A stretch of 64,000 nt of DNA from Candidatus Manganitrophaceae bacterium (GTDB lineage Bacteria > Nitrospirota > Nitrospiria > SBBL01 > Manganitrophaceae), in the NCBI GenBank assembly GCA_016200325.1, contig JACQEZ010000019.1, forward strand, positions 372,001-436,000, given 5' to 3'. The notes under the pieces were generated by a model. It worked only from the letters and a program-made list of their open reading frames with translations. It was not told the DNA's origin and did not search any database. Below, in pieces: positions 1-64,000 of this stretch. Each line of letters starts with the position of its first letter. Position 1 is the stretch's first letter. A program made the position numbers and the translations under genes.

Positions 1-28
1 CGGCATCGACGAAGAAAATGCGCTCTGA
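1..28 (+). CDS. C-terminal end of a gene entering from the left (partial)
   Basis: The first bases read in frame 2 as GIDEENAL followed by TGA at 26-28. A strong terminator hairpin follows about 50 bases later, which fits the end of a plus-strand gene. Eight residues are too few to identify anything, and the reading could be chance. Confidence 0.25.
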
Positions 29-75
29 GACAGACACGGCAACCGGAAGCGGGCGAAGGGTTTAAGAGAAAGCGC

Positions 76-107
76 AACGGCCGAGGCAGACGCCCCGGCC
101 GTTTTTA
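76..107. terminator. Bidirectional intrinsic terminator
   Basis: The arms AACGGCCG (76-83) and CGGCCGTT (96-103) form a perfect 8 bp stem followed by a T-rich tail. It lies between the end of a plus-strand reading frame and the 3' end of the minus-strand archaemetzincin-like gene, so it can serve both. Confidence 0.65.
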
Positions 108-134
108 TTTAAAACCAGAGACGCTCGCATCCCT

Positions 135-668
135 TTATCGATGCCTGAGCCTGGCCTGCCTGAGCGTTGCTTGATGGACCATGCAGAAATCGGCGCTCTT
201 TCGGTCGATTTCATCCAGAGAACTCGAGAGATGCATAACACACTTCGGATTCTCGCAAGGGTCGAATGGATAGGTCCGTCCCAGCGCATGCACCCCCTCT
301 TTGAGCAGCCGCGTCCGAAAAAGTGAATCGTCTTCCGGGGCGCGCTCCACCCCGGGATGAAGCGGCGCGAGGGAGACGATGGCGACGCGATCGACCCGAT
401 CGACCTCCGCCAGCACCGGATCCGACTCAGGATTGTAGAGGGGCGCGTCGACGATCCCCAACCGCCGCTCCTCTTCCCCCCGTCCCGCTTCCAACACCCG
501 AAGAAAAATCGAAGAGCGAAACTCATTCCGATTCCGATCATACGCCCCCTCCGGAATCGTCAAAGAATCGCCAATCCAGACCTCCCCGCCAAACCGAAGG
601 GCAATCTCTTCCCTTAGAAAATCGAGCAGCCCTTTCGGAACCGCATCAAATGGGAGAAGGGAGATCAC
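135..668 (-). CDS. Archaemetzincin-like protein, catalytic zinc site lost
   Basis: The 177-residue protein follows the archaemetzincin (AmzA) plan: an AYDRNRNEFRSS block near residue 45, then a C-terminal region with VHALGRTYPFDPC and CVMHLSSSLDEIDRKS. Active members carry HExxHxxGxxH followed by Cys. Here that stretch reads VHALGRTYPFDPC, so the glutamate is Ala, the second His is Arg and the third is Pro. The structural zinc site seems to survive as three Cys plus a His (FCMVH at the end instead of FCxxC). The length is normal and the frame is open, so this is a complete but probably inactive pseudoenzyme. What it might bind instead is unknown. Confidence 0.72.
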   Translation of the reverse strand: MISLLPFDAVPKGLLDFLREEIALRFGGEVWIGDSLTIPEGAYDRNRNEFRSSIFLRVLEAGRGEEERRLGIVDAPLYNPESDPVLAEVDRVDRVAIVSLAPLHPGVERAPEDDSLFRTRLLKEGVHALGRTYPFDPCENPKCVMHLSSSLDEIDRKSADFCMVHQATLRQARLRHR

Positions 669-765
669 AATACACCTCCTAAAGAGATGGAATTGAGGGT
701 CTAATCAAAGAGACGACGTGTCGCTGACGCACTCTGTTACCTACTCTGAAACCTCGCCATCCGCC

Positions 766-1617
766 TCACGCCGCCTTATAAGTAACCACCCGCCCCCAAA
801 GACTCTTCGTCCCCCAAATCCCCGACCGGAGCGACTCCAGCTGAACGATTTGACTGTGATCGACGAAAAGGTTCACCTCCGGCCCATAATTTTTGATATA
901 CCAGGCAAACACCTCCGGATCAGCCGCTTCAAACATCGGCTTCTCCAGCCCCAGGCCGCGAACAATCTTGGCGACGACATCGATCCGCCAGGTCGGCACA
1001 TTCTCGGTGATCCCCTCCGACTCGATCATAATCATGTAAGCCCCCGCATCGATGAACCGCTTCGCCTGCAGGATCGCCCACTCCGGATCGCGCGTCCCCT
1101 CCGCCTGCAGCTCCGCGGAAGCGGTTGCCCCGCCGGCGCCGAACTGAATCCCGACCTCCGGCTTCGCCTTCATCCCCGCTTTTTGGACTTTCTCGACCAA
1201 CCGGAGAAGATCATCGGTCGGGAGGGTGATGAAGCCGGCCGAGATCTCGATGATGTCGAATCCGAGCGCTTTGCACTCGCGGATGTAGTTCTCCACCGCC
1301 TGCGGGCCTTGGGTCAATATATGCTCGATAAACCCGCCGGTGGAGACGAGCACATCATAGGAGTGGCAGAGGTCGAGCAGCTCTTTGACGGCGCGCCGCG
1401 GCATCAGAGAGAAGGAGCCACCGGCAAACTTGAGGGCATCGACGTAGGCGCTCATCGTTTCCAGAACGTCTTGGAGATACCGCTTTCCCATCGGCGTGTA
1501 ATACGGCCCCCGGATCTCGGTGACGCCGCGCGGGCGGGGCTTGCTCGGGCGGTCGTTCAACCGCAAAAACGAAAAGGCCCGTTCATCTTCTTTTTTTTGT
1601 TGTTGTGGTTCAGCCAT
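766..1617 (-). CDS. comA: ComA-like phosphosulfolactate synthase family protein
   Basis: The 283-residue protein matches the ComA/HSA32 family of TIM-barrel enzymes. Recognisable segments include DALKFAGGSFSLMP, VSTGGFIEHIL, GFDIIEISAGF, KPEVGIQFGAGG and MIMIESEGITENV. ComA adds sulfite to phosphoenolpyruvate in the coenzyme M pathway. Bacteria and plants also carry homologues whose physiological reaction is less clear, and no other coenzyme M genes are visible here. The start has a good ribosome site, GGAGGC four bases before ATG. It ends about 100 bases from the archaemetzincin-like gene and shares its strand, but the two need not be co-transcribed. The family call is firm; the reaction is inferred. 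Confidence 0.82.
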   Translation of the reverse strand: MAEPQQQKKEDERAFSFLRLNDRPSKPRPRGVTEIRGPYYTPMGKRYLQDVLETMSAYVDALKFAGGSFSLMPRRAVKELLDLCHSYDVLVSTGGFIEHILTQGPQAVENYIRECKALGFDIIEISAGFITLPTDDLLRLVEKVQKAGMKAKPEVGIQFGAGGATASAELQAEGTRDPEWAILQAKRFIDAGAYMIMIESEGITENVPTWRIDVVAKIVRGLGLEKPMFEAADPEVFAWYIKNYGPEVNLFVDHSQIVQLESLRSGIWGTKSLWGRVVTYKAA

Positions 1618-1748
1618 ACTGCCTCCTTCAGATCATTCCCAATGAAATTCCCTTTTTTTATTCTGCCACAGACGAAGCGGGCGCCACAATCGCCCGGAAG
1701 AAGGGGGCGCCGGGCCGATTTATTTTGTGATGGAGAAATTCAGCCGAG

Positions 1749-2408
1749 ATGCGTAGAATAGGCGGGATGAAAAAGCGCCCCGACCAAAAAGCCGAGCGGC
1801 GGCAGCGGGCCGAGGAGATCATCGCCGAGCTCAAGACGCTCTTTCCGCAAGCGAAGATCGTTTTGAACTTTTCCAACCATTGGGAGCTGTTCGTCTCGGT
1901 GGTCCTCTCGGCGCAATGCACCGACAAGATGGTGAACCAGGTCACCGCGACCCTCTTTAAGAAATATAAGACGCTCGACGACTATGTGAATGCCGATCCG
2001 GAGCTGTTTGAACAAGATATCCGGCAGACCGGCTTCTATCGGAATAAAGCCAAGAGCGTCTTGGGGGCGGCGCGCCTGCTCAAGGAGCGGTTCGGCGGGA
2101 CCCTCCCCCGAACGATGGAGGAGATGCGGACCCTTCCCGGCGCCGGACGAAAAACGGCCAATGTCGTCTTGGGCAATGCCTACAACATCGTCGAGGGGAT
2201 CGCGGTCGACACCCATGTGAAGCGGCTCACCCGGCGCTGGAAGCTGACGCGGGAGAGCGACCCGGAGAAGATTGAGCGGGATTTGATGGAGCTGATCCCG
2301 AAAGAGGAGTGGTTTCGGTTTACCTATTTGGTCATCGAGTATGGACGGAAGTACTGCACCGCCCGGCCCCATCCCCACGAGGCCTGTCCGCTGAGCCGGT
2401 TTGGATAA
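1749..2408 (+). CDS. nth: Endonuclease III, iron-sulfur loop incomplete
   Basis: This 219-residue HhH-GPD DNA glycosylase/AP lyase excises oxidised pyrimidines in base-excision repair. The helix-hairpin-helix LPGAGRKTANVVLG and the catalytic Asp in AVDTHVKRL are present, as are the family segments VVLSAQCTDKMVN and GFYRNKAKS. The C terminus is odd: canonical Nth ends in a four-cysteine 4Fe-4S loop (C-x6-C-x2-C-x5-C), but this protein ends CTARPHPHEACPLSRFG with only two Cys. An alternative start is ATG at 1767. Neither start has a convincing ribosome site; GGAG at 1733-1736 is distant from the first. Function is confident; cluster loss is read directly from the sequence. Confidence 0.88.
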   Translation: MRRIGGMKKRPDQKAERRQRAEEIIAELKTLFPQAKIVLNFSNHWELFVSVVLSAQCTDKMVNQVTATLFKKYKTLDDYVNADPELFEQDIRQTGFYRNKAKSVLGAARLLKERFGGTLPRTMEEMRTLPGAGRKTANVVLGNAYNIVEGIAVDTHVKRLTRRWKLTRESDPEKIERDLMELIPKEEWFRFTYLVIEYGRKYCTARPHPHEACPLSRFG

Positions 2409-2504
2409 GGGGGATGCGCGGCGCGCGGTTGGAGCAGAAGGATCACCATGCAGGCAAGGGAAGCGTCTGAACGCTCCCGATTTTAATAACTGAGGAGGAA
2501 TCGA

Positions 2505-2696
2505 ATGGCAAAAGTGTCTAAGAAACGACGGCAGTTCATGATCCGCAAGAAGCGAAACCTCCGCGACAAGGTCAAGCGGTTGGAGCGGCAATATACCACC
2601 GCGCGGTCACGGGGAGAAAAGGAAGATATCCTGGCGCGGATTCGGAAGGTCTCTCCGACCTACTCGCCGGAGAGGATCGTCCAGGCCGCCAAGTAG
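2505..2696 (+). CDS. Small highly basic conserved-type protein
   Basis: The 63-residue protein is very rich in Lys and Arg (MAKVSKKRRQFMIRKKRNLR at the start) and is predicted helical. It is preceded by a strong ribosome site, GAGGAA six bases before ATG. It resembles the small basic DUF6800-type proteins in composition, but I cannot confirm membership by eye. Binding to nucleic acid or the ribosome is plausible from charge alone. It stands apart between nth and the response regulator. Confidence 0.6.
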   Translation: MAKVSKKRRQFMIRKKRNLRDKVKRLERQYTTARSRGEKEDILARIRKVSPTYSPERIVQAAK

Positions 2697-2720
2697 GATT
2701 TCCGGCGGTCTTCCGGACGA

Positions 2721-2758
2721 TCTTTCGCAATTCTTGGAAAGAATAGCCATGCGAAAGA
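2721..2758. other. Nested inverted repeat after the small basic gene
   Basis: TCTTTCGC (2721-2728) pairs with GCGAAAGA (2751-2758), and inside it ATTCTT (2730-2735) pairs with AAGAAT (2739-2744). It sits 25 bases after the stop of the basic protein. There is no T tract, so it may be a 3'-end stabiliser or a weak terminator. Confidence 0.4.
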
Positions 2759-2788
2759 CCCGCCGTTCCTGAAACAAAGAATTTACAT

Positions 2789-2811
2789 CTGATTAACCTC
2801 CCCTTAATCAG
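2789..2811. promoter_or_regulatory. Perfect palindromic operator candidate upstream of response regulator
   Basis: CTGATTAA (2789-2796) and TTAATCAG (2804-2811) form a perfect 8 bp inverted repeat around a 7-base centre, 93 bases before the response-regulator start. TAAGAT at 2819-2824 could be a -10 hexamer. The placement over a poor -35 region suggests a regulator-binding site, possibly autoregulation by the downstream PhoB-type protein. Confidence 0.45.
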
Positions 2812-2903
2812 ACATCGGTAAGATTGAAATGAGGTAAATCGACCGGGTGGCGTTCGAGACGAACGCGCGGTCGAATGACGCTGATCTTACTTTAGGGGGA
2901 TGC

Positions 2904-3590
2904 ATGTCTCAGAAGATCTTGGTGGTGGATGACGAGCCCGATTTAACCAAACTGGTCGCCCACCATCTTCAGAAAGAAGGGTTCGAGCCGATTGCCGTCT
3001 CCAATGGGACGGAGGCGCTCAAGATCGCCTCGAAGCAGCCGGTCTCCTTGGTGATCCTCGACGTGATGATGCCGGGAGAGGACGGCCTCCAGGTCTGCCG
3101 GAAGCTACGCGGCAAGGAGGAGACCGCCTCCCTCCCGATTCTGCTCCTGACCGCCCGCGATGAAGAGAGCGACAAGGTGGTCGGGCTGGAGCTGGGGGCC
3201 GACGACTATGTCACGAAGCCTTTCTCTCCCAAGGAGCTGATGGCCCGGGTGAAGGCGCTGCTGCGCCGAACCGAGCGGCGGGAGTCGGCCTCCGGGTACC
3301 ATTTTCGCGACCTGACGATGGACCTCGGCCGGCATGAGGTGAAGGCGAGCGAGAAGAAGGTGGCGCTGACCGCCAAAGAATTCGCCCTCCTCGAGCACCT
3401 GCTGAAAAACAAGGGGCGGGTGCTGACGCGGGACTACCTTCTCAATACGATCTGGGGCTATGACTACTTCGGGACGACCCGGACGGTCGATGTCCATATC
3501 CGCCGGCTCCGCGAGAAGATCCCGATGCTCGCCGCCGCCATCGAGACGGTCCCCTCCCTCGGATACAAGCTGATCGAAGAAGACGAATAA
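2904..3590 (+). CDS. OmpR/PhoB-family response regulator
   Basis: The 228-residue protein has an N-terminal receiver domain (MSQKILVVDDEPD, phosphoacceptor Asp in VILDVMMPGEDG, Thr-Ala in LLLTARDEES, Lys in YVTKPFSPKEL) and a C-terminal winged helix (LTAKEFALLEHLL to RTVDVHIRRLREK). It would bind DNA as a dimer once phosphorylated. I chose the ATG at 2904 because AGGGGG lies four bases upstream and the receiver fold begins there; an in-frame ATG at 2847 would add 19 unstructured residues. No histidine kinase is adjacent, so its partner is elsewhere. A perfect palindrome lies upstream. Confidence 0.9.
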   Translation: MSQKILVVDDEPDLTKLVAHHLQKEGFEPIAVSNGTEALKIASKQPVSLVILDVMMPGEDGLQVCRKLRGKEETASLPILLLTARDEESDKVVGLELGADDYVTKPFSPKELMARVKALLRRTERRESASGYHFRDLTMDLGRHEVKASEKKVALTAKEFALLEHLLKNKGRVLTRDYLLNTIWGYDYFGTTRTVDVHIRRLREKIPMLAAAIETVPSLGYKLIEEDE

Positions 3591-3655
3591 GGAAACACCG
3601 GGTCAGACGGCGTCGGACGTTAGAATGGCTGCCCGATGGGAGCCGTCGGCCGCTT

Positions 3656-4078
3656 TCAAAAGAAAAAGAGCCTTTTAAGACGCCGCTTCAGGCCGCTTCC
3701 TAAAACAAGCTCGGAACACTCCCCCGCCAGGCGCCTCAATGCCGTCGGCAACGCGGCGAGGACGGGGCCGAGGTCTTCCAATCGAAACGTGACATACTTC
3801 TTTTTCCCTCGCCGCGACCGGATCCAATCGGAAATCGTCAGCTCTCCTGAACGAACATAGGCGACGGCGGCGATCAGATCGCCGAGCCCGTCGATCAACT
3901 TCACCGGATCGGAGGGCCGGGGAAGCGGCTGGTATTCGAGACCGATCAGATCAAAATAGCCGATCGCCGGAATGTTCTCTCCATTGATCACAGCCAGCTC
4001 ACTCTGGTCATTCGTCCTGCCGACCGGCCCCACATTGAATCCATTGCGGGAAGACCGGGGGGAGATGACATCCGACAT
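3656..4078 (-). CDS. Hypothetical protein
   Basis: The 140-residue protein has a compositionally ordinary globular core, with segments LAVINGENIPAIGYFDLIG, SDPVKLIDGLGDLIAAVAYV and KKKYVTFRLEDLGPVLAAL, and a basic tail. No family is recognised. A ribosome site (AGGA six bases before ATG) supports the start. It converges with the response regulator and diverges from the next gene, sharing a promoter region with it. Confidence 0.6.
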   Translation of the reverse strand: MSDVISPRSSRNGFNVGPVGRTNDQSELAVINGENIPAIGYFDLIGLEYQPLPRPSDPVKLIDGLGDLIAAVAYVRSGELTISDWIRSRRGKKKYVTFRLEDLGPVLAALPTALRRLAGECSELVLGSGLKRRLKRLFFF

Positions 4079-4094
4079 CCTAATCTTATATAAT
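4065..4094 (+). promoter_or_regulatory. Sigma-70-type promoter for the next plus-strand gene
   Basis: ATGACA (4065-4070), an 18-base spacer and TATAAT (4089-4094) form a near-consensus promoter. It overlaps the start of the divergent minus-strand gene. Transcription would begin near 4101. Confidence 0.5.
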
Positions 4095-4185
4095 TTCCCT
4101 GTCGGGCATGCCCGGGACGGCTTGTCCTCGGAAATCGCAGTGGCGCATGCCGTTCACCCACATTCTAAGCAGAAAGATTTCAGGT

Positions 4186-4575
4186 ATGTTTACGCAGGAC
4201 GACTATGAAAAACTGATCAAAAGCTATAACGACGATTTCATCTACCTGCTTATTCGGGCAAGCCAGCAGAGCTATGAATGCCTGATCTCTTCCTTCATGA
4301 TGCTGAAAGATTTATACGGCATCATTGTGAAATTCCAAGACTCGGGAAAATACCGGTTCAGAATTCTCCCCTATCCCTTGTCTTTTCGCTCAAGCGATGA
4401 GCTTCTCAGGACGATGGGATTCGACGACGAAGAGATCCGAAACATCTATGGGTTTCTGGAATTCGTGAAACAAACCCAGGGAAAAGAGTTCGAGGAATGT
4501 CTGGAGGGAAGCGTCTACAGTCTCTGCAAACGGCACCCCGGCGACGAGCCGTGGCAAATGAGGCGGTCGAATTAG
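4186..4575 (+). CDS. Hypothetical protein next to the integration site
   Basis: The 129-residue protein starts MFTQDDYEKLIKSYNDDF and contains the segment FDDEEIRNIYGFLEFVKQTQ. No family is recognised and no membrane segment is seen. In-frame ATGs at 4108 and 4150 would add a poorly ordered N terminus; the ATG at 4186 is preferred because the folded-looking region starts there, though its ribosome site is weak. It is the last chromosomal gene before the tRNA-Met element and ends 75 bases before the left attachment repeat. Confidence 0.55.
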   Translation: MFTQDDYEKLIKSYNDDFIYLLIRASQQSYECLISSFMMLKDLYGIIVKFQDSGKYRFRILPYPLSFRSSDELLRTMGFDDEEIRNIYGFLEFVKQTQGKEFEECLEGSVYSLCKRHPGDEPWQMRRSN

Positions 4576-4649
4576 CCGAGAGGCGCCGTTCGACATCGGT
4601 TGCGCGGTGTGCGAAAGCAGGGGGACAGGATCATGAAGGTTGGGGAAGA

Positions 4650-4695
4650 ATGGTAGCGGCGGAGGGCTTCGAACCCCCGACACGCGGATTATGAT
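4650..4695 (+). repeat. Left attachment repeat (46 bp, truncated tRNA-Met 3' end)
   Basis: Positions 4650-4695 are identical to 23072-23117. The copy holds the tRNA from its 3' end through the T arm and variable loop to the anticodon, then diverges at 4696. It lacks the D arm and the 5' acceptor strand, so it is not a functional tRNA. Confidence 0.95.
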
Positions 4696-4818
4696 AAGGA
4701 TTTGGGGCTATTTTGATAGATTTTTACAGGCTGTGACAGATTAAGATTTTCTCTAGATATCTCAATGCCTTATTGCCTGACCCATTGCTACAGATTGATC
4801 CCGGCTTTGACCCGTAAT

Positions 4819-4862
4819 CGGGACCAAAACCGTGACTGAACCGTGACCAAAACCGTGACCAA
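4819..4862. repeat. Iterated integrase arm-type sites, left end
   Basis: Four tandem variants of a roughly 12-base unit occur here: CGGGACCAAAA, CCGTGACTGA, ACCGTGACCAAA and ACCGTGACCAAC. The same unit appears twice at the other end of the element (23004-23028). Matching direct repeats near both ends of an integrase-bearing element are the expected layout of arm-binding sites for the integrase or a directionality factor. Confidence 0.6.
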
Positions 4863-5021
4863 CCGGAACGGGATATTTCCGTAGGAGAAGTGCCCAGGAG
4901 ATGCGTCATATGCGAGTCGATCTCACTGATAGAATGTGATTTATCTATGCCCTTCATCGGGCTAAAATCGGTTGTACTAAGACATGCGACAACTATTACT
5001 AGTTAATAAGGCTTGATTATT

Positions 5022-5599
5022 GTGCTTGTCTTTGTTGATGAGTCCGGTGATTCGGGTTTAAAAATAGGTCAAGGCTCTACAGAAAAGTTCATCGTCGCGC
5101 TTATTTTATTTGAAGATCATGATGAAGCAGGATCAGCAGACCAAAGGATCTCCCTCCTTAAGAAGGAATTGGGGCTTCCATCGTGTTATGAGTTCCACTT
5201 TAATAAGTGTAGGCCCGACCTGCGGAAAGCATTCTTGGAGGCCATGGAGACGGATTCAAATATAAGGAGTCATTTTATAAATACATAAGTGGTTTGGTAT
5301 TTCAGAATGCTAAACCTCAGCTTGATATGGCTACTGTAGTGTTAGATGGTAGTGGCAGTCAAGATTTCCGCTCTCAGTTAGATCGTTATTTAAAAAATAG
5401 GATCAATACTCCTGGAGAAAACCAAAGGATATTAAAAGTGAAGATCCAAGACTCCAAAAACAATAATCTTATTCAATTGGCTGATATGGTTTGCGGTGCG
5501 ATTGCGAGGAGTTATAAGAGGCACAAACGAGATGCCGATGATTATAGAAAAATCATACGGCCAAGAGAGTTTTACGTTCAGGAATGGCCTGCAAAATAA
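5022..5599 (+). pseudogene. DUF3800 protein gene broken by a frameshift
   Basis: The N-terminal part reads LVFVDESGDSG (start GTG at 5022, TAAGG upstream) through FHFNKCRPDLRKAFLEAME. The C-terminal part reads FKYKESFYKYISGLVFQN, LDGSGSQDF, KVKIQDSKNNNLIQLADMVC and RREF-like ending residues, in another frame. The frames meet near 5245-5258, where the first frame runs into a stop at 5286-5288. Together they give the normal DUF3800 length of about 190 residues with the acidic motifs kept. DUF3800 proteins are predicted RNase H-fold enzymes, often in mobile elements. The lesion may be real or a sequencing error. A structured RNA candidate follows four bases after the stop. Confidence 0.82.
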
Positions 5600-5602
5600 A
5601 GC

Positions 5603-5663
5603 GGCCTGAATCCTAGCCCTCAAGGGGCACGCACACCATACGGTGACAATTCGGATTCAGGCC
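5603..5663 (+). ncRNA. Three-way-junction structured RNA candidate beside DUF3800
   Basis: GGCCTGAATCC (5603-5613) pairs perfectly with GGATTCAGGCC (5653-5663), closing an 11 bp stem. Inside, GCCCT-CAA-GGGGC (5616-5628) and CACC-ATAC-GGTG (5634-5645) form two hairpins. This is a compact three-way junction immediately after the DUF3800 stop codon. A set of DUF3800-associated RNA motifs has been described by comparative genomics; assignment to one of them is inference. There is no T tract, which argues against a simple terminator. The strand is inferred from the upstream gene. Confidence 0.55.
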
Positions 5664-5715
5664 ATTTCCAATTGAAATGGTATCAGTATGATATCATGAT
5701 GTCAAGCATGATATC
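5662..5715. repeat. Two adjacent inverted repeats in AT-rich spacer
   Basis: CCATTTC (5662-5668) pairs with GAAATGG (5674-5680), and GATATCATG (5690-5698) pairs perfectly with CATGATATC (5707-5715). The second looks like an operator or a protein-binding dyad. The rest of the 5716-5810 spacer is AT-rich and shows nothing recognisable. Confidence 0.45.
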
Positions 5716-5810
5716 TTAAATATTAATCACTATAAGTTTATGATTTTTTATGGCTTTTCTGACTATCCCACCTTGCCTTATCTGCCTTAGCCTTTCAGTC
5801 GTACTTTATA

Positions 5811-5924
5811 CTATGTCTTTCTTACCTCAATTAGCTGCTGGGCTAATTGATCGAAAATTTCTTCCTGAGAGATCCTCAAGTATCTCATGAATTTTTGAGA
5901 TGTGAGTTTGGCGAACTGAGCCAC
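5811..5924 (-). CDS. Possible small protein downstream of Res
   Basis: A minus-strand frame is open from 5996 to the stop at 5811-5813 and ends with the protein-like residues FMRYLRISQEEIFDQLAQQL. The only standard start within it is GTG at 5922-5924, giving 37 residues; the coding-like sequence continues upstream (VPIAVLLCEAFSPQPVVAQF) without a start. It may be the tail of a decayed gene or a frameshifted small gene at the 3' end of the restriction operon. Confidence 0.3.
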   Translation of the reverse strand: MAQFAKLTSQKFMRYLRISQEEIFDQLAQQLIEVRKT

Positions 5925-6023
5925 TACCGGCTGAGGTGAAAAGGCCTCGCAAAGTAATACCGCAATGGGGACACCATTCCTTCTCTCGTTATTGAGCTAA
6001 ACCAAGTCCGCTCCCGGCCGGAT

Positions 6024-9000
6024 TCAGATGTGGGACATCAGGTCATCGATCTTTGTCGCTTTGATGAAGCGGGCGGGGTTCTCACTGACGGCCAGCGCTT
6101 CGAAGTGCGCCTCTCCACACTTTATCTTTGCGCTTTCCTTGTCCCGCAGGTCGTCGGTGAAGAGGCTGCTTTTTGTTTCGACCACGAAATAAAGACGCTC
6201 GGCTCCGTCTTTCTCTACTAGAACGGCCCAGTCTGGGTTATAGGTACCAAGCGGTGTGGGAACGCGGAACCAACCAGGGAGCTTGGCATAAACCTTGATC
6301 GCTTCGTTCTTTTCCAGTTGCTCGGCAAACGTGCGCTCGGTGTCGAACCGGTAGATCACCTGCTCATGGACCGACCTGTTGGAGTCGATCATCGACTTGA
6401 GATAGCCGATAAGTTCTTCGGTCTCGAATAGTTGCTGAGCGTAATAATCCTCCGTGCCAATACGCTGATATTTGATGCCATCCACCAGAGCGAGGCGCTT
6501 TGCGCGGTTGATAATCTCGGCGGTGAGTTCAATGAACTGTTGAGGGTTACGCTTGAAATCATCAAGCCGGGCGCTCTCCACCAGAATGCGGTGAATGCTG
6601 CGGCGGGTGAGTTGCGTCTTGTCTTGCAAATCGGTGAGGATATCGGGCAGATCGATGTCAGCCTCGTCGAGCGTCACGGGGGCGGAGGTGGCCGTCTCCT
6701 TCGTGTCCACGCCGGCGCGTCCGATAGAAAGGTCAGCCTTGCGCCATTGCAGCCGCATCCTGGCAATGACGAAGCTCGAATCTTTGATCGCCTTGATACA
6801 AGTCGCGAGCAATGCTTCATTGTCGAACTGTACACGGTAGGTGGTTTTGTGCTTGATACGGTCCCACAGCGCCTTGAACTCCGCACTGTGCAGCACGGCC
6901 TGGCGGGTCTTCACATGTTTGCGCTCGTCAGCATTCTTGATTTCAAACCGTCCCGCCAGCTTGCGAAGAATTTCCGCCACCTGCGGCAGTTGGGCTGCGA
7001 ACGGTTCCGGCAATGCCAGCGTGCCGTCCTTGAGCTTCTGGCGCAGGGTGTCCTGCACCTTGCCTTGGGCATTCACGAGACCGGCCGAGCGCAGATGCTC
7101 CCAAAGCACCTTTGACTGCTCGAGACCCAGAGGCGCGGGTTGGCCGTCGGCTCCCGTGGCGATGATCCCAGCAAATTGGTGGGTCTCCACAATGCCGAAG
7201 CGGATGCCGGTTTCGTCCTCGATCTCCTTCTGGAGTTTTTCCGCGAACTGTTCATAACTCTCCGTTGCGATCACGGTCAAAGTGTTCACCTCAAACCCGC
7301 GCAGGCGCTCGCCCTTCTGGTTCACGCACAGGCGCAAACCTCGCCCGATGGTCTGGCGGCGCTGCTGCTCGGAAGCCATCTCGCGAAGGGCGCATATTTG
7401 AAAGACGTTCGGATTGTCCCAACCTTCGCGCAGCGCGGAGTGGGAGAAGATAAACTTGAGAGGCGTGTCGAAGCTTAGCAGCTTCTCCTTGTCCCGCATG
7501 ATGAGGTTATAGGTGTCGTCGTCCGCCTTCGTATCCCCGCGCGTGTCCTTCAACATCTCCACCGTCTTGGTACCGACCTTTTTCTTGTCGATAGAGAAAT
7601 AGCCATCGTGCACGTCCTCTGCGGCGGTGGTCAGGTCTACTTCCTTGAAAAGGCTTTGGTAGTCAGGATGGTTGGCGAGGCGGCGGTATTCCTCCTCGAA
7701 GATGCGGGCATAGTCCCCCTTCACCGCGTTGCCGTCGGCATCGTATTGCCGGTATTTCTCCACGGCATCGACGAAGAACAGGCTGAGCACCTTGATCCCC
7801 TGCGGGGTGAGGCGCTTCTCCTTGTCCAGGTGCTCCTTGATAGTGCGGTGGATCATCTGACGCTGTATGGCCAGCGGGTCTACGTCACCATAGGATTGGC
7901 CAAGGCGAAGGTATTGCTCACCACCAGGGTAGCGCAGTTCCAGGAATTCATCATTCTTGGCGACGCGGATCTCACCCACCCGGCAGTCGCGATAAACGGC
8001 CCGCCCGGTAGTCATTTCCAGGTCGTCGCCATCCTGCACCATGATTTCGCGTCTTTGCACGCCGGTGACCGTCTGCACATCGACATCAACCTTGGCCGTG
8101 ATGACACCTCGTTTATTGCTCACGGAGAGCAACCGCAGATATGCTTTATTGTGACCGCCCTCTACAGAGGCTGCCGCTACTTCGATCTGCTTCACCAGCT
8201 TCCGCTCGTAGGCGTCCACCGCGTCGAGCTTGAAAACCATGTGGTGCGCCTCTTTGGGCGTCGCGGAATAACGCAGGTTGCACAGTGGATTCATCCGATC
8301 CATGGCCTTCTTACCCTTGCCGTCAAGTCCGCCTTCCACACTCTGCGGCTCGTCCACAATGATGATGGGGCGCGTCGCCCGGATCAGATCGACGGGCTTC
8401 TCCCAACCGGTATCCTCGTGACGGCGATACATCTTGTTCTTCGATTTCTCTCGGCGGGCGGCCTCGTCCGCTTCCTCCGTTTGCGCCTGTTGTTCGTCGC
8501 CGAACTTGTTGATCGCACCGACCGTCATGACCATGATTTGGATCTGTGGGCTGGTAGCGAAGTTCCGCACTTGGCCGAGCTTCTCCGAATCGTAACTGAA
8601 GAAGTCGAACGGCGGGCCTGCATAAAGCCCTTTCAAGTGCTCCTCGGCGGTCTCGATGGTATGATAGACGCCTTCTTTGATCGCCACCGATGGCACCACG
8701 ATGACAAATTTGGTGAATCCGTATCGTTTATTCAGCTCGAAGATGGTGCGAAGATAGACATAGGTCTTTCCGGTGCCGGTTTCCATCTCCACAGTGAAAT
8801 CGCCGGACGCGAGCAAGGCCGAGGGAGCTAGCCCGCCCCGAAGCTGGATGGCGTTCAGATTCTTCAGGATCTCGTCGTCCAGCAATGTCAACCGATTACC
8901 GATACCCATGTCATTTTCTGCGAAGCCCATCCGCTGCTGCGGGTCCGCGGGGTCGCGAGTGACGGTGAACTCGGTGCGGCAGGTCTCCTGCCCACGAAAT

Positions 9001-9065
9001 AGATCACATACCGCTTCGATGGCCTGAAGCTGGTAGTCGAGGTTAGGTTCGAAGTGCAGTTTCAT
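6024..9065 (-). CDS. Type III restriction-like Res subunit (helicase-nuclease)
   Basis: The 1013-residue protein is a superfamily 2 helicase with Walker A METGTGKT near residue 95, motif II IIIVDEPQS, a late motif SALREGWDNPNVFQ and motif VI RRQTIGRGLRL. The C terminus carries a PD-(D/E)xK nuclease signature: NPDWAVLV followed by YFVVETKSS. In type III systems Res translocates along DNA and cuts when Mod finds an unmodified site. It begins nine bases after the methyltransferase stop and is the last large gene of the cassette. Size and motif order are normal and there is no sign of inactivation. Confidence 0.9.
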   Translation of the reverse strand: MKLHFEPNLDYQLQAIEAVCDLFRGQETCRTEFTVTRDPADPQQRMGFAENDMGIGNRLTLLDDEILKNLNAIQLRGGLAPSALLASGDFTVEMETGTGKTYVYLRTIFELNKRYGFTKFVIVVPSVAIKEGVYHTIETAEEHLKGLYAGPPFDFFSYDSEKLGQVRNFATSPQIQIMVMTVGAINKFGDEQQAQTEEADEAARREKSKNKMYRRHEDTGWEKPVDLIRATRPIIIVDEPQSVEGGLDGKGKKAMDRMNPLCNLRYSATPKEAHHMVFKLDAVDAYERKLVKQIEVAAASVEGGHNKAYLRLLSVSNKRGVITAKVDVDVQTVTGVQRREIMVQDGDDLEMTTGRAVYRDCRVGEIRVAKNDEFLELRYPGGEQYLRLGQSYGDVDPLAIQRQMIHRTIKEHLDKEKRLTPQGIKVLSLFFVDAVEKYRQYDADGNAVKGDYARIFEEEYRRLANHPDYQSLFKEVDLTTAAEDVHDGYFSIDKKKVGTKTVEMLKDTRGDTKADDDTYNLIMRDKEKLLSFDTPLKFIFSHSALREGWDNPNVFQICALREMASEQQRRQTIGRGLRLCVNQKGERLRGFEVNTLTVIATESYEQFAEKLQKEIEDETGIRFGIVETHQFAGIIATGADGQPAPLGLEQSKVLWEHLRSAGLVNAQGKVQDTLRQKLKDGTLALPEPFAAQLPQVAEILRKLAGRFEIKNADERKHVKTRQAVLHSAEFKALWDRIKHKTTYRVQFDNEALLATCIKAIKDSSFVIARMRLQWRKADLSIGRAGVDTKETATSAPVTLDEADIDLPDILTDLQDKTQLTRRSIHRILVESARLDDFKRNPQQFIELTAEIINRAKRLALVDGIKYQRIGTEDYYAQQLFETEELIGYLKSMIDSNRSVHEQVIYRFDTERTFAEQLEKNEAIKVYAKLPGWFRVPTPLGTYNPDWAVLVEKDGAERLYFVVETKSSLFTDDLRDKESAKIKCGEAHFEALAVSENPARFIKATKIDDLMSHI

Positions 9066-9074
9066 GCTCCCTGC

Positions 9075-11030
9075 CTATAAGCTACGCACGTTTTCCAGCC
9101 CATGCTGCTGAAGAATGGCAGCGAGGTTCGTCTTGGCCACGTCATCAGCAAAGGCGCTGTCACGAAAGACCACGGTGCTCTCGCTGGCAGGCGCTTGTTC
9201 CTTATGCCACGCTATAATGCCCATGGCCAATGGCTCCACATCCTCCCGCACGATGGACTCACTCAGGCAGACGATCAACACGCCACCGCCAATGCTGTGG
9301 ACTTCATGCTCCTTCTTCATGCTGCCTCCCACCTTCTTCATTGCCATCGGCACGGTGAGGTCGAGGCCAAGCTTGAGCAGGAGTTCAAAGAGGATGTCCT
9401 GCTGGGTGCGGCCTACTTTTAGGTTCTCCGCATGCGCTTCAAGGCTGGCGGCAAGGGCAGCGCGGTCCGGGTCCCACTCCTGAATGTTACTGCTATCGAG
9501 CTTGAAGACGCGGAAGCCGAGGTCTCCCGCAAGCATCGGGTTTTCCTCCCGAATCTTCTTCCCGGCTCGGCGCAGACGTTCTTTGGTCAGTTCCGCAATG
9601 TTTCTTGGCTTGCCCAGCTTATCGCACTGGTCGGCGGCCGTTTTCTGATCTTTGTTTGCCGGATCGAGAGGCTCAGGAAGCTGAACCAAAATGTGTCGAC
9701 GATATACTCCGTCAGCCGTATTTTGCGCCCACACTGCGTGTCCTGTCGTTCCCGATCCCGCGAAGAAATCGAGGACGATGGGCGCATTATCGTCCCGAAT
9801 GGCATTAGGACTTGTGAGACCGAGTATTCTTCGAATGAGGCGCGTCGGCTTCGGGTTGTCGAAGACCGCCTCCCCAAAAAGCTCTTTCACTTCCTGCCCA
9901 CCTTCGTCCGTCGTACCCGTAGACTCATAATCCCATAAATCGATGGGAACCATCCCTTCGTCCATCTCAGTTAGAAAATTCTTCAAGCGAGGGAACTTGG
10001 CGTCGCCAGCTTGCCCCCACCACAATCGTTTTTCCCGCACATGCCGTTCATGTTCGAGTCGCTCGTATTTCCATGCGTGCGTCGGATGGTCAACTGGAGC
10101 ACCCGAGACGGGGTTCACGATTGTGTATACAAGATTTGGCCGTTGATCTTTCGTTGCCGGATTGACGTAGGACGAGCTTGTCCACTCTCCGCGTGGATCA
10201 TTGTCTGGGTTGGAATAGATTTCCTTCGACTTTTCCCCTCGTGCTTCGCGCAAAATGGCGACCGCGTCGGACTTTCGGAATGCGATAAGCGTGTCTTTCA
10301 GTGAATAGAAGAGTCGCGCATTGTTACTACGCGTGTATCGTTTTTCCCACGCAATCGCACCAAGAAAATTTTCCTCTCCGAATATCTCCGCCATAACTGC
10401 TTTGAGGTGGGCGGACTCACCATCGTCGATGTTAACCACTATTAGCCCATCATCCCTCAGTAGATTTCTCGCAAGCTTCAACCGCGGATACATCATATTG
10501 AGCCAGTCGGTGTGAAACCGGCCGCTCGCTTCGGTGTTGCTGCTGATCTTCTGCCCTCCCTTGGTCTGTCCAGTCAATTCCAGATAGTTCTTGATGTTGT
10601 CCTGAAAGTTGTCTGGATAGACGAAGTCCTTGCCGGTGTTGTACGGCGGGTCGATATAGATCAGTTTCACCTTCCTGGCGTAGTATTTCTGGAGGAGTTT
10701 GAGGACTTCGAGGTTGTCGCCCTCGATCATGAGGTTCCGGGTGGTATCCCAATCCACCGAATCCGCAGGGCAAGGCCGCAACGTGCCGGTGCTAGGGGTA
10801 AGCGCAAGCTGGCGGGCGCGGCGTTTACCATGCCAGTTGAGGCCGTATTTCTCCTCAGCATCGGTGACGGTCCGGTCGCCCACGAGCTGCTTGAGCACGT
10901 CCAGATTCACGGCTATGCCGTCTTTGCCCTCGGTGATGAGTTCGGGGAAAAAGGCTTTGAGCTGGGCAAGATTCTGTGCAACGAGGTCGGGCGACTTCGT
11001 CTCGGGGTCACTATCGGTCAGTTTTTTCAT
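9075..11030 (-). CDS. Beta-class DNA methyltransferase (type III Mod-like)
   Basis: The 651-residue enzyme has the catalytic DPPYNTGKDF near residue 125 and the SAM-binding DFFAGSGTTGHAV near residue 420. That order (DPPY before FxGxG) defines beta-class N6-adenine or N4-cytosine methyltransferases, as in type III Mod. The central region between the motifs is the likely target-recognition part. I chose the ATG at 11030 because AAGGACAC lies just upstream and the conserved MKKLTDSDPETKSPDL begins there; a longer frame upstream has a Pro/Arg-rich shadow composition. It lies between DUF4391 (14 bases) and Res (9 bases), so the genes are co-transcribed. Confidence 0.92.
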   Translation of the reverse strand: MKKLTDSDPETKSPDLVAQNLAQLKAFFPELITEGKDGIAVNLDVLKQLVGDRTVTDAEEKYGLNWHGKRRARQLALTPSTGTLRPCPADSVDWDTTRNLMIEGDNLEVLKLLQKYYARKVKLIYIDPPYNTGKDFVYPDNFQDNIKNYLELTGQTKGGQKISSNTEASGRFHTDWLNMMYPRLKLARNLLRDDGLIVVNIDDGESAHLKAVMAEIFGEENFLGAIAWEKRYTRSNNARLFYSLKDTLIAFRKSDAVAILREARGEKSKEIYSNPDNDPRGEWTSSSYVNPATKDQRPNLVYTIVNPVSGAPVDHPTHAWKYERLEHERHVREKRLWWGQAGDAKFPRLKNFLTEMDEGMVPIDLWDYESTGTTDEGGQEVKELFGEAVFDNPKPTRLIRRILGLTSPNAIRDDNAPIVLDFFAGSGTTGHAVWAQNTADGVYRRHILVQLPEPLDPANKDQKTAADQCDKLGKPRNIAELTKERLRRAGKKIREENPMLAGDLGFRVFKLDSSNIQEWDPDRAALAASLEAHAENLKVGRTQQDILFELLLKLGLDLTVPMAMKKVGGSMKKEHEVHSIGGGVLIVCLSESIVREDVEPLAMGIIAWHKEQAPASESTVVFRDSAFADDVAKTNLAAILQQHGLENVRSL

Positions 11031-11044
11031 TGTGTCCTTGTTCT

Positions 11045-11806
11045 TCAAAGTTTTTCGCGAGCGGCGGCTTGAGCCGCCTCCACGCGCTTCAGTTCCAGGT
11101 TCAATTCTACCTGCCGCGCCACCTGCTTCTCCTTCACAGCGGCCGCACGCAGGCGGGCGATCTCCGCATCGAGCCGCGTGCATTCCAGCAAGGCGTCGCG
11201 CCGGGCGGCAGCGTGTTCGGCGTTGCTGGCTACCGAGAACACGCCGGTCACGCGGGCAGCATGGAAGGCAAGCAGTGTATCTATCCAGCCCTGATACAGT
11301 GCATAGAGCGTTGTTCGCGGCTGCTGACCCAGCGCCAAGGCACCACAGAAGGCCGGCCAGCACTCGCCATCGCGTGCCGCGTCCCATTCAGCGGCGACTA
11401 CCTCACCCTCAAGCACAGTCTTACCCGCTTTCCCCTGCGACCAGCGCTTGTGGGCGGCAGAAATTCCAGGTCGGCCTCCCTGCTCCGTCAACAGCAGCAG
11501 CGGATAAGGTACCGCGCGGTGCACCAGCTCCACCAGCCGCGCCGTCCTGGCCTCGCTCCGCAAGGTGAAACGCAGCACGGCGATCTCCAAATATTCCTGC
11601 ACGTCGTCTCGGTACTCGGGTACACCGATGGTCGTGGGCTTGAGAGCCGCCAGCCAGAACAACTCCTCGATGCCGTCATTGATAATGCGCTTGTCAGCGG
11701 CTGTGGGCGCACCATTTTCGAGCAACAGCTTCTTGGGCACGCGCTGATCCACGCGGCTGGTGGCTGGCAGGTCGAGGGCGGAGACGAGCGCGTCGTGGTT
11801 CATCAT
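11045..11806 (-). CDS. DUF4391 domain protein of restriction cassette
   Basis: The 253-residue protein fits DUF4391, typical of clusters with an SNF2 helicase and a type III methyltransferase. Recognisable segments are KKLLLENGAPTAADKRIIND, ELFWLAALKP and YLEIAVLRFTLR, ending in a long Ala/Arg/Glu-rich coiled-coil-like helix. The molecular role is unknown; a structural or DNA-tethering role beside the helicase is a guess. Its start overlaps the helicase stop by four bases (ATGA), indicating translational coupling. Confidence 0.78.
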   Translation of the reverse strand: MMNHDALVSALDLPATSRVDQRVPKKLLLENGAPTAADKRIINDGIEELFWLAALKPTTIGVPEYRDDVQEYLEIAVLRFTLRSEARTARLVELVHRAVPYPLLLLTEQGGRPGISAAHKRWSQGKAGKTVLEGEVVAAEWDAARDGECWPAFCGALALGQQPRTTLYALYQGWIDTLLAFHAARVTGVFSVASNAEHAAARRDALLECTRLDAEIARLRAAAVKEKQVARQVELNLELKRVEAAQAAAREKL

Positions 11807-14800
11807 GCCGCCTCGGACAACACCGCGAGCCAGGCCACCACCTCAAAGTCGTTAATACCCGCAAACTCGCCCTTCATGGCATGAGTGCCGCCGGGACTGA
11901 ACAGACTCGCCACGGCGCGCTCTTCGTTCTTACCGACCACCGAGGCCACGGCGGCGGCGAGCAGGCGCTGCGCAGCGCGCATGTCCTCGCCCTCCTTTGT
12001 CGCCTTATCGAAGCGGGCGCACGCCTCTGCATCGGGCAAGTCGCGCCCGAGGCAGAGGCGCTTGAGCCGGTCAAGAATCTGCTTGGCTTGCGTGTACGGG
12101 AGCAGCACCGTGCCACCGTCGCCCACATGCACGAGATAATGAGCACCAAGTGGATAGCCGGCCTCGGCGCTGCGCTTGGCGGCCTCGCCCTCGGCACGGA
12201 GGCAGAAGATGATGCCCGGCGCGATTTCCGCTTCTGTGGTAGTCGTGACCGCGCATGTGCCGAGCGGCAGACTCTCCAGCACGCCGGGATGTGCCTTGAG
12301 GTATTGCGCCAGATCGATACGGAAGTCGGTCAGTGTGAGGTCCGCAATGGAGATGCCGGTGGAGAGGTCCTCCAAATCGATCACTGCGTCCTGGAGTTTC
12401 AACAGTTGCTTGCGGCGGTACTCCAGATCGTTCATCTGGTTGCCGGATTGCTGCTCGATTAAATTCTCCTCGCCGGTCGCGGAGATGTCAAGCAGCACCA
12501 TGCGGCCGCTAACCCGCTGTTCCAGGTTGATATATTCCTCCAGCTCCATGTTGGGCCAGAAATTGACGAGTTGGATGCACTCATTGGGCGAGCCGATGCG
12601 ATCAATACGGCCGAAGCGCTGAATGATGCGCACAGGGTTCCAGTGGATGTCATAGTTAATCAGCCAGTCGCAGTCTTGGAGGTTTTGACCTTCGGAAATA
12701 CAGTCCGTGGCGATGAGCAGGTCAAGCTCGCCGTCGCCGGCGAGTTCCTCGGGCCGCTCCTTGGACCGGGGTGCGAACGTGGTAAGGATCGATGCCAGGT
12801 CTTTGCGCAGCCCGTGCAGCGTCGTCTGGTTTCGACCCGTGCCGGTGACAAGCGCCGTATCAATACCAAGGGTTATTTTCGCCCAAGGTGCGAGCTGATC
12901 GTATAGATATCGGGCGGTGTCCGCAAAGGCAGTGAAGACGATCACCTTGCGGTTGCCGAGGTTGATCGGGTTACGGCATTTGTGTTCGATCATCTCACGC
13001 AGGGCAGCAAGCTTAGCGTCACGGGAGGCATCCACCTGGGCCGCCGCCGCGTGGAGGGTCGCCAAACGGTTGCGGTCCTCTATCAGATCCTGTTTCCAGC
13101 GGATGAGGTCCACGTCCTTCAGCAGCACCTTCACCTTGCGTCCGACGAGCAAACTCTCGAAGGCGGAATCGTCGAGGTCCACATCTTCGATGTCGATCTC
13201 CTCCAACTCCTCGGCGTGGCTCTCGATATGGGCCAGGGTGACCTCAACGTCTCGTAGTTGACGCTGCACCGTGAGGGCAAACGATGGAACCGCGCTTTCC
13301 ATGCGCTTAAGCACGTTGACACGCAACAAGTGGATCAGGCTTTCCTCGCGGTCGGCTTGACGGAAGAAGCCCTCGCCACCGCGAATCTCGGTACTGTACT
13401 TCTTGTCGTAAGCCGCCTGCTTGTGTGGCAGCACGTACCGGAGGGGCGCGTAGGAGGCGAGGGTTAGGCGGCGGATTTCATTGTTGATCTCGCGGATCGA
13501 GCGGAATTCGCCGGCTCGGTCCACATCGGCTTTGATGTTGATCGGTTTCAATCGGTCTGGAAAGCGTCCGGTTTCGGCGGTGCCGTAATACTTCTCGATA
13601 TGCTTGCGCGAACGGGCGATGGTGAGCAGATCAAGCAGAGTGAAGTAATCGAAGCCGAGCATCTCGATCAGCCGCGAGGGCGTCCGATCCGGGTCATCGA
13701 AATCGAGCCAGCGGTTGAACTGCTTCTGCGCGAGGCGCGTGGTGCTGTCGATGCTGCCGATGCCGTGATCCAGCAGAGCCGTGTCGTCGCCTTCTGTAGC
13801 GAAGGCGATCTGGTTCCGTAGATCGGCCATGCGGTTGTTGACCGGCGTCGCCGAGAGCATGAGTACGCGGGTCTTGACGCCTTCCTTGATGATCTTGCGC
13901 ATGAGGCGATCGTAGCGGGTCTCGCTGCCAACCCGCGGCGTTTTCTTGTTGCGGAAATTGTGAGATTCGTCAATGACGACAAGGTCATAGTTGCCCCAAT
14001 TGACATGTGCCAGATCGATATCGCCTGACAAACCGCCATCGCGTGACAAGTCCGTGTGATTGAGGACGTCATAGTTGAAGCGGTCCGGGGCAAGAAAGTT
14101 CCGCCGGTCATTCGTCTTATAGAGAGTCCAATTGTCGCGCAGCCGCTTCGGGCAGAGCACCAGCACCCGATCATTTCGCAGTTCGTGGTATTTGATGATC
14201 GCGAGCGCCTCGAAGGTTTTCCCAAGGCCGACACTGTCTGCGATGATGCAGCCGCCGAATCGGTTGAGCTTGTCGATCGCGCCGACCACACCGTCGCGCT
14301 GGAATCTGTAAAGTTTCTTCCAGACCACCGTATTGCGGATACCGGTCGCCGACTTGACGATCTGATCCTCGTCGAGCGCATCGTCGCGGTCCCTGAATAA
14401 ATGGAAGAGAATTAGAAAATAAATGGATGACGGCGGCTTGCGCTCAAAGATATTTTCGAGTTGTGCCAGTAAGACGTTTTTTGCCTCTGGCGAAGCGGGA
14501 AGACTATTCCAAAGGGCGGTAAACCAAGCACCGAGCATGTTCCACTCGTCTGAGTTCTCGGAACACTGAATCAGACCGAACTGATTACCCGGCATGAGAC
14601 CAAGGCCATCCGTCGTGAAGGGACAGTTTCCGGTAATGACTCGACGCAGAGCAGCGTCCATGTGACCCATAATCAAAGTGGACTGAGGAAGCACTCCGGT
14701 TGCTCCCCGGAGTTCAGTCTTGTTCTTGATCCACTCGGCACACAAGCGGGCAAGCCAGCGACCTTGGAGACGGTTTCGGAAAGGGCGATCCTTTTCCGAG

Positions 14801-15012
14801 CCGAATAAGCCGAGGTCATTCCCCTCAGCGACGGGTAGTATTAATCGACAGTAATCAAGTTGCGCCAGTAACTCACATACATCAGCAAAAGCGAAAAGCG
14901 ACAGTGCAGGTGAAGCGACATCCAAGTGGGAATTCAGTGTAATACATTTGCGTAGTTCATCGACGACCCGGTCGTTGCCCGTGTTTTTAATCAGCCTCAA
15001 TGTGCGCCCCAA
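11803..15012 (-). CDS. SNF2-family helicase with N-terminal PLD-like region
   Basis: The 1069-residue ATPase leads the cassette. Residues 1-200 resemble the PLD-like N terminus found on SNF2 proteins in restriction clusters (GNDRVVDELRKCI, FRNRLQGRWLARLCAEW, FTTDGLGLMPGNQF). The helicase core follows: ADSVGLGKTFEA near residue 260, VVIDESHNF near 350, MLSATPVNN, then the second lobe with VIVFTAFADTARYLYDQL, ATDCISEGQNL and QRFGRIDRIGS. The start is uncertain: TTG at 15012 or TTG at 15000, neither with a clear ribosome site. It probably moves along or remodels DNA for the methyltransferase and nuclease. Confidence 0.87.
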   Translation of the reverse strand: MGRTLRLIKNTGNDRVVDELRKCITLNSHLDVASPALSLFAFADVCELLAQLDYCRLILPVAEGNDLGLFGSEKDRPFRNRLQGRWLARLCAEWIKNKTELRGATGVLPQSTLIMGHMDAALRRVITGNCPFTTDGLGLMPGNQFGLIQCSENSDEWNMLGAWFTALWNSLPASPEAKNVLLAQLENIFERKPPSSIYFLILFHLFRDRDDALDEDQIVKSATGIRNTVVWKKLYRFQRDGVVGAIDKLNRFGGCIIADSVGLGKTFEALAIIKYHELRNDRVLVLCPKRLRDNWTLYKTNDRRNFLAPDRFNYDVLNHTDLSRDGGLSGDIDLAHVNWGNYDLVVIDESHNFRNKKTPRVGSETRYDRLMRKIIKEGVKTRVLMLSATPVNNRMADLRNQIAFATEGDDTALLDHGIGSIDSTTRLAQKQFNRWLDFDDPDRTPSRLIEMLGFDYFTLLDLLTIARSRKHIEKYYGTAETGRFPDRLKPINIKADVDRAGEFRSIREINNEIRRLTLASYAPLRYVLPHKQAAYDKKYSTEIRGGEGFFRQADREESLIHLLRVNVLKRMESAVPSFALTVQRQLRDVEVTLAHIESHAEELEEIDIEDVDLDDSAFESLLVGRKVKVLLKDVDLIRWKQDLIEDRNRLATLHAAAAQVDASRDAKLAALREMIEHKCRNPINLGNRKVIVFTAFADTARYLYDQLAPWAKITLGIDTALVTGTGRNQTTLHGLRKDLASILTTFAPRSKERPEELAGDGELDLLIATDCISEGQNLQDCDWLINYDIHWNPVRIIQRFGRIDRIGSPNECIQLVNFWPNMELEEYINLEQRVSGRMVLLDISATGEENLIEQQSGNQMNDLEYRRKQLLKLQDAVIDLEDLSTGISIADLTLTDFRIDLAQYLKAHPGVLESLPLGTCAVTTTTEAEIAPGIIFCLRAEGEAAKRSAEAGYPLGAHYLVHVGDGGTVLLPYTQAKQILDRLKRLCLGRDLPDAEACARFDKATKEGEDMRAAQRLLAAAVASVVGKNEERAVASLFSPGGTHAMKGEFAGINDFEVVAWLAVLSEAA

Positions 15013-15473
15013 ACAATGGATACTGGAAACTTGGGTCTCGCGTTAACACGCTTGTTGGTTTTAAAGTGCGCAATGAAGTATTTGGAAATTCAGAAGCCAG
15101 AAAAGGCTTTCTTCGTATCTCGTTAAAGTATCTTAGGTGCCGAGTATACTCAAAAGGGAAAAGGATCGCAAGCCGGGTGTAAGTCGATTTGAAAATAGTG
15201 GGACATATTAAATCGGACAAGAAAAGTCGATTTATAGATGCCGCCCTGGTACCCGGCCAAGCCATGGGAATGCACCCTTTCTCATCTCGAAGGAGTGAAG
15301 GATCGTCGGACTACCTTGCTCGTTTCTCTTGACGTTATAGATATGGTCAACATAATATGTGTCTCAAAACAACTGGAGAGTTCGTGCAATTAGGGATGAG
15401 AACGATCTGTTTGCAATATATTCACAATGTTTAGTTGTGCTCTGGTGGAAATACCTTTTAAAAGAGGGGCATC
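15013..15473. other. Intergenic region between divergent genes
   Basis: This 460-base AT-rich gap separates the restriction cassette from a divergent hypothetical gene and should hold both promoters. I see no strong hairpins or tRNA and no ORF with coding character. A roughly 90-codon minus-strand frame at 14987-15265 overlaps the helicase start and lacks protein-like composition. Confidence 0.5.
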
Positions 15474-16304
15474 ATGAAACGGGAGGAAGTAGCCAACATC
15501 ATTAACAGCAAGTACCAGCGGTACACAGCCGAAGTGATTAACCTTATCAAAGCACTCCCTTCAAACTGCCGCCAAAGCGGCGATGACTCTGGCTTGAAAA
15601 ATGTGTGGGAGGAATGGAAAGCGCAGATTCAGGGCGAAGAATCCCCCCTTTTCTACGCTTATGAGGAAACGATCCGTGGTCTCTGCCGAAGTGTCATCCA
15701 GGCTCTACCTCAGGATGAGCAGTCGTTATTATGGCTTTTGTCCGACGGTTATTTTGATAGTGATAACGATTCTTCCTCTGCCGGCGCTCCTACGTTGGAC
15801 GCGGTAGAAGACGAGCTTTATAATCGTATTTGGTCCATTGGTGCGGATGAAGATCTCTTGTCGGACCAGGAAGAGGATGAAGATCTATTAGGTGAGGATC
15901 ATGAACTAACTGCTACCGAATCTAAAATCAATCAAGATAAACCAAGTTATGCCGCTAAAATAGTTGGAAAAAGAATCAGAGATGTTTACATCTCCAGGAA
16001 AACCGATAATGCGGCGACTCAAATTATTCTTATCTTCACGGATTATGATACTTGTGTATTTACTATCCAGCATTCTCTTCTTGAAGTATTATTCACCAGA
16101 GTAAATGACCCTAAATTTGATGATCGACTCCATGATAAACATTTCAAGCGCATCGATAGCGCGGTTTTCAGTGGAACCTCTGACAAAGAGGTCCATGAGC
16201 TTTATCATTGCCTATGGACCAAGGCCACAGTAGATCCAAAATACGATAAAGCTGAATGGAGAATGCTTGGCGATATTTTGAGGGAGTCTGGATTTAGGGT
16301 TTGA
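15474..16304 (+). CDS. Hypothetical acidic protein divergent from restriction cassette
   Basis: The 276-residue protein has an N-terminal helical part (MKREEVANIINSKYQRYTAE), a strongly acidic linker near residues 120-150 rich in Asp and Glu, and a C-terminal domain with IRDVYISRKTDNAATQIILI and DYDTCVFTIQHSLLEV. The start has AGAGGGG eight bases upstream. No family is recognised. Its lower GC and position suggest element cargo. A regulator, anti-restriction factor or extra defence component are all possible. Confidence 0.65.
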   Translation: MKREEVANIINSKYQRYTAEVINLIKALPSNCRQSGDDSGLKNVWEEWKAQIQGEESPLFYAYEETIRGLCRSVIQALPQDEQSLLWLLSDGYFDSDNDSSSAGAPTLDAVEDELYNRIWSIGADEDLLSDQEEDEDLLGEDHELTATESKINQDKPSYAAKIVGKRIRDVYISRKTDNAATQIILIFTDYDTCVFTIQHSLLEVLFTRVNDPKFDDRLHDKHFKRIDSAVFSGTSDKEVHELYHCLWTKATVDPKYDKAEWRMLGDILRESGFRV

Positions 16305-16410
16305 TTGAGAATCTACTGCTGATTCGATTATAAAATGACCTTGGCTTTGGCACCTGACCCTTCTCAGAAAGTCCTTGCGCATCGGTATGCATTTCCGTAG
16401 CCATAAAACT

Positions 16411-16821
16411 ATGGCTTTTACTCACAATTGCACAAATTGCGGTGTGGATTTCACTTCCGATCGCAGGCGGTGTCGTTTCCATTCCGTCTCGTGCTCGAAT
16501 AGTTATCGATATAAACTAAAAGAACAGCGGATTGAGACCGCAGTCAGCCAGTTATCAATAAAGCAACAAAAATTCGTATCTAGGGTCATATCCGGTAAAT
16601 CGCAGACGCAAGCACTCATTGATGCTGGATACAATGTAGGTAGCAGCGCAAATGCGCGTGCGTTAGCATCGAAGGAGATGAAAAGCCCTGAAGCGAAAGA
16701 GGCTCTTATGGTATTGCTAGAGGAGAATGATCTGGAGCTTTCACGGCTTCTGAATCTGATCGGTCAAGGTCTATCAGCCATCCGTACCATCTCCATACCG
16801 AAATTGGAAGTGATGACATGA
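16411..16821 (+). CDS. Zinc-finger protein resembling terminase small subunit
   Basis: The N terminus has a Cys4 zinc finger (CTNCGVDF, then two further Cys in CRFHSVSC), and the rest matches the helix-turn-helix part of terminase small subunits: LSIKQQKFVSRVISGKSQT, then ALIDAGYNVGSSANARA and KSPEAKEAL. Small terminases recognise packaging sites. Phage satellites use their own copy to divert helper capsids, and no large subunit is present here. I chose ATG 16411 where the zinc finger begins; ATG 16375 would add 12 residues. Its stop overlaps the next small gene (ATGA). A plain regulatory HTH protein remains possible. Confidence 0.6.
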   Translation: MAFTHNCTNCGVDFTSDRRRCRFHSVSCSNSYRYKLKEQRIETAVSQLSIKQQKFVSRVISGKSQTQALIDAGYNVGSSANARALASKEMKSPEAKEALMVLLEENDLELSRLLNLIGQGLSAIRTISIPKLEVMT

Positions 16822-16994
16822 CAATCAAAACAAAGGCGACGAGCAAGCCAGGGAAGACACTGAAGAAGCAGTTAAAGACCTCTCAAAAGCGGATAAAGTA
16901 CAAAGCCCAAGAGGAAAATTGGGGCCTGCCCCTGGTGGTGTCAAAACGCTTGCGCTCGGGATATAACGACCCCTCATCCAGCAAGGGAAAATAG
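16818..16994 (+). CDS. Small basic protein coupled to terminase-like gene
   Basis: An ATG overlapping the previous stop (ATGA at 16818-16821) opens a 58-residue frame that starts MTIKTKATSKPGKTLKKQLK and ends SKGK. It is Lys-rich with no recognised family. The ATGA overlap is the main support for it being a gene. The span 16995-17113 after it shows nothing. Confidence 0.4.
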   Translation: MTIKTKATSKPGKTLKKQLKTSQKRIKYKAQEENWGLPLVVSKRLRSGYNDPSSSKGK

Positions 16995-17113
16995 ATCTTC
17001 GCGGTCAAACCGTTCGGTCTGCCGATGATCTTGCTGCCCTTGCCCAGGGGGTAAAGAGATGTGCTAAATTCTGCTCCAATTCATCAATGTGCCGGCGGAG
17101 TGGGGTTGAAAGT

Positions 17114-17575
17114 TCAGGACAAGCCCTTTTCAATCCTTTCCTTTTTTGCTTCCAAAAAAATCTCAAAAGCACAATCGCGCTCCACCGCTGAAACATCGAA
17201 CCCCAGAACGGAGCGAAGCCGATCCACGCGCGGCTTGGCTGGGGTCCGTGGATCAGGCAAGGTATATTCCTCCAACGGCATTACAGCAATCGCTGCAACG
17301 ATCAAGGCGATACGATATTGATCCCCCGGACTGGGAGTTTCTGAAACTGGTGGGATCGGGTTGGCCTCCTCATCAATAACAGGCAGTATCCGGGGGAGAA
17401 ACCTTTCTCCATCGGGGGACTGCACTCCGCCAAGACGGTTGGCTTCGGCAGGGGGAGGACCCCAAATCTCCACCATGTCGGGCCGTTGGGACAGGATCTC
17501 CGACCAGATGAAGAGATCCCCCACCGGAATAACCGGCCGGGTATCATTGATTTTTCTGAGATACCGCTGTCTCAT
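17114..17575 (-). CDS. Hypothetical protein, end of replication operon
   Basis: The 153-residue protein has a central Pro-rich stretch and the segments RPVIPVGDLFIWSEIL and QYRIALIVAAIAVMPLEEY, with a short hydrophobic segment near residue 95. No family is recognised. Its start overlaps the upstream HTH gene by four bases (ATGA), so it belongs to the minus-strand operon led by the excisionase-like gene. Confidence 0.6.
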   Translation of the reverse strand: MRQRYLRKINDTRPVIPVGDLFIWSEILSQRPDMVEIWGPPPAEANRLGGVQSPDGERFLPRILPVIDEEANPIPPVSETPSPGDQYRIALIVAAIAVMPLEEYTLPDPRTPAKPRVDRLRSVLGFDVSAVERDCAFEIFLEAKKERIEKGLS

Positions 17576-18219
17576 AATGGTGCCTCTTCTTTAACTCGTT
17601 TTATTTGATCGGCCCTGCGTCGTTTCCTTTTCTCGTCAAGGACTTCAACCCGTTTAATTATGGCTCGGAATCGACGCATAGATGGCAGGCGAGGATGTTC
17701 TCCAAACTGCATCCTCCGATACCGCCAAACGGTCTTCAATGAAACCCCGACAAGACGCGCTGTCTCTCTGATGGAACATCCCTCGGACAGAAGGGCGACA
17801 ATCGCCTTCTGCTTATCGGATGAAATGCGAGGAGCGCTCGTCCTTCGGGCAAGTTCCTTGAAGAGGGGAAGATGCCGCCGCTCAATCCTCGACGCCCCAT
17901 TGACCTTGCTGATTTTCAACCCCCTCCGCTTCGCGGCGGAGCGCACGCGGAAATAAGAAAGACCGCGAAAACCACAAATCCCAGAAAGAAAGCCCATCTC
18001 GCGTATCGTTACCCAAGGATATACCTCCCTTGGCCGAGGGGAGAGAATTTCGTTCCGGGTGCGTTTGCGGGGCCTTCCAAAACACTTCTCCCGAATGCGC
18101 TTCGGAACAACCAGAAGATCGGCCCGGTCCGTCACCTCCTCCCCGTTCAAATACGTCAACCGCTTGCCGATCAGAAGGATGGTGGGACGACCTGGAACAG
18201 AAAAGATCATATCAGCCAT
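17572..18219 (-). CDS. Helix-turn-helix protein in replication operon
   Basis: The 215-residue basic protein carries a clear helix-turn-helix near residues 133-168: SSDKQKAIVALLSEGCSIRE followed by TARLVGVSLKTVWRYRR, as in resolvase/transposase HTH_23 or HTH_38 folds. The N-terminal half (KRLTYLNGEEVTDRADLLVV) looks like a small beta-rich domain. A DNA-binding role in element regulation or origin binding is inferred. It lies nine bases after the preceding operon gene and overlaps the next by four bases. Confidence 0.65.
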   Translation of the reverse strand: MADMIFSVPGRPTILLIGKRLTYLNGEEVTDRADLLVVPKRIREKCFGRPRKRTRNEILSPRPREVYPWVTIREMGFLSGICGFRGLSYFRVRSAAKRRGLKISKVNGASRIERRHLPLFKELARRTSAPRISSDKQKAIVALLSEGCSIRETARLVGVSLKTVWRYRRMQFGEHPRLPSMRRFRAIIKRVEVLDEKRKRRRADQIKRVKEEAPL

Positions 18220-18228
18220 GATCGAATG

Positions 18229-18642
18229 TTATACCTCGCTTAAAAAAATAGTGACGGGTTCCTTGTTATTGCCATGTTCGCTTTCCCTTCTCCTTGTCGC
18301 CACCGCTTCGGCGATCTCAAGGAGAATGTCCGCCATCTCCTGCCACTTCCCGGCGTTTCCTTCCTTCTCCGCCTCCCCCTGGATGAGGATGGCGACCTCC
18401 CATCGGTCTTTTTCCGCGTCGGTGAGCTTCCCCCAAGCGCAATGGGCCAGCTTCGGCCATAGATCCCACTTCATTTTCTCGAAATCGGCTAGTGTATTGA
18501 CCAGTCTGAAGATTCCCCGCCGGATGTACGGGAGGGCCTTCTCCACCCGCTCGTCGGGGATCTCGACCGTTTCCCCTTCTCGGATCGACCGGACCTGATC
18601 GCCGATCCTGATTTTAACGGGCTTCGACGCAATGACCTTCAT
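18229..18642 (-). CDS. Hypothetical protein coupled to primase
   Basis: The 137-residue protein begins with a short beta-rich part (MKVIASKPVKIRIGDQVRSI, then EGETVEIPDERVEKALPYIR) and continues as helices. The start resembles small phage proteins with a KVKI-type strand pair, but no family is certain. Its ATG overlaps the primase stop by four bases, so it is translationally coupled. Confidence 0.6.
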   Translation of the reverse strand: MKVIASKPVKIRIGDQVRSIREGETVEIPDERVEKALPYIRRGIFRLVNTLADFEKMKWDLWPKLAHCAWGKLTDAEKDRWEVAILIQGEAEKEGNAGKWQEMADILLEIAEAVATRRRESEHGNNKEPVTIFLSEV

Positions 18643-20885
18643 AATTCGATGACCTCCTCTTTATCAGGATTTTCCCCTTCATTGAGAGAGACCCCCCCCT
18701 TTTCCCCCTTTCGAAACGCTACACCGCTACAGCCTGTGTCACTATTGGCGATTCTCATTTTTTCAAGCGCTACACCATTTTTTTCTGTAGCGCTTTGAAA
18801 AACGCTAAAACCCGCGCCAGTATTGGTTTGTATCTCTGTAGCGCTTTGGAAAGGGGGAAAGCCCCCTTCTGGTAGATATCGTGCGAAAGCTTCGTCAAAA
18901 TCTTCCTTGAGAAAGCCCTTTTTGACCCCTTCCCTGATCCGGACATCCCTTGATTTGATCCCGAAATCGTTCAGTAGCTTTGCCATTCTTGCTGGTGTCA
19001 GCCCCTTTCCCCCGAAGGCATCTGGCCAGGGTCGTTCTTCAAGTTTTAGAATTTCCTCTAAAAGAACGGATGAGAAAATCTTCTCTTCGTTTTTATGCCT
19101 CTCTGAGATTACCTCTCGTATGTCGGAAAGAAGCTTCACCCCAAGGCCGCCTTCTCCTGGGTCGCTTGATAGCTTTTCGGCGGCCCTCCGCACCTTCTCT
19201 GGCCACGCGCCCCCGGCTACTTCAGCGATAGCAAAGAGGGGTTGCCAGTTATCACGTGCCCGGTCGTTTAAGCTTTCGGGGGTCTCGGGATTTGTCTCTT
19301 TCAGCTTTCTCTCGTTGTCTTTCACCCACCTGAAAAGCTTCCGGCCAAGAGTCAAAAAGAGGCGGGAGTGTTCTCCTTTGAGTCGCTCTACTTTCTCCCC
19401 GGGTTTCTTTCTCTGTAGCGAGATGACGATACTCCGGTCGGTCATCGTCGCAGGTAGCTTTCCAATAAGAGCAACTACCTTTGCTCCCCAAGTATTAAAC
19501 CGCCTCGGCTCATGGTCGTCTCCCACCGTCCGAATAACGAAGGCGGTTGTTCGGGTATGGCCGGAATTGAAGATTCCCCGCAGCTCTTCGTTGCCTTTTA
19601 AAAAAGAATCGGCCTCATCTACAATCAAGGTCGGAGACCACTTTTCGATCGACCGAAAGAGGGCTGGTCCGCTGATATTTGAAGAAGTAAGTGGTTTGGG
19701 AACTAATTGAGCAATGATCGAAAGGAGGGTCGTTTTTCCACAGCGCATTTCTGGAGATACGATTGAAAGAATAGGAGCAACTCTGAAAAGGTCGATAGAA
19801 TGAGAAAAGGCAACCCAGAGAGGAATAGCCATCGCCGCGTGATCGGGTATAATCATAAACGTTTTCAGAGTTGTCTCGATCTCATCGAATAGGGCCGCGC
19901 CGTCTACCGGTTCATCCCAGGGAATGATCTCTTCAAATTCCATCGGGGTTCCGGTTTGCGATGTTTCGCCCTCCGGTCGAAGGGCCGCCACTTCCGCATC
20001 GAGCACCGACACCCGGACGCCGCCGATCTTTGCCACTCTCTCCCGGATCTGCTCATAATCGAGCAGCGATAATCCGGCGAGTGCTTGTAGGATCTCCCGA
20101 ACGTTGGCCTTGTCGTCGCCGTCCTCATATGCTTTGAGCCACTCCTCGACAGTGAAGATCGGAGGGGCATCAAGCGGATCGCGTGGAAGCGATTGCAGGT
20201 CGGAGAAGTTATGCCGGAGAAGGTAATCGTCAAGTCCAACCTTCTCCCCGTTCGGCCCGGATGGAAGCAGGATCGCCGACACCTCAGCGCCGCGTTTTCG
20301 CAGTTCGACCGCCAAACGGTATTGAGCCTTCCTGACGTGCGGCTTTATCGCTTGATCGGAGTCGAAAACGATAAATACTCGCCGCTCACTCCGGCCATTC
20401 CATTCGATCATCGAAAGGTCTTCAATCGGATGGCTCAAGCCGTAGTCGTCTCTGTATGTGAAGGAGTCCACGCCGTTAAGCCCAAGGCATACGAGATCCG
20501 CCTGAACGCCCGAAAGCGCTTTCTTCACCCCTTCAGTGATGTATATATCGAGTATGCGCCGCGTCAGATCCTCCGGTTTTAGCATCGGAGGGATGTAGAG
20601 CCGATTTCGCGCTCCTTTCGGCATCAAATACTTTGCCGTGCGACCATCTGGAAAGCGGTAAGGCTTATCTGGCTTGACTGTCGTCAGGGGGGCAAGGTTG
20701 GGGTTTCCGTGTGTCGGCCAATCAACCCCCCATCCCGGCCCGCAATCAATGCCGTTCAAAATCCGCTTTGCCTCTTCCGCCTCGACCGACCTGATGCCAG
20801 CCGCTTCAATGGTCTCCTCGGACAAACCGGACTGCCGGAGATCTTCAATGTGCTCGGGCCGCAGTTTTAATGTCGTCATCTCCAT
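18639..20885 (-). CDS. Primase-helicase with DUF3854 and DUF3631 domains
   Basis: The 748-residue protein has a TOPRIM-like DUF3854 region (residues about 100-240; DIYITEGVKKALSGVQAD, VFIVFDSDQAIKPHVRKAQY) and a DUF3631 ATPase region (about 340-560) with Walker A SPEMRCGKTTLL, Walker B LIVDEADSF and the sensor-like RFNTWGAKVVALIG. This pairing is typical of replication proteins of phages, plasmids and satellites. The C terminus (after residue 690) is low-complexity with the near-repeat FQSATEIQTNTG / FQSATEKNG. It begins three bases after the excisionase-like gene stop, so they are one operon. Confidence 0.85.
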   Translation of the reverse strand: MEMTTLKLRPEHIEDLRQSGLSEETIEAAGIRSVEAEEAKRILNGIDCGPGWGVDWPTHGNPNLAPLTTVKPDKPYRFPDGRTAKYLMPKGARNRLYIPPMLKPEDLTRRILDIYITEGVKKALSGVQADLVCLGLNGVDSFTYRDDYGLSHPIEDLSMIEWNGRSERRVFIVFDSDQAIKPHVRKAQYRLAVELRKRGAEVSAILLPSGPNGEKVGLDDYLLRHNFSDLQSLPRDPLDAPPIFTVEEWLKAYEDGDDKANVREILQALAGLSLLDYEQIRERVAKIGGVRVSVLDAEVAALRPEGETSQTGTPMEFEEIIPWDEPVDGAALFDEIETTLKTFMIIPDHAAMAIPLWVAFSHSIDLFRVAPILSIVSPEMRCGKTTLLSIIAQLVPKPLTSSNISGPALFRSIEKWSPTLIVDEADSFLKGNEELRGIFNSGHTRTTAFVIRTVGDDHEPRRFNTWGAKVVALIGKLPATMTDRSIVISLQRKKPGEKVERLKGEHSRLFLTLGRKLFRWVKDNERKLKETNPETPESLNDRARDNWQPLFAIAEVAGGAWPEKVRRAAEKLSSDPGEGGLGVKLLSDIREVISERHKNEEKIFSSVLLEEILKLEERPWPDAFGGKGLTPARMAKLLNDFGIKSRDVRIREGVKKGFLKEDFDEAFARYLPEGGFPPFQSATEIQTNTGAGFSVFQSATEKNGVALEKMRIANSDTGCSGVAFRKGEKGGVSLNEGENPDKEEVIEL

Positions 20886-20888
20886 GAC

Positions 20889-21101
20889 TCACTCCGTAGA
20901 GGAATTCAATCCAATTGCCGGCCTGTACCCTTCCCGAATTAGTTTTTCAATGGCCTCCTCCGGAATCATGACGGCCCTACCGATTCGGACAGTCGGAAGT
21001 CGCCGTTGAAAAATCATTTTTCTGATCGTTGCTTCTTTCAACCCACTCAGCCTCGCGGCTTCCGGGACACGCAATAACCTTGACATACTCAGCGTAGCCA
21101 T
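20889..21101 (-). CDS. Excisionase/AlpA-like helix-turn-helix protein
   Basis: The 70-residue protein is a MerR-type HTH of the HTH_17 class: LLRVPEAARLSGLKEATIRK followed by MIFQRRLPTVRIGRAVMIPE. Such proteins act as excisionases or as AlpA-like activators in integrative elements. It leads the minus-strand replication operon and sits across a divergent regulatory region from the integrase side, where such a switch is expected. Confidence 0.8.
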   Translation of the reverse strand: MATLSMSRLLRVPEAARLSGLKEATIRKMIFQRRLPTVRIGRAVMIPEEAIEKLIREGYRPAIGLNSSTE

Positions 21102-21129
21102 TCATTTTCCTCCTATATCCTGGTTGATA

Positions 21130-21185
21130 TTGACAATGACAGCATCTTACTCTAGAATTCGTAATAATGTAAAACGCTACGAATT
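21130..21185 (+). promoter_or_regulatory. Divergent promoter with overlapping operator dyad
   Basis: TTGACA (21130-21135), a 17-base spacer and TAGAAT (21153-21158) form a near-consensus plus-strand promoter. A perfect inverted repeat, AATTCGTA (21156-21163) and TACGAATT (21178-21185), overlaps its -10 and start site. ATGACAG occurs three times between 21135 and 21266. The region separates the excisionase-like operon from the integrase operon, so it is the likely genetic switch. Confidence 0.65.
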
Positions 21186-21275
21186 ATGACAGATAAAAAT
21201 TTAAAAGAAGAACAATGGGTTGGAAGCTTTATTTTTTGTTGTTCTAACTGCGACGTTTTATGACAGAGGTTTCCT

Positions 21276-21956
21276 ATGAAGAGGTGGTATCCACTTCGTG
21301 ATGAGTCTGCCCATTTCTTGGGGTACGTTAATCTGTACCGGATGAAGGGTGCCGACCTGCTTTTGACTCCGGAGAGCAAGATATGGAGCGGTGGTATTCC
21401 TTCGACACTGGAAGGTAAGGCATGGCGTGAGGCCATGGATGAAATCTGTGCGCATCTGGTCCAGATCGCGGAACCGCACCAGCAGCCGGGCATCAACCGG
21501 AGAAAGGCGCTACAGGGGTTCGCGCGGAAGACCACCCTACATGCCCATCAAACAATGTATCGTCTCGATGATAAATCTCTGGAGCTGGTTCCGACCTCGC
21601 GTATCACCTTTTATTCCCAGCCCAGGAGAAAAATTTTTGGTCTTGATGATAAACCGCAGGAGCCCGCTCCGGTCCCACCAAATTTCCATTTACCTGGACG
21701 TATGTGGACGCTGGCTACTTTTCTTATTCTGGACATCAAACGCCGACCAGAGAGGCTGAAACAATGCCAACACCATCAGAACGGGAGACAGTGCCCTTTC
21801 CTGGTATGGGACGAGTCCAGAAACAACATACGGAAGTTTTGCACCGACAAGGACTGTTGCAAAGACCGAAATAGGATGGCTCAGGAAAAGTTACGACAGA
21901 AGGTACGACTGACGCTTAAACATAAGGAGGCTAAACATGGCAAGAGCAGGCGGTAA
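21276..21956 (+). CDS. Hypothetical protein with C-terminal Cys/His zinc motif
   Basis: The 226-residue protein precedes and overlaps the integrase gene by 20 bases. Its C terminus has CQHHQNGRQCPFLVWDES, then KFCTDKDCCKDRNRMAQEK, which resembles a CGNR-type zinc finger and suggests nucleic-acid binding. The middle (residues 90-150) contains two related segments, MYRLDDKSLELVP and IFGLDDKPQEPAP, hinting at an internal repeat. The function is unknown; co-transcription with the integrase suggests a role in integration control. Confidence 0.6.
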   Translation: MKRWYPLRDESAHFLGYVNLYRMKGADLLLTPESKIWSGGIPSTLEGKAWREAMDEICAHLVQIAEPHQQPGINRRKALQGFARKTTLHAHQTMYRLDDKSLELVPTSRITFYSQPRRKIFGLDDKPQEPAPVPPNFHLPGRMWTLATFLILDIKRRPERLKQCQHHQNGRQCPFLVWDESRNNIRKFCTDKDCCKDRNRMAQEKLRQKVRLTLKHKEAKHGKSRR

Positions 21957-23058
21957 GGATCGGGGCCTTGTCGAAAGACCGAAAGAATCGGGGATCTGGT
22001 GGGTCAGGGTGTGGCACGAAGGTAAAGAGCACTGGTACAGGGTCGGAGCCAAGAGCGCTGCAAAAGACTTATACCGCACCATCAAGGATAAACAGCGGCG
22101 GGGTCGATTCTTTCCGGAGGAATACGAGCGGAAGAAAAAGGTTCCACTTAAAGACTTCATGGATCAGGTGATCGCCGTTTCAAAAAAACAATCGCTCCGG
22201 GATGATAAACGCTTTGCTGAGTTTTGGGGGGAGATATTCAAAGACCGACCGATCGACACCATCAAGCCTGCGGAGATCGAGAAGGTCCAAATCCGGCTCC
22301 TGGAAGGCGATGGGAAGGAAGACATGGGACGGGAGCCCAGCACGGTCAACCGGTATACTGACTTCCTACGACATGTTTTCTATTTGGCGATCCGGGACAA
22401 CCTAATTCAGTCGAACCCGGCCGCAAGGATCAAGCGATTCAAAGAGCCTGCCGGGAAGATCCGGTTTCTCTCAGAGACGGAGGAGAACCTTCTCGGGGAA
22501 AAGATCATCAATCCACTTCATAGGAAGATGGTTCAATTTGCACTCAATACCGGCCTTCGACAATCCGAGCAATTCAAGCTCCGATGGGAGAATATCGACA
22601 CGGAGAGAAGGACTCTTTTTATTCCACGGTCAAAGTCTGGGGAGTCCCGTTCAGTCCCACTCAACGATCAAGCACTTGGGGTACTTCGATCTTTAACTTC
22701 CTGGATGACCTCCCCTTGGGTTTTCCCATCTGAGGTTTCTTCAAGTCCGATGGATGCTCGAAATTTCTACGGGAGGATCTATCTCCCCGCCCTGAAGGCC
22801 GCAAAACTGAACGGGGAAGTAAACTGGCACACGCTCCGACACACGTTCGCCAGCCGTCTTGTCATGGCGGGGGTCGATCTTCGGACCGTTCAGAGCCTGA
22901 TGGGGCATAAGACAATCGCGATGACGATTCGGTATGCCCACCTCTCCGACGCGCATAGACTCGACGCAGTGAACCGCCTCTTTTCGAGTAAAAAAGAAAA
23001 CGTAACCGTGACCAAAACCGGGACCAAAGAGGAAGTTATATCAGGGGGAGTGTCGTAA
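21937..23058 (+). CDS. int: Tyrosine site-specific integrase
   Basis: The 373-residue recombinase has an N-terminal arm-binding part, a SAM-like core-binding domain (residues about 70-165) and a catalytic domain with Arg in NTGLRQSEQFKLRW (about 208), HTLRHTFASRL (about 298), LMGHKTIAMT (about 323) and the tyrosine nucleophile in IRYAHLS (about 332). Its ribosome site AGGAGG lies six bases before the ATG. It ends 13 bases from the 46 bp att repeat in tRNA-Met, the usual position for an integrase using that tRNA. Its last codons overlap the right-end arm-type repeats. Confidence 0.95.
   Translation: MARAGGKDRGLVERPKESGIWWVRVWHEGKEHWYRVGAKSAAKDLYRTIKDKQRRGRFFPEEYERKKKVPLKDFMDQVIAVSKKQSLRDDKRFAEFWGEIFKDRPIDTIKPAEIEKVQIRLLEGDGKEDMGREPSTVNRYTDFLRHVFYLAIRDNLIQSNPAARIKRFKEPAGKIRFLSETEENLLGEKIINPLHRKMVQFALNTGLRQSEQFKLRWENIDTERRTLFIPRSKSGESRSVPLNDQALGVLRSLTSWMTSPWVFPSEVSSSPMDARNFYGRIYLPALKAAKLNGEVNWHTLRHTFASRLVMAGVDLRTVQSLMGHKTIAMTIRYAHLSDAHRLDAVNRLFSSKKENVTVTKTGTKEEVISGGVS
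23004..23028. repeat. Iterated integrase arm-type sites, right end
   Basis: ACCGTGACCAAA and ACCGGGACCAAA follow each other inside the last codons of the integrase gene, where they encode VTKTGTK. They match the repeats at 4819-4862 near the other end of the element. Confidence 0.55.
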
Positions 23059-23071
23059 GTTATTGAAAAGG

Positions 23072-23117
23072 ATGGTAGCGGCGGAGGGCTTCGAACCCCC
23101 GACACGCGGATTATGAT
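23072..23117 (+). repeat. Right attachment repeat (46 bp) within tRNA-Met
   Basis: It is identical to 4650-4695 and covers the 3' part of the intact tRNA-Met from the CCA end to the anticodon. Insertion therefore restores a complete tRNA from element-supplied sequence. Confidence 0.95.
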
Positions 23118-23148
23118 TCCGCTGCTCTACCAACTGAGCTACGCCGCC
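23073..23148 (-). tRNA. tRNA-Met (anticodon CAT)
   Basis: The 76-base gene folds fully: acceptor GGCGGCG with CGCCGCT (a G-U at pair 1-72), D stem GCTC/GAGC, anticodon stem GCGGA/TCCGC around loop ATCATAA, variable loop GTGTC, T stem GGGGG/CCCTC, discriminator A and encoded CCA. The CAT anticodon could also belong to a tRNA-Ile2 modified to read ATA; identity elements are not decisive by eye. Initiator features (three G-C pairs GGG/CCC in the anticodon stem) are absent. It is the integration target of the neighbouring element. Confidence 0.9.
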
Positions 23149-23225
23149 ATGTTTTGATTTTAGGAGATAACCGGTTCGTTTATATCATTTTTTCATTAGA
23201 GACGTCAATCGGGAAGCATCTCAAG

Positions 23226-23357
23226 TGCGGAATGCGGGATAAGAAAGCACTCAGCGATCAGCTCTCAGCAGTCAGCTTAAGCATGAAATCTTTAGGCTGA
23301 TGGCTGACGGCTTTTTCCCTTTTTTCACTCCTCAATCCGAAATCCGCATTCCGCAAT
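23226..23357. repeat. Palindromic intergenic repeat with GCGGAATGCGG termini
   Basis: TGCGGAATGCGGGAT at the left end and ATCCGCATTCCGCA at the right end form near-perfect terminal inverted repeats. Between them lies an imperfect palindrome with several AGCTGA/CAGC-type units, and a T run follows GGCTGACGG. Related short sequences occur at 47453-47516 and 51961-51982. It sits in the gap after trpS and the tRNA and may also end transcription there. Confidence 0.6.
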
Positions 23358-23363
23358 TGCGCT

Positions 23364-25191
<1,828 letters not shown>

Positions 25192-25195
<4 letters not shown>

Positions 25196-26214
25196 GCCGC
25201 TCGGCTCTCCTTGAGATGAGCCATCCCGGCCCCTTCATCAAGGGCGCGCTCCGCGCGCCGTCCTCCCTCTGAAAAATCGGAGACCGCTCCCGACGCCACC
25301 AAGCCGGCGGCGGCGGCCAACACCGTCCACTCCCGCGCCGGACCGGCCGCCCGGCCGGAGAGGATCCTCTCGATCAGATCGGCCTGTGCCGCAGCATCTC
25401 CCCCCGGGATATCGGCCCGGCGCGCCGGGGCCTTTCCGATCTGGGACGGCGAGATCGAAACGGGCTTCTCCTCCCCGTCCACCATCAAATAGCCCTTCGT
25501 CTCGGCCGCGATCGACGGCTCCGGACCCCCCTCCACCCCCCGGATGATCAAGACCCGGCGGCTGCCGAACCGCCGGAGGGCCGACAAGGTCTTTTCGAAA
25601 TAAGGGGGATGCGAGATTCCGATGAGGTGGCAGCCCGATTCGGCCGGATCGACTATTCGTGCAACCGCATTAAAAAGGGTCCGGACCCCGAGCTCGTTTC
25701 GCAAAAGCTGAAAGCGGTGAAGCGGCGGATTGAACCGGGCCACGTCGAGATAAAGAAAGCCGTGCCGCTCGAGGATCGTCGCCCCCTCCTGCGGGGTAAA
25801 ATCGATGCAGATCCCGAGCGCCCGCAACACCTCCGCCGCGCCGATCCGCCCCGGCGTCTCCGAAAAACCATGAAGCAGCACCGGACGCCCGCACGCGGCG
25901 ATCAGAAAGGCGGCCGGAATCACCGCATGAAAGAAGCTCTTCTTTCCGGCATAGACCGGGATATCCAAGGGGGATACTCCGGGGCGGAGCATCATCGGCT
26001 TATTGTAGCTCCGGCAGACCTCGGTGAAGGCGCGCATCTCGTCGTCGGTCTCTCCTTTTACCCGCATCGCCACCAGCAGCCCGCCCGCCTGAGCCGGGGT
26101 CGCCTCTCCGGAGAGGAGGAGCTGGGCCGCCTCGCGCGCCTCTTCATACGTCAGGTCTTGCGCCGCCTTCTCGCCGGCTCCCACTTTGTGGACCCACTCC
26201 GGCATTCGATTCAT
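25192..26214 (-). CDS. TrpD2/YbiB-like glycosyltransferase family 3 protein
   Basis: The 340-residue protein has the fold of anthranilate phosphoribosyltransferase: helical N terminus (LTYEEAREAAQLLLSGEATP, QAGGLLVAMRVKGET) and a phosphoribosyl-type core. The TrpD loop GTGGD is not conserved, and the sequence instead reads DIPVYAGKKSFFHAVIPAAF and GCHLIGISHPPYFEKTL, as in the TrpD2/YbiB group of DNA-binding, non-tryptophan homologues. I chose ATG 26214, which has AGAGGA upstream; an in-frame start at 26274 adds 20 unsupported residues. It heads the operon with cbiX and trpS. Confidence 0.75.
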
Positions 26215-26475
26215 CGATCCATCCTCTCTTAATGCAACCGCCTGTATTATGGAGGGGGCGCGAGGAGGTGTCAAGAGGTGGGAGGGATAAAAATGAGAAT
26301 CCGAAAAGGGATATCAGGATGAAAATACCTCCGTCGAAGAACGGACGGCGGCGCCCCCGACGCGCGGGCGGCGGTGTGCGCGAGCGGCGGGGTAATCGTC
26401 CCTTGCAATCGAAACGGGAAACCAGTATCCTCATTTTCATATCTCGCACATTTCGCCCTATTCACGAGGGGACCC

Positions 26476-27246
26476 ATGGAAGAAAAATCGACCTTAGAAT
26501 TGATTCCGGGGCATAAAACATCGGTGGTTCTCGCCGCTCCGGACCGGCCGACCGCGCAGGCGGTCCTCCTCTGCCACGGCTTCATGTCGGGGAAGGAGAG
26601 CGGAACCAACCGGACCCTCACCCCCCGCCTGCTCTCAAAGAAAATCGCCGCCTGCCGGTTCGACCTTTTTGGTCACGGCGAAAGCGACGGCCCCTTCGCG
26701 CGGCTGACCTTGACCCATTGTTTAGACCAGACCGAAGCGATGCTCGGCTGGCTGCGGGAGAAGGGCTACAGCCAGATCGCCCTCGTCGGATCGAGCTTCG
26801 GCGGTTTGATCGCCATCCACACCGCCGCGAAACATCCGGAGTTCTTCTCCGTCGCCTTCAAATGTCCCGTCTCGGATTACCCGCCGATCTGGCAGACACA
26901 CCTCGGCGAGACCGGCATGAACCACTGGAAAGAGAGCGGACTCCTCGCCATCGCCACCCCGAACGGAAAGGCTCGGCTGGAATATTCGTTCTATGAAGAC
27001 CTCTTGAAGTACAACACCTACCGCGCGGCGGCTCTGATCCAAAGCCCGACCTTGGTCATCCATGGAGAGGCCGACGAATATGTCCCCTTCGACCAGAGCC
27101 TTCGCCTCTTCGACACGCTCCGCTTGGTCAACGACCAACGGGAGATGGAAGCGATCGCCGGCGCCAACCATGAGTTCTCCAACCCGGAAGACTTTGAGAA
27201 GATGATCACCCGAATCGAACGGTGGATCGTCGATCATGCCCGATAA
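26476..27246 (+). CDS. Alpha/beta hydrolase
   Basis: The 256-residue protein is a cytoplasmic serine hydrolase. The nucleophile elbow is GSSFGG (SSFGGLIAIHTAAKHP), the oxyanion His-Gly is LLCHGFMSGKES, the acid is in VIHGEADEYVPFDQS and the catalytic His in AGANHEFSNPEDF. FDLFGHGESDG is also typical. The start at 26476 has GAGGGG just upstream, and the frame 5' of it has no coding character. The substrate is unknown; this subgroup includes acyl and cinnamoyl esterase-like enzymes. Confidence 0.88.
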   Translation: MEEKSTLELIPGHKTSVVLAAPDRPTAQAVLLCHGFMSGKESGTNRTLTPRLLSKKIAACRFDLFGHGESDGPFARLTLTHCLDQTEAMLGWLREKGYSQIALVGSSFGGLIAIHTAAKHPEFFSVAFKCPVSDYPPIWQTHLGETGMNHWKESGLLAIATPNGKARLEYSFYEDLLKYNTYRAAALIQSPTLVIHGEADEYVPFDQSLRLFDTLRLVNDQREMEAIAGANHEFSNPEDFEKMITRIERWIVDHAR

Positions 27247-27302
27247 ACGCGCCCCCGAATCGTCCCCGCCAGGGTGAACCTCTCCCCGGCGCACATGAAT
27301 TC

Positions 27303-27331
27303 TTGACATGAAGATGCCGGAAAACTATACT
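27303..27331 (+). promoter_or_regulatory. Strong sigma-70 promoter, apparently leaderless
   Basis: TTGACA (27303-27308), a 17-base spacer and TATACT (27326-27331) form a near-consensus promoter. The next ATG is at 27338, exactly where transcription should begin, so the mRNA probably has no 5' leader. Confidence 0.7.
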
Positions 27332-27337
27332 GGGCCC

Positions 27338-27670
27338 ATGTTGAACCTCCTCCTTCCCTTTTCACATCGCAAATCGCGACGCCGGTGGCGGACCGTCGGC
27401 ATCACGCTGCTCCTTCTCTATTTCCTTCTCTTCTCCATCTTCTCCTTGTTTCATGCATACGCCGCCAATGAGCTCGACGGTGCGCACGGCTGCAGCATCG
27501 GCCAGTGGATCCACCTCGGCCTGCAAGCCGCGCTCTTCTTTTTTCTCGTTGTGCTTTCCACGCTGCTTTTCGACATCGACAGAAGCCCTGCGCTTCTGCT
27601 GGTAAAAACCCTCCTCTGGAGCGATCCCTTCAAACGGGGTCCGCCACGCCTCTCCCTCTCGACCTGCTAA
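27338..27670 (+). CDS. Small membrane protein, metal region
   Basis: The 110-residue protein starts MLNLLLPFSHRKSRRRW, then has a transmembrane segment (TVGITLLLLYFLLFSIFSLF), an extracytoplasmic loop with GAHGCS and a second membrane segment (AALFFFLVVLSTLLF). No family is certain; it resembles the small His/Cys-containing membrane proteins found next to metal transporters. Its in-frame ATG at 27308 lies inside the promoter, so ATG 27338 is the start and no ribosome site is present. Confidence 0.6.
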   Translation: MLNLLLPFSHRKSRRRWRTVGITLLLLYFLLFSIFSLFHAYAANELDGAHGCSIGQWIHLGLQAALFFFLVVLSTLLFDIDRSPALLLVKTLLWSDPFKRGPPRLSLSTC

Positions 27671-27770
27671 TCGTTTTTCAAAGCAGTTCATTTACAATCC
27701 GGCGCCTCCTGCCTAAAAGGGGAGGAGAGCGGCTCGGACTTGTCTTTGAACCTCTGGAGGAGGGCACTTC

Positions 27771-29129
27771 ATGCGTTTCACTTTCCTTGTCATTCTCCTC
27801 TCTCTCATCGCTTTGGACCTCTCTCAGGTCAGTGCTGAGGAGCAGGACGCGGATCAACGCCAAAAGGGCGATCCGACTCAACAAGAATTAAAAGAGCTGA
27901 AAGACCAAGTCCATTCTCTGAAGAGTGAAGTCAACGAACTCCGAGGTCAGATGGAGAGCGCCGCTTCTCTGTCGGCGCAAAAACCGGCCCCGTTCCAAGG
28001 AAGAGGGGCGGCGGGTTCCTCCCTGATGAATCCGAAGATTTCATTGGACGGCCTCTTCGCCGCAGCAGCCTCTTCGGAGCCCGATCTTCAAAACATCGAG
28101 ACCGGGGGACACGATCCGAACCAACGGGGCGTCACCGTTCAAAATGTCGAGCTGACGCTCAGCTCGGCGGTCGATCCCTATTTCACCGGGAATGCGAACA
28201 TCGTTTATCAACTCGACCGAAATGGGGAGAGCTTCGTAGAACTGGAAGAGGCCTATCTCACCACCACCTCCCTTCCGTGGAACCTTCAGGTCAAAGCGGG
28301 ACAGTTCTTCAGCCCATTCGGACGGCTGAACCCGACCCATCCGCATGCCTGGGATTTTGCCGATCAGCCCTTGGTCAACGGCCGCTTCCTCGGACCCGAT
28401 GGGCTACGGGGACCCGGTATTCAGATCTCCTACCTCTTTCCCCTTCCGATCTATTCCGAAGCAATCGTCGCGGTTCAAAACGGCACCGGCGAGACCGGCT
28501 TCAGCTTTAGAAACAGGCCGGGCGACGTTCTTTTCGGGCGAACCCTGGTTGATCGCCCGGTCGCGCATCTCACCGACCTTCTTATTATTCCGAGGCTGGT
28601 CGGCTCGGCCGACCTGACCGACACGCAAACCATCGTCCTCGGGATCTCCGGCGCTTTTGGTCCGAACGCCAGCGGCACCGATACCCGAACGTCGATTGTC
28701 GGCGCTGATTTTTTCTACAAGTGGAAGCCGTTGCGCGCCGAATCGGGCTGGCCGTTCGTCGCTTGGCAGACGGAGGTGATGGCGCGCCGGTATGAAGCCG
28801 GTCCGGTCGACGACCCCTCCGCTCCGCTTCCGAAGCAAATACTGCGCGACCGGGGAGGGTATACCCAGCTCCTCTGGGGATTCAAACGGCAGTGGGTCGC
28901 CGGTTTTAGGCTCGACTATGTCGCCGGAGCCGGAGGCGATCCGGCGCTCGATCCTTTGCGCGATCGCCGGTTTCGTGTTTCTCCCGATGTCTCATTTTAT
29001 CCGAGCGAGTTCTCGAAGTGGCGGCTGCAGTACAACCGGGATGAAATTCAAAGCCGGGACAAAGTCGTTCACTCCGTTTTTCTCCAATGGGAGTTCTTAA
29101 TCGGCGAGCATGGGGCCCACAAATTTTAG
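27771..29129 (+). CDS. Outer-membrane beta-barrel protein with coiled-coil start
   Basis: The 452-residue protein has a signal peptide (MRFTFLVILLSLIALDLSQV, cleaved near VSA-EEQ), a short coiled coil (LKELKDQVHSLKSEVNELRG) and then a barrel of alternating strands ending in VFLQWEFLIGEHGAHKF. The opening of the barrel, NPKISLDGLFAAAA with VQNVELTLSSAVDPYF, resembles porin-like proteins found near zinc or other metal uptake genes. GGAGGAGGG precedes the ATG. It is followed 11 bases later by the metal-binding protein gene, so an outer-membrane role in metal import is likely. Confidence 0.7.
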   Translation: MRFTFLVILLSLIALDLSQVSAEEQDADQRQKGDPTQQELKELKDQVHSLKSEVNELRGQMESAASLSAQKPAPFQGRGAAGSSLMNPKISLDGLFAAAASSEPDLQNIETGGHDPNQRGVTVQNVELTLSSAVDPYFTGNANIVYQLDRNGESFVELEEAYLTTTSLPWNLQVKAGQFFSPFGRLNPTHPHAWDFADQPLVNGRFLGPDGLRGPGIQISYLFPLPIYSEAIVAVQNGTGETGFSFRNRPGDVLFGRTLVDRPVAHLTDLLIIPRLVGSADLTDTQTIVLGISGAFGPNASGTDTRTSIVGADFFYKWKPLRAESGWPFVAWQTEVMARRYEAGPVDDPSAPLPKQILRDRGGYTQLLWGFKRQWVAGFRLDYVAGAGGDPALDPLRDRRFRVSPDVSFYPSEFSKWRLQYNRDEIQSRDKVVHSVFLQWEFLIGEHGAHKF

Positions 29130-29140
29130 GAGTATTTAAA

Positions 29141-30082
29141 ATGAAAAAACGATCATCCCGCAGGGTCACCCTATCGATCAGCTTCCTCTCGGTCCTTCTC
29201 TTCGCTTTCGGGGCGGAGGCAAAAACAAAGATCGTCACGACGACCCCCGATTTCGCCGCCGTCGCCAGAGAAATCGGCGGAGACCGGGTCGAGGTCTCCA
29301 GTCTGGCAAAGGGAATACAAGATCCCCATTTTATTGACGCCAAACCGAGCTTTATCCGTCTGCTCAATCAGGCCGATCTCTTGATCGACGGCGGGGCCGA
29401 TCTGGAGGTCGGCTGGCTCCCCCCGCTCTTGGAGAATTCACGAAACGGGAAAATCCAAACCGGCGCCCCCGGCCGGATCGTCGCCGCCACCGGCGTGAAC
29501 CTCCTGCAGATTCCGACCCGGCCGGTCGAACGCTCCCAGGGGGACGTTCATCCTTTGGGAAATCCGCATTACATGCTCGACCCGGAAAACGGAAAGGTCG
29601 TCGGGGAGCAGGTCGCCGCCACCCTCTGCCGCCTCGACAGCCGCTCGTGCGATCAATACCGGAAAAATCAGACTGCGTTCAATCAACATCTCGATCAGAA
29701 AATGACCAAGTGGATGGAGAAGCTCGCTCCCTATCGCGGAACGAAGATTATCACCTACCATGACAGCTGGCCCTACTTTGCGGAGCGATTCGGCTTGATT
29801 GTCGTCGGCCATGTCGAACCGAAGCCGGGAATTCCCCCCTCCCCGGGACATCTGGAAGCGCTGGTCGATCTGATCACGCGGGAGAAGCCCAAAGTCATCC
29901 TCATGGAGCCTTACTTCAGCGAGCAGGCGCCGAGGTTCCTGGCGCAGAAAACCGGCATTCCGGTGTTGGTCCTTCCTCCTTCGGTCGCGCCGGAGGCGGG
30001 GATCAACAGCTACTTTGACTTATTCGATCAGGATATCGACCGACTGGCCGACACATTGATGAAAGCAGAGAAGAAGCCATGA
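29141..30082 (+). CDS. znuA: ZnuA/TroA-type metal-binding lipoprotein or periplasmic protein
   Basis: The 313-residue protein has a signal peptide (LSISFLSVLLFAFGAEA) and the cluster A-I binding-protein fold. Likely metal ligands are His in GIQDPHFIDAKPSF, His in GNPHYMLDPENG, His in TYHDSWPYFAERFG and an acidic residue in ILMEPYFSEQ. The His-rich loop of many zinc-specific members is missing, so manganese or another divalent metal cannot be excluded. ATG 29141 follows AGGAG. It is separated from the outer-membrane gene by 11 bases and precedes the permease, but no ATPase gene is nearby. Confidence 0.82.
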   Translation: MKKRSSRRVTLSISFLSVLLFAFGAEAKTKIVTTTPDFAAVAREIGGDRVEVSSLAKGIQDPHFIDAKPSFIRLLNQADLLIDGGADLEVGWLPPLLENSRNGKIQTGAPGRIVAATGVNLLQIPTRPVERSQGDVHPLGNPHYMLDPENGKVVGEQVAATLCRLDSRSCDQYRKNQTAFNQHLDQKMTKWMEKLAPYRGTKIITYHDSWPYFAERFGLIVVGHVEPKPGIPPSPGHLEALVDLITREKPKVILMEPYFSEQAPRFLAQKTGIPVLVLPPSVAPEAGINSYFDLFDQDIDRLADTLMKAEKKP

Positions 30083-30160
30083 TCGGCGGAAGGGGCGGCG
30101 TCGGTGCCGGCGCGCCTTCCATCCGCGAGAATCGCCTCGGCAGAGAGCCATCGATTCTGA

Positions 30161-30188
30161 TCGACAGTTTCACCCAATCGTCTATAAT
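30161..30188 (+). promoter_or_regulatory. Sigma-70 promoter of the permease gene
   Basis: TCGACA (30161-30166), a 16-base spacer and consensus TATAAT (30183-30188) lie 57 bases before the GTG start of the permease. The permease can thus be transcribed apart from the binding protein. Confidence 0.6.
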
Positions 30189-30244
30189 AGTGAGGTAGCG
30201 CGCCTGCCTCGACCGATCTCTATTTGTATATTAAGGAATACAGG

Positions 30245-31075
30245 GTGATCTCTTTTCTCCTTTGGCCTTTTGTTGTCTCTCTCATTTTGACCGGGATTCA
30301 TACCTATCTCGGCATCCATGTCATTCGACGCGGGGTCATCTTCGTCGATCTCGCCTTGGCGCAAATGGCGGCGCTCGGCGCAACGCTGGCGGTTCTTTTC
30401 GGTCACGACCTCCATGACCCCGCCGCCTACTGGGCCTCTCTGGGGATGACCTTTATCGGCGCCGCCTTCTTCTCCCTTTCCCGCTCCCGAAAGGAGCGGG
30501 TCCCGCAAGAGGCGATCATTGGGATTACCTATGCCGTCTCGGCCGCCGCCGCGATCATCGTCCTGGACCGCGCCCCCGGCGGTGCAGAACATATCCGCGC
30601 CCTTCTCGTCGGTGATATACTCACAGTGACTCCGGCGCAGGTCATGAAAACAGCCCTCCTTTATAGCGCGGTCGGCCTCTTCCACTGGATTTTACGACAG
30701 CCCTTTCTCCTCGTCTCATTCCATCCCGAGGAGGCGATCCACAAAGGGTACCGGCTGCGCCTTTGGGATTTTTTATTCTATATGACGTTTGGAATCGTGG
30801 TGACGAGCTCGGTCTCGCTCGCCGGCGTGCTGCTGGTCTTTGCTTATCTCATTGTCCCGGCGGTTATCTCGATTCTCTTTGCGGAAACGATTGCTCAGCG
30901 ACTCTGGATCGGCTGGGGACTCGGAATTGCAGCAAGTCTCCTCGGAATCGCGGCGTCGGTCACATTCGATTTGCCGACGGGGGCGTCGATCGTCTGCGCA
31001 TTCGGGCTTCTCCTGGCCCTTTCGGTCGGGACGAGAGGCGCATACGGCCGCTTCCTGAATGAGGACGACCGTTAA
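30245..31075 (+). CDS. znuB: ZnuB-type metal ABC transporter permease
   Basis: The 276-residue integral membrane protein belongs to the ABC-3 family, with about eight to nine membrane segments, starting VISFLLWPFVVSLILTGIHT and including LGIHVIRRGVIFVDLALAQM, the hallmark of the family, and VSLAGVLLVFAYLIVPAV. The GTG at 30245 has AAGGA at proper distance; a TTG at 30224 is less likely. Its function needs an ATPase, which is not encoded between it and the binding protein or elsewhere in the window except for the B12-type BtuD. Confidence 0.85.
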   Translation: MISFLLWPFVVSLILTGIHTYLGIHVIRRGVIFVDLALAQMAALGATLAVLFGHDLHDPAAYWASLGMTFIGAAFFSLSRSRKERVPQEAIIGITYAVSAAAAIIVLDRAPGGAEHIRALLVGDILTVTPAQVMKTALLYSAVGLFHWILRQPFLLVSFHPEEAIHKGYRLRLWDFLFYMTFGIVVTSSVSLAGVLLVFAYLIVPAVISILFAETIAQRLWIGWGLGIAASLLGIAASVTFDLPTGASIVCAFGLLLALSVGTRGAYGRFLNEDDR

Positions 31076-31111
31076 ACCATTTTACGTTTAGATAGAGGGA
31101 GGGAAGCAGTG

Positions 31112-31585
31112 ATGAAACGGAACGTTCTATTTTTGATATTGGGTACCTTACTCTTTCTCGCCGTCGCTTCTCCCGCCGGGGCGGTGAAGCCTCGGCCGCC
31201 GCTCGGGCTTTTCCTTCAGCAGGGAGAAGCTTCGGAAGGGGGGATCCCCATTGCGCTCGTCGCCACGGCCAACGTCGATGTCGGACGGGTGGAGCTTTCG
31301 ATCGAGCTTCCCCCCGGCCTCTCTTTAACGACGGAGGCGCCGACCTGGGAAGGGCCGCTCAAAAAAGGGGAGACGCATCGGATCGAATTCGTCCTCCAAA
31401 ACCCGGGGGGCAACACGCCGCGCAAGGTGACCGGAAAGGCGATCGTCCACCTCGATCCTTCCGGCACGTTCGTTGAGAGAAGCACCCTTATCCTCAATGG
31501 GGCACAGGGCCAGACGCCGTCGCCGCCCCCTTCCGTTAAAAGAAAACAAGGAAAAGAGAGCATCCTCGAATATAAAGGAGAGTAA
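31112..31585 (+). CDS. Secreted hypothetical protein
   Basis: The 157-residue protein has a signal peptide (MKRNVLFLILGTLLFLAVAS, then PAGAVKP) and a small beta-sandwich-like domain (IALVATANVDVGRVELSIEL, RIEFVLQNPGGNTPRK) resembling CARDB or NEW3-like modules. The C terminus is low-complexity Pro/Lys. GAGGGAGGG lies upstream of the ATG. It is followed four bases later by the lipoprotein gene, so they form a pair. The function is unknown. Confidence 0.65.
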   Translation: MKRNVLFLILGTLLFLAVASPAGAVKPRPPLGLFLQQGEASEGGIPIALVATANVDVGRVELSIELPPGLSLTTEAPTWEGPLKKGETHRIEFVLQNPGGNTPRKVTGKAIVHLDPSGTFVERSTLILNGAQGQTPSPPPSVKRKQGKESILEYKGE

Positions 31586-31589
31586 TCTC

Positions 31590-33509
31590 ATGCACATTCA
31601 GATTCGTTTTCGAATTCTACTCGGTTTCGCGCTGCTCCTCTCCGCCTGCGGGGGAGGCAAGGGGGGAAGCGGCGGCGGCGCGATTGCGCAAATTGAGGTC
31701 ACCCCCCAGCAGGCGAATCTCTCCCCCGGCCAAACAATACAGTTCTCCGCGACCGCGCGGAACGCTTCCGGAAACACGATCGGCGACGTCACCTTCTCCT
31801 GGCAATCGCTCGATCCGAATATTGCGACGATCGATTCCAATGGGCTTGCCACCGGCCGGGGCGTCGGGGTCGCCACGATCGTCGCCGCTTCCGGAACATT
31901 CACCGGGAACGCTGACCTCGGGGTGGTCAATGCCGCCCGGGGCGCGTCGAACCTGACCCTCTCCGGCACGGCCCAATATGAAGACAAGCCGTTCGACCAG
32001 AACGGCTTTACCGGTGCGCGCACTCCGACCCCGATTCGCGGCGCCGTCGTGAACCTGATCGCCATCGACGGTTTTGCCACGCTCGCCACCGGCGCCACCG
32101 GCCAGGATGGAACCTTCTCTTTTTCCGGACTCGACAACTCCGCGCGGCGGGGGGGAATTTATCTCCAGGTCCTCTCCATGACCGATCCAAGCAGCGCGAC
32201 CAAGATCGAGATCCGGAACAATCCGGACGAGCGCGCCCTTTTCGGCGTCTCTTCCGCGTCGATGGACGACGGCGCCGGAAGCGCCTTTACCGGCGTTCAG
32301 ATCCTCGCCTCCGCCGCGTCCCGGATCGGCGGGGCGTTCAACAGCCTCGATGTTTTTTCAAAAGCAAGCGAATTAATCCAGAGCGCCGGCCCTTGCAATC
32401 GCCCGAACCATCCCCCGACCGCCTCCCCCTGCGTTCCGCCGCTGCTGACCGCCTATTGGGAGCCGGGGGGGTCCACCGGCACCTTTTACGACAACCAACA
32501 AAACGTCATCTATATCTTAGGCGGGGGAACCTCGGACAAGGACACCGACGAATATGACGACTCGGTGATCGCGCATGAGTACGGCCACTTCGCTGTCGCC
32601 CAGTTCTCTCACGACAACTCTCCCGGCGGCTCGCATGTCATCACCGACAATGCGCAAGATATCCGGCTGAGCTTCTCCGAAGGGTGGGGAAATTTCTTCT
32701 CCAGCGCCGCCCGCAACAACCCGCTCTATGTCGACACCTTCGGCCAGAGCGTTTTTTCCTTCGAGCTCGAAGGGCTCACCTCTCCTCAGCTGTTGGCCCC
32801 TCCGACCCTTCCGACCCTCGCCGTCTACGACACCCATGAGCTCTCCAACGCCAAAGTCCTCTGGGATATCTTTGATGCCCCCGCAAACGATGACGATCCC
32901 CTTCAACTCGGCTTCACCCCGGTCTGGCAGACGATCCTTCAGCTCCCTCCCCTCTCGCCGGCGACGATGGAGTTTTTCTGGCTGACGTTTAAAGGGCTCG
33001 ATCCGGGCGATGCACCCGGTTTGCAGTCGATTCTGCAAGCGCGCAAAATCGAGTTCACGGCCGACCCGGCCCCCTCGGCCTTAATGCCCGATGGGGCGGC
33101 GCAACATCACACCCTTTATAAGAGCGACACCGATCCGACGGCGGATGAAGATGTTATTCCGCTCAATGGCCTGACCCTCAATCAGCACTACACAGTGGAG
33201 ACACTGAATTTGACCAACGCCGCCGATACCTTCTTGGTGATCACCGATGCGTCGGAGAACCCCATTTCCGGATTACAGAACGACAACCGAAATGGCGCCG
33301 ACGATCAGAGCTGTGATACCGCCACCCCGGTCGGAGACAACGGGCAGAGCGGGAGCGCCTGTCCGCCGAACGACAAGCTGACCCTCTCTTCCGCGATTTC
33401 ATTTACGGCCCCTGCGGCCACGCTCCATGCACATGTCAAACACTCCCCGATCGCCCCCCCTTCGGCCGGGCTGTTCGGGTCGTACGATATCCAGCTGAAG
33501 AGCCCTTAA
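31590..33509 (+). CDS. Lipoprotein with Ig-like domain and HEYGH metalloprotease motif
   Basis: The 639-residue protein has a lipoprotein signal (FRILLGFALLLSACGGGKGG), a bacterial Ig-like (BIG_2) domain at about residues 30-105 (IEVTPQQANLSPGQTIQFSA), a carboxypeptidase-regulatory-like segment at about 120-200, and a zinc peptidase motif HEYGHFAVA near residue 329 followed by SFSEGWGNFF near 365. HExxH with a downstream Glu fits the gluzincin pattern. A C-terminal domain (after residue 520) looks like a beta-sandwich attachment module. AAAGGAGA precedes the ATG. The substrate is unknown; it is probably at the outer membrane or cell surface. Confidence 0.75.
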   Translation: MHIQIRFRILLGFALLLSACGGGKGGSGGGAIAQIEVTPQQANLSPGQTIQFSATARNASGNTIGDVTFSWQSLDPNIATIDSNGLATGRGVGVATIVAASGTFTGNADLGVVNAARGASNLTLSGTAQYEDKPFDQNGFTGARTPTPIRGAVVNLIAIDGFATLATGATGQDGTFSFSGLDNSARRGGIYLQVLSMTDPSSATKIEIRNNPDERALFGVSSASMDDGAGSAFTGVQILASAASRIGGAFNSLDVFSKASELIQSAGPCNRPNHPPTASPCVPPLLTAYWEPGGSTGTFYDNQQNVIYILGGGTSDKDTDEYDDSVIAHEYGHFAVAQFSHDNSPGGSHVITDNAQDIRLSFSEGWGNFFSSAARNNPLYVDTFGQSVFSFELEGLTSPQLLAPPTLPTLAVYDTHELSNAKVLWDIFDAPANDDDPLQLGFTPVWQTILQLPPLSPATMEFFWLTFKGLDPGDAPGLQSILQARKIEFTADPAPSALMPDGAAQHHTLYKSDTDPTADEDVIPLNGLTLNQHYTVETLNLTNAADTFLVITDASENPISGLQNDNRNGADDQSCDTATPVGDNGQSGSACPPNDKLTLSSAISFTAPAATLHAHVKHSPIAPPSAGLFGSYDIQLKSP

Positions 33510-33524
33510 ACTCAACTGGCGAAG

Positions 33525-33563
33525 AAGACCGGGCCTCGTGCGGGAGGTCCGGTCTTCTCTCTT
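33525..33563 (+). terminator. Terminator after the metalloprotease lipoprotein
   Basis: GAAGACCGGGCCTC (33525-33538) and GGAGGTCCGGTCTTC (33544-33558) form a long GC-rich hairpin with a CT-rich tail, 15 bases after the stop. Confidence 0.6.
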
Positions 33564-33672
33564 CGGACCGGCCTCTTTCCAGATCACGGCTTTCCAGATC
33601 ACCGGCTATCCCGCGACTGGATCGTCCTGATTGGGATCCAATCGATTTCCTTCCACCCGGCAGTGGAAAAGC

Positions 33673-33701
33673 TTGACAAGAGGAAAAAATCGGTTTATAA
33701 A
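33673..33701 (+). promoter_or_regulatory. Strong sigma-70 promoter, apparently leaderless
   Basis: TTGACA (33673-33678), a 17-base spacer and TATAAA (33696-33701) form a near-consensus promoter. The ATG of the next gene is at 33709, at the expected start of transcription. Confidence 0.7.
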
Positions 33702-33708
33702 ACGGGGC

Positions 33709-34053
33709 ATGTTTCCCCCTCGTTCTAAAAAGATCACCCTGCTTTTTCTTGCCATCTTCTATTTCAGCGCGTTATTTCTCGGAACCCTCTGCTCCTTTGA
33801 TTCTCCAACCGGCCAGACCCATCATCACGGCCGGACGGTCTCGCATACCGCTTCCTGTCTTCTCGCCTGCGCGAGCAGCAGCGTTGCGGCGCGGCCTCAA
33901 AATCTCACCCTGACCCTCTTCCTTCTTTTCATCGGGATGTCGGTCGCCCTGGGGAAGGGTCTCTCCCCTCGATCGATCCCCCTTCGGCTCCAGAGCCGCG
34001 CCCCGCCCCTCTCATCGCTCTCCGTGTCAGCGGGCGGCCTGCTTCTTAAGTAA
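33709..34053 (+). CDS. Small membrane protein with HTASCLLACASS motif
   Basis: The 114-residue protein has two membrane segments (TLLFLAIFYFSALFLGTLCS and LTLTLFLLFIGMSVALG) with a short extracytoplasmic loop containing THHHGRTVSHTASCLLACAS. The loop of clustered His and Cys suggests metal binding, as in DUF2946-type proteins. No ribosome site is present, consistent with a leaderless mRNA. The next small protein has a related loop (HASFLCSWICAAS). Confidence 0.55.
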   Translation: MFPPRSKKITLLFLAIFYFSALFLGTLCSFDSPTGQTHHHGRTVSHTASCLLACASSSVAARPQNLTLTLFLLFIGMSVALGKGLSPRSIPLRLQSRAPPLSSLSVSAGGLLLK

Positions 34054-34127
34054 GGCGGCTCTCTCTGGATCACTGCGCCGATTGCCCCGCGCGGGCGATG
34101 TCGCGCGCATTCGATTGAATCGAACCG

Positions 34128-34451
34128 ATGAACACCCTGCTTCGGGTTTGGACAAAACAGACGGCGCTTTTCTTCGTGCTGATTTATCTCTTTTCGACCG
34201 GGCTGATCACCGTCCGGGCAGAGGGGCATCTTCTCAGCCACGGGGAACATGCGGGCCACGCCAAGCGGCACGCCTCGTTTCTCTGCAGCTGGATCTGCGC
34301 CGCGTCGGCCTTCGTCCCGACGGCGGAGCAAGCGCTCGACCACCGGTCGATCCCCACGGCTGAAGATCGGACGGTCGAATCGGAGGAACCGCTTCGACCG
34401 CATTCCTTTTTCGCCTACACGATCCGGCCTCCCCCACCCTTTCCCCTCTAA
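34128..34451 (+). CDS. Small His/Cys membrane protein, paralogue-like
   Basis: The 107-residue protein has one N-terminal membrane segment (TALFFVLIYLFSTGLITV) and a loop, HLLSHGEHAGHAKRHASF followed by LCSWICAASAF, rich in His with two Cys. The loop pattern resembles that of the previous gene, suggesting a shared family linked to metal handling. The ATG has no convincing ribosome site. The gene is short and its C terminus is Pro-rich, so confidence is moderate. Confidence 0.5.
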   Translation: MNTLLRVWTKQTALFFVLIYLFSTGLITVRAEGHLLSHGEHAGHAKRHASFLCSWICAASAFVPTAEQALDHRSIPTAEDRTVESEEPLRPHSFFAYTIRPPPPFPL

Positions 34452-34544
34452 TGATTGCTCTTTGATCCCGCCAGGCGCGCGGCCGATACGACACCGCTGC
34501 GCCTCGGGCCACCTTATGACCAGAACCGGATGAAAGGAGTTTTC

Positions 34545-35534
34545 ATGCGTCGGATATTTATCTGTAGTGCGTTCCTTGCGCTTCTCATCACCCTGATCCC
34601 CTCGCCGGGGGCGAAGCCCGCCCTGGCGAGCTGCGGATCGGCCAATTGTTTTCTCGTGACCGGCACCCAAGAGGGCATCGCGGAGCCGGGCGGCATCACG
34701 ATGGACTTATCGTATCGCTGGATCCCTCAAGACCAGGTTCACAAAGGAAGCCATTCGTCCGATGTCGCCAGTGTGCCGGCGATCGATTTTGAGAACGGCC
34801 TGATCCTTCCGAATCATCACCAGGAGATCCGGACCAACAACGAGCTGATGCAGCTCGATGTCACCGTGGGGGTCACGACAAAATCGGCCCTCACCCTGGC
34901 GGTCCCCTTCTTCAACGACCGCCGCCATGAGCACATCGACGACGGCACCTTCAGCAATACCGGCGGGACGAGCGGGTTCGGAGATATCCGGCTGCTCGGG
35001 AAATATGCGCTTCTGGTCAGCACCCGCCATCTGCTCGTCGGCGGCGTCGGGATCAAATTCCCGACCGGCGAATACAAGCTGCTCGACCCGGAAGGGGCGA
35101 TCGGCGAGCCGACGCTGATGCCGGGATCGGGCTCCTGGGATGGGCTGGCGTCGCTCTATTACAGCTATCAGATCCTTCCCCACGAGCTCGATGGATTCGT
35201 CTCGACCTCTTATCAATACACGACCGAGAATCCGCTCGACTATCAGCTCGGCAGCACCTGGATCGTCAATGCCGGGGCGAGCTATCGATTGACCGAGAAA
35301 ATTGTGACCAGCCTTCAGGTAAACGCGCGCCAGGCGCCGCACGATGACTATAAAGGCCAGACCGTCTCAAACACCGGGGGACGGTGGATCTACATCACGC
35401 CGGGGGCTCGGGTACAGGCCTCGCCGAACACCGCCCTGTATGCCCACGTGCAATTGCCGATCTATCAATATGTCAACGAGGCGAACCTGGTGCCGCGGTA
35501 TGGCTTGATCTTCGGGGTGTCGCATGTATTTTAA
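34545..35534 (+). CDS. Outer-membrane beta-barrel (transporter-like) protein
   Basis: The 329-residue protein has a signal peptide (MRRIFICSAFLALLITLIPS, then PGAKPALAS) and a barrel made of alternating strands (LDVTVGVTTKSALTLAVPFF, GFGDIRLLGKYALL, GVGIKFPTGEYKLL) ending with YGLIFGVSHVF, a typical C-terminal Phe. This matches the MetA-pathway/phenol-transporter-like outer-membrane family often seen beside metal or redox genes. The ATG at 34545 has AAAGGAG upstream. It runs 25 bases before the beta-propeller gene and is likely co-transcribed with it. Confidence 0.75.
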   Translation: MRRIFICSAFLALLITLIPSPGAKPALASCGSANCFLVTGTQEGIAEPGGITMDLSYRWIPQDQVHKGSHSSDVASVPAIDFENGLILPNHHQEIRTNNELMQLDVTVGVTTKSALTLAVPFFNDRRHEHIDDGTFSNTGGTSGFGDIRLLGKYALLVSTRHLLVGGVGIKFPTGEYKLLDPEGAIGEPTLMPGSGSWDGLASLYYSYQILPHELDGFVSTSYQYTTENPLDYQLGSTWIVNAGASYRLTEKIVTSLQVNARQAPHDDYKGQTVSNTGGRWIYITPGARVQASPNTALYAHVQLPIYQYVNEANLVPRYGLIFGVSHVF

Positions 35535-35559
35535 CCTGAAGTTCTTTGGAGGAGACATC

Positions 35560-36987
35560 ATGACGTCGAGAAATAATTTATTAAAATCCTCAATCGTCCT
35601 TTCCCTCTTTGTCCTGGCGGCACTCGCCGGCTGCAGCGGCCAATCGGGCCCCCCGGCCGGCCTCTCCAAAACCGGCGCCCCTCCGGGGGTGGAAGCCCGG
35701 ATCTTCGTCGGGAATACGAACGGAAAGGTGTCGGTCATCGAGCAGGGGAGCGACGGAAATCCAATCGCCGAGACGATCGATCTCTTCTCCAGCGTCGGCG
35801 ACATGGCGAGCTCAACGCGGAACCACATTTTCGTCAACATGGGAAGCACCAACCAGACCGCCGCACTCGACCCGGTCGGGGCGACGGCCGTCTTCAAAAA
35901 ATTTATCGCCGTCGGACAACGGCCGGTTCATATCTACCGGGAGTCTCCCGATGGAACCCGGATCTGGGTATTGAACGATGCAGACCCGAGCACCGGGATC
36001 GATACCGTCACCTCCGCCTGCAACACGGCCCAAGCCGGATCGGTCTCCGTCATTCAGAACCATGACGAAGGGGGAGATGAAACGGGCAATGCCGGAGAGG
36101 TCCTCAAAACAATCTGTATTGGAAAGGGACATCATAAGGCGGCCTTCAGTTACCCGACCTCGGCCGCACCGACCGTTCCCCTCCGCGCGTTCGTCAGCAG
36201 CATCAAAGAGGGGACGATTTCAGTGATCGACAACGATCCGGCCTCACCGACCTATCTCACCGTGATAGGGACGATCGACCTCTGCGATTCGGCGGGAGAG
36301 GCGGCCCAAGGCAAACCGGCCTGCGACAGCAACCCGGCCACCTCCAACAACGCCGGGCCGCATGGGATGTTCTTCTCCCCGGTCAGCGGAAAGCTCTACA
36401 ACAACAACGAGTCGTACGGCACGGAGAACGTCATCGACCCGGCCACCCTCGCGATCGAGGCAACCGTGAACATCGGCCCGGCCAGCGCGACCCACATCAC
36501 CCCGGATGCCCGGTTCATTGTCGTTCGAGGGACCGATACACAATCCGATCCAGCCCGCATCACCGGAAACCTGGCGGTCATCAACGTCGCCGACAACAGC
36601 GTTACGATCACGAACCTTCCCGACGTCTCCCCCGGCGACCTTGCTTTTACATCGGATGGAGCGAAGCTTTATGTCGCTTCCGCCGCTTCCGGAAACACCG
36701 CTCAGAAGGCAAGTCAGAAGAGCAATGTCGTTCAGGTCTTTGATACCACGGCACTCCCGACGCTGACCCTGATAAAAGAAATCGGGATCGGGTCGACGAC
36801 CGCCGGGAGGGTGATCGGACTGCAGGAGCACGACGGAACGGCGGAACATCTTTTCGCCACGAACCGGACCGACGGAACGGTGTCGGTGATCGATGCAAAG
36901 ACCGATACGGCGATCAATACCGTCCAAGTCGGCGGAACGCCGACCAGCCTTCTGGTTTTTTCGATGGAAGGGGATCTTTCGCATTAA
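35560..36987 (+). CDS. YncE-like beta-propeller lipoprotein
   Basis: The 475-residue protein has a lipoprotein signal ending LAALAGCSG and a seven-bladed YVTN-type propeller. Repeating blades include GNTNGKVSVIEQGSDGNP, GTISVIDNDPASPTYL, LAVINVADNSVTITNL and DGTVSVIDAKTDTAINTV. Such proteins bind small molecules or act as surface scaffolds. TTGGAGGAG precedes ATG 35560. It lies between an outer-membrane barrel and a TlpA-like thioredoxin, 11 bases before the latter, suggesting a single envelope operon. Confidence 0.8.
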   Translation: MTSRNNLLKSSIVLSLFVLAALAGCSGQSGPPAGLSKTGAPPGVEARIFVGNTNGKVSVIEQGSDGNPIAETIDLFSSVGDMASSTRNHIFVNMGSTNQTAALDPVGATAVFKKFIAVGQRPVHIYRESPDGTRIWVLNDADPSTGIDTVTSACNTAQAGSVSVIQNHDEGGDETGNAGEVLKTICIGKGHHKAAFSYPTSAAPTVPLRAFVSSIKEGTISVIDNDPASPTYLTVIGTIDLCDSAGEAAQGKPACDSNPATSNNAGPHGMFFSPVSGKLYNNNESYGTENVIDPATLAIEATVNIGPASATHITPDARFIVVRGTDTQSDPARITGNLAVINVADNSVTITNLPDVSPGDLAFTSDGAKLYVASAASGNTAQKASQKSNVVQVFDTTALPTLTLIKEIGIGSTTAGRVIGLQEHDGTAEHLFATNRTDGTVSVIDAKTDTAINTVQVGGTPTSLLVFSMEGDLSH

Positions 36988-36998
36988 CAGAGGTTCCA

Positions 36999-37574
36999 AT
37001 GCAAAATATGCAAAATAAGCAGATGAAGAATGATCAACAAAAAAAGGGAGGGGCTTCGGCTCCTCCCCATTTCTCTCCCAGAGGAATCGCCCTCTTTGCG
37101 ACCCTGCTCCTCTTTGGAGGAATCCTCACCGGAATGGGAAGCAAGCCGCCGCAAATCGGCGGGCCGGCGTCGGATTTCCAGGCCATCACGACCGAAGGCC
37201 AATCGGTCCGCCTCTCCGACTATCGGGGGAAGGTTCTTCTCCTCACCTTCTGGGCCACCTGGTGCGAGCCGTGCAAGAAGGAACTCCCCGAGATCGAAGC
37301 GGCATATGAAAAACACAAAAGAGAGGGGCTCGCGGTTCTGGCGGTCAATTTTGGAGAAAAGAGGGAAGAGGCGGAGACCTTCGCAAAAAAGATGGGCTTT
37401 CCCTTTCCGACCCTCGTCGATCGGAAGGTGGCAATTGCCGAACGGTACGGCGTGATCAGTCTGCCGGTCAGTTTCTTTATCGACGCGGACGGGATTATTC
37501 GAGAGCGGGTGATCGGCGGGCTCATGACCGAAGCCGGGATCGGCAAAAGCTTCGAACAGATTCGGAAACCGTAA
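36999..37574 (+). CDS. TlpA-like membrane-anchored thioredoxin
   Basis: The 191-residue protein has one N-terminal membrane anchor (GIALFATLLLFGGILTGMG) and a periplasmic thioredoxin fold with active site WATWCEPCKKELPEIEAAY and the cis-proline in GVISLPVSFFIDADGI. TlpA/ResA proteins reduce disulfides during cytochrome or copper-site maturation, or act as general periplasmic reductants. It follows the beta-propeller lipoprotein closely and converges with hemG, with nine bases between stops. Confidence 0.87.
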   Translation: MQNMQNKQMKNDQQKKGGASAPPHFSPRGIALFATLLLFGGILTGMGSKPPQIGGPASDFQAITTEGQSVRLSDYRGKVLLLTFWATWCEPCKKELPEIEAAYEKHKREGLAVLAVNFGEKREEAETFAKKMGFPFPTLVDRKVAIAERYGVISLPVSFFIDADGIIRERVIGGLMTEAGIGKSFEQIRKP

Positions 37575-37583
37575 GGCGAATTT

Positions 37584-39026
37584 CTATTTGGACGAGAGAA
37601 GCCGGCTGATCTTCTCCGCCGTCTCCCTCCCCTGGTGGATGCAGTCGGGGAGGCCGACCCCCCGGTAGGCCGCGCCGGCGAGGAAGAACCCCGGATGCTT
37701 TGCCGTCTCCTTTTCGACCGCATCGACCCAATCGAGATGGCCGACGTTGTATTGCGGGTTCGCTTTGATCCAGCGGAAGACGCGGGACACGACCGGCGCG
37801 GCGTCGATCTTTAAAATCGTCCGGAGTTCCTCTCGGACGGTGGAGATCAGCGCGGCGTCGTCGAGATGAACGAACCCCTCTTGATGCGCTCCCCCGACAA
37901 ATGACCGGATCAAGATATGCCCTTCCGGCGCGCGGCCGGGGAACTTGGTGGAGGTCCAGGTCATCGCCATGATCTTTCGCTTCTCCCGCCGTGGGATGAC
38001 CACCCCGAAGCCATTGAGCGGATGCCGGACGTCGGCCTTTCGAAACCCCAGCGAGACGGTCGCCGTTGAGACATATTCATTCTCCCGAAGCCGCTTCGCC
38101 AGCGCCGCGTCCCATCCGTCGATCCAATCGGCCGCCGTGTGTGTTTTCGTCGTGATGACCACCGCATCAGCCAGGAGCTGCTCGCCGTCGAGGGAGATCT
38201 CATACCGGCCGTCTATTGGGTTGGGTGGATTGGGATGCGGGCGGACGCCGATGACCTTTCGACCAGAGAGCAACGTCACCCGATCGAGTTTCGACCGGAC
38301 CGCGTCGATCAGGCTGGAGAGCCCCTCGCGAAGGGAAACGAAGAGGCTCCAGTCACTCTTTCTCGGCAGCTTCTTCGCCGCCTCCCACCGCCGCATCCAC
38401 ATCGCCCAGACCAAGCTGCCATGGTCCCGCTCCATCTGAGCGAACTGGGGGAAGGTCGCCCTCAGGCTCAGCTTCTCGGCATCCCCCGCATAGATCCCGG
38501 CGAGGATCGGCTCGGCGAATCGGTCGACGGCCTCTTGGCCGAGCCGCCGCCGGACGAACGAAGCGATGCTTTCATCCCCGGCGCCCCCCCTCCGCGGAAT
38601 CATCAGATCGAGCCCCATGCGCGCCTTGCCGAACGGCGACACCAGCGGCGACCAGAGAAACGGCATCACCCGCCCCGGCACCATCAGGTTGAACCCCTCC
38701 GGCATCGGGCAGAGCTTACCGTTCGAAAGAATGAAAATCGCCTTCTCGGTTGGATTCGTCTGAATCAGCCGATCGGTCAGCCCCAACCGATTACAGAGAT
38801 CGAGGGCCCCCGGCTTTTGCGTGATGAACGAATCGGGCCCCCCTTCCATGACAAATCCATCGACCCGTTCCGTCACCACCTTCCCGCCGAAACGGGGTTC
38901 GACTTCGATTAATGTGCAGTCGATCGAGAGCCCCGCCTCCTTGATTTTCTCCTGGAGAAAATAGGCGGTCGCAAGCCCGGTGATCCCACCGCCGATGATG
39001 ACGACTTTTTTAGAAGCCTGATCCAT
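37584..39026 (-). CDS. hemG: Protoporphyrinogen oxidase (FAD-dependent)
   Basis: The 480-residue flavoprotein oxidises protoporphyrinogen IX (or coproporphyrinogen III) in late haem synthesis. The FAD fold is at the N terminus: KVVIIGGGITGLATAYFL, then FGGKVVTERVDGFVMEGGPD. The C terminus has GVGLPDCIHQGRETAEKI, where the family closes the FAD site. ATG 39026 has AAGGGA upstream; a TTG at 39038 would add four residues. It is the HemY type. hemH and hemE are 7 kb away, so haem genes are split in this region. Confidence 0.92.
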   Translation of the reverse strand: MDQASKKVVIIGGGITGLATAYFLQEKIKEAGLSIDCTLIEVEPRFGGKVVTERVDGFVMEGGPDSFITQKPGALDLCNRLGLTDRLIQTNPTEKAIFILSNGKLCPMPEGFNLMVPGRVMPFLWSPLVSPFGKARMGLDLMIPRRGGAGDESIASFVRRRLGQEAVDRFAEPILAGIYAGDAEKLSLRATFPQFAQMERDHGSLVWAMWMRRWEAAKKLPRKSDWSLFVSLREGLSSLIDAVRSKLDRVTLLSGRKVIGVRPHPNPPNPIDGRYEISLDGEQLLADAVVITTKTHTAADWIDGWDAALAKRLRENEYVSTATVSLGFRKADVRHPLNGFGVVIPRREKRKIMAMTWTSTKFPGRAPEGHILIRSFVGGAHQEGFVHLDDAALISTVREELRTILKIDAAPVVSRVFRWIKANPQYNVGHLDWVDAVEKETAKHPGFFLAGAAYRGVGLPDCIHQGRETAEKISRLLSSK

Positions 39027-39080
39027 CTTCCCTTCCAACGCATTGAGGACTTCCGATTGTAACCCAAACCGGCTTTCGTT

Positions 39081-39503
39081 TCAAACCGGAGATCTCGCCC
39101 ACTTCAACGCTCGACCGGCTCCTGATAGAGACGGACAAATTCCTCCAGTTCCGTTCAGATCAGAGGCGATCCAATACGCCATACCCGCTTCCTGGCATTT
39201 GTGTCCACGGCCCTCGATCTCCAGATTGCGAACCAGATCCAATTCGCCGTCCGGATAACCATGCCGCCCTTTTTCCCGACGTGCTCGTGCATATTCGTCA
39301 AACTCGCTTGCTCCATTCCCCCCAATCTCGCTGGAGCTGTTTTTCGTCCACGGACCGGCCGCGATTCGTCTTCTTACAGCGGTTCGACTCGGAATCTTAA
39401 ATGACCGCCGGCTTGAACCGCAACGGCACTTTCTTCCGTTGCTTAGGGCAGCACGGTCTGTTTTTAGGTAAATCGCTCCTCTGCTTTGCTCCGAACAAAA
39501 CAT
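39081..39503 (-). CDS. Doubtful ORF upstream of hemG
   Basis: A 140-residue frame (EFDEYARARREKGRHGYPDG, then ELDLVRNLEIEGRGHKCQEA) is open in the 550-base gap between hemG and the methyltransferase gene. No family is recognised and no ribosome site stands out. It may be a remnant or a spurious frame. Confidence 0.25.
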   Translation of the reverse strand: MFCSEQSRGAIYLKTDRAALSNGRKCRCGSSRRSFKIPSRTAVRRRIAAGPWTKNSSSEIGGNGASEFDEYARARREKGRHGYPDGELDLVRNLEIEGRGHKCQEAGMAYWIASDLNGTGGICPSLSGAGRALKWARSPV

Positions 39504-39552
39504 CGGCGTGATAAAGGAGGCCCTTTTTTATACCTATTATGTAACCCCAATA

Positions 39553-39561
39553 TGGTATAAT
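39553..39561 (+). promoter_or_regulatory. Extended -10 promoter of methyltransferase gene
   Basis: TGGTATAAT (39553-39561) is an extended -10 element with a consensus hexamer. No -35 hexamer is convincing, as is allowed for this type. The start codon is 30 bases downstream with GGAGAG in between. Confidence 0.55.
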
Positions 39562-39590
39562 TTGCTTCATTCTTCCTTCGGAGAGACGGG

Positions 39591-40385
39591 ATGGGAAAGA
39601 ACTTCGTTGACGAGATAAACCAAAAAACGATGCGCATGTCGGTCGCTGATTATGCGCTTCTTAAGACGCTCTCTTCTCCCGAGCAGGCCGCCCTCAATGT
39701 CTGTATCGACGATGTGAAGGGCAAACCGATTCTCGATCTCGGCGTCGGAGGCGGGCGCACCGTCGAAGCACTCAATGCAATCAGCGCCGACTATGTCGGC
39801 ATTGACTATGTTGAAGAGATGGTCGCCGTTTGTCGTAAACGATTTCCAGAGGTCCGCTTCAAACATGCGGATGCACGTTCATTGACCGAATTTCAGGATC
39901 GCTCCTTTGCCCTGGTTTTTTTTGCTTGTAACGGGGTCAGCATGGTCGATCACATCGGCCGATTGGCCATCTTAAAAGAGATCTATCGTCTCTTAACGCC
40001 AGGTGGCTTCTTTATTTTCTCGACCTATAACAGGAAGAATCTGCGCTACAGAGAGTTATTCCAGTTTCCAGCGTTTTCGTTTACAAACAATCCTGTTAAA
40101 TTGGCGGCAAGATCGGCCCGGTTTTTAATGGATACCGCCGCGCGCGCGATCAATCGGATTCGATTTAAGTCTTATGAAGAACAAAAACCGGAATATGCCA
40201 TGATCAATGACGTATGCCATAACTATGCAACGATGCTCTATTACATTTCACCCAACGACCAACGAAGACAACTTGAAACAATCGGATTTCTGCCTCATGC
40301 CACCGCTTTTGATTTAACCGGAGATCGGGTCACGCGCGAGACGCAAGATGATTCGCTCACCTATATCGCACGCAAGCCATTTTGA
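39591..40385 (+). CDS. Class I SAM-dependent methyltransferase
   Basis: The 264-residue protein has the SAM-binding motif ILDLGVGGGRTVEALNA, the acidic loop end DYVGIDYVEEMVAVCRKRFP and motif IV-like FALVFFACNGVSMVDH followed by EIYRLLTPGGFFIFSTYN. It matches the Methyltransf_25/UbiE-like group acting on small molecules. The substrate is not evident. Its promoter and ribosome site are good and it stands alone. Confidence 0.83.
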   Translation: MGKNFVDEINQKTMRMSVADYALLKTLSSPEQAALNVCIDDVKGKPILDLGVGGGRTVEALNAISADYVGIDYVEEMVAVCRKRFPEVRFKHADARSLTEFQDRSFALVFFACNGVSMVDHIGRLAILKEIYRLLTPGGFFIFSTYNRKNLRYRELFQFPAFSFTNNPVKLAARSARFLMDTAARAINRIRFKSYEEQKPEYAMINDVCHNYATMLYYISPNDQRRQLETIGFLPHATAFDLTGDRVTRETQDDSLTYIARKPF

Positions 40386-40457
40386 CACGTGGCGGCGAAT
40401 TAGGCACGGTCCAGGCGACTTAACCCCTCTCACTGGGCGCTCCGTCCTATCCAAATA

Positions 40458-40487
40458 GTATCCCGCCCCACAGCCGGGGCGGGATAC
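40458..40487. terminator. Perfect 12 bp hairpin, likely terminator
   Basis: GTATCCCGCCCC (40458-40469) and GGGGCGGGATAC (40476-40487) form a perfect stem with a 6-base loop. T tracts are weak on both sides. It lies between the methyltransferase stop and the livF remnant and would end transcription of the remnant on the minus strand. Confidence 0.5.
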
Positions 40488-40521
40488 CCCTCGTTCTAAA
40501 ACACCTGATCCTAAACAGACA

Positions 40522-40622
40522 CTATCCCGCTCCTAAATAGGCCTTCCTCACCGCATCGTCATGAATCAGCGCCTCACGCCGCCCCTTCAGCGCCACCGGC
40601 CGCTCTGCAGAACATACGCGTC
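40522..40622 (-). pseudogene. Remnant of branched-chain amino acid ABC ATPase LivF (C terminus)
   Basis: Minus-strand translation gives PVALKGRREALIHDDAVRKA followed by YLGAG and a stop, the standard LivF ending. One frame over and directly upstream is AYVLQSGR, the usual preceding residues, so a frameshift lies near 40597-40605. Nothing of the ATPase domain remains upstream. The rest of 40386-40845 holds a hairpin and no gene. Confidence 0.6.
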
Positions 40623-40845
40623 GTCTCCCAACGAAAGCGCCCGCCGTGTATTCTGTTCGGATGGGGAACCGGCGCGCTGGAATAATAACGTCCCCGGCGC
40701 GCCTCCTAAAAATAATCTTGATTCCTCAAGTGGATTTCCACTACGATTCAGAGTGACCGATCCTCACACCGTCGGTCTGATACGGAAGGTGATCCAAGTC
40801 GATCCTCCGTCGATCACACCCATCACTCCACAAAGAGGAAAACCA

Positions 40846-41430
40846 ATGAAAAAATATCTATTCACCCTCTTCGCGGGTGCAGCGCTGATCCTGCTCCAGG
40901 CGAGGACCGCCTTGTCCATCGACGACCTCAGTGGCCTACTGGTCCCCCCTCCCGGCTCCGGGCCGGTCAGTCTGGTGGCCCGGCTCTCCGGCTTCTCCGA
41001 GGTCCCGGCCCTCTCATCGCCGGGGACCGGCCGATTTACGGCGACGGTCAGCGCCGATCGGACCACCATTCGCTATACCCTCACCTACAGCGGGACGGAA
41101 TCGGATGTCTTTATGGCCCACATTCATTTCGGGCAGATTTTTGCGAATGGAGGGATTTCGATCTGGTTCTGCGGAAATCCGAGCAGCCCCGTTCCGCCGC
41201 CGGCAGGTGTTTCCGTTTCCCCCTGTCCGCTCAGTGGAACCCTCCAGGGGACGATCACCGCGGCCGACGTCATCGGTCCCGCGGGCCAGGGAATCTCAGC
41301 GACCCAGTTTGACGAGCTCGTCCGCGCCCTGCTGCGGGGGCTCACCTATGTGAATGTCCACTCCCTCAAATATATTCCCGGGGAGATTCGGGGACAGATC
41401 GTGGTTCAACGGTTCGGCTTGCTGAATTAG
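40846..41430 (+). CDS. Secreted CHRD-domain protein
   Basis: The 194-residue protein has a signal peptide (YLFTLFAGAALILLQARTAL) and a CHRD domain: LSGFSEVPALSSPGTGRFTA at the start, MAHIHFGQIFANGGISIWFC in the middle and VNVHSLKYIPGEIRGQI at the end. CHRD domains occur in secreted bacterial proteins and in chordin; the function is not known. Two Cys could form a disulfide. ATG 40846 has AAAGAGG upstream, and the frame 5' of it has no coding character. Confidence 0.85.
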   Translation: MKKYLFTLFAGAALILLQARTALSIDDLSGLLVPPPGSGPVSLVARLSGFSEVPALSSPGTGRFTATVSADRTTIRYTLTYSGTESDVFMAHIHFGQIFANGGISIWFCGNPSSPVPPPAGVSVSPCPLSGTLQGTITAADVIGPAGQGISATQFDELVRALLRGLTYVNVHSLKYIPGEIRGQIVVQRFGLLN

Positions 41431-41450
41431 TATCACCGTCTTACGTGATG

Positions 41451-41487
41451 AACCGGCCAAGGAGACCGTTCTCTTTGGCCGGTTTTG
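41451..41487. terminator. Intrinsic terminator after the CHRD gene
   Basis: AACCGGCCAAGGAGA and TCTCTTTGGCCGGTT form a long stem around a short loop, followed by TTTTG. It lies between the convergent CHRD and FnIII genes. Confidence 0.7.
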
Positions 41488-41550
41488 CGTCATTGGGGTC
41501 TCTCCCTCTCCTTCGGGCCGCTTTCCGGCGCGCCGAGGGGGTTCTGCGCT

Positions 41551-42159
41551 TCACCGGTCGGCAGATCTAACTCGCACAGAGCGGTCTGCCGAATGGGGAC
41601 GGCCGCCGCGTAAGCGCCGCTTTAGCACAAGGAAAACGGATGCAAAAACAATCAGCAACAGATCGGCCCGATCCAGAAGATTTCCCCCCTCCTGAAGTGG
41701 GAAGCGGAGGCTACAGCCCCCTCCCCCTCCTTCCGACGCGGCGGGCGCCGCGCCCCCTTCATCAGTCCCTCCCGATCCATCCGCGACCGGCGAAACAGCG
41801 CCGAGGATCGTTTTAGAAACTTCGTCCGAGAAATCACTTTCACCGAAGCGGTCGTAGGCCGTGACCGAAAAGTAGTGGACGCCGGGGGCGATTCCGGAGA
41901 AGGTATAATCGGTTTTATCTTCAATTTTAATCGACTCAAAATAGTTCCCGGAGACGGTCCCATGATAGACCCGATAGCCCCTCACAGCCGCCGTGGGACT
42001 CGGATCCCAAGAGAGCCGCGCCTCTTCCGCACGGAGCGGCGGGAGAGCGCAAAAAAGGACAAAAAGGATGATTAAACCGGTCCCGGCCAGGGCCCTGGAG
42101 AGATCGAGTAAAAAGATCGGGGAGGAGAGCTCTCCGTGATGCTGCTTTCCCCTTCGCAT
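41551..42159 (-). CDS. Fibronectin III protein with C-terminal sorting-like tail
   Basis: The 202-residue protein has an N-terminal membrane segment (GTGLIILFVLFCALPPLRA), one FnIII domain (EARLSWDPSPTAAVRGYRVY to YFSVTAYDRFGESDFSDEVS) and a tail made of GGGGGCS, a hydrophobic helix (LLLIVFASVFLVL) and a basic end (KRRLRGG). Gly-Cys, helix and basic cluster resemble the JDVT- or MYXO-CTERM class of surface-sorting signals. The protein would be exported and anchored or processed at the surface. Confidence 0.7.
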   Translation of the reverse strand: MRRGKQHHGELSSPIFLLDLSRALAGTGLIILFVLFCALPPLRAEEARLSWDPSPTAAVRGYRVYHGTVSGNYFESIKIEDKTDYTFSGIAPGVHYFSVTAYDRFGESDFSDEVSKTILGAVSPVADGSGGTDEGGAAPAASEGGGGGCSLRFPLQEGGNLLDRADLLLIVFASVFLVLKRRLRGGRPHSADRSVRVRSADR

Positions 42160-42446
42160 GGGACACCCCTCCCTGGGTGAGTCGCGGAACGGCGATAGAC
42201 CGTCTCGCGTTGATCTGTATGGGTGTCGATCTGAACAGGAGGAGGAAAGGGGGGACCTGAAAGAACGACCGGAAATAACATTAGAATCATTTGCGCAGTG
42301 GACCTCTTAAAATTGCATAAGGAAGCAGGAGGAATCAAGCAAAAAGTAAATTGCTTTTAGGGTCCACCCAGAGGGCCTGGCCATCCGAGATCGGCATTCA
42401 ATGAACCGGCAGTGGAAACAGGATCATTCTCCAGGTGGGACTCTAG

Positions 42447-43076
42447 TCAAGCCGATTTCCGCCTCTGCGACGCTTCGATCACAGAGGGCCGACGGAAGCG
42501 GATTTGATTTGAGGGGCAAACCTCGGCTTTCAGCAGCCGCTTCATCATTCGAAGGGCCTGCCGATTTTCCTTTTCGCTGTATGAGGCGACGCAATCGGAG
42601 GGGATCGTGAGATAAAAATCGCGCAGGTAGGCATCATGGGCGGTAAAGAGGACGCAGTTGTCCCCGGTGAATCCGGTGAGGATTAAGGTTTTAACATGAA
42701 GATAGTCGAGGAGGACGCTCAGGGTGGTTGCATAGAAAGCCGAGTTTTTCGGCTTCAAGATAAAATAGTCGTCTTCTTCCGGCTTCAACCGCTCGACGAG
42801 AGGGCGTCCGCAGACGTCATCATTCAGACAATGGGAAACCAGCTTCTTGAAGTCCGACCGCCACTTTCCGAAGTTGTCGTTGACATAAACGACCGGGAGA
42901 CCGGCCCGCTTGGCGCGCTTCTTTAGTTGGGCGATTTTTTCCGCCACCGGCAAGGCCCGCTTGAGCAGAGCGCGCCCTTCTTTAAACTCCAGATCATTGA
43001 TCACGTCGATCAGCAGCAATGCTACGTCCGCCTTATCGGGGACATTGCCATGTAAATCTTGATTCCTCGCCGGCAT
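42447..43076 (-). CDS. Isochorismatase-family cysteine hydrolase
   Basis: The 209-residue protein has the cysteine hydrolase triad: Asp in LLIDVINDLE, Lys in FILKPKNSAFYATTLS and Cys in GFTGDNCVLFTAHDAYLRDF. The family includes nicotinamidases, isochorismatases and ureidoacrylate or carbamoyl hydrolases; the substrate is not evident from the motifs. ATG 43076 is preferred to a longer frame starting at 43142, whose extra residues are basic and unconserved. It diverges from the permease gene. Confidence 0.85.
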   Translation of the reverse strand: MPARNQDLHGNVPDKADVALLLIDVINDLEFKEGRALLKRALPVAEKIAQLKKRAKRAGLPVVYVNDNFGKWRSDFKKLVSHCLNDDVCGRPLVERLKPEEDDYFILKPKNSAFYATTLSVLLDYLHVKTLILTGFTGDNCVLFTAHDAYLRDFYLTIPSDCVASYSEKENRQALRMMKRLLKAEVCPSNQIRFRRPSVIEASQRRKSA

Positions 43077-43273
43077 CTTACGCTTCCCTCCCTCGGTCGG
43101 CCATCGACCGCTTCTTCTCTTCACGGAAGCCGCGTTATTCAAACGTCCTTTCTTATTTTACAATCTATGAAAAGAGCGGCGCAAGAGATCGAGGGGGACG
43201 GAATTCGATTGTGATCCCAGCGGGTAATGTGTATACTCCCCCCCTTGAACAATGCCTCTCGGAGCCCCTTCGG

Positions 43274-44809
43274 ATGCAACGAAGCCTGAAAGAAAGATTC
43301 CTTTTAAGGCCGGGTGACCTGAACGCCTTCTTCGGCCTCGTCGTCGACAACATGACGCAGCTCGTCATCATGGCGGCGATCCTGATCGGCGTCTTCAAAT
43401 TTCCCCACGAGATCGTCTACGGCCGGATGATCCCCGGCTCGGCGATCGGCGTCCTGGTCGGTGATCTGATCTTCTCGATCATGGCGATCCGGCTCGCCCG
43501 CCGGACCGGCCGGAGCGACATCACCGCGATGCCGCCCGGGATCGATACCCCCTCCCTCTTCGCCTTCACCTTCGGCGTCATCGGCCCGGCCTATCTTGCG
43601 ACACACGATGCGATGCTCGCCTGGAAAATCTCGATGGCGGTCGTGATCCTCGTCGGGGCGACCAAGACGGCCGGCGCCTTTCTCGGACCGACCCTCCGCC
43701 GAATCGTCCCCCGCGCCGGCCTGCTCGGACCGATCGCCGGGGTGGCGCTCCTCTTAATTGCCTTCCTCCCGCTCCTGAAGATCGTCGCAAACCCAATCGT
43801 CGGTTTCTTCTCGCTCATCGTGATCCTCACCTGCATCGTCGGAAAGGTCCCGTTTCCTTTTCGGATCCCCGCCGCGTTTGCCGCGGTCATGCTGGGGATC
43901 GTCCTCTCGACCGTCACCGGTCTTTTCGAACCGGGACATGCCCCCTCGGTCCCGGCGGAGGCGACGACCTGGGCCCTTCCCTTTCCGACCCTCGCTTTCT
44001 TAGAAGGGCTTCCCCACATCCTTCCCTACCTTCCGATCGCCCTCCCCTTTGCGATCATCGTGATCATCGGCGGAATCGACGTGACCGAGAGCGCCGCGGC
44101 GGCGGGGGATGAATACGACACCCGGGCGATTCTCTGGACAAGCGGATTCTCGACGATGATGAGCGGCCTCTGCGGCGGCGTGGTGCAGACGACCCCGTAC
44201 ATCGGCCATCCCGCCTACAAAGAGATGGGAGGGGGCGCCGGCTATACGCTGGCGACGGCGCTCTTTATCGGATGTGCGGCAATCTTCGGCTTTCTCGGGA
44301 ATGTGGTCGATCTGCTGCCGGAGGCGGCGGTGGCGCCGATCTTAATTTTCATCGGATTGGAGATCACCGCGCAGGCGTTCGCCGCCACCCCGAAGGAACA
44401 TTACAAAGCGGTCGCCTTCGCATTTCTCCCGGTCATCGCGGCGTTGATTTTAATTGAATTGAACGGTCTGCTCGGCCACCTCGGGAAACGGGCCGCCGAT
44501 CTGCAAGGAGAGACGGCGCAGAGCTATCAGGCCCTCCTCTTTCTCTCCAACGGCTTCGTCGTCTCGTCGCTTCTCTGGGGGGGAGGACTCGCCGAGATCA
44601 TCGACCGGCGGCTCCTCCGTGCCGCCCTCTTCTTCGCCGCCGCCGGCGCGCTCACCCTCTTCGGCGTCATCCACTCGCCGTTCGACGACGGACGGCTCTT
44701 CTTTCCCTGGCAGAGCGAGACGACGCGGCCTTATGTGACCGCCGCGGCCTATGGATTGATGGCGGCGTTTCTTTTGGGGATGACCTCGTTTCAAAAGAAA
44801 GAAACATAG
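43274..44809 (+). CDS. NCS2-type (xanthine/uracil permease-like) transporter
   Basis: The 511-residue integral membrane protein has about 12-14 membrane segments. Segments such as FGLVVDNMTQLVIMAAILIG, ITAMPPGIDTPSLFAFTFGV and IGGIDVTESAAAAGDEYDTR with GGVVQTTPYIGHPAYKEMG match the nucleobase:cation symporter-2/AzgA-like superfamily. The substrate could be a purine, pyrimidine or another anion. ATG 43274 has CGGAG upstream; a longer frame starts within the divergent hydrolase gene. Confidence 0.8.
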   Translation: MQRSLKERFLLRPGDLNAFFGLVVDNMTQLVIMAAILIGVFKFPHEIVYGRMIPGSAIGVLVGDLIFSIMAIRLARRTGRSDITAMPPGIDTPSLFAFTFGVIGPAYLATHDAMLAWKISMAVVILVGATKTAGAFLGPTLRRIVPRAGLLGPIAGVALLLIAFLPLLKIVANPIVGFFSLIVILTCIVGKVPFPFRIPAAFAAVMLGIVLSTVTGLFEPGHAPSVPAEATTWALPFPTLAFLEGLPHILPYLPIALPFAIIVIIGGIDVTESAAAAGDEYDTRAILWTSGFSTMMSGLCGGVVQTTPYIGHPAYKEMGGGAGYTLATALFIGCAAIFGFLGNVVDLLPEAAVAPILIFIGLEITAQAFAATPKEHYKAVAFAFLPVIAALILIELNGLLGHLGKRAADLQGETAQSYQALLFLSNGFVVSSLLWGGGLAEIIDRRLLRAALFFAAAGALTLFGVIHSPFDDGRLFFPWQSETTRPYVTAAAYGLMAAFLLGMTSFQKKET

Positions 44810-45006
44810 CGCCGATCCGTGCAGAATCGGCGTCCTCTCCGTCTCGCCGACCTCCTCCAAATTAATCGTTGACTTCCCTTCCGGAACAAGCTTATACAAA
44901 AAGGAAAGGCACCAGTCTTCATTTTTAGGAGATCTTTATTTAAATAAGCGCCCCGGTCACAAGAGGGATCTGAGGACCGTTGAACCGTGCAGAGAGGAGA
45001 ATACCG

Positions 45007-45393
45007 ATGGGTAAAGCGACCGAGATTGTTCAGCAAGCCTACGCGGCGTTTGGCCGGAAGGACTTACCGGCGATGATGAATCTAATTGCCGATGACGTCG
45101 ATTGGGAGTTCGTCGGCTCGCCCAGTCTGCCTTATGCCGGACGGCGCCGAACCCCCAAAGAGGTCGCCGGCTTTTTCGAGGCGCTGCCGAAGGTGGACGA
45201 GATCCATCTTTTTGAGCCGCGCGAATTCATCGAGGCGAACGAGCATGTCACGGTCCTCGGCTGGGAAAAGACGACGGCGCTCGATACCAAAAAAGAATTT
45301 GAGAGCGAATGGATCCATCTCTTCTCCGTCAGAAACGGAAAGGTCACCCGCTGGCGCGGCTTCTTCAACACCGCCGCGCGCTATGGGATGTAA
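45007..45393 (+). CDS. SnoaL/ketosteroid isomerase-like NTF2-fold protein
   Basis: The 128-residue protein has the NTF2 fold typical of SnoaL-like proteins: EIVQQAYAAFGRKDLPAMMN, VDWEFVGSPSLPYAGRR and TRWRGFFNTAARYGM at the end. Many members bind small hydrophobic ligands and some are isomerases or lyases. Nothing here fixes a substrate. The GAGAGGAG-like ribosome site and the MGKATE start support ATG 45007. It converges with hemH. Confidence 0.8.
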   Translation: MGKATEIVQQAYAAFGRKDLPAMMNLIADDVDWEFVGSPSLPYAGRRRTPKEVAGFFEALPKVDEIHLFEPREFIEANEHVTVLGWEKTTALDTKKEFESEWIHLFSVRNGKVTRWRGFFNTAARYGM

Positions 45394-45430
45394 TTCGGAC
45401 TGAACGGGTGGTTCGGAAGAGATGTTTAGA

Positions 45431-46399
45431 TCAATCGCTTTGCGCGGGCAGGTGGGTGTGGACGACCGCGGCGAGCGCTTGGATAAAAAGGGGCGAGGCA
45501 TTGAGCGATTCGGTGCGGCGCAATTCGATTCCCTTCGACCGGGCGGTCTCTTTGTAGAGGATGTCGATATCATAGAGGATTTCGACATGGTCGCAGACGA
45601 ACCCGACCGGGACGATCAAAAGATTTTTTTCCCCTTTGGCGGCAAGCTCGTTTAACACCTCATCGACCTCCGGTCCCAGCCACTTCCCCGGCGCCATGCC
45701 GCGGCTCTGATACGCAAAGCGGCTGTTCACCACGCCGAGCCGCTTCACCACCCCGGCAACCGTTCCCTCCAGCTCTTTCGGATAAGGATCTCCCTCGGAG
45801 AGAACCCGCTCCGGCAAGGAGTGGGCGGTAAAAAGAACCGGCACGGTCGACCGGATCGCCTCCGGATAGACGGCGAGCGCCTCCTTCACCTTCTTCGCGA
45901 AGGCGTCGAGCAACAGCGGCTGATTGTGCCAGCTCTCGACCGGCGTCACCGGCAGATCGCTCCCGGCATCGTTGAGCGCCGTCTTCAACGCCTGAATGTA
46001 GGCGCCGACGCTCAGCTTCGAGTAGTGGGGGGCGAGGCTGACGGCGATGAGATGCCGCGGCGCATCTGCCACGATCTCCTTCACCGACTCTTTGATGAAG
46101 GGAGACCAATGCCGCATCCCGATATAGACTTTGAAGCGGAGGGTTTTCTCGTTGAGCGCCGCTTCGAGCGCCGCCGCCTGCTGTTGGGTGATCTCCAACA
46201 GGGGAGACTTCCCCCCGATCAGCCGATAGCGCTCCCGGACCAGCGCGACCACCTCGGGGGAAGGGACCCGCTCCTTCATGATGTGCCGGAGGAACGGCTC
46301 GACATCGTCGAGAGAATCGGGCCCGCCATGCGCCATCAACAAGACCGCGATCGGATCGGAAGAGCTCTTCTTCAGCCGGTTTCCATTCTCGCCGCTCAT
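45431..46399 (-). CDS. hemH: Ferrochelatase
   Basis: The 322-residue enzyme inserts iron into a porphyrin in the last or penultimate step of haem synthesis. Motifs include AVLLMAHGGPDSLDDVEPFL, the catalytic His in LFTAHSLPERVL and the acidic site in VGFVCDHVEILYDIDI. SQRSRGMAPG-like FAYQSRGMAPGKWLGP is also present. Its start overlaps the hemE stop by four bases (ATGA), so hemE and hemH form an operon. Confidence 0.93.
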   Translation of the reverse strand: MSGENGNRLKKSSSDPIAVLLMAHGGPDSLDDVEPFLRHIMKERVPSPEVVALVRERYRLIGGKSPLLEITQQQAAALEAALNEKTLRFKVYIGMRHWSPFIKESVKEIVADAPRHLIAVSLAPHYSKLSVGAYIQALKTALNDAGSDLPVTPVESWHNQPLLLDAFAKKVKEALAVYPEAIRSTVPVLFTAHSLPERVLSEGDPYPKELEGTVAGVVKRLGVVNSRFAYQSRGMAPGKWLGPEVDEVLNELAAKGEKNLLIVPVGFVCDHVEILYDIDILYKETARSKGIELRRTESLNASPLFIQALAAVVHTHLPAQSD

Positions 46400-47376
46400 C
46401 GACTACCCGGTCCCCCCCTCCGTGCGCTCTGCTGATGCACCCGCGCGATCACCGCGTCGACACTCTCGAGCGGCGTCTCCGGAAGAATCCCATGGCCGAG
46501 ATTGAAGATGTGTCCGGGACGATTCGCCGCGCGGCGGAGGATCGCATCGACCTGGTTTTCGATCTCGGAGATCGGGGCAAAAAGGACGACCGGATCGAGG
46601 TTCCCCTGGACCGCCACGTCATAACCGAGCCGCTTCCACCCTTCGTCCAAGTTGACCCGCCAGTCGAGCCCGATCACATCACCCCCCGCCTCTTTTTGCA
46701 GCTCCAGCAACGTCGCCGTCCCGGTGCCGAAATGGATCAGCGGCACCCCGGCCCCCTGAAGCGCGGCGAACAGTCCCTTCATGTGGGGGAAGACAAACCG
46801 GCGGTAGTCGTCGGGCGAGAGGGCGCCGATCCAGCTGTCAAAAACCTGAAGCGCCTGGGCGCCGGCTTTCACCTGTGCCATGAGATAGTCGGAGAGGACA
46901 CGGACGAGCTTCGTCATCAAGAGATCCCAGACCTCCGGCGCGCCATACATCATCCGCTTGGTGTCGAGATAGTTGCGCGAATGTCCCCCCTCGATCATGT
47001 AGCTCGCGAGGGTGAACGGCGCGCCGGCGAATCCGATCAGCGGCACTTTCAGCTCGCGGCGAACCTGCCGAATCGCCTCCATCACATAGCCGAGGCTCTC
47101 TTCGGGCACGACCGGCCGGAGCGCTTCGACCCCTTTTTTATCCTTCACCGGATTGTGGATCGCCGGCCCTTCCCCCTTCACGAATTCGAGCTGCAACCCC
47201 ATCGGCTCGAGCGGCAGGAGGATGTCGGCAAAAATAATCGAGGCATCGAGGTCGAACCGCTTGATCGGCTGAAGCGTCACCTCGGCGGCGAGCTCCGGCG
47301 TCTTGCAGACGGTCAGGAGCGAATGCTTCGCCCGAATCTCGCGAAACTCCTTCATGTAACGGCCGGCCTGTCGCAT
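46396..47376 (-). CDS. hemE: Uroporphyrinogen decarboxylase; true start upstream lacks a canonical codon
   Basis: The protein has the catalytic MRQAGRYMKEFREIR, the Asp in DASIIFADILLPLEPM and the family segments GFAGAPFTLASYMIEGG and GFGTGTATL-like HFGTGTATLLEL. It decarboxylates uroporphyrinogen III to coproporphyrinogen III. The ATG at 47376 is in the middle of the conserved N terminus: in frame upstream lie NDRFLKACRREPVDYTPIWL, the expected family start, reaching 47437. No ATG, GTG or TTG precedes them. The candidate starts are ACG (47437-47439) or GTT (47443-47445), with AAAGGGGG directly upstream. A short palindromic repeat abuts this site. Confidence 0.9.
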   Translation of the reverse strand: MRQAGRYMKEFREIRAKHSLLTVCKTPELAAEVTLQPIKRFDLDASIIFADILLPLEPMGLQLEFVKGEGPAIHNPVKDKKGVEALRPVVPEESLGYVMEAIRQVRRELKVPLIGFAGAPFTLASYMIEGGHSRNYLDTKRMMYGAPEVWDLLMTKLVRVLSDYLMAQVKAGAQALQVFDSWIGALSPDDYRRFVFPHMKGLFAALQGAGVPLIHFGTGTATLLELQKEAGGDVIGLDWRVNLDEGWKRLGYDVAVQGNLDPVVLFAPISEIENQVDAILRRAANRPGHIFNLGHGILPETPLESVDAVIARVHQQSARRGGPGSR

Positions 47377-47452
47377 CAGCCAGATCGGCGTGTAATCGAC
47401 CGGCTCACGCCGGCAGGCTTTTAGGAATCGATCGTTCGTAGGAACCCCCTTT

Positions 47453-47516
47453 CGATTGCGGATTGCGGAGTGAAAACAAGGACAAATATTTTATGTCCTA
47501 ATCTGCAATCCGAAAT
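47453..47516. repeat. Short palindromic repeat between tonB and hemE
   Basis: GATTGCGGA near 47453-47470 faces TCTGCAATC near 47502-47510, enclosing a second dyad GGACA/TGTCC. The sequence GCAATCCGAAAT recurs at 23334-23357 and 51961-51982. It lies immediately upstream of the hemE reading frame on the minus strand. Confidence 0.55.
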
Positions 47517-47594
47517 TTCTTCACACAGGCGGTGGATTTTAACATCCTGGGGAGGAGGTGTCAAACGCTGGAAGCAGCCCTGTTGACGGCGCTT

Positions 47595-48482
47595 CTAGGG
47601 ATGGTCGAGGGAGAAGGTCACCGGGATCCGTACCGCGGCGGCGACCGGACTGTCGCCGCGCCGCGCGGGGAGAAAGGTCCACTTTATCACCGCCTCGACC
47701 GCCGCCCGGTCAAGATCGACATGCCCGGAGGAGCGCTCGATCACCGCCTGGCCGACCTGGCCGCTCGGGAGGACGGTGACTTTAAGCAGGGCCGTCCCCT
47801 CTCTCCCCTCGGCACGCGCCGTCTCGGGATAACGCGGCTTCGGATGGGATCGGCCGTCGGCGCGGGGCAGGATAAAGCGGGGCCCCGCCCCGCCGCCGGT
47901 GCCGTCGATCCCGCCCGGGAGCGCGTCGCTGACGGTCGGCTTCAACGGTCCCTCGCCAGGGAAGCCCGGTTCGACCCCCTCCCCTTTTTCAGTCCCCTCT
48001 CCCGTCGATCCCCCTTCGGAGCGCTCTCTCCCGGCGACGAGCGTGACGGTTGGTAGCGACTCTAGTGACGCCTGCGCGGCGGTCTCACCGGGTACAGAGG
48101 ACAGATCCGTTCGAGCGGATGCCGCCGATGTCTCCGGCGGGATCGGTTTCTCCTCCGGTTGCGGCGGCTCGGAAACGGCCTCTGCGCTTTCCAAATTTGC
48201 CGGCTTTGTGGAAGGGGAGGGAGACGGCGGCGACGTTTTTTTGAGACGCGGGGCAGGAGCTTGGGACCTCTTCTGGACAACTGGGGGGACCGACGGGTGA
48301 GACGGTCCACTCGGATTTCCTTCCGTCGCGGCAGCGACCGAGCCGAGCCCCTCGAATGAAACGAGCTCCACCTCAAACCGCTCCTCTCCCCCCCCGCTCC
48401 GACCGGCGATGGAGAAAAGTCCGGCCAAGAGGAGCAGGTGGAAGAGAAGGGAGACAATCACTGACAGGCGTGCGCTTCGCAT
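47595..48482 (-). CDS. tonB: Energy transducer TonB, end of B12 operon
   Basis: The 295-residue protein has one N-terminal membrane segment (LSVIVSLLFHLLLLAGLFSI), a long Pro/Ser-rich periplasmic spacer (residues 50-190, with LKKTSPPSPSPSTKP) and a C-terminal TonB domain (PKPRYPETARAEGREGTALL, LDRAAVEAVIKWTFLPARR). It transmits proton-motive energy to outer-membrane receptors such as BtuB at the head of this operon. It follows the ATPase gene by two bases. ExbB and ExbD are not in the window. Confidence 0.9.
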   Translation of the reverse strand: MRSARLSVIVSLLFHLLLLAGLFSIAGRSGGGEERFEVELVSFEGLGSVAAATEGNPSGPSHPSVPPVVQKRSQAPAPRLKKTSPPSPSPSTKPANLESAEAVSEPPQPEEKPIPPETSAASARTDLSSVPGETAAQASLESLPTVTLVAGRERSEGGSTGEGTEKGEGVEPGFPGEGPLKPTVSDALPGGIDGTGGGAGPRFILPRADGRSHPKPRYPETARAEGREGTALLKVTVLPSGQVGQAVIERSSGHVDLDRAAVEAVIKWTFLPARRGDSPVAAAVRIPVTFSLDHP

Positions 48483-48484
48483 CC

Positions 48485-49282
48485 TTATTCCCTCCCCCGC
48501 TCCGCGATCGACAGAGGGGTCACCACCGGATAATGGAGCGTCGGATGGAGGGTGACCTCCGCCTCGATGCCGTAGACCTGCCGCAAATGCGGCTCGGTTA
48601 AAACGTTGCGAGGCGTCCCGTCGGCGACGACTTCGCCCCGGTGCAGCAAAATCAGGCGATGACAGTAACGCGCCGCCAGATGGAGGTCATGCAACGCCAT
48701 GACGACCGAGATCCCCTTCCCGGTCAGCGAGGCAACCAGGTCGATCAGGCCGAGCTGATGCTGCGGGTCGAGATTCGCCGTCGGCTCATCGAGGAGGAGC
48801 GTCGTCGCCTCTTGCGCCAGTGTCCTGGCAATCAACACCCGCTGCAGCTCGCCGCCGGAGAGCGCGGTGATCGGCCGGTCGGCGAACGTGTCGGTCTCCG
48901 TCAGCCGCATCGCCTCTTCTACGATCTGACGGTCGGCTGTCCTCTCCCGCTCGAACCGTCCGAGGTGGGCATACCGTCCCATCGAGACCGCCTCGCGACA
49001 GGGGAAAGGACTCTCCGGCTGCGGGTTCTGCGGCAGGTAGGCGATCCGCCGCGCCAGCTCTTTTTGGTTCCACCGGTCGAGTGGCCTCCCGTCGAGGAGA
49101 ATCGTCCCGGCGGTCGGCGTCAGGAGCTTCATCAGGAGCTTGAGGAGCGTCGACTTCCCCGCGCCGTTGGGCCCGATCAGTCCAACAAACTCCCGCGGCC
49201 CGACCGTAAAATTAATCCCATTTAAGACAGCCGCGCCCCGCCTTGAGAAGGAAACCCCTTTGAGGTCGATTCCGACGATCAT
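48485..49282 (-). CDS. btuD: Cobalamin ABC transporter ATPase BtuD-like
   Basis: The 265-residue ATPase has Walker A GLIGPNGAGKSTLLK, the signature LSGGELQRVLIARTLAQ and Walker B TLLLDEPTANLD, with switch His in VVMALHDLHLAA. Sequence and context fit the FecCD/BtuCD group for cobalamin or iron complexes. ATG 49282 is preferred: GAGAGG lies five bases upstream and the permease stop ends two bases away. An ATG at 49297 would overlap the permease. With the permease and binding protein it forms a full transporter. Confidence 0.9.
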   Translation of the reverse strand: MIVGIDLKGVSFSRRGAAVLNGINFTVGPREFVGLIGPNGAGKSTLLKLLMKLLTPTAGTILLDGRPLDRWNQKELARRIAYLPQNPQPESPFPCREAVSMGRYAHLGRFERERTADRQIVEEAMRLTETDTFADRPITALSGGELQRVLIARTLAQEATTLLLDEPTANLDPQHQLGLIDLVASLTGKGISVVMALHDLHLAARYCHRLILLHRGEVVADGTPRNVLTEPHLRQVYGIEAEVTLHPTLHYPVVTPLSIAERGRE

Positions 49283-49283
49283 A

Positions 49284-50357
49284 TTATCCTCTCGCATCCC
49301 GAATCCCCTTGTGCAGCAGATAAAGGAAAAAGGGAACGCCGACCAACGACGTGATCGTCCCGAGCCGCATCTCCTCCGGCGCGATCGCCACCCGCGCCAG
49401 CAGATCGGCGAAGACCAAAAAACTCCCCCCGGCGAGAAAAGAGGCCGGCAGCAAAATCCGGTGGTCGGGCCCAATGACCAGCCGGACGACATGCGGAATG
49501 ATCAATCCGACAAAGGCGATCGTCCCGGTGAAGGCGACGGCCGCGCCAGTCACCAAGGAGGAGAGGACCAAAAGAGACCGCTGAACCGACTTGATGTTCA
49601 TCCCGAGCGCCGCCGCCCCCTCTTCCCCTTCCGACGCCAGCAAATTGAGGTCTCGGCCGAAGAAGAGGAGTCCGATGCTTCCGAGTAAAATCGGACCGAC
49701 CGCCACCTTCAGATGAATCCAGCCCCGCGCATCGAGCCCCCCCATCAGCCAGAAGAGGATCTCCCCAACCACGGCGACCGACGTGATCCGGGAGAGAATC
49801 AGCGAGAGCATCGAGACCATAAAGATCCCGACCGCCATCCCGGAGAGGAGAAAGGTGGTGACCGGCGTCTTTCCGTCTCGGGTCGCGATCCGATAAACCA
49901 AGAGGACGGTGCCGAACGCTCCGCCGAAAGCGAACGCGGGAAGGATCAGCGGATGGTGGAAGGCGATTCCGGTCGTCAGCGAGATCACGGCACCGAGCGC
50001 CGCGCCGGCCGAAAGGCCGATCACGCCGGGATCGGCCATCGGGTTGCGGAAGAGCCCCTGAAGCGCCGCCCCCGAAATGCCGAGCCCCCCGCCGATCAGC
50101 GCCGCCAGCAGCACCCGCGGGAACCGGACCGTCGTAATGATGATCTCCTGCGAGGGATCCCATCCGGTCCAGTGGACGAACGGGAGCTGATTGAGGACGA
50201 GCCGGACGACGATTGGAAAGGGAACCGAGACGGCGCCGATCATTGTCGCTGCGAGAATGCTGCCGATCAAAAAGAGTACCAGAAGGGAGAGCCAACCGGC
50301 GGCAGGACGGATGCGACGGAGAACGCGGCGCTCGGCGGCAAGAGAGGCGGTCGTCAT
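49284..50357 (-). CDS. btuC: Cobalamin ABC transporter permease BtuC-like
   Basis: The 357-residue permease has about ten membrane segments and the family signatures RFPRVLLAALIGGGLGISGA, LQGLFRNPMADPGVIGLSAG and FIGLIIPHVVR-like AFVGLIIPHVVRLVIGPDHR. FecCD-family permeases import cobalamin or iron-siderophores. The ATG at 50357 overlaps the binding-protein stop (ATGA). An upstream in-frame stretch to 50585 is an Arg-rich shadow and is not included. Confidence 0.9.
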   Translation of the reverse strand: MTTASLAAERRVLRRIRPAAGWLSLLVLFLIGSILAATMIGAVSVPFPIVVRLVLNQLPFVHWTGWDPSQEIIITTVRFPRVLLAALIGGGLGISGAALQGLFRNPMADPGVIGLSAGAALGAVISLTTGIAFHHPLILPAFAFGGAFGTVLLVYRIATRDGKTPVTTFLLSGMAVGIFMVSMLSLILSRITSVAVVGEILFWLMGGLDARGWIHLKVAVGPILLGSIGLLFFGRDLNLLASEGEEGAAALGMNIKSVQRSLLVLSSLVTGAAVAFTGTIAFVGLIIPHVVRLVIGPDHRILLPASFLAGGSFLVFADLLARVAIAPEEMRLGTITSLVGVPFFLYLLHKGIRDARG

Positions 50358-51274
50358 CGTTTTCCTCCCCCCTCCGGCTGCGCCGTCTTCTCCGCCGGAG
50401 CATCGAAGCGCTCCGGATGGATCACCCGGGCGACCTGTTCGATTCCGTCGATCAGATAGTGGGACACCGACGAGAGATGTTTCTCCGGGATGGCGTAAAC
50501 GCGCCGGTTCCGGATCGCCGAGAGATGTCCCAGCGCCGGATGGGTGATCAGCTTTTGGTAGAAGTCGGGCTCCTCCGGATTCCAATCGCTGACGATGACG
50601 ATCTCCGGATCGAGCTGGATCAACGTTTCAATCGAAATCTTCTGATGTCCGACCAGTCCCGCCTCGGCGGCCCGATTCCGGCCGCCGGTCAACACCGCCA
50701 TCTCATCAAACATCGTCTCTTTTCCCGCGACCACCCCGGTCGGGCTGTAGAAGAGGACCCCGGGCCGCGTCGACGCGGCGCCGACCCGGCTGACGATTCG
50801 CTGGAGGCGGCGGCGCATCTCGGAGACGATCTCCTCCGCCCGTGCCTCTTCACCGACCGCTCGGCCGACGGCAAGGATGTTCTGCTCGACCCCTTTAACA
50901 GAAGAGAAGAGGGCGAGCTTCATCACCGGGAGCTTCGCATCGGTCAGCGCCTTCACCACATCGGCGGCGGTGTAGGTCGCCACGAGCACCAGGTCGGGAT
51001 GGAGCGCGATCACCCCTTCCACACTCAGGTGAAGATGGTTGGGAATCTGTTTGGCTTGCTCCACGACATGCGAGACGCCGGGATCGACCGCGAGATAGGT
51101 CACGGCAACAATCCGCTTCGGGTCGACCAGGGAAAAAAGAATTTCGTCGGTGCCGAGGGTCAACGAGACGATCCGCTGCGGCTGGGTCGAAGAACCGGTC
51201 TCCGCCGCCCGCACCGATGAAAGATCGACGAAGAGGAGAATCAGCACGAGGGTGCGGGTAAGGCTCCATTTCAT
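50354..51274 (-). CDS. btuF: Periplasmic B12-binding protein BtuF-like
   Basis: The 306-residue protein has a signal peptide (WSLTRTLVLILLFVDLSSVR, cleaved near RAA-ETG) and the cluster A-II binding fold: RIVSLTLGTDEILFSLVDPK at the start, YLAVDPGVSHVVEQAKQIPN and HLHLSVEGVIALHPDLVLV. It is adjacent to btuC and btuD and the operon is under a cobalamin riboswitch, so corrinoid is the likely ligand. It overlaps the permease gene and the PP-loop gene by four bases each. Confidence 0.87.
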   Translation of the reverse strand: MKWSLTRTLVLILLFVDLSSVRAAETGSSTQPQRIVSLTLGTDEILFSLVDPKRIVAVTYLAVDPGVSHVVEQAKQIPNHLHLSVEGVIALHPDLVLVATYTAADVVKALTDAKLPVMKLALFSSVKGVEQNILAVGRAVGEEARAEEIVSEMRRRLQRIVSRVGAASTRPGVLFYSPTGVVAGKETMFDEMAVLTGGRNRAAEAGLVGHQKISIETLIQLDPEIVIVSDWNPEEPDFYQKLITHPALGHLSAIRNRRVYAIPEKHLSSVSHYLIDGIEQVARVIHPERFDAPAEKTAQPEGGGKR

Positions 51275-51954
51275 CGAACCGCTTCCTCCGTAGCCGGCAG
51301 CAAATCGGCGAAGACGAACCCGTCCCGTGTGACCACCTCGCCGACCTGAACCTCGATCGGCTGCCGGAACATCGGGCCCTCAATCGCAAAGCTATGGAAC
51401 TCCCCCCGCTCGCCGCAGGGATCGACCTCTTTCGGCAGGTCGGCCAGAAACGCCGCATCGAACGTTCGCCCGGCGAACGATGGAGCAAGATGCCTTGGAT
51501 CGACACAGGTGATCACCGCCCGCAGGCCGCCGGCAATCATCTCGCGAGCAAGGCGGTCGGTCGGGATCTGCCAGAGGGGAAAGAGCGGCACAATCCCGGT
51601 GCCGGCCAGCTGCCGCTCGCGGTAGGCCCGAATCTCTTCCAGAAAGAGATCGCCGAAGGCAACGTGGGTCACCCCCGCCTCTTTCGCCTGATCGATCAAT
51701 GTCCGCATCGCCGCTTCATACGCCTCGTTGCTGCAGGGATCGGGAATCGAGACGATCTGGAGCGGGAGTCCCGCCGCCGCAGCCTGCGCCTGAAGGAGGC
51801 TCACCCGGACCGCATGCATCGCCACCCGTTGGTGCCGGGCATTGACGGTCGTGATCAACCCGGTCACTTCGACCTCCGGCTGCGCCCTTAATCGATAGAG
51901 CGACCAGGCGCTGTCCTTCCCGCTGCTCCAAGAAAGCCAGGTTCTCTTTTTCAT
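51271..51954 (-). CDS. PP-loop ATPase of the diphthine-ammonia ligase family
   Basis: The 227-residue protein has the PP-loop LSWSSGKDSAWSLYRLRAQP, the family segment TTVNARHQRVAMHAVRVSLL and VAFGDLFLEEIRAYRERQL. It belongs to the Dph6/adenine nucleotide alpha-hydrolase group, found in some B12 salvage gene clusters. Since bacteria lack diphthamide, a different ligase or amidation reaction is probable, perhaps on corrinoids, but this is inference. ATG 51954 has GGAG six bases upstream, within a short repeat element; a longer frame from 52014 extends into the adenosyltransferase gene. Confidence 0.8.
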   Translation of the reverse strand: MKKRTWLSWSSGKDSAWSLYRLRAQPEVEVTGLITTVNARHQRVAMHAVRVSLLQAQAAAAGLPLQIVSIPDPCSNEAYEAAMRTLIDQAKEAGVTHVAFGDLFLEEIRAYRERQLAGTGIVPLFPLWQIPTDRLAREMIAGGLRAVITCVDPRHLAPSFAGRTFDAAFLADLPKEVDPCGERGEFHSFAIEGPMFRQPIEVQVGEVVTRDGFVFADLLPATEEAVR

Positions 51955-51960
51955 CGATAC

Positions 51961-51982
51961 TCCGCAATCTGCATTCCGAAAT
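51961..51982. repeat. Copy of the dispersed GCATTCCGAAAT repeat in the B12 operon
   Basis: The 22-base unit ends GCATTCCGAAAT and lies between the adenosyltransferase stop and the PP-loop gene start. On the minus strand it supplies the GGAG ribosome site of the latter. Related units flank the gaps near 23.3 kb and 47.5 kb. Confidence 0.45.
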
Positions 51983-51988
51983 ACTTTC

Positions 51989-52552
51989 CTACGCTCGACT
52001 GTCCCACAAGACATCGGGCATCCCCTTCTGTTTGTTCTCGTAGCGCGCCATCACGAAGAGGAGGTCGGAGAGGCGGTTGAGATAGGGAACGGTGAACGGT
52101 CCGACCGGCTCGCTCCGGCGGAGGGTGATCACCCGCCGCTCCGCACGACGGCAGACGGTGCGGGCAATATGGAGCTGTGCTGCGCCGGGCGCGCCGCCGG
52201 GGAGGATAAAGTTGGCGAGCGATTGCAGGCTCTCGGAGAGGCGGTCGATCGACCGCTCCAGGGCGTCGACATGGCGCTGCTCGATCTTCGGCACCTTCAG
52301 CCGGGCCTTCTCTTCTTCCGGAATACAGAGATCGGAGCCGAGATGAAAAAGGTCGTTCTGAATCGAAGCGAACATTTCGGTCAAGAGCGGATCGAGACCG
52401 GCGGCGAGGGCGGCCCCGATCTGGGAGTTGAGCTCATCGACCGCCCCATACGCCTCGATCCGTGCCGAATCTTTCGGAACGCGCTGCCGGCTTCCGAGCC
52501 CGGTCGTTCCGTCATCGCCGGTCTTCGTGTAGACTTTCGTAATCCTCGGCAT
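51989..52552 (-). CDS. pduO: PduO-type ATP:cob(I)alamin adenosyltransferase
   Basis: The 187-residue protein has the PduO-type ATP site near its N terminus ([20 protein letters not shown]), [14 protein letters not shown] and, at the C terminus, [20 protein letters not shown]. It transfers the adenosyl group to cob(I)alamin to make coenzyme B12. All catalytic features of the family (Arg in RRAERR, Asn in LNRLSD) are present. It sits between cobB/cbiA and the PP-loop gene in the B12 operon. Confidence 0.9.
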
Positions 52553-52580
52553 CTCTCTCCTCCTCTGCGGCGTCAGAAAA

Positions 52581-53990
52581 TCAGCACGCCGCCTTGAACG
52601 AATGGACCTCTTTCCACCGGGCAGACGACGCCACGAAGGTCGCGGCCGCTTGGGGATTGGAACCGAAATGGAGATGGAAGTAACTGGCCAGCAGATTCCG
52701 GAAGAGATATCCCTCCCGCCGCGCCGGACCTTCTTTTAAAACGCGGTAGACCCGCTTCACCCCTTCCCCCTCCGGCGGCTCCTCCTCCCATCGGGAGCAG
52801 TGGAATTCGTGCCCCCGCGCCCGCGCGCCCCGGCCGAGGAGCGGGCTCTCCTCCGTGAACTCCACCTCGACATATCCGATCGCCGAGAGCCGCGATTCCA
52901 TCCGGATCGATCCGGGAAGGAGCCCCACCATCTCAAATCGGTCGTCGGAAACGAGACGGAGCTCGCGGGCGAGATAGATCATCCCGCCGCATTCCGCATA
53001 GACCGGCCCGCCCGCCTCCGCGAACGCTTTGATCGCGCTCCGCATCGACCGGTTCTCGGAAAGGGGCGCCGCGTAGAGTTCGGGATAACCTCCTCCGAGG
53101 TAGAGGCCGTGAGCCGCGTCGGGGAGCGCTTCGTCATGAATCGGGGAGAAGAAGACCAGCTCCGCCCCTTCCGACGCAAGCAATGCCAGGTTGTCCGGAT
53201 AATAGAAATGGAACGCCTCATCTTGGGCGACGGCGATCCGGCAGCGGCGCGGCGTCGGCGTCATCCGCTCGGGCGCCACCTCGATCGGCGGCGCAGCGCG
53301 GGCGAGGTCAATCAACCGGTCGAGGTCGAGGAATGACCCGGCCAATTCAGCGAGACGGCCGATCACCTCGTCGGAGCGTCCGGATTGGCTGGGATGAACC
53401 AGACCGAGAGGACGCTCCGGAATTTTAATTTCCGCTTCTATCGGAAGTCCCCCAAACGACGTCAGAGTGGGCTGAGCGACCGTCTGAAGCCATTGCAGGT
53501 GCCCCTCGCTCCCCGCCCGATTAAAAATAACCCCGGAGAGCGACAGCGCCGGATCGAAGGAACAAAATCCGTGGAGGAGCGCACTGAGGCTGCGGGCCAT
53601 CCCGGAAGGGTCTACGACCAAGAGCACCGGCGCCGAAAGCCACTTCGCCATCTCGGCGGTGCTCGCCTCCTCCCCCTTCGTCTCCCGGCCGTCGAACAGC
53701 CCCATCATCCCCTCAATCAAGGCGATATCGGCGCCGGCGCATCCTTCGGTAAAAGAGCGGAGGTTCTCTTCGCGGGAGAGCATCCAGCCGTCGAGGTTTC
53801 GGCAGGGCCTCCCGGCCAGATGCCGGTGCTGAAGCGGATCGAGATAATCGGGGCCGACTTTGAACGGCGCAACCCGAAGACCTCGCCGGCGAAGGGCCGC
53901 GGTGATCGCCATGACGACGGTCGTCTTTCCGACGCCGCTGTGGGTTCCGGCAATCACCAATCGGGGAAAGGGTCTTTTTTCAAGCGCCAA
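52581..53990 (-). CDS. cbiA: Cobyrinic acid a,c-diamide synthase
   Basis: The 469-residue enzyme amidates the a and c side chains of cobyrinate using glutamine and ATP. The N-terminal P-loop is [18 protein letters not shown], followed by the dethiobiotin-synthetase-like fold ([18 protein letters not shown]). The glutaminase half has the nucleophile Cys in [18 protein letters not shown] and the catalytic His in [12 protein letters not shown]. Its start overlaps the preceding gene by 11 bases. In salvage-only organisms this enzyme may act on incomplete corrinoids taken up from the medium. Confidence 0.9.
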
Positions 53991-54927
53991 CAGAGACCCT
54001 CCTGAGATGCTCCAGATCGAGCGGCCGATAGGCGTCGCTCGGACCGGGCCAGTCGAATTCCTCCGGATGGATCAGCGCGGCGAGCAGCGCCAGGCCGTCG
54101 ACGACGCGGGGGCCGGGCCGGGCGAAGTAACTGTTGGCATCGACGGCATAGACCCGCCCCTCCCGCACCGCCGAGAGCCGCTCCCACTCGGGATAGCGGG
54201 TCAGGAGCGCCACCTGGCGGAGGACCTCTTCGAGGTTAAAGCCGCAGGGGGAGAGGACCAATACCTCCGGATCGTAATCGAGGATCTCCTCCCAGGCGAC
54301 GCGGGTCGAATCTTTTCCCTTCTGCGCCAGCGCATCGATTCCTCCCGCCCGCTCGACCAGCTCCGGCATCCAATGGCCGGCATTGTAAGGGGGCGAGAGC
54401 CACTCCATGCAGAAGACACGGGGACGGCGCGGCAGCCCGGCCGCCTTCCTGGAAATGGTTTCGACCCGTGCATTCAGATCCCGCAATAAATCCGACGCGG
54501 CGTCGGTCCGGCCGGTCGCCTCCCCCAGCTCGCGGATGTTCTCAAAGATCTCCGCTAAACTCTTCGGGGTCATCCAGAGGATTTTCGGCGGCGCCGATAA
54601 AAACTTCACCACCCGGCCGACCTCATTTCCCGACGGGGCGCAGACCTGACAGAGATCTTGGGTGACGATCAGGTCGGGCGCCAGTTTTTTTAGAACGGTC
54701 TCATCGACGACGTAGAGGCTCTGCCCCGCTTTCATCATCCGGCTGACCGCCTCATCGACCTGCTGCGAGGTGAGCCCCTTCATCTCAATCGCCGATCGGA
54801 CGACGACCGGCTTCGATCGGACCTCCGCCGGATAATCGCATTCGTGCGTGATGCCGACCAACTGGTCTCCCAGGCCGAGCGCACAGACCATCTCGGTGGC
54901 GCTGGGAAGAAATGAGACAATCCGCAT
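53980..54927 (-). CDS. Signal-less cobalamin-binding protein (BtuF-like)
   Basis: The 315-residue protein has the BtuF-like fold (MRIVSFLPSATEMVCALGLG, VGITHECDYPAEV, LIVTQDLCQVCAPSGNEVGR) but no signal peptide, unlike the BtuF gene downstream. MEWLSPPYNAGHWMPELVER is characteristic of this subgroup. It therefore probably acts in the cytoplasm, perhaps carrying corrinoids between the importers and the assembly enzymes, though export by another route cannot be excluded. It is between cobS and cbiA. Confidence 0.8.
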   Translation of the reverse strand: MRIVSFLPSATEMVCALGLGDQLVGITHECDYPAEVRSKPVVVRSAIEMKGLTSQQVDEAVSRMMKAGQSLYVVDETVLKKLAPDLIVTQDLCQVCAPSGNEVGRVVKFLSAPPKILWMTPKSLAEIFENIRELGEATGRTDAASDLLRDLNARVETISRKAAGLPRRPRVFCMEWLSPPYNAGHWMPELVERAGGIDALAQKGKDSTRVAWEEILDYDPEVLVLSPCGFNLEEVLRQVALLTRYPEWERLSAVREGRVYAVDANSYFARPGPRVVDGLALLAALIHPEEFDWPGPSDAYRPLDLEHLRRVSVGA

Positions 54928-54969
54928 GTGATGCCCCCCTTCCGGAAAAGGTTTAAGAAAGAATCTCCA

Positions 54970-55722
54970 TCATGTTTCGATCAGAGGGGAAATCGCCACG
55001 ATGAGAAATAGGACCAGTACCTCGCTGATTTCATTCAACGCCCCGAGCGCATCGCCGGTCCAGCCGCCGATTTTTGCCTCCAGCAGACGGTTCAAAAAAA
55101 AGAGGACCGGCAAAACGATTAAGAAAGACAAGAACCCCGGAACCGGCCGGATTGCACAGGCGAAGATCAGCGCCAGAGCGGTGCTGACGGCACACTCTCC
55201 CCAGCCGATCTTTCCGATAAACGGCTTGGCGGTCCCCTCCTCCCGCGCGTAGCGTCCGACGAAAGCGGCGAGGACCATCGCCCAACGGCTCACCGTCCCC
55301 ATAATCAAGAAGCTATAGAGAGCCCCATGGGCGATCAACTCATAAAAAAGAGCGTACTTCAAGAGCAAAATAACAATCAGTCCCATGACCCCGAAGGCGC
55401 CGATCCGGCTGTCCTTCATCACGGCGAGAATGCGCGCTCGATCGCCGCCGGCCGCCAAGCCGTCGCAGAGATCGGCCAGCCCGTCGAGATGCAGCCCCCC
55501 GGTGATCACCATCAGGAGGAGAACGATCAGGGCGGCGAGCGGTCCGGGGGGGAGGAGCGGCCGGAGCATCCGCGCCGTCCCCATTAAGGCGAATCCTATC
55601 AGAAATCCGACGGCCGGGAAATAGTGGACCGAAGCAGGGAGCGGGGCCGCGTGGTTTCGACGCGCGGGGAAAACCGTTAAGACCGAAACGGCGGTCCAGA
55701 AATCTCTCACCCGCTTTCTCAC
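54970..55722 (-). CDS. cobS: Cobalamin synthase (adenosylcobinamide-GDP ribazoletransferase)
   Basis: The 250-residue membrane enzyme joins adenosylcobinamide-GDP to alpha-ribazole. Its motif GLHLDGLADLCDGLAAGGDR near residue 80, SRIGAFGVMGLIVILLLKY and TGDALGALNEISEVLVLFL are standard for CobS. It has about six membrane segments. The start overlaps the cobT stop by four bases. It is the final lower-ligand assembly step in the operon. Confidence 0.92.
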   Translation of the reverse strand: MRKRVRDFWTAVSVLTVFPARRNHAAPLPASVHYFPAVGFLIGFALMGTARMLRPLLPPGPLAALIVLLLMVITGGLHLDGLADLCDGLAAGGDRARILAVMKDSRIGAFGVMGLIVILLLKYALFYELIAHGALYSFLIMGTVSRWAMVLAAFVGRYAREEGTAKPFIGKIGWGECAVSTALALIFACAIRPVPGFLSFLIVLPVLFFLNRLLEAKIGGWTGDALGALNEISEVLVLFLIVAISPLIET

Positions 55723-56777
55723 CCTTTCTCTGAAATACCCGCTTCATCGAAGGTCGCCATTTCGGTTAAGATGCGCAGCGACGCCTCCACGAGATTGATC
55801 CCGAGCGCGGCCCCGCTTCCCTCTCCCAGCCGCATGTTTAAATCAAGTAGGGGATCGAGCCCCAGTGTGGCCAAGGCGATCCGATGGCCTGCCTCGGCCG
55901 AGCGATGGGCCGCCAGCAAAAAGGGGTTGATCTCAGGCTTCAGCGCCGCCGCGACGAGGGCCCCGGCGGTCGAAATGAATCCGTCAATCACGACGGGGAG
56001 CCGATGCGCGGCAGCCCCCAAGAGGAGCCCCGCAATCCCGGCAATCTCGTACCCCCCGACTTTGGAGAGGAGTTCCATCGGATTCGCCCGATCGGGCCGA
56101 TTGATGTCGAGGGCCTGTTGAATCACGGCCCGCTTTTTCTCAAGCGCCGCATCATCGATTCCGGTTCCCCGGCCCGTGACCGCCGCGACGTCAGACCGGG
56201 TGAAGATCGCCGTGATCGCAGCGCTCGGCGTCGTGTTTCCGATCCCCATGTCGCCGGTGGCGAGGAGACCAACCCCTTCCTTCGCCGCCGCTTCGGCCAA
56301 TTCGATTCCGATCAACAAGCTTCTCTCGGCCGCTTCGACCGACATCGCCGGACCCTGGGCGATGTTGTGGCTCCCTCGAGAAACCTTTCGATCCAGCAGG
56401 CCGGGGAGCGCTCCGAAATCATGATCGACCCCCATGTCGACGACCCTTACCTCCGCGCCGACATGCCGGGCGAGCACATTGATCGCGGCGCCTCCCCGAA
56501 GGAAGTTGTAGACCATCTGAGCCGTCACCGCTTTCGGATAGGCGCTGACCCCTTCCTCCGTCACCCCATGATCGGCGGCAAAGACGAAGATTACTTTTTT
56601 CAGCGGCAACACAGGCGATTTTCCGGTCACGTGAAGATACCACGCCGCCAGCTCCTCCAATCGGCCGAGGCTGCCGGGCGGTTTGGTCAGCCGATCGAGC
56701 CGCTTTTTCGCCAGGAGGTGCCCGTCGGGATCGAGCGGCCGGATCTGCTCCAAGGTTTTTTGAATTTTCCGATTCAT
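55719..56777 (-). CDS. cobT: Nicotinate-nucleotide:DMB phosphoribosyltransferase
   Basis: The 352-residue enzyme activates the lower ligand base by forming alpha-ribazole phosphate. Motifs include LTKPPGSLGRLEELAAWY, VFAADHGVTEEGVSAYPKAV, LLATGDMGIGNTTPSAAIT and the catalytic Glu in LGEGSGAALGINLVEASLRI. It shares four-base overlaps with both cobU and cobS. Confidence 0.93.
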   Translation of the reverse strand: MNRKIQKTLEQIRPLDPDGHLLAKKRLDRLTKPPGSLGRLEELAAWYLHVTGKSPVLPLKKVIFVFAADHGVTEEGVSAYPKAVTAQMVYNFLRGGAAINVLARHVGAEVRVVDMGVDHDFGALPGLLDRKVSRGSHNIAQGPAMSVEAAERSLLIGIELAEAAAKEGVGLLATGDMGIGNTTPSAAITAIFTRSDVAAVTGRGTGIDDAALEKKRAVIQQALDINRPDRANPMELLSKVGGYEIAGIAGLLLGAAAHRLPVVIDGFISTAGALVAAALKPEINPFLLAAHRSAEAGHRIALATLGLDPLLDLNMRLGEGSGAALGINLVEASLRILTEMATFDEAGISEKG

Positions 56778-57304
56778 TTGATCTTCTGAGGAAGCCCAGC
56801 CACCATCCAGTAGACGTCGCGGGCGACCCGCGCCAATTGTTGATTGAAGACACCGGCGAGCTCACGGAACCGCCTTCCGAGCGGCGTCTCGGGAATCAGC
56901 CCTCCTCCCACCTCGTTGGAAACCACAATGAGCGGATAAGAAAGGGTCGGGAGGCACTCCAGAAAAGTCTGCATCGGCCCTTCCACCGAATCAGCCGATC
57001 GCGCGTGATCGATCGGAGCGTTCTGAGCGCAGAGCAAATTTCCGAGCCAGACCGTCACACAATCGACCACCACGACCTCAGCCTTTCCTTCCAAGCCGGA
57101 CAGGCAGGCGCCGAGCTGAAACGGCTCCTCGATTGTCTCCCAGGCGGCGCCCCGCTCCTCTCGATGCCGCGCGATCCGCTCCCTCATTTCGTCATCGATC
57201 GGCTGCGCCGTGGCGACGAAGCGCCGACGGCCCGGAATGTGCCCCCCTTGCTCCAGAGCAAATCGGCTCTTGCCGGAACGTGCGCCGCCGAGGATGAAGG
57301 TCAT
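56774..57304 (-). CDS. cobU: Adenosylcobinamide kinase/guanylyltransferase
   Basis: The 176-residue enzyme phosphorylates and guanylylates adenosylcobinamide. The P-loop is FILGGARSGKSRFALEQG and VVSNEVGGGLIPETPLGRRF with DCVTVWLGNLL are the family markers. ATG 57304 has GAAGGGG immediately upstream; a longer frame is a shadow of the membrane-protein gene. The enzyme also serves cobinamide salvage. Confidence 0.92.
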   Translation of the reverse strand: MTFILGGARSGKSRFALEQGGHIPGRRRFVATAQPIDDEMRERIARHREERGAAWETIEEPFQLGACLSGLEGKAEVVVVDCVTVWLGNLLCAQNAPIDHARSADSVEGPMQTFLECLPTLSYPLIVVSNEVGGGLIPETPLGRRFRELAGVFNQQLARVARDVYWMVAGLPQKIK

Positions 57305-57312
57305 CCCCTTCA

Positions 57313-57900
57313 CTAAGAGGCGCCCCGCATCGGCGGTGGAAAGGGCTGCCTTGCACGTCGAATCGCGCCGGCGATGAGGTGGAGAGAGACGGCCAAGACG
57401 ACATAGCCGAAGGCCTCCATCACATAATGAGGATAGTATCGGGCCACCCCCGCCGCATACTGGACGACGCTCATCTCCGCGAAATATTTTGAGAAGAGAT
57501 AAAAGCTGGCGTTTGAAATCAGGAAAGCCGTGCTGGCGCTGACGAAGAGCGTCAAAGAGAGCGGCAGCAGGGTCTGCCAATCGGAGCGATGCCGCCGCGC
57601 ATACCAGCGGCCCGCCCACCAGAGCGTCGCGTAGGTCGGGATCAGGAAAAGATAGGCCGGCGTGATACACCAATCACTTCCGCCGCCGACCGTCGCGGCA
57701 TAATCAATGAGCGCCGCCTCGGCCAGAAATGCGGGAAAAAAGATCGATTGGAGATAGAACCCGGAGAGGAAGAAGGCCGCCAGCGACGCATCACCGAGCC
57801 CCACCACCGATCCGATCGGGTGAAAGCGGGTCGCCGCCATAAAGGTTGCAAGCACCAAGGAAACAATCAGAGCCGTTTTTCTATTTTCGAATCCGTTCAT
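57313..57900 (-). CDS. btuM: BtuM-like cobalamin transporter (solitary S-component-like)
   Basis: The 195-residue protein has about six membrane segments. It carries the conserved-looking segments DASLAAFFLSGFYLQSIFFP and GGSDWCITPAYLFLIPTYAT, where Cys78 lies at the position of the decyanating cysteine (about Cys80) of characterised BtuM. BtuM proteins are ECF-type S-components that import B12 without a dedicated ATPase and remove the cyano ligand. Identification rests on size, that motif and its place between btuB and cobU in a riboswitch-controlled operon. It occurs beside a complete BtuCDF system, which is unusual. Confidence 0.7.
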   Translation of the reverse strand: MNGFENRKTALIVSLVLATFMAATRFHPIGSVVGLGDASLAAFFLSGFYLQSIFFPAFLAEAALIDYAATVGGGSDWCITPAYLFLIPTYATLWWAGRWYARRHRSDWQTLLPLSLTLFVSASTAFLISNASFYLFSKYFAEMSVVQYAAGVARYYPHYVMEAFGYVVLAVSLHLIAGAIRRARQPFPPPMRGAS

Positions 57901-57914
57901 CTGTTTCTCCCTCC

Positions 57915-59798
57915 TTAGAAAGTCACCTTGACGCCGCCATAGCCCGAGCGCCCCGCCGTCCCATAACCGGTCACCTCCTGATATTGCCGATTAGAGAGGT
58001 TTTCAAGTCGGGCGAAGAGGGCGACATTTTTATTGAGGGTGTAGGTCCCGGCGAGATTGGCGACGGTATAGTCGCTCATTGGAATCTGTCCGACATCAAA
58101 TCGCTTTCCGACATAGAGAACCTGGAGCACCAGGCGAAGGGGGTCGATGGGCCGCACGGTGAGGCTCCCGCTGGCTTTGTGGCGGGGTCGTCGAACCAGC
58201 TCCGCCCCGGTCTCCTCGTCCTCTGTGTTCATCAGGGTGTAATTGGCCGAGAGCAAAACCCTCTCGATCGGTTTCGCCGAGACCTCAAACTCCCACCCGT
58301 TGATCTTGGCCCGAGCGACGTTCTCGGGAGCCCCGATGAAAGTGGTCGGATCGAAAACAAAAACGATCAGATCTCGGATCCGATTCTGAAAATAGGTGAC
58401 GTTGAGATGCACCCGCTCATTCGAGAGCGACTGCTCAAAGCCGACTTCCACACTCCGGCTCCGTTCCGGATCGAGATTCGGATTGCTAAAATTTGGAAAG
58501 AAGAGGTCATTGATCGTCGGACCATGAAAGCCGGTTCCATAAGCGGCTCGAACCTTGCTCTGCGTTGCGTCGATTAAATAGGCCGTCTCAATCTTGTAGG
58601 TCGTCGCATCGCCGTACCGATTGTTATGGTCATAACGGAGCCCCAGGTTGAGAATAAAAGGGAGCGGGCGGAATTGGTTAAACGCATAAAAGGCGTTGTT
58701 GACGGTCGCTTCGTCGAAGCTTCCCTCGCTCTTGCCCTGTTGCGACTGATACTCATAACCAACGGTTACCAGATCCTGGCGGCTGACGGCGAGGTCGTGT
58801 CTCCAATCCAACCACTTTCGCGACGTGTCGAACTTTGCATTGTTGAAGACATCGGCCGGATCAGGATCGGACAACCGAAGCTGATCGGTGTCATACCCCA
58901 TTTTTAAATGCTGCTTCCATCCGTCGACGAGCGTCGTCGTCAGGCCGAGCGCGGTCACCCATAATCGATCTTTTTGAACGAAGTTGGGAATATCGACCGG
59001 ACAGACGAAGGTCACCGGATCACAGCCATCCAGATCACTTTCCGAATGGGTATAACGCGCCGTCCATTCAATGCGTGTCTTCTCGGTGAGATCGAATCCC
59101 AGTCTGGTCGAGAGGGTGGTGTTCTCATATCCGTCGTCTTCGGCATTGCCGGCGCGCCGGTCCGCTCGAGAAAATCCCCGGCTGTCTATCCGTCCCGCAG
59201 AAAGCGAATAGTCAAACCGCTCAGTCGATCCGCTCACGCCGGCGTTCTCCCGAAAGGTATGATAAGCCCCCGCCTCGACCGATAGAGACGTCGTTGGGGG
59301 ACCTTGTCCCTTCTTCGTAAAAATTTGGATCACCCCGCCGATCGCGTCCGATCCATACAAGGTACTCTGCGGGCCGCGAATCACCTCAATCCGCTCGATG
59401 TTATCGACCGTCAGATCGGAAAAATCGAACGCGCCCGAGGTGGGGTTGTTCACCGGGACCCCATCGATCAGGACCAGCGTATGGGCGGAGTTGGTCCCGC
59501 GGGTGAAGACCGAGGTCGTCGCCCCGAGTCCCCCCTGCGCCACCACATCGAGCCCCGGCACTTCGCGGAGCGCATCGGCGACGGTGATCAGATGTTTTTC
59601 TTCAATCGTCTTCTGATCGATAATGGTGACGGAGGCGGCCGACTCGCGCAGCGGCACCTCTGTCAGCGTCGCCGTCACGACGACGGGAGGAAAGGTTGGA
59701 ATCTCTTCAGGGGATGTTTCTTCTGCGCCAACTCGGGTGCCGACGGTGATCAAAACGAGAAATGAACAGAGCAAAACACGGCGATGGAACGGGGTCAT
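57915..59798 (-). CDS. btuB: TonB-dependent cobalamin receptor BtuB
   Basis: The 627-residue outer-membrane receptor has a signal peptide (HRRVLLCSFLVLITVGTRVG), a TonB-box region (IPTFPPVVVTATLTEVP), a plug domain (TIEEKHLITVADALREVPGL, IERIEVIRGPQSTLYGSDAI) and a 22-strand-type barrel ending SGYGGVKVTF with a terminal Phe. ATG 59798 follows GGGAGAGG; a longer frame lies in the riboswitch. It is the first gene of the B12 operon and is preceded by two cobalamin riboswitches, so corrinoid is the ligand with high likelihood. Confidence 0.93.
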   Translation of the reverse strand: MTPFHRRVLLCSFLVLITVGTRVGAEETSPEEIPTFPPVVVTATLTEVPLRESAASVTIIDQKTIEEKHLITVADALREVPGLDVVAQGGLGATTSVFTRGTNSAHTLVLIDGVPVNNPTSGAFDFSDLTVDNIERIEVIRGPQSTLYGSDAIGGVIQIFTKKGQGPPTTSLSVEAGAYHTFRENAGVSGSTERFDYSLSAGRIDSRGFSRADRRAGNAEDDGYENTTLSTRLGFDLTEKTRIEWTARYTHSESDLDGCDPVTFVCPVDIPNFVQKDRLWVTALGLTTTLVDGWKQHLKMGYDTDQLRLSDPDPADVFNNAKFDTSRKWLDWRHDLAVSRQDLVTVGYEYQSQQGKSEGSFDEATVNNAFYAFNQFRPLPFILNLGLRYDHNNRYGDATTYKIETAYLIDATQSKVRAAYGTGFHGPTINDLFFPNFSNPNLDPERSRSVEVGFEQSLSNERVHLNVTYFQNRIRDLIVFVFDPTTFIGAPENVARAKINGWEFEVSAKPIERVLLSANYTLMNTEDEETGAELVRRPRHKASGSLTVRPIDPLRLVLQVLYVGKRFDVGQIPMSDYTVANLAGTYTLNKNVALFARLENLSNRQYQEVTGYGTAGRSGYGGVKVTF

Positions 59799-59835
59799 GT
59801 ACCTCTCCCTTCGAAAGGTGAAATGTGATCCTAAA

Positions 59836-60078
59836 GGGCCCGGTCTCCTGGCTGAGGGCAACCTACTCCCACGCCTTCCCATCCATCAAATGTGGGCGAA
59901 TGTGGGGCCCGTGCGGTGAAGAGGCGCAAATGCGGCGCCACTTCATCCTCCGATGCCCCACGCCCGCGCTCGCATTGGCGAAGCCAAATGCTCGCTTTAC
60001 TCGGACAGTGGCCGTTGTGGTTTCGTTCCCATCACAGTTGCGGGGCAGCAGCGGTCTCTCACCGCTTTCCCAATCAAC
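59836..60078 (-). promoter_or_regulatory. Cobalamin riboswitch, proximal copy
   Basis: On the minus strand the order is GATTGGGAAAGCGGTG, CTGCTGCCCCGCAACTGT, GCCACTGTC, GATGGGAAGGCGTGGGAG, then AGCCAGGAGACCGGGC, the conserved B12-box layout. About 115 bases of extra hairpins separate GCCACTG from the GGGAAGGC element. It ends 37 bases before the btuB ATG with no T tract, so control of translation is likelier than of termination. Confidence 0.85.
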
Positions 60079-60158
60079 CCTTTAAGTTATTTAAGAAACA
60101 ATCAGCGCTCCGCTGGGAGCGCTCCGCTTTAAAGCTGAATACGTATCGCTTTCTATCC

Positions 60159-60200
60159 AAAAAAAATCCCCGCCTTCCAATGGCCGATGGAAGGAGGGGA
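60159..60200 (-). terminator. Intrinsic terminator of the distal cobalamin riboswitch
   Basis: On the minus strand, TCCCCTCCTTCCA and TGGAAGGCGGGGA pair around an 8-base loop and are followed by eight T. It lies between the two riboswitches, so it can be the off-switch of the first. Confidence 0.8.
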
Positions 60201-60255
60201 TAGAATGAGTCCACCCTCCTGTCTTGACCATCGCAGACAGGTGTTCTTTCCACTC

Positions 60256-60395
60256 AGGCAGGTCTTCTGGCTTTGGGATGACCTTACTCCCGGCCCCTTC
60301 CCGTCCTTCGCTAAGCTTAGGACAGTGGTGCATGGCCGGTTTCGCATCCCATTACAGCGGCGGGTCCGCTCCCGAATTGCACGGGATTCCCTTTT
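60256..60395 (-). promoter_or_regulatory. Cobalamin riboswitch, distal copy
   Basis: Minus-strand order: GGGAATCCCGTGCAATTCGG, CCGCCGCTGTAATGGG, CCACTGTCC, GGACGGGAAGG, then AAAGCCAGAAGACCTGCC. All core elements of the B12 riboswitch are present and compact. It is followed by a terminator at 60159-60200, giving a transcription-attenuation platform. A further small hairpin (CTCGACGCCACGTCGAG) lies on its 5' side. Confidence 0.9.
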
Positions 60396-60450
60396 CAATC
60401 TCGACGTGGCGTCGAGATCACCTGAACGGTTTCTTGTGTTGAGAGGCTAT

Positions 60451-60479
60451 TGTATACCAGGTAGGTGAAACGAAATCAA
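60451..60479 (-). promoter_or_regulatory. Probable promoter of the B12 operon
   Basis: On the minus strand TTGATT (60479-60474), a 17-base spacer and TATACA (60456-60451) preceded by TGG form a plausible sigma-70 promoter with an extended -10. It lies about 55 bases 5' of the distal riboswitch. Confidence 0.45.
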
Positions 60480-60522
60480 CTAAAAAATAAATCTTCGGAG
60501 GGCGAGGAAACGTACCTAGAAG

Positions 60523-60972
60523 TTAATCTCTCACGGAGAGGACAAATTTCTGATTGATATAGAGGATGTATTCCGACTGGACCAGGGGGAAAAATTGAAG
60601 CGGCTGATTAAAATAATCTTTGACGCGGCAGAATCCTTCGGGGAGGTTGACGAAGATGTCGCCCCGGATTTCATTTCCCCGGAGCATTTTCAGGGAGACG
60701 GTATATTGTTTCCCCAGCGTCATCAGGTCGTCCTGTTCCAAATCGACTCCGACCTTGGCCAGGGCGATATGACGCCGGTTAATCAGCAAGGTCTCGCGCT
60801 TTGTTCTTAACGGGATCACCCGCGTCTCGTCATTTAAAAGATCTCCGATCTTCTGGAGACCCGCGTGATGCGCCTCGTAAAGGCGGAGGAAGACCTCCCC
60901 CTCGACCTCACTTCCATCGGCGAGCTCGAACAGAACCGAGCGGATCTCTTTCTCAATCCTCCGCTCATCCAC
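60523..60972 (-). CDS. Hypothetical protein co-transcribed with pilT
   Basis: The 149-residue protein contains two related halves, each with a beta-rich segment: RSVLFELADGSEVEGEVFLR and KQYTVSLKMLRGNEIRGDIF. INRRHIALAKV and YINQKFVLSVRD also correspond, so it is an internal duplication. No family name is certain. It overlaps the pilT stop by eight bases and probably has a role tied to pilus retraction or the PilT ATPase. Confidence 0.65.
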   Translation of the reverse strand: MDERRIEKEIRSVLFELADGSEVEGEVFLRLYEAHHAGLQKIGDLLNDETRVIPLRTKRETLLINRRHIALAKVGVDLEQDDLMTLGKQYTVSLKMLRGNEIRGDIFVNLPEGFCRVKDYFNQPLQFFPLVQSEYILYINQKFVLSVRD

Positions 60973-62053
60973 GGGCGGGCGCTCCTTGCGTGGCGGCGGC
61001 CTGTCCCGGCAAAGGGAAGAGGGCCTTGTTGACGGCGAATTTATGCGCTTCCTCGACGGTGATTTTCTTGGCGGCGAGCAGCGCTTGAATCGCCTGATCC
61101 ATCAACTGCATCCCCTCTCCTTTACCGGTTTGAATAATCGAGGGGATCTGGAACGTCTTTCCTTCCCGGATGAGGTTCGACACCGCCGTGTTCACCGACA
61201 TAATTTCCAGCGCGGCGCAGCGCTTTCCATCCACCGTCTTCAACAGGTTCTGGGCAATCACCCCTTTGAGCGACTCCGCCAACATCGCTCGGATCTGCTC
61301 CTGCTGGCCCGTCGGAAAGACATTGATGATCCGATCGATCGTTTTTGCCGCGCTGCTGGTGTGGAGTGTTCCATAAACGAGATGACCGGTCTCCGCCGCC
61401 GTGATCGCCAGCTCGATCGTCTCCAGGTCGCGCATCTCGCCGACCAGGATAATATCGGGATCTTCTCGAAGGGCTGCCCGCAGCGCGGTGGCAAACGATT
61501 TGGTATGTTTTCCCACCTCCCGTTGATTGATCAGACATTGCTGGCTGACATGGACGAATTCGATCGGGTCTTCAACCGTAAGGATATGCTCTTTTTGCGT
61601 TCGATTGATATGGTCGATCATCGCGGCGAGGGTGGTCGATTTTCCGCTTCCGGTCGCGCCGGTCACCAAGACCAGCCCTTTTTTAAGATGGGTGAATTTC
61701 AAAACCGATGGGGGAAGACCGAGCTGCTCGGTCGTCAAAATCTGCGTCGGGATCATCCGAAAGACGGCGGAGATGCCGAGGCGGCCGAAAAAAATATTGG
61801 CGCGAAAGCGCGCCTCCAGCGCAGGGACATCATAGGCAAAATCGATATCGCGGGTTTTTTCGAACTCCTGCTTCTGCGCGTCGTTCATGATTTCATGGAG
61901 CAGCGCCTGGTTCTCCGCATGGGTCATTTTTTTATCGTTGACCGGGACCAAGTCTCCCGCCGCCCGCATGAGGGGGGAATTTCCCGGAGAGAGATGAAGG
62001 TCCGATCCCTTTTTCTCTCTTAATGCTTTGAAGAGAAGATCGATCTGAGCCAT
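60965..62053 (-). CDS. pilT: Twitching motility ATPase PilT
   Basis: The 362-residue hexameric ATPase drives type IV pilus retraction. Motifs include the Walker A GLVLVTGATGSGKSTTLAAM, the Asp box ILTVEDPIEFVH, Walker B DIILVGEMRDLETIELAITA and the His box GHLVYGTLHTSSAAKTIDRI. The PilT-specific AIRNLIRE-like motif (AVSNLIREGKTFQIPSIIQT) is present. ATG 62053 has GGAG upstream; a longer frame to 62113 has no support. It overlaps the downstream companion gene by eight bases. Confidence 0.95.
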   Translation of the reverse strand: MAQIDLLFKALREKKGSDLHLSPGNSPLMRAAGDLVPVNDKKMTHAENQALLHEIMNDAQKQEFEKTRDIDFAYDVPALEARFRANIFFGRLGISAVFRMIPTQILTTEQLGLPPSVLKFTHLKKGLVLVTGATGSGKSTTLAAMIDHINRTQKEHILTVEDPIEFVHVSQQCLINQREVGKHTKSFATALRAALREDPDIILVGEMRDLETIELAITAAETGHLVYGTLHTSSAAKTIDRIINVFPTGQQEQIRAMLAESLKGVIAQNLLKTVDGKRCAALEIMSVNTAVSNLIREGKTFQIPSIIQTGKGEGMQLMDQAIQALLAAKKITVEEAHKFAVNKALFPLPGQAAATQGAPARG

Positions 62054-62200
62054 AAGAACTCCAATAGACTGCGAAGACGAAGTCAAGCTTAGCATAAGAA
62101 GAAAAATCCGCAAGCGGGATGCAATGAAGGACGGTAATTTATGTGAAGGATAAATACTCGGTGGGAATATGGAAGAAATGTTTTGATCCTAAAACAAGAG

Positions 62201-62239
62201 CAAAATAAAAGCAGGGGCGGTCCGCCAAACCGCCCCTGC
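62201..62239 (-). terminator. Intrinsic terminator of the dehydrogenase operon
   Basis: Minus strand: GCAGGGGCGGT pairs perfectly with ACCGCCCCTGC around a short loop, followed by TTTTATTTTG. It lies 53 bases after the E2 stop and separates the dehydrogenase operon from pilT. Confidence 0.85.
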
Positions 62240-62291
62240 CGTATCGAAGGACCCTGGGAGGAGGAACAGGGGGGGGCCCCCTCCGCAGCAG

Positions 62292-63512
62292 CTATTTGCC
62301 TTCGATGAGCATTAAATCGGGATCTTCCAAATGTTGAATCACCGTGTTCATGAAGCGCGCCCCCTCGGCGCCATAGATCACGCGGTGGTCGAAGGTGAGG
62401 GAGAGCGGTAGAATCTTCCGGACGACCATCTCTCCCGACCGGGCCACCACCCGGTCTTGAATCTTGCCGAGGCCGAGAATTCCGACCTCGGGATAGTTGA
62501 CGATCGGCGTTCCGTAGATCCCGCCGATGACGCCGTAGTTCGTCAAGGTAAACGTCCCGCCCTTCAAATCGGCCAGATCGACCGTACGGGCGAAGGCTTT
62601 CTCGGTCAGCGCCGAGATCTCTTTGGCCAGATCGAGAATACTTTTCTCATCGGCTCGCTTGACCACCGGAACCATCAGCCCTTCGGGCGTGTCGACGGCA
62701 ATCCCGATATTGTAATATTTTTTGAGGAGGATCTCTTCTTTCTCTTCGTCCAGGGTCGCATTGAGGAAAGGATATTCTTTGAGACCGGCAACGACCGCCT
62801 TCACGATGAAGGGAAGATAAGTCAGTTTAAAGCCGCGCTCCTCAGCGAGCCGCTTCTTTTTGGAGCGGACCTGCTCGAGCGCAGTTACATCGGCGTCATC
62901 GGTGAAGGTGACCGCCGCCACCTTTTGGGAAGACTCGGTCACACGACGCGCCGCACTCCGCCGGACCCCCCGGAACGCGACCCGCTCGATCGGACCGAGC
63001 AGACTCGCCTCGGCCGATTGTGGCGCCGGGGCAACCCCTTTTGAGATCTGAGCGGCCTGGTCAATATCCTCGCGGGTCAAACGTCCACCGGGGCCGCTCC
63101 CCCGGACCTTCGAGAGATCAACCCCCAATTCTTTTGCCCGGGCCCGAACCGACGGAATCGCCCGGACCTTAAACTCCTCCTCCGCCTCGGTCAGCCGACC
63201 GACGACCGAGCCGGCATCTCTTCTCGCTTCCGGCGCCGGCTGTTTTTCCGGCGCTGGCTTTGCGATCGGGGAACCGTCGGTCTCGACGACAACCAGCACC
63301 GAGCCGACATGAATGATCTCCCCCGGCTTTCCGTTCAACGCTACGACCTTGCCGGTGTAGGGCGACGGCAGCGTTACCACCGCCTTATCGGTCTCCACCT
63401 CCACGAGCGGCTGGTCTTCCTTGACGAACTCCCCATCGGAGACGAGCCACTTGATCAGCTCTCCCTCGGTGATCCCTTCTCCGACATCGGGAAATTTGAA
63501 CTCTTTCCGCAT
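62292..63512 (-). CDS. 2-oxoacid dehydrogenase E2, catalytic Asp replaced by Tyr
   Basis: The 406-residue acyltransferase has an N-terminal lipoyl domain with the lipoylated Lys in VEVETDKAVVTLPSP, a Pro/Ala linker, an E3-binding domain (IPSVRARAKELGVDLSKVRG) and a C-terminal acyltransferase core (GTFTLTNYGVIGGIYGTPIV). The catalytic motif normally reads DHRxxDG; here it is LTFDHRVIYGAEGARFM, with Tyr380 where Asp is expected. His376 remains. The E2 core of pyruvate or branched-chain complexes is otherwise complete. It begins two bases after the E1-beta stop, so they are in one operon. Confidence 0.9.
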   Translation of the reverse strand: MRKEFKFPDVGEGITEGELIKWLVSDGEFVKEDQPLVEVETDKAVVTLPSPYTGKVVALNGKPGEIIHVGSVLVVVETDGSPIAKPAPEKQPAPEARRDAGSVVGRLTEAEEEFKVRAIPSVRARAKELGVDLSKVRGSGPGGRLTREDIDQAAQISKGVAPAPQSAEASLLGPIERVAFRGVRRSAARRVTESSQKVAAVTFTDDADVTALEQVRSKKKRLAEERGFKLTYLPFIVKAVVAGLKEYPFLNATLDEEKEEILLKKYYNIGIAVDTPEGLMVPVVKRADEKSILDLAKEISALTEKAFARTVDLADLKGGTFTLTNYGVIGGIYGTPIVNYPEVGILGLGKIQDRVVARSGEMVVRKILPLSLTFDHRVIYGAEGARFMNTVIQHLEDPDLMLIEGK

Positions 63513-63514
63513 CT

Positions 63515-64000
63515 CTAAAATCCTACCACCTGTTCGGCCGCCTCGACGATCTGATCGACATCGGGGAGATAATATTTCTCCGTCTTCGGAAGGGGGATCG
63601 GCGTGTCGAAGCCGGTCACCCGCGCGATCGGCGCCTCCAGCGACAGGAGCGCCTCCTCACAGAGGCGAGCGGCAATCTCGGCGCCGAGTCCGCAGGTCTG
63701 GGGCGCTTCGTGAATGATCACGGCACGTCCGGTCTTCTCGACCGATCGAATGATCGTTGCGGAGTCGAGCGGCGAGAGGGTCCGCAGATCGATCACCTCC
63801 GCCTCGATTCCTTTCTCCGCCATCCGATCGGCCGCCTTCAGCGTCGGGTGGAGCATCGCCCCCCAGGCGATGAGGGTCACATCTTTTCCCTCGGCAACCA
63901 GGCGCGCCTCGCCGAGCGGAATGAGATACTCCTCCTCCGGCACCTCTTCTTTAATTGCCCGATAAATCTTGGCCGGCTCAAGAAAGAGAACCGGATCGGG
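63515..64000 (-). CDS. 2-oxoacid dehydrogenase E1 component, beta subunit (partial)
   Basis: The minus-strand frame is open to the window edge. The visible 161 residues are the C-terminal half of a transketolase-like E1-beta: DPVLFLEPAKIYRAIKEEVP, VAEGKDVTLIAWGAMLHPTL, EVIDLRTLSPLDSATIIRSV and HEAPQTCGLGAEIAARLCEE. With the E2 downstream and presumably E1-alpha upstream outside the window it would form a pyruvate or branched-chain oxoacid dehydrogenase. The N-terminal half is cut off. Confidence 0.92.
   Translation of the reverse strand, partial: PDPVLFLEPAKIYRAIKEEVPEEEYLIPLGEARLVAEGKDVTLIAWGAMLHPTLKAADRMAEKGIEAEVIDLRTLSPLDSATIIRSVEKTGRAVIIHEAPQTCGLGAEIAARLCEEALLSLEAPIARVTGFDTPIPLPKTEKYYLPDVDQIVEAAEQVVGF

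What the first reader, a model, noticed from the sequence alone, without database searches (positions are those of the whole stretch)
4650..23117. Satellite-like element in tRNA-Met carrying a restriction cassette
A 46 bp perfect direct repeat bounds 18.4 kb holding integrase, an excisionase-like regulator, a primase-helicase, a small-terminase-like gene and no capsid, tail or large terminase. That is the plan of a phage satellite. Its cargo is a four-gene restriction-type cassette plus DUF3800. An element that could both parasitise a phage and defend its host from others is of interest, and this gene combination is not one I recognise as a described family.
Basis: partly seen in the sequence, partly recalled or inferred. 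Interest (0 to 1): 0.85.

Follow-up and report, generated by a model that had tools for sequence, protein, structure and literature searches.

The report
tRNA-inserted satellite-like element with restriction cargo
An 18.4-kb mobile DNA element sits in a tRNA gene of a Nitrospirota bacterium, carries its own integration and replication genes, two proteins related to late genes of a phage found in a sister species, and an intact four-gene restriction system, so it probably rides in another virus's particles while protecting its host; this general kind is already known, but this lineage and this form of restriction cassette do not appear to have been described.

Summary
A 46-bp perfect repeat (4650-4695, 23072-23117) copies the 3' part of an intact tRNA-Met. 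Four same-genus genomes have nth, tRNA-Met and trpS without the element. Integrase arm-type iterons sit beside both ends, as in two related elements. The element has no capsid, tail, large terminase, lysis or conjugation genes. Its core is int diverging from a tight AlpA-primase-orf137-HTH-orf153 operon.

The satellite reading is partly supported. New evidence: the small-terminase-like protein and orf153 both have homologues in one prophage of a congener, near its large terminase and just past its major capsid gene. Related tRNA elements of 6-14 kb occur across Nitrospirota; one carries a prohead protease and a true small terminase. Against it: the small-terminase-like protein is truncated, its closest relative lies in a defence island, and no helper or shared packaging site was found.

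The cargo is an intact type III restriction-modification pair with a pseudo-PLD/SNF2 motor and DUF4391; this order was identical in all 58 loci with all four genes. DUF3800 is frameshifted. Satellites with defence cargo are already described; new are the Nitrospirota lineage and an apparently unnamed extended type III cassette.

The parts
4650..4695 (.). att copy distal to the integrase (46-bp core, partial tRNA-Met duplicate)
   Evidence: 46/46 identical to 23072-23117
23072..23117 (.). att copy inside the intact tRNA gene
23073..23148 (-). tRNA-Met (CAT), the integration target, left intact
   Evidence: ARAGORN; Rfam tRNA
4828..4860 (+). three AACCGTGACC iterons, probable integrase arm-type or excisionase sites
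   Evidence: same arrangement in L091 and L090
23004..23025 (+). two AACCGTGACC iterons in the 3' end of int, probable arm-type sites
5013..5599 (+). DUF3800 gene, broken by a frameshift (5013-5288 and 5294-5599)
6024..9065 (-). Res: type III restriction subunit, helicase plus PD-(D/E)XK endonuclease domain, 1013 aa
   Evidence: PF19778 1.6e-33, PF04851 1.1e-10; PADLOC REase_III 1252 bits
9075..11039 (-). Mod: type III adenine methyltransferase, about 654 aa
   Evidence: PF01555 4.8e-31; PADLOC MTase_III 2e-218
11045..11806 (-). DUF4391 protein, 253 aa; confident model, no match among solved folds
   Evidence: PF14335 4.9e-74; pLDDT 95.9; fold search
11803..15012 (-). SNF2-type motor with an N-terminal degenerate PLD-fold domain, 1069 aa; overlaps DUF4391 by 4 bp
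   Evidence: PF00176, PF00271; PLD fold; HxK absent in the family alignment
15474..16304 (+). orf276, unknown, in a low-GC segment
   Evidence: no family match; GC
16375..16821 (+). small-terminase-like protein, 148 aa: zinc-finger-like start plus HTH, C-terminal region missing
   Evidence: phrog_51 3e-10; homologues in the G002 prophage and the G014 island
17114..17575 (-). orf153, homologue of a late-module phage gene just past the major capsid gene
   Evidence: G002 prophage 36%, E 2e-15; family in 53 of 80 related viral contigs
17572..18219 (-). HTH DNA-binding protein, 215 aa
   Evidence: HTH_7 7.5e-8; phrog_664 1.1e-7
18229..18642 (-). orf137, small protein after the primase; look-alikes after the replication gene in related elements
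   Evidence: by eye in L079, L080, L091, L299, L300
18639..20885 (-). primase-helicase, DUF3854 + DUF3631, 748 aa
   Evidence: PF12307 2e-45, PF12965 1.3e-14
20889..21101 (-). AlpA-like excisionase/regulator, 70 aa
   Evidence: HTH_17 1.4e-10; phrog_66 excisionase 1e-7
21276..21956 (+). orf226, upstream of int; C-terminal half conserved upstream of int in L091
21937..23058 (+). tyrosine integrase, 373 aa
   Evidence: PF00589 4.4e-36; phrog_1 4.9e-64

Best explanation
The 18.4 kb at 4696-23117 is a site-specific integrative element of the phage-satellite (PICI-like) type. Int recombines a 46-bp core at the 3' part of tRNA-Met and leaves the tRNA gene intact. AlpA probably promotes excision and switches on a five-gene operon whose primase-helicase replicates the excised circle. 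The element makes no particle and most likely transfers in capsids of a helper phage related to a prophage found in a sister species. Two of its proteins (small-terminase-like and orf153) are homologues of late-module genes of that prophage and may act in packaging or in interference with the helper. Its cargo, about half its length, is an extended type III restriction-modification cassette: Mod marks host DNA, Res cuts unmarked DNA, and a pseudo-PLD/SNF2 motor plus DUF4391 assist, so that element and host exclude other phages. Shown: boundaries, gene content, homology to phage genes, open reading frames and motifs of the cassette. Inferred: mobility, helper dependence, packaging, restriction activity.
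For: Perfect att repeat in tRNA-Met, element-free site in four congeners, conserved iterons at both ends. int / AlpA-primase divergent plan without virion genes, as in the PICI criteria (PMC6092414). Two proteins with homologues in one congener prophage 17 kb apart; orf153's only relative among 197 genomes; the orf153 family lies downstream of capsid genes in related viral contigs. Eight further DR-bounded tRNA elements share the core, one with prohead protease and P27 small terminase. Cassette open and in an order conserved in 58 of 58 loci.
Against: Small-terminase-like protein lacks the C-terminal region of its homologues; its nearest relative is in a defence island, two others stand without evident phage neighbours. 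No shared packaging site with the G002 prophage. No large terminase of that lineage in this genome. 18.4 kb is above the usual 12-15 kb of PICIs. No data on excision, induction or transfer.
Confidence: 0.6

Rival explanations
1. An integrative defence island that moves without phage capsids, or no longer moves. It excises by Int/AlpA, replicates briefly, and passes between cells by generalised transduction, transformation or a conjugative element in trans; the phage-like genes are domesticated DNA-binding proteins.
For: The nearest relative of the small-terminase-like protein is beside a BREX-related system, not a phage. The protein is truncated. No helper or packaging site found. GC mosaic suggests piecemeal gain.
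Against: orf153 has its only relative in a phage late module and is translationally coupled into the replication operon. A related element carries a prohead protease and a true small terminase. No relaxase or conjugation gene was seen.
Confidence: 0.32
2. A decayed prophage that lost its virion genes and took in a restriction cassette.
For: Contains phage-related genes and a truncated small-terminase-like gene.
Against: Core genes are open and tightly packed. The same core without virion genes recurs at different tRNAs in eight other elements, so the absence is not a local accident. Integrase and primase are not those of the related prophage.
Confidence: 0.06

Closest known systems
PICIs of Gram-negative bacteria (PMC6092414)
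   Same: int diverging from AlpA and a replication module, tRNA/att integration, no virion or lysis genes, sometimes a small terminase, accessory cargo
   Different: 18.4 kb rather than 12-15 kb; DUF3854+DUF3631 primase; truncated small-terminase-like protein; helper, induction and transfer untested
Satellite-like tRNA-integrated elements carrying ARMADA, Druantia, Zorya (PMC12458937)
   Same: direct repeats with one copy in the 3' end of a tRNA gene, prophage-like integrase, AlpA-like excisionase, own replication gene, large defence payload; packaging by helpers also only proposed there
   Different: there 16-20 bp repeats, HUH replication proteins, E. coli; here a 46-bp repeat, a primase-helicase, a type III cassette, and homologues of late phage genes
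Type III restriction-modification (EcoP15I type; PMC4490356)
   Same: Mod and Res full length with methyltransferase, helicase and endonuclease domains
   Different: two further genes, SNF2 motor and DUF4391, in a fixed order before Mod in 58 of 58 loci
SauUSI (PLD plus helicase restriction enzyme; PDB 7clg)
   Same: PLD fold at the N terminus of a helicase protein (best fold hit, E 1.9e-6)
   Different: HxK pair absent in this family, so nuclease activity is unlikely; encoded with Mod, Res and DUF4391

Membership tests
PICI / phage satellite | Conserved plan: integrase, master regulator, replication module | tested here: met
   criteria
PICI / phage satellite | No phage structural or lytic genes | tested here: met
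   No such gene among the element proteins scanned; the one late-module homologue is orf153, of unknown role
PICI / phage satellite | Specific att site with flanking direct repeats | tested here: met
   That the site is never used by prophages was not tested
PICI / phage satellite | Size about 12-15 kb | tested here: not met
   18.4 kb; about 9 kb without the restriction cassette. 'Typically' in the source, so a loose criterion
PICI / phage satellite | Packaging function (small terminase, or helper cos/pac site) | tested here: inconclusive
   Truncated small-terminase-like protein; no shared site with the G002 prophage. Only some PICIs encode terS
PICI / phage satellite | Induced, replicated and packaged by a helper phage, and interferes with it | not testable with these tools
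   No reads or cultures; a candidate helper lineage is named from homology only
Type III restriction-modification | Adjacent Mod methyltransferase and Res helicase-endonuclease | tested here: met
   both open, motifs readable
Type III restriction-modification | Methylates one strand of an asymmetric site and cuts ATP-dependently | not testable with these tools
   needs methylome and biochemistry
Type III restriction-modification | Mod and Res alone are sufficient (two-gene system) | not tested
   SNF2 and DUF4391 precede them in fixed order in 58 of 58 loci; need for them is unknown
DISARM / BREX / ARMADA (considered for the SNF2+MTase pair) | DrmA/B/C, PglZ/BrxC, DUF499 or YprA-family helicase present | tested here: not met
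   None among the cassette proteins as best match; DrmD/DpdE matches cover the shared helicase core and NCBIfam scores are far below cut-off

The most novel reading that the evidence does not exclude
The element is a satellite of a specific phage lineage, that of the G002 prophage. It uses a shortened small terminase and a homologue of the gene just past the helper's capsid gene to redirect or poison helper head assembly, while a four-gene restriction machine not yet named as a system (pseudo-PLD/SNF2 motor, DUF4391, Mod, Res) excludes competing phages: parasite and defender in one element, in a phylum for which I found no reported phage satellite.
Probability: 0.25. Interest if true: 0.7.

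Novelty: new variant of a known kind. Interest (0 to 1): 0.5.

Why it matters
It extends PICI-like elements with exact boundaries to Nitrospirota and names a candidate helper lineage, which makes the helper question testable. It also shows that DUF4391 (a confident model without a match among solved folds) and a probably dead PLD/SNF2 motor belong to one fixed four-gene unit with type III Mod and Res across many phyla, so two proteins of unknown role can be tested in a defined system.

Tried and rejected
Searches that found nothing: primase patterns in genome and viral contigs; orf153 and the small-terminase-like protein against deposited phages and as alignments against IMG/VR, so the viral relatives were reached through the capsid protein of the G002 prophage; a shared packaging site between element and prophage, only a 19-bp match inside int; a solved fold for DUF4391; a relative of the HTH protein beyond its HTH. 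The capsid-family search of the own genome returned nothing but its controls were silent too, so it proves nothing. The only large-terminase match in the own genome (1e-5) is a PhoH-like ATPase on reading. Rejected readings: a full small terminase (truncated); DUF3800 as active cargo (frameshift); DISARM/BREX/ARMADA membership (gene content); decayed prophage (the same capsid-less core recurs); SbcC/SbcD-like genes after Res as a constant part (seen in L073, not detected in the other 80 loci).
Full report
WHAT IS THERE. The window lies in a 4.21-Mb, 20-contig genome. The sizes of its congeners (5.2, 4.6 and 4.3 Mb) fit the published 'Candidatus Manganitrophus' genomes (Mn1 5.2 Mb; SA1 and SB1 4.3 Mb; PMC9040806). 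I could not confirm this with a labelled record, so organism and phylum (Nitrospirota) are inferences. A 46-bp perfect repeat lies at 4650-4695 and 23072-23117. The right copy is the 3' part of an intact tRNA-Met at 23073-23148, minus strand. In four same-genus genomes the core occurs once, with tRNA-Met and trpS on one side and nth on the other, and no such element between. The window has nth left of 4650 and trpS right of the tRNA, so the 18.4 kb between is an insertion. The iteron AACCGTGACC (at most one mismatch) occurs six times in 64 kb; five are beside the two att copies (4828, 4839, 4851; 23004, 23016), and the same arrangement flanks the related elements L091 and L090. These are probably integrase arm-type or excisionase sites.

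CORE GENES. int (21937-23058, +), with orf226 before it, diverges from AlpA (20889-21101, -), the DUF3854+DUF3631 primase-helicase, orf137, an HTH protein and orf153. The five minus-strand genes are a few bases apart or overlap (coordinates), so they probably form one operon. There is no portal, large terminase, capsid, tail, lysis or conjugation gene among the proteins scanned.

RELATED ELEMENTS. Integrase and primase searches in class and phylum gave further tRNA elements bounded by exact repeats: L080 (tRNA-Ser, 44 bp, 8.2 kb), L085 (tRNA-Arg, 47 bp, 6.0 kb), L090 (tRNA-Cys, 45 bp, 7.5 kb), L091 (tRNA-Gln, 56 bp, 5.8 kb), L299 (tRNA-Pro, 41 bp, 7.6 kb), L300 (tRNA-Leu, 21 bp, 9.6 kb), L304 (tRNA-Ser, 61 bp, 13.8 kb) and L305 (tRNA-Gly, 51 bp, 12.4 kb). 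They have int, mostly AlpA and a replication protein, often with a small orf137-like protein after it; on reading their frames I saw no portal, capsid, tail or large-terminase gene (not all frames were scanned against family libraries). L080 carries a prohead protease (PF04586 1.5e-39) and a P27-type small terminase (PF05119 6.6e-13), so at least one is satellite-like by its packaging genes. L299 carries an unbroken DUF3800 gene.

LINK TO A PHAGE. The small-terminase-like protein (16375-16821) matches phrog_51 at 3e-10. In 197 class genomes it has four relatives outside its own. One, in congener G002, lies in a prophage about 3.7 kb upstream of a large terminase (phrog_2 2.9e-17; phrog_24361 6.5e-26), followed by a portal/adaptor protein, a scaffold-like protein and a major capsid protein (phrog_267 1.6e-56). 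orf153 (17114-17575) has exactly one relative outside its own genome in those 197: in the same prophage, about 1.1 kb past the capsid gene (36%, E about 1e-15). The two relatives lie about 17 kb apart; with roughly 690 Mb searched, chance co-location is of order 1e-4 (my estimate). From the G002 capsid protein, 80 related viral contigs were fetched. A profile of the two orf153 sequences gave six best first-round hits (E 0.002-0.017), all on the capsid strand and about 0.6-1.25 kb past the capsid gene; iteration extended this to 53 contigs. A profile from viral sequences alone ranks orf153 first among the element's proteins (E 1.7e-4), though those sequences were gathered by a search that began with orf153. 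So orf153 very probably belongs to a family of late-module phage genes; its role is unknown.

LIMITS OF THAT LINK. The window's small-terminase-like protein lacks the C-terminal region that both full homologues have. Its nearest relative (G014, about 40%, with the same zinc-finger-like start) lies beside a DUF499/DUF1156 BREX-related system and a DUF3800 gene, not in a phage. Two other relatives stand without evident phage neighbours. No relative of the G002 large terminase occurs in this genome, and no shared packaging site was found.

CARGO. Res, Mod, DUF4391 and SNF2 are all open and full length; Walker, DEAD-type, DPPY and PD-ExK motifs are readable, family matches. The order SNF2-DUF4391-Mod-Res occurs in four other genomes of the phylum and in named genomes across many phyla. 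Of 84 loci examined, all 58 in which all four genes were detected have that order; many of the rest are cut by contig ends. A Methanobrevibacter locus (L166) had SNF2, DUF4391 and Mod. Extra DNA of over 500 bp is often present between Mod and Res or between DUF4391 and Mod. The first 240 residues of the SNF2 protein model as a PLD fold (best hits SauUSI, Zucchini, NgoAVII, BfiI), but the family lacks the HxK pair, so this domain is probably catalytically dead. DUF4391 models with high confidence (pLDDT 95.9) and matches no solved fold below E 0.03. PADLOC recognises Mod and Res as type III; its best match for the SNF2 protein is an unnamed candidate 'HKD+Snf2', and DUF4391 has none; NCBIfam names neither. 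The open-access library mentions DUF4391 in one paper, in passing. DUF3800 at the distal end is frameshifted and abuts a DUF3800-IX RNA.

HOW IT MOST LIKELY WORKS. Excision and circularisation by Int with AlpA, replication by the primase-helicase, transfer in particles of a helper related to the G002 prophage. The small-terminase-like protein could still bind a packaging site or block the helper's own small terminase; orf153 could meddle with head assembly. Mod methylates host and element DNA, Res cuts incoming unmethylated DNA, and the SNF2 motor and DUF4391 probably help Res translocate or choose targets. Only boundaries, content, homology and open frames are shown; the rest is inference from the named families.

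KNOWN OR NEW. PICI criteria are in PMC6092414. tRNA-integrated satellite-like elements with defence payloads are described in PMC12458937, and defence genes on phage satellites in PMC8791490 (abstract only). This is therefore not a new kind. New here, as far as I could search: a Nitrospirota lineage of such elements, a candidate helper lineage, and the fixed four-gene extended type III cassette. The held library gave no paper on Nitrospira phage satellites or DUF3631 in satellites; it is not the whole literature.

Noticed in passing
window 5599-5663, minus strand: A DUF3800-IX RNA (Rfam RF02968, 65.5 bits) abuts the 3' end of the frameshifted DUF3800 gene, on the opposite strand.
   Followed up: no
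window 4696-6000 and 15400-17000: GC is 0.41 and 0.45 there against 0.57 in the cassette and 0.53 in the replication operon, so the element looks like a mosaic of separate acquisitions.
   Followed up: no
L080:8755-16957 (G053:C10): An 8.2-kb tRNA-Ser element with int, two HTH regulators, CHC2 and DUF3631 replication genes, a prohead protease and a P27 small terminase but no capsid: a good satellite candidate in Nitrospirota.
   Followed up: partly
L182/L191 (G014:C60): The nearest relative of the small-terminase-like protein sits in an island with DUF499, DUF1156 methyltransferase, a 1141-aa helicase-like protein and DUF3800, i.e. a BREX-related system.
   Followed up: partly
L073:15595-20000 (G062:C10): Right after Res in one copy of the cassette lie a SbcD/YhaO-like metallophosphoesterase and a SbcC/YhaN-like ATPase frame; not detected in the 80 named loci.
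   Followed up: partly
L188:7033-7470 and IMG/VR loci L195-L274: A family of small phage proteins of unknown function encoded downstream of the major capsid gene, found in 53 of 80 contigs.
   Followed up: partly
L079:2189-7360 (G053:C2): A 1723-aa DUF4011 + AAA + MTES_1575 nuclease protein lies next to an int/AlpA/DUF3631 gene set at tRNA-Ser: defence-like cargo on a related gene set.
   Followed up: no
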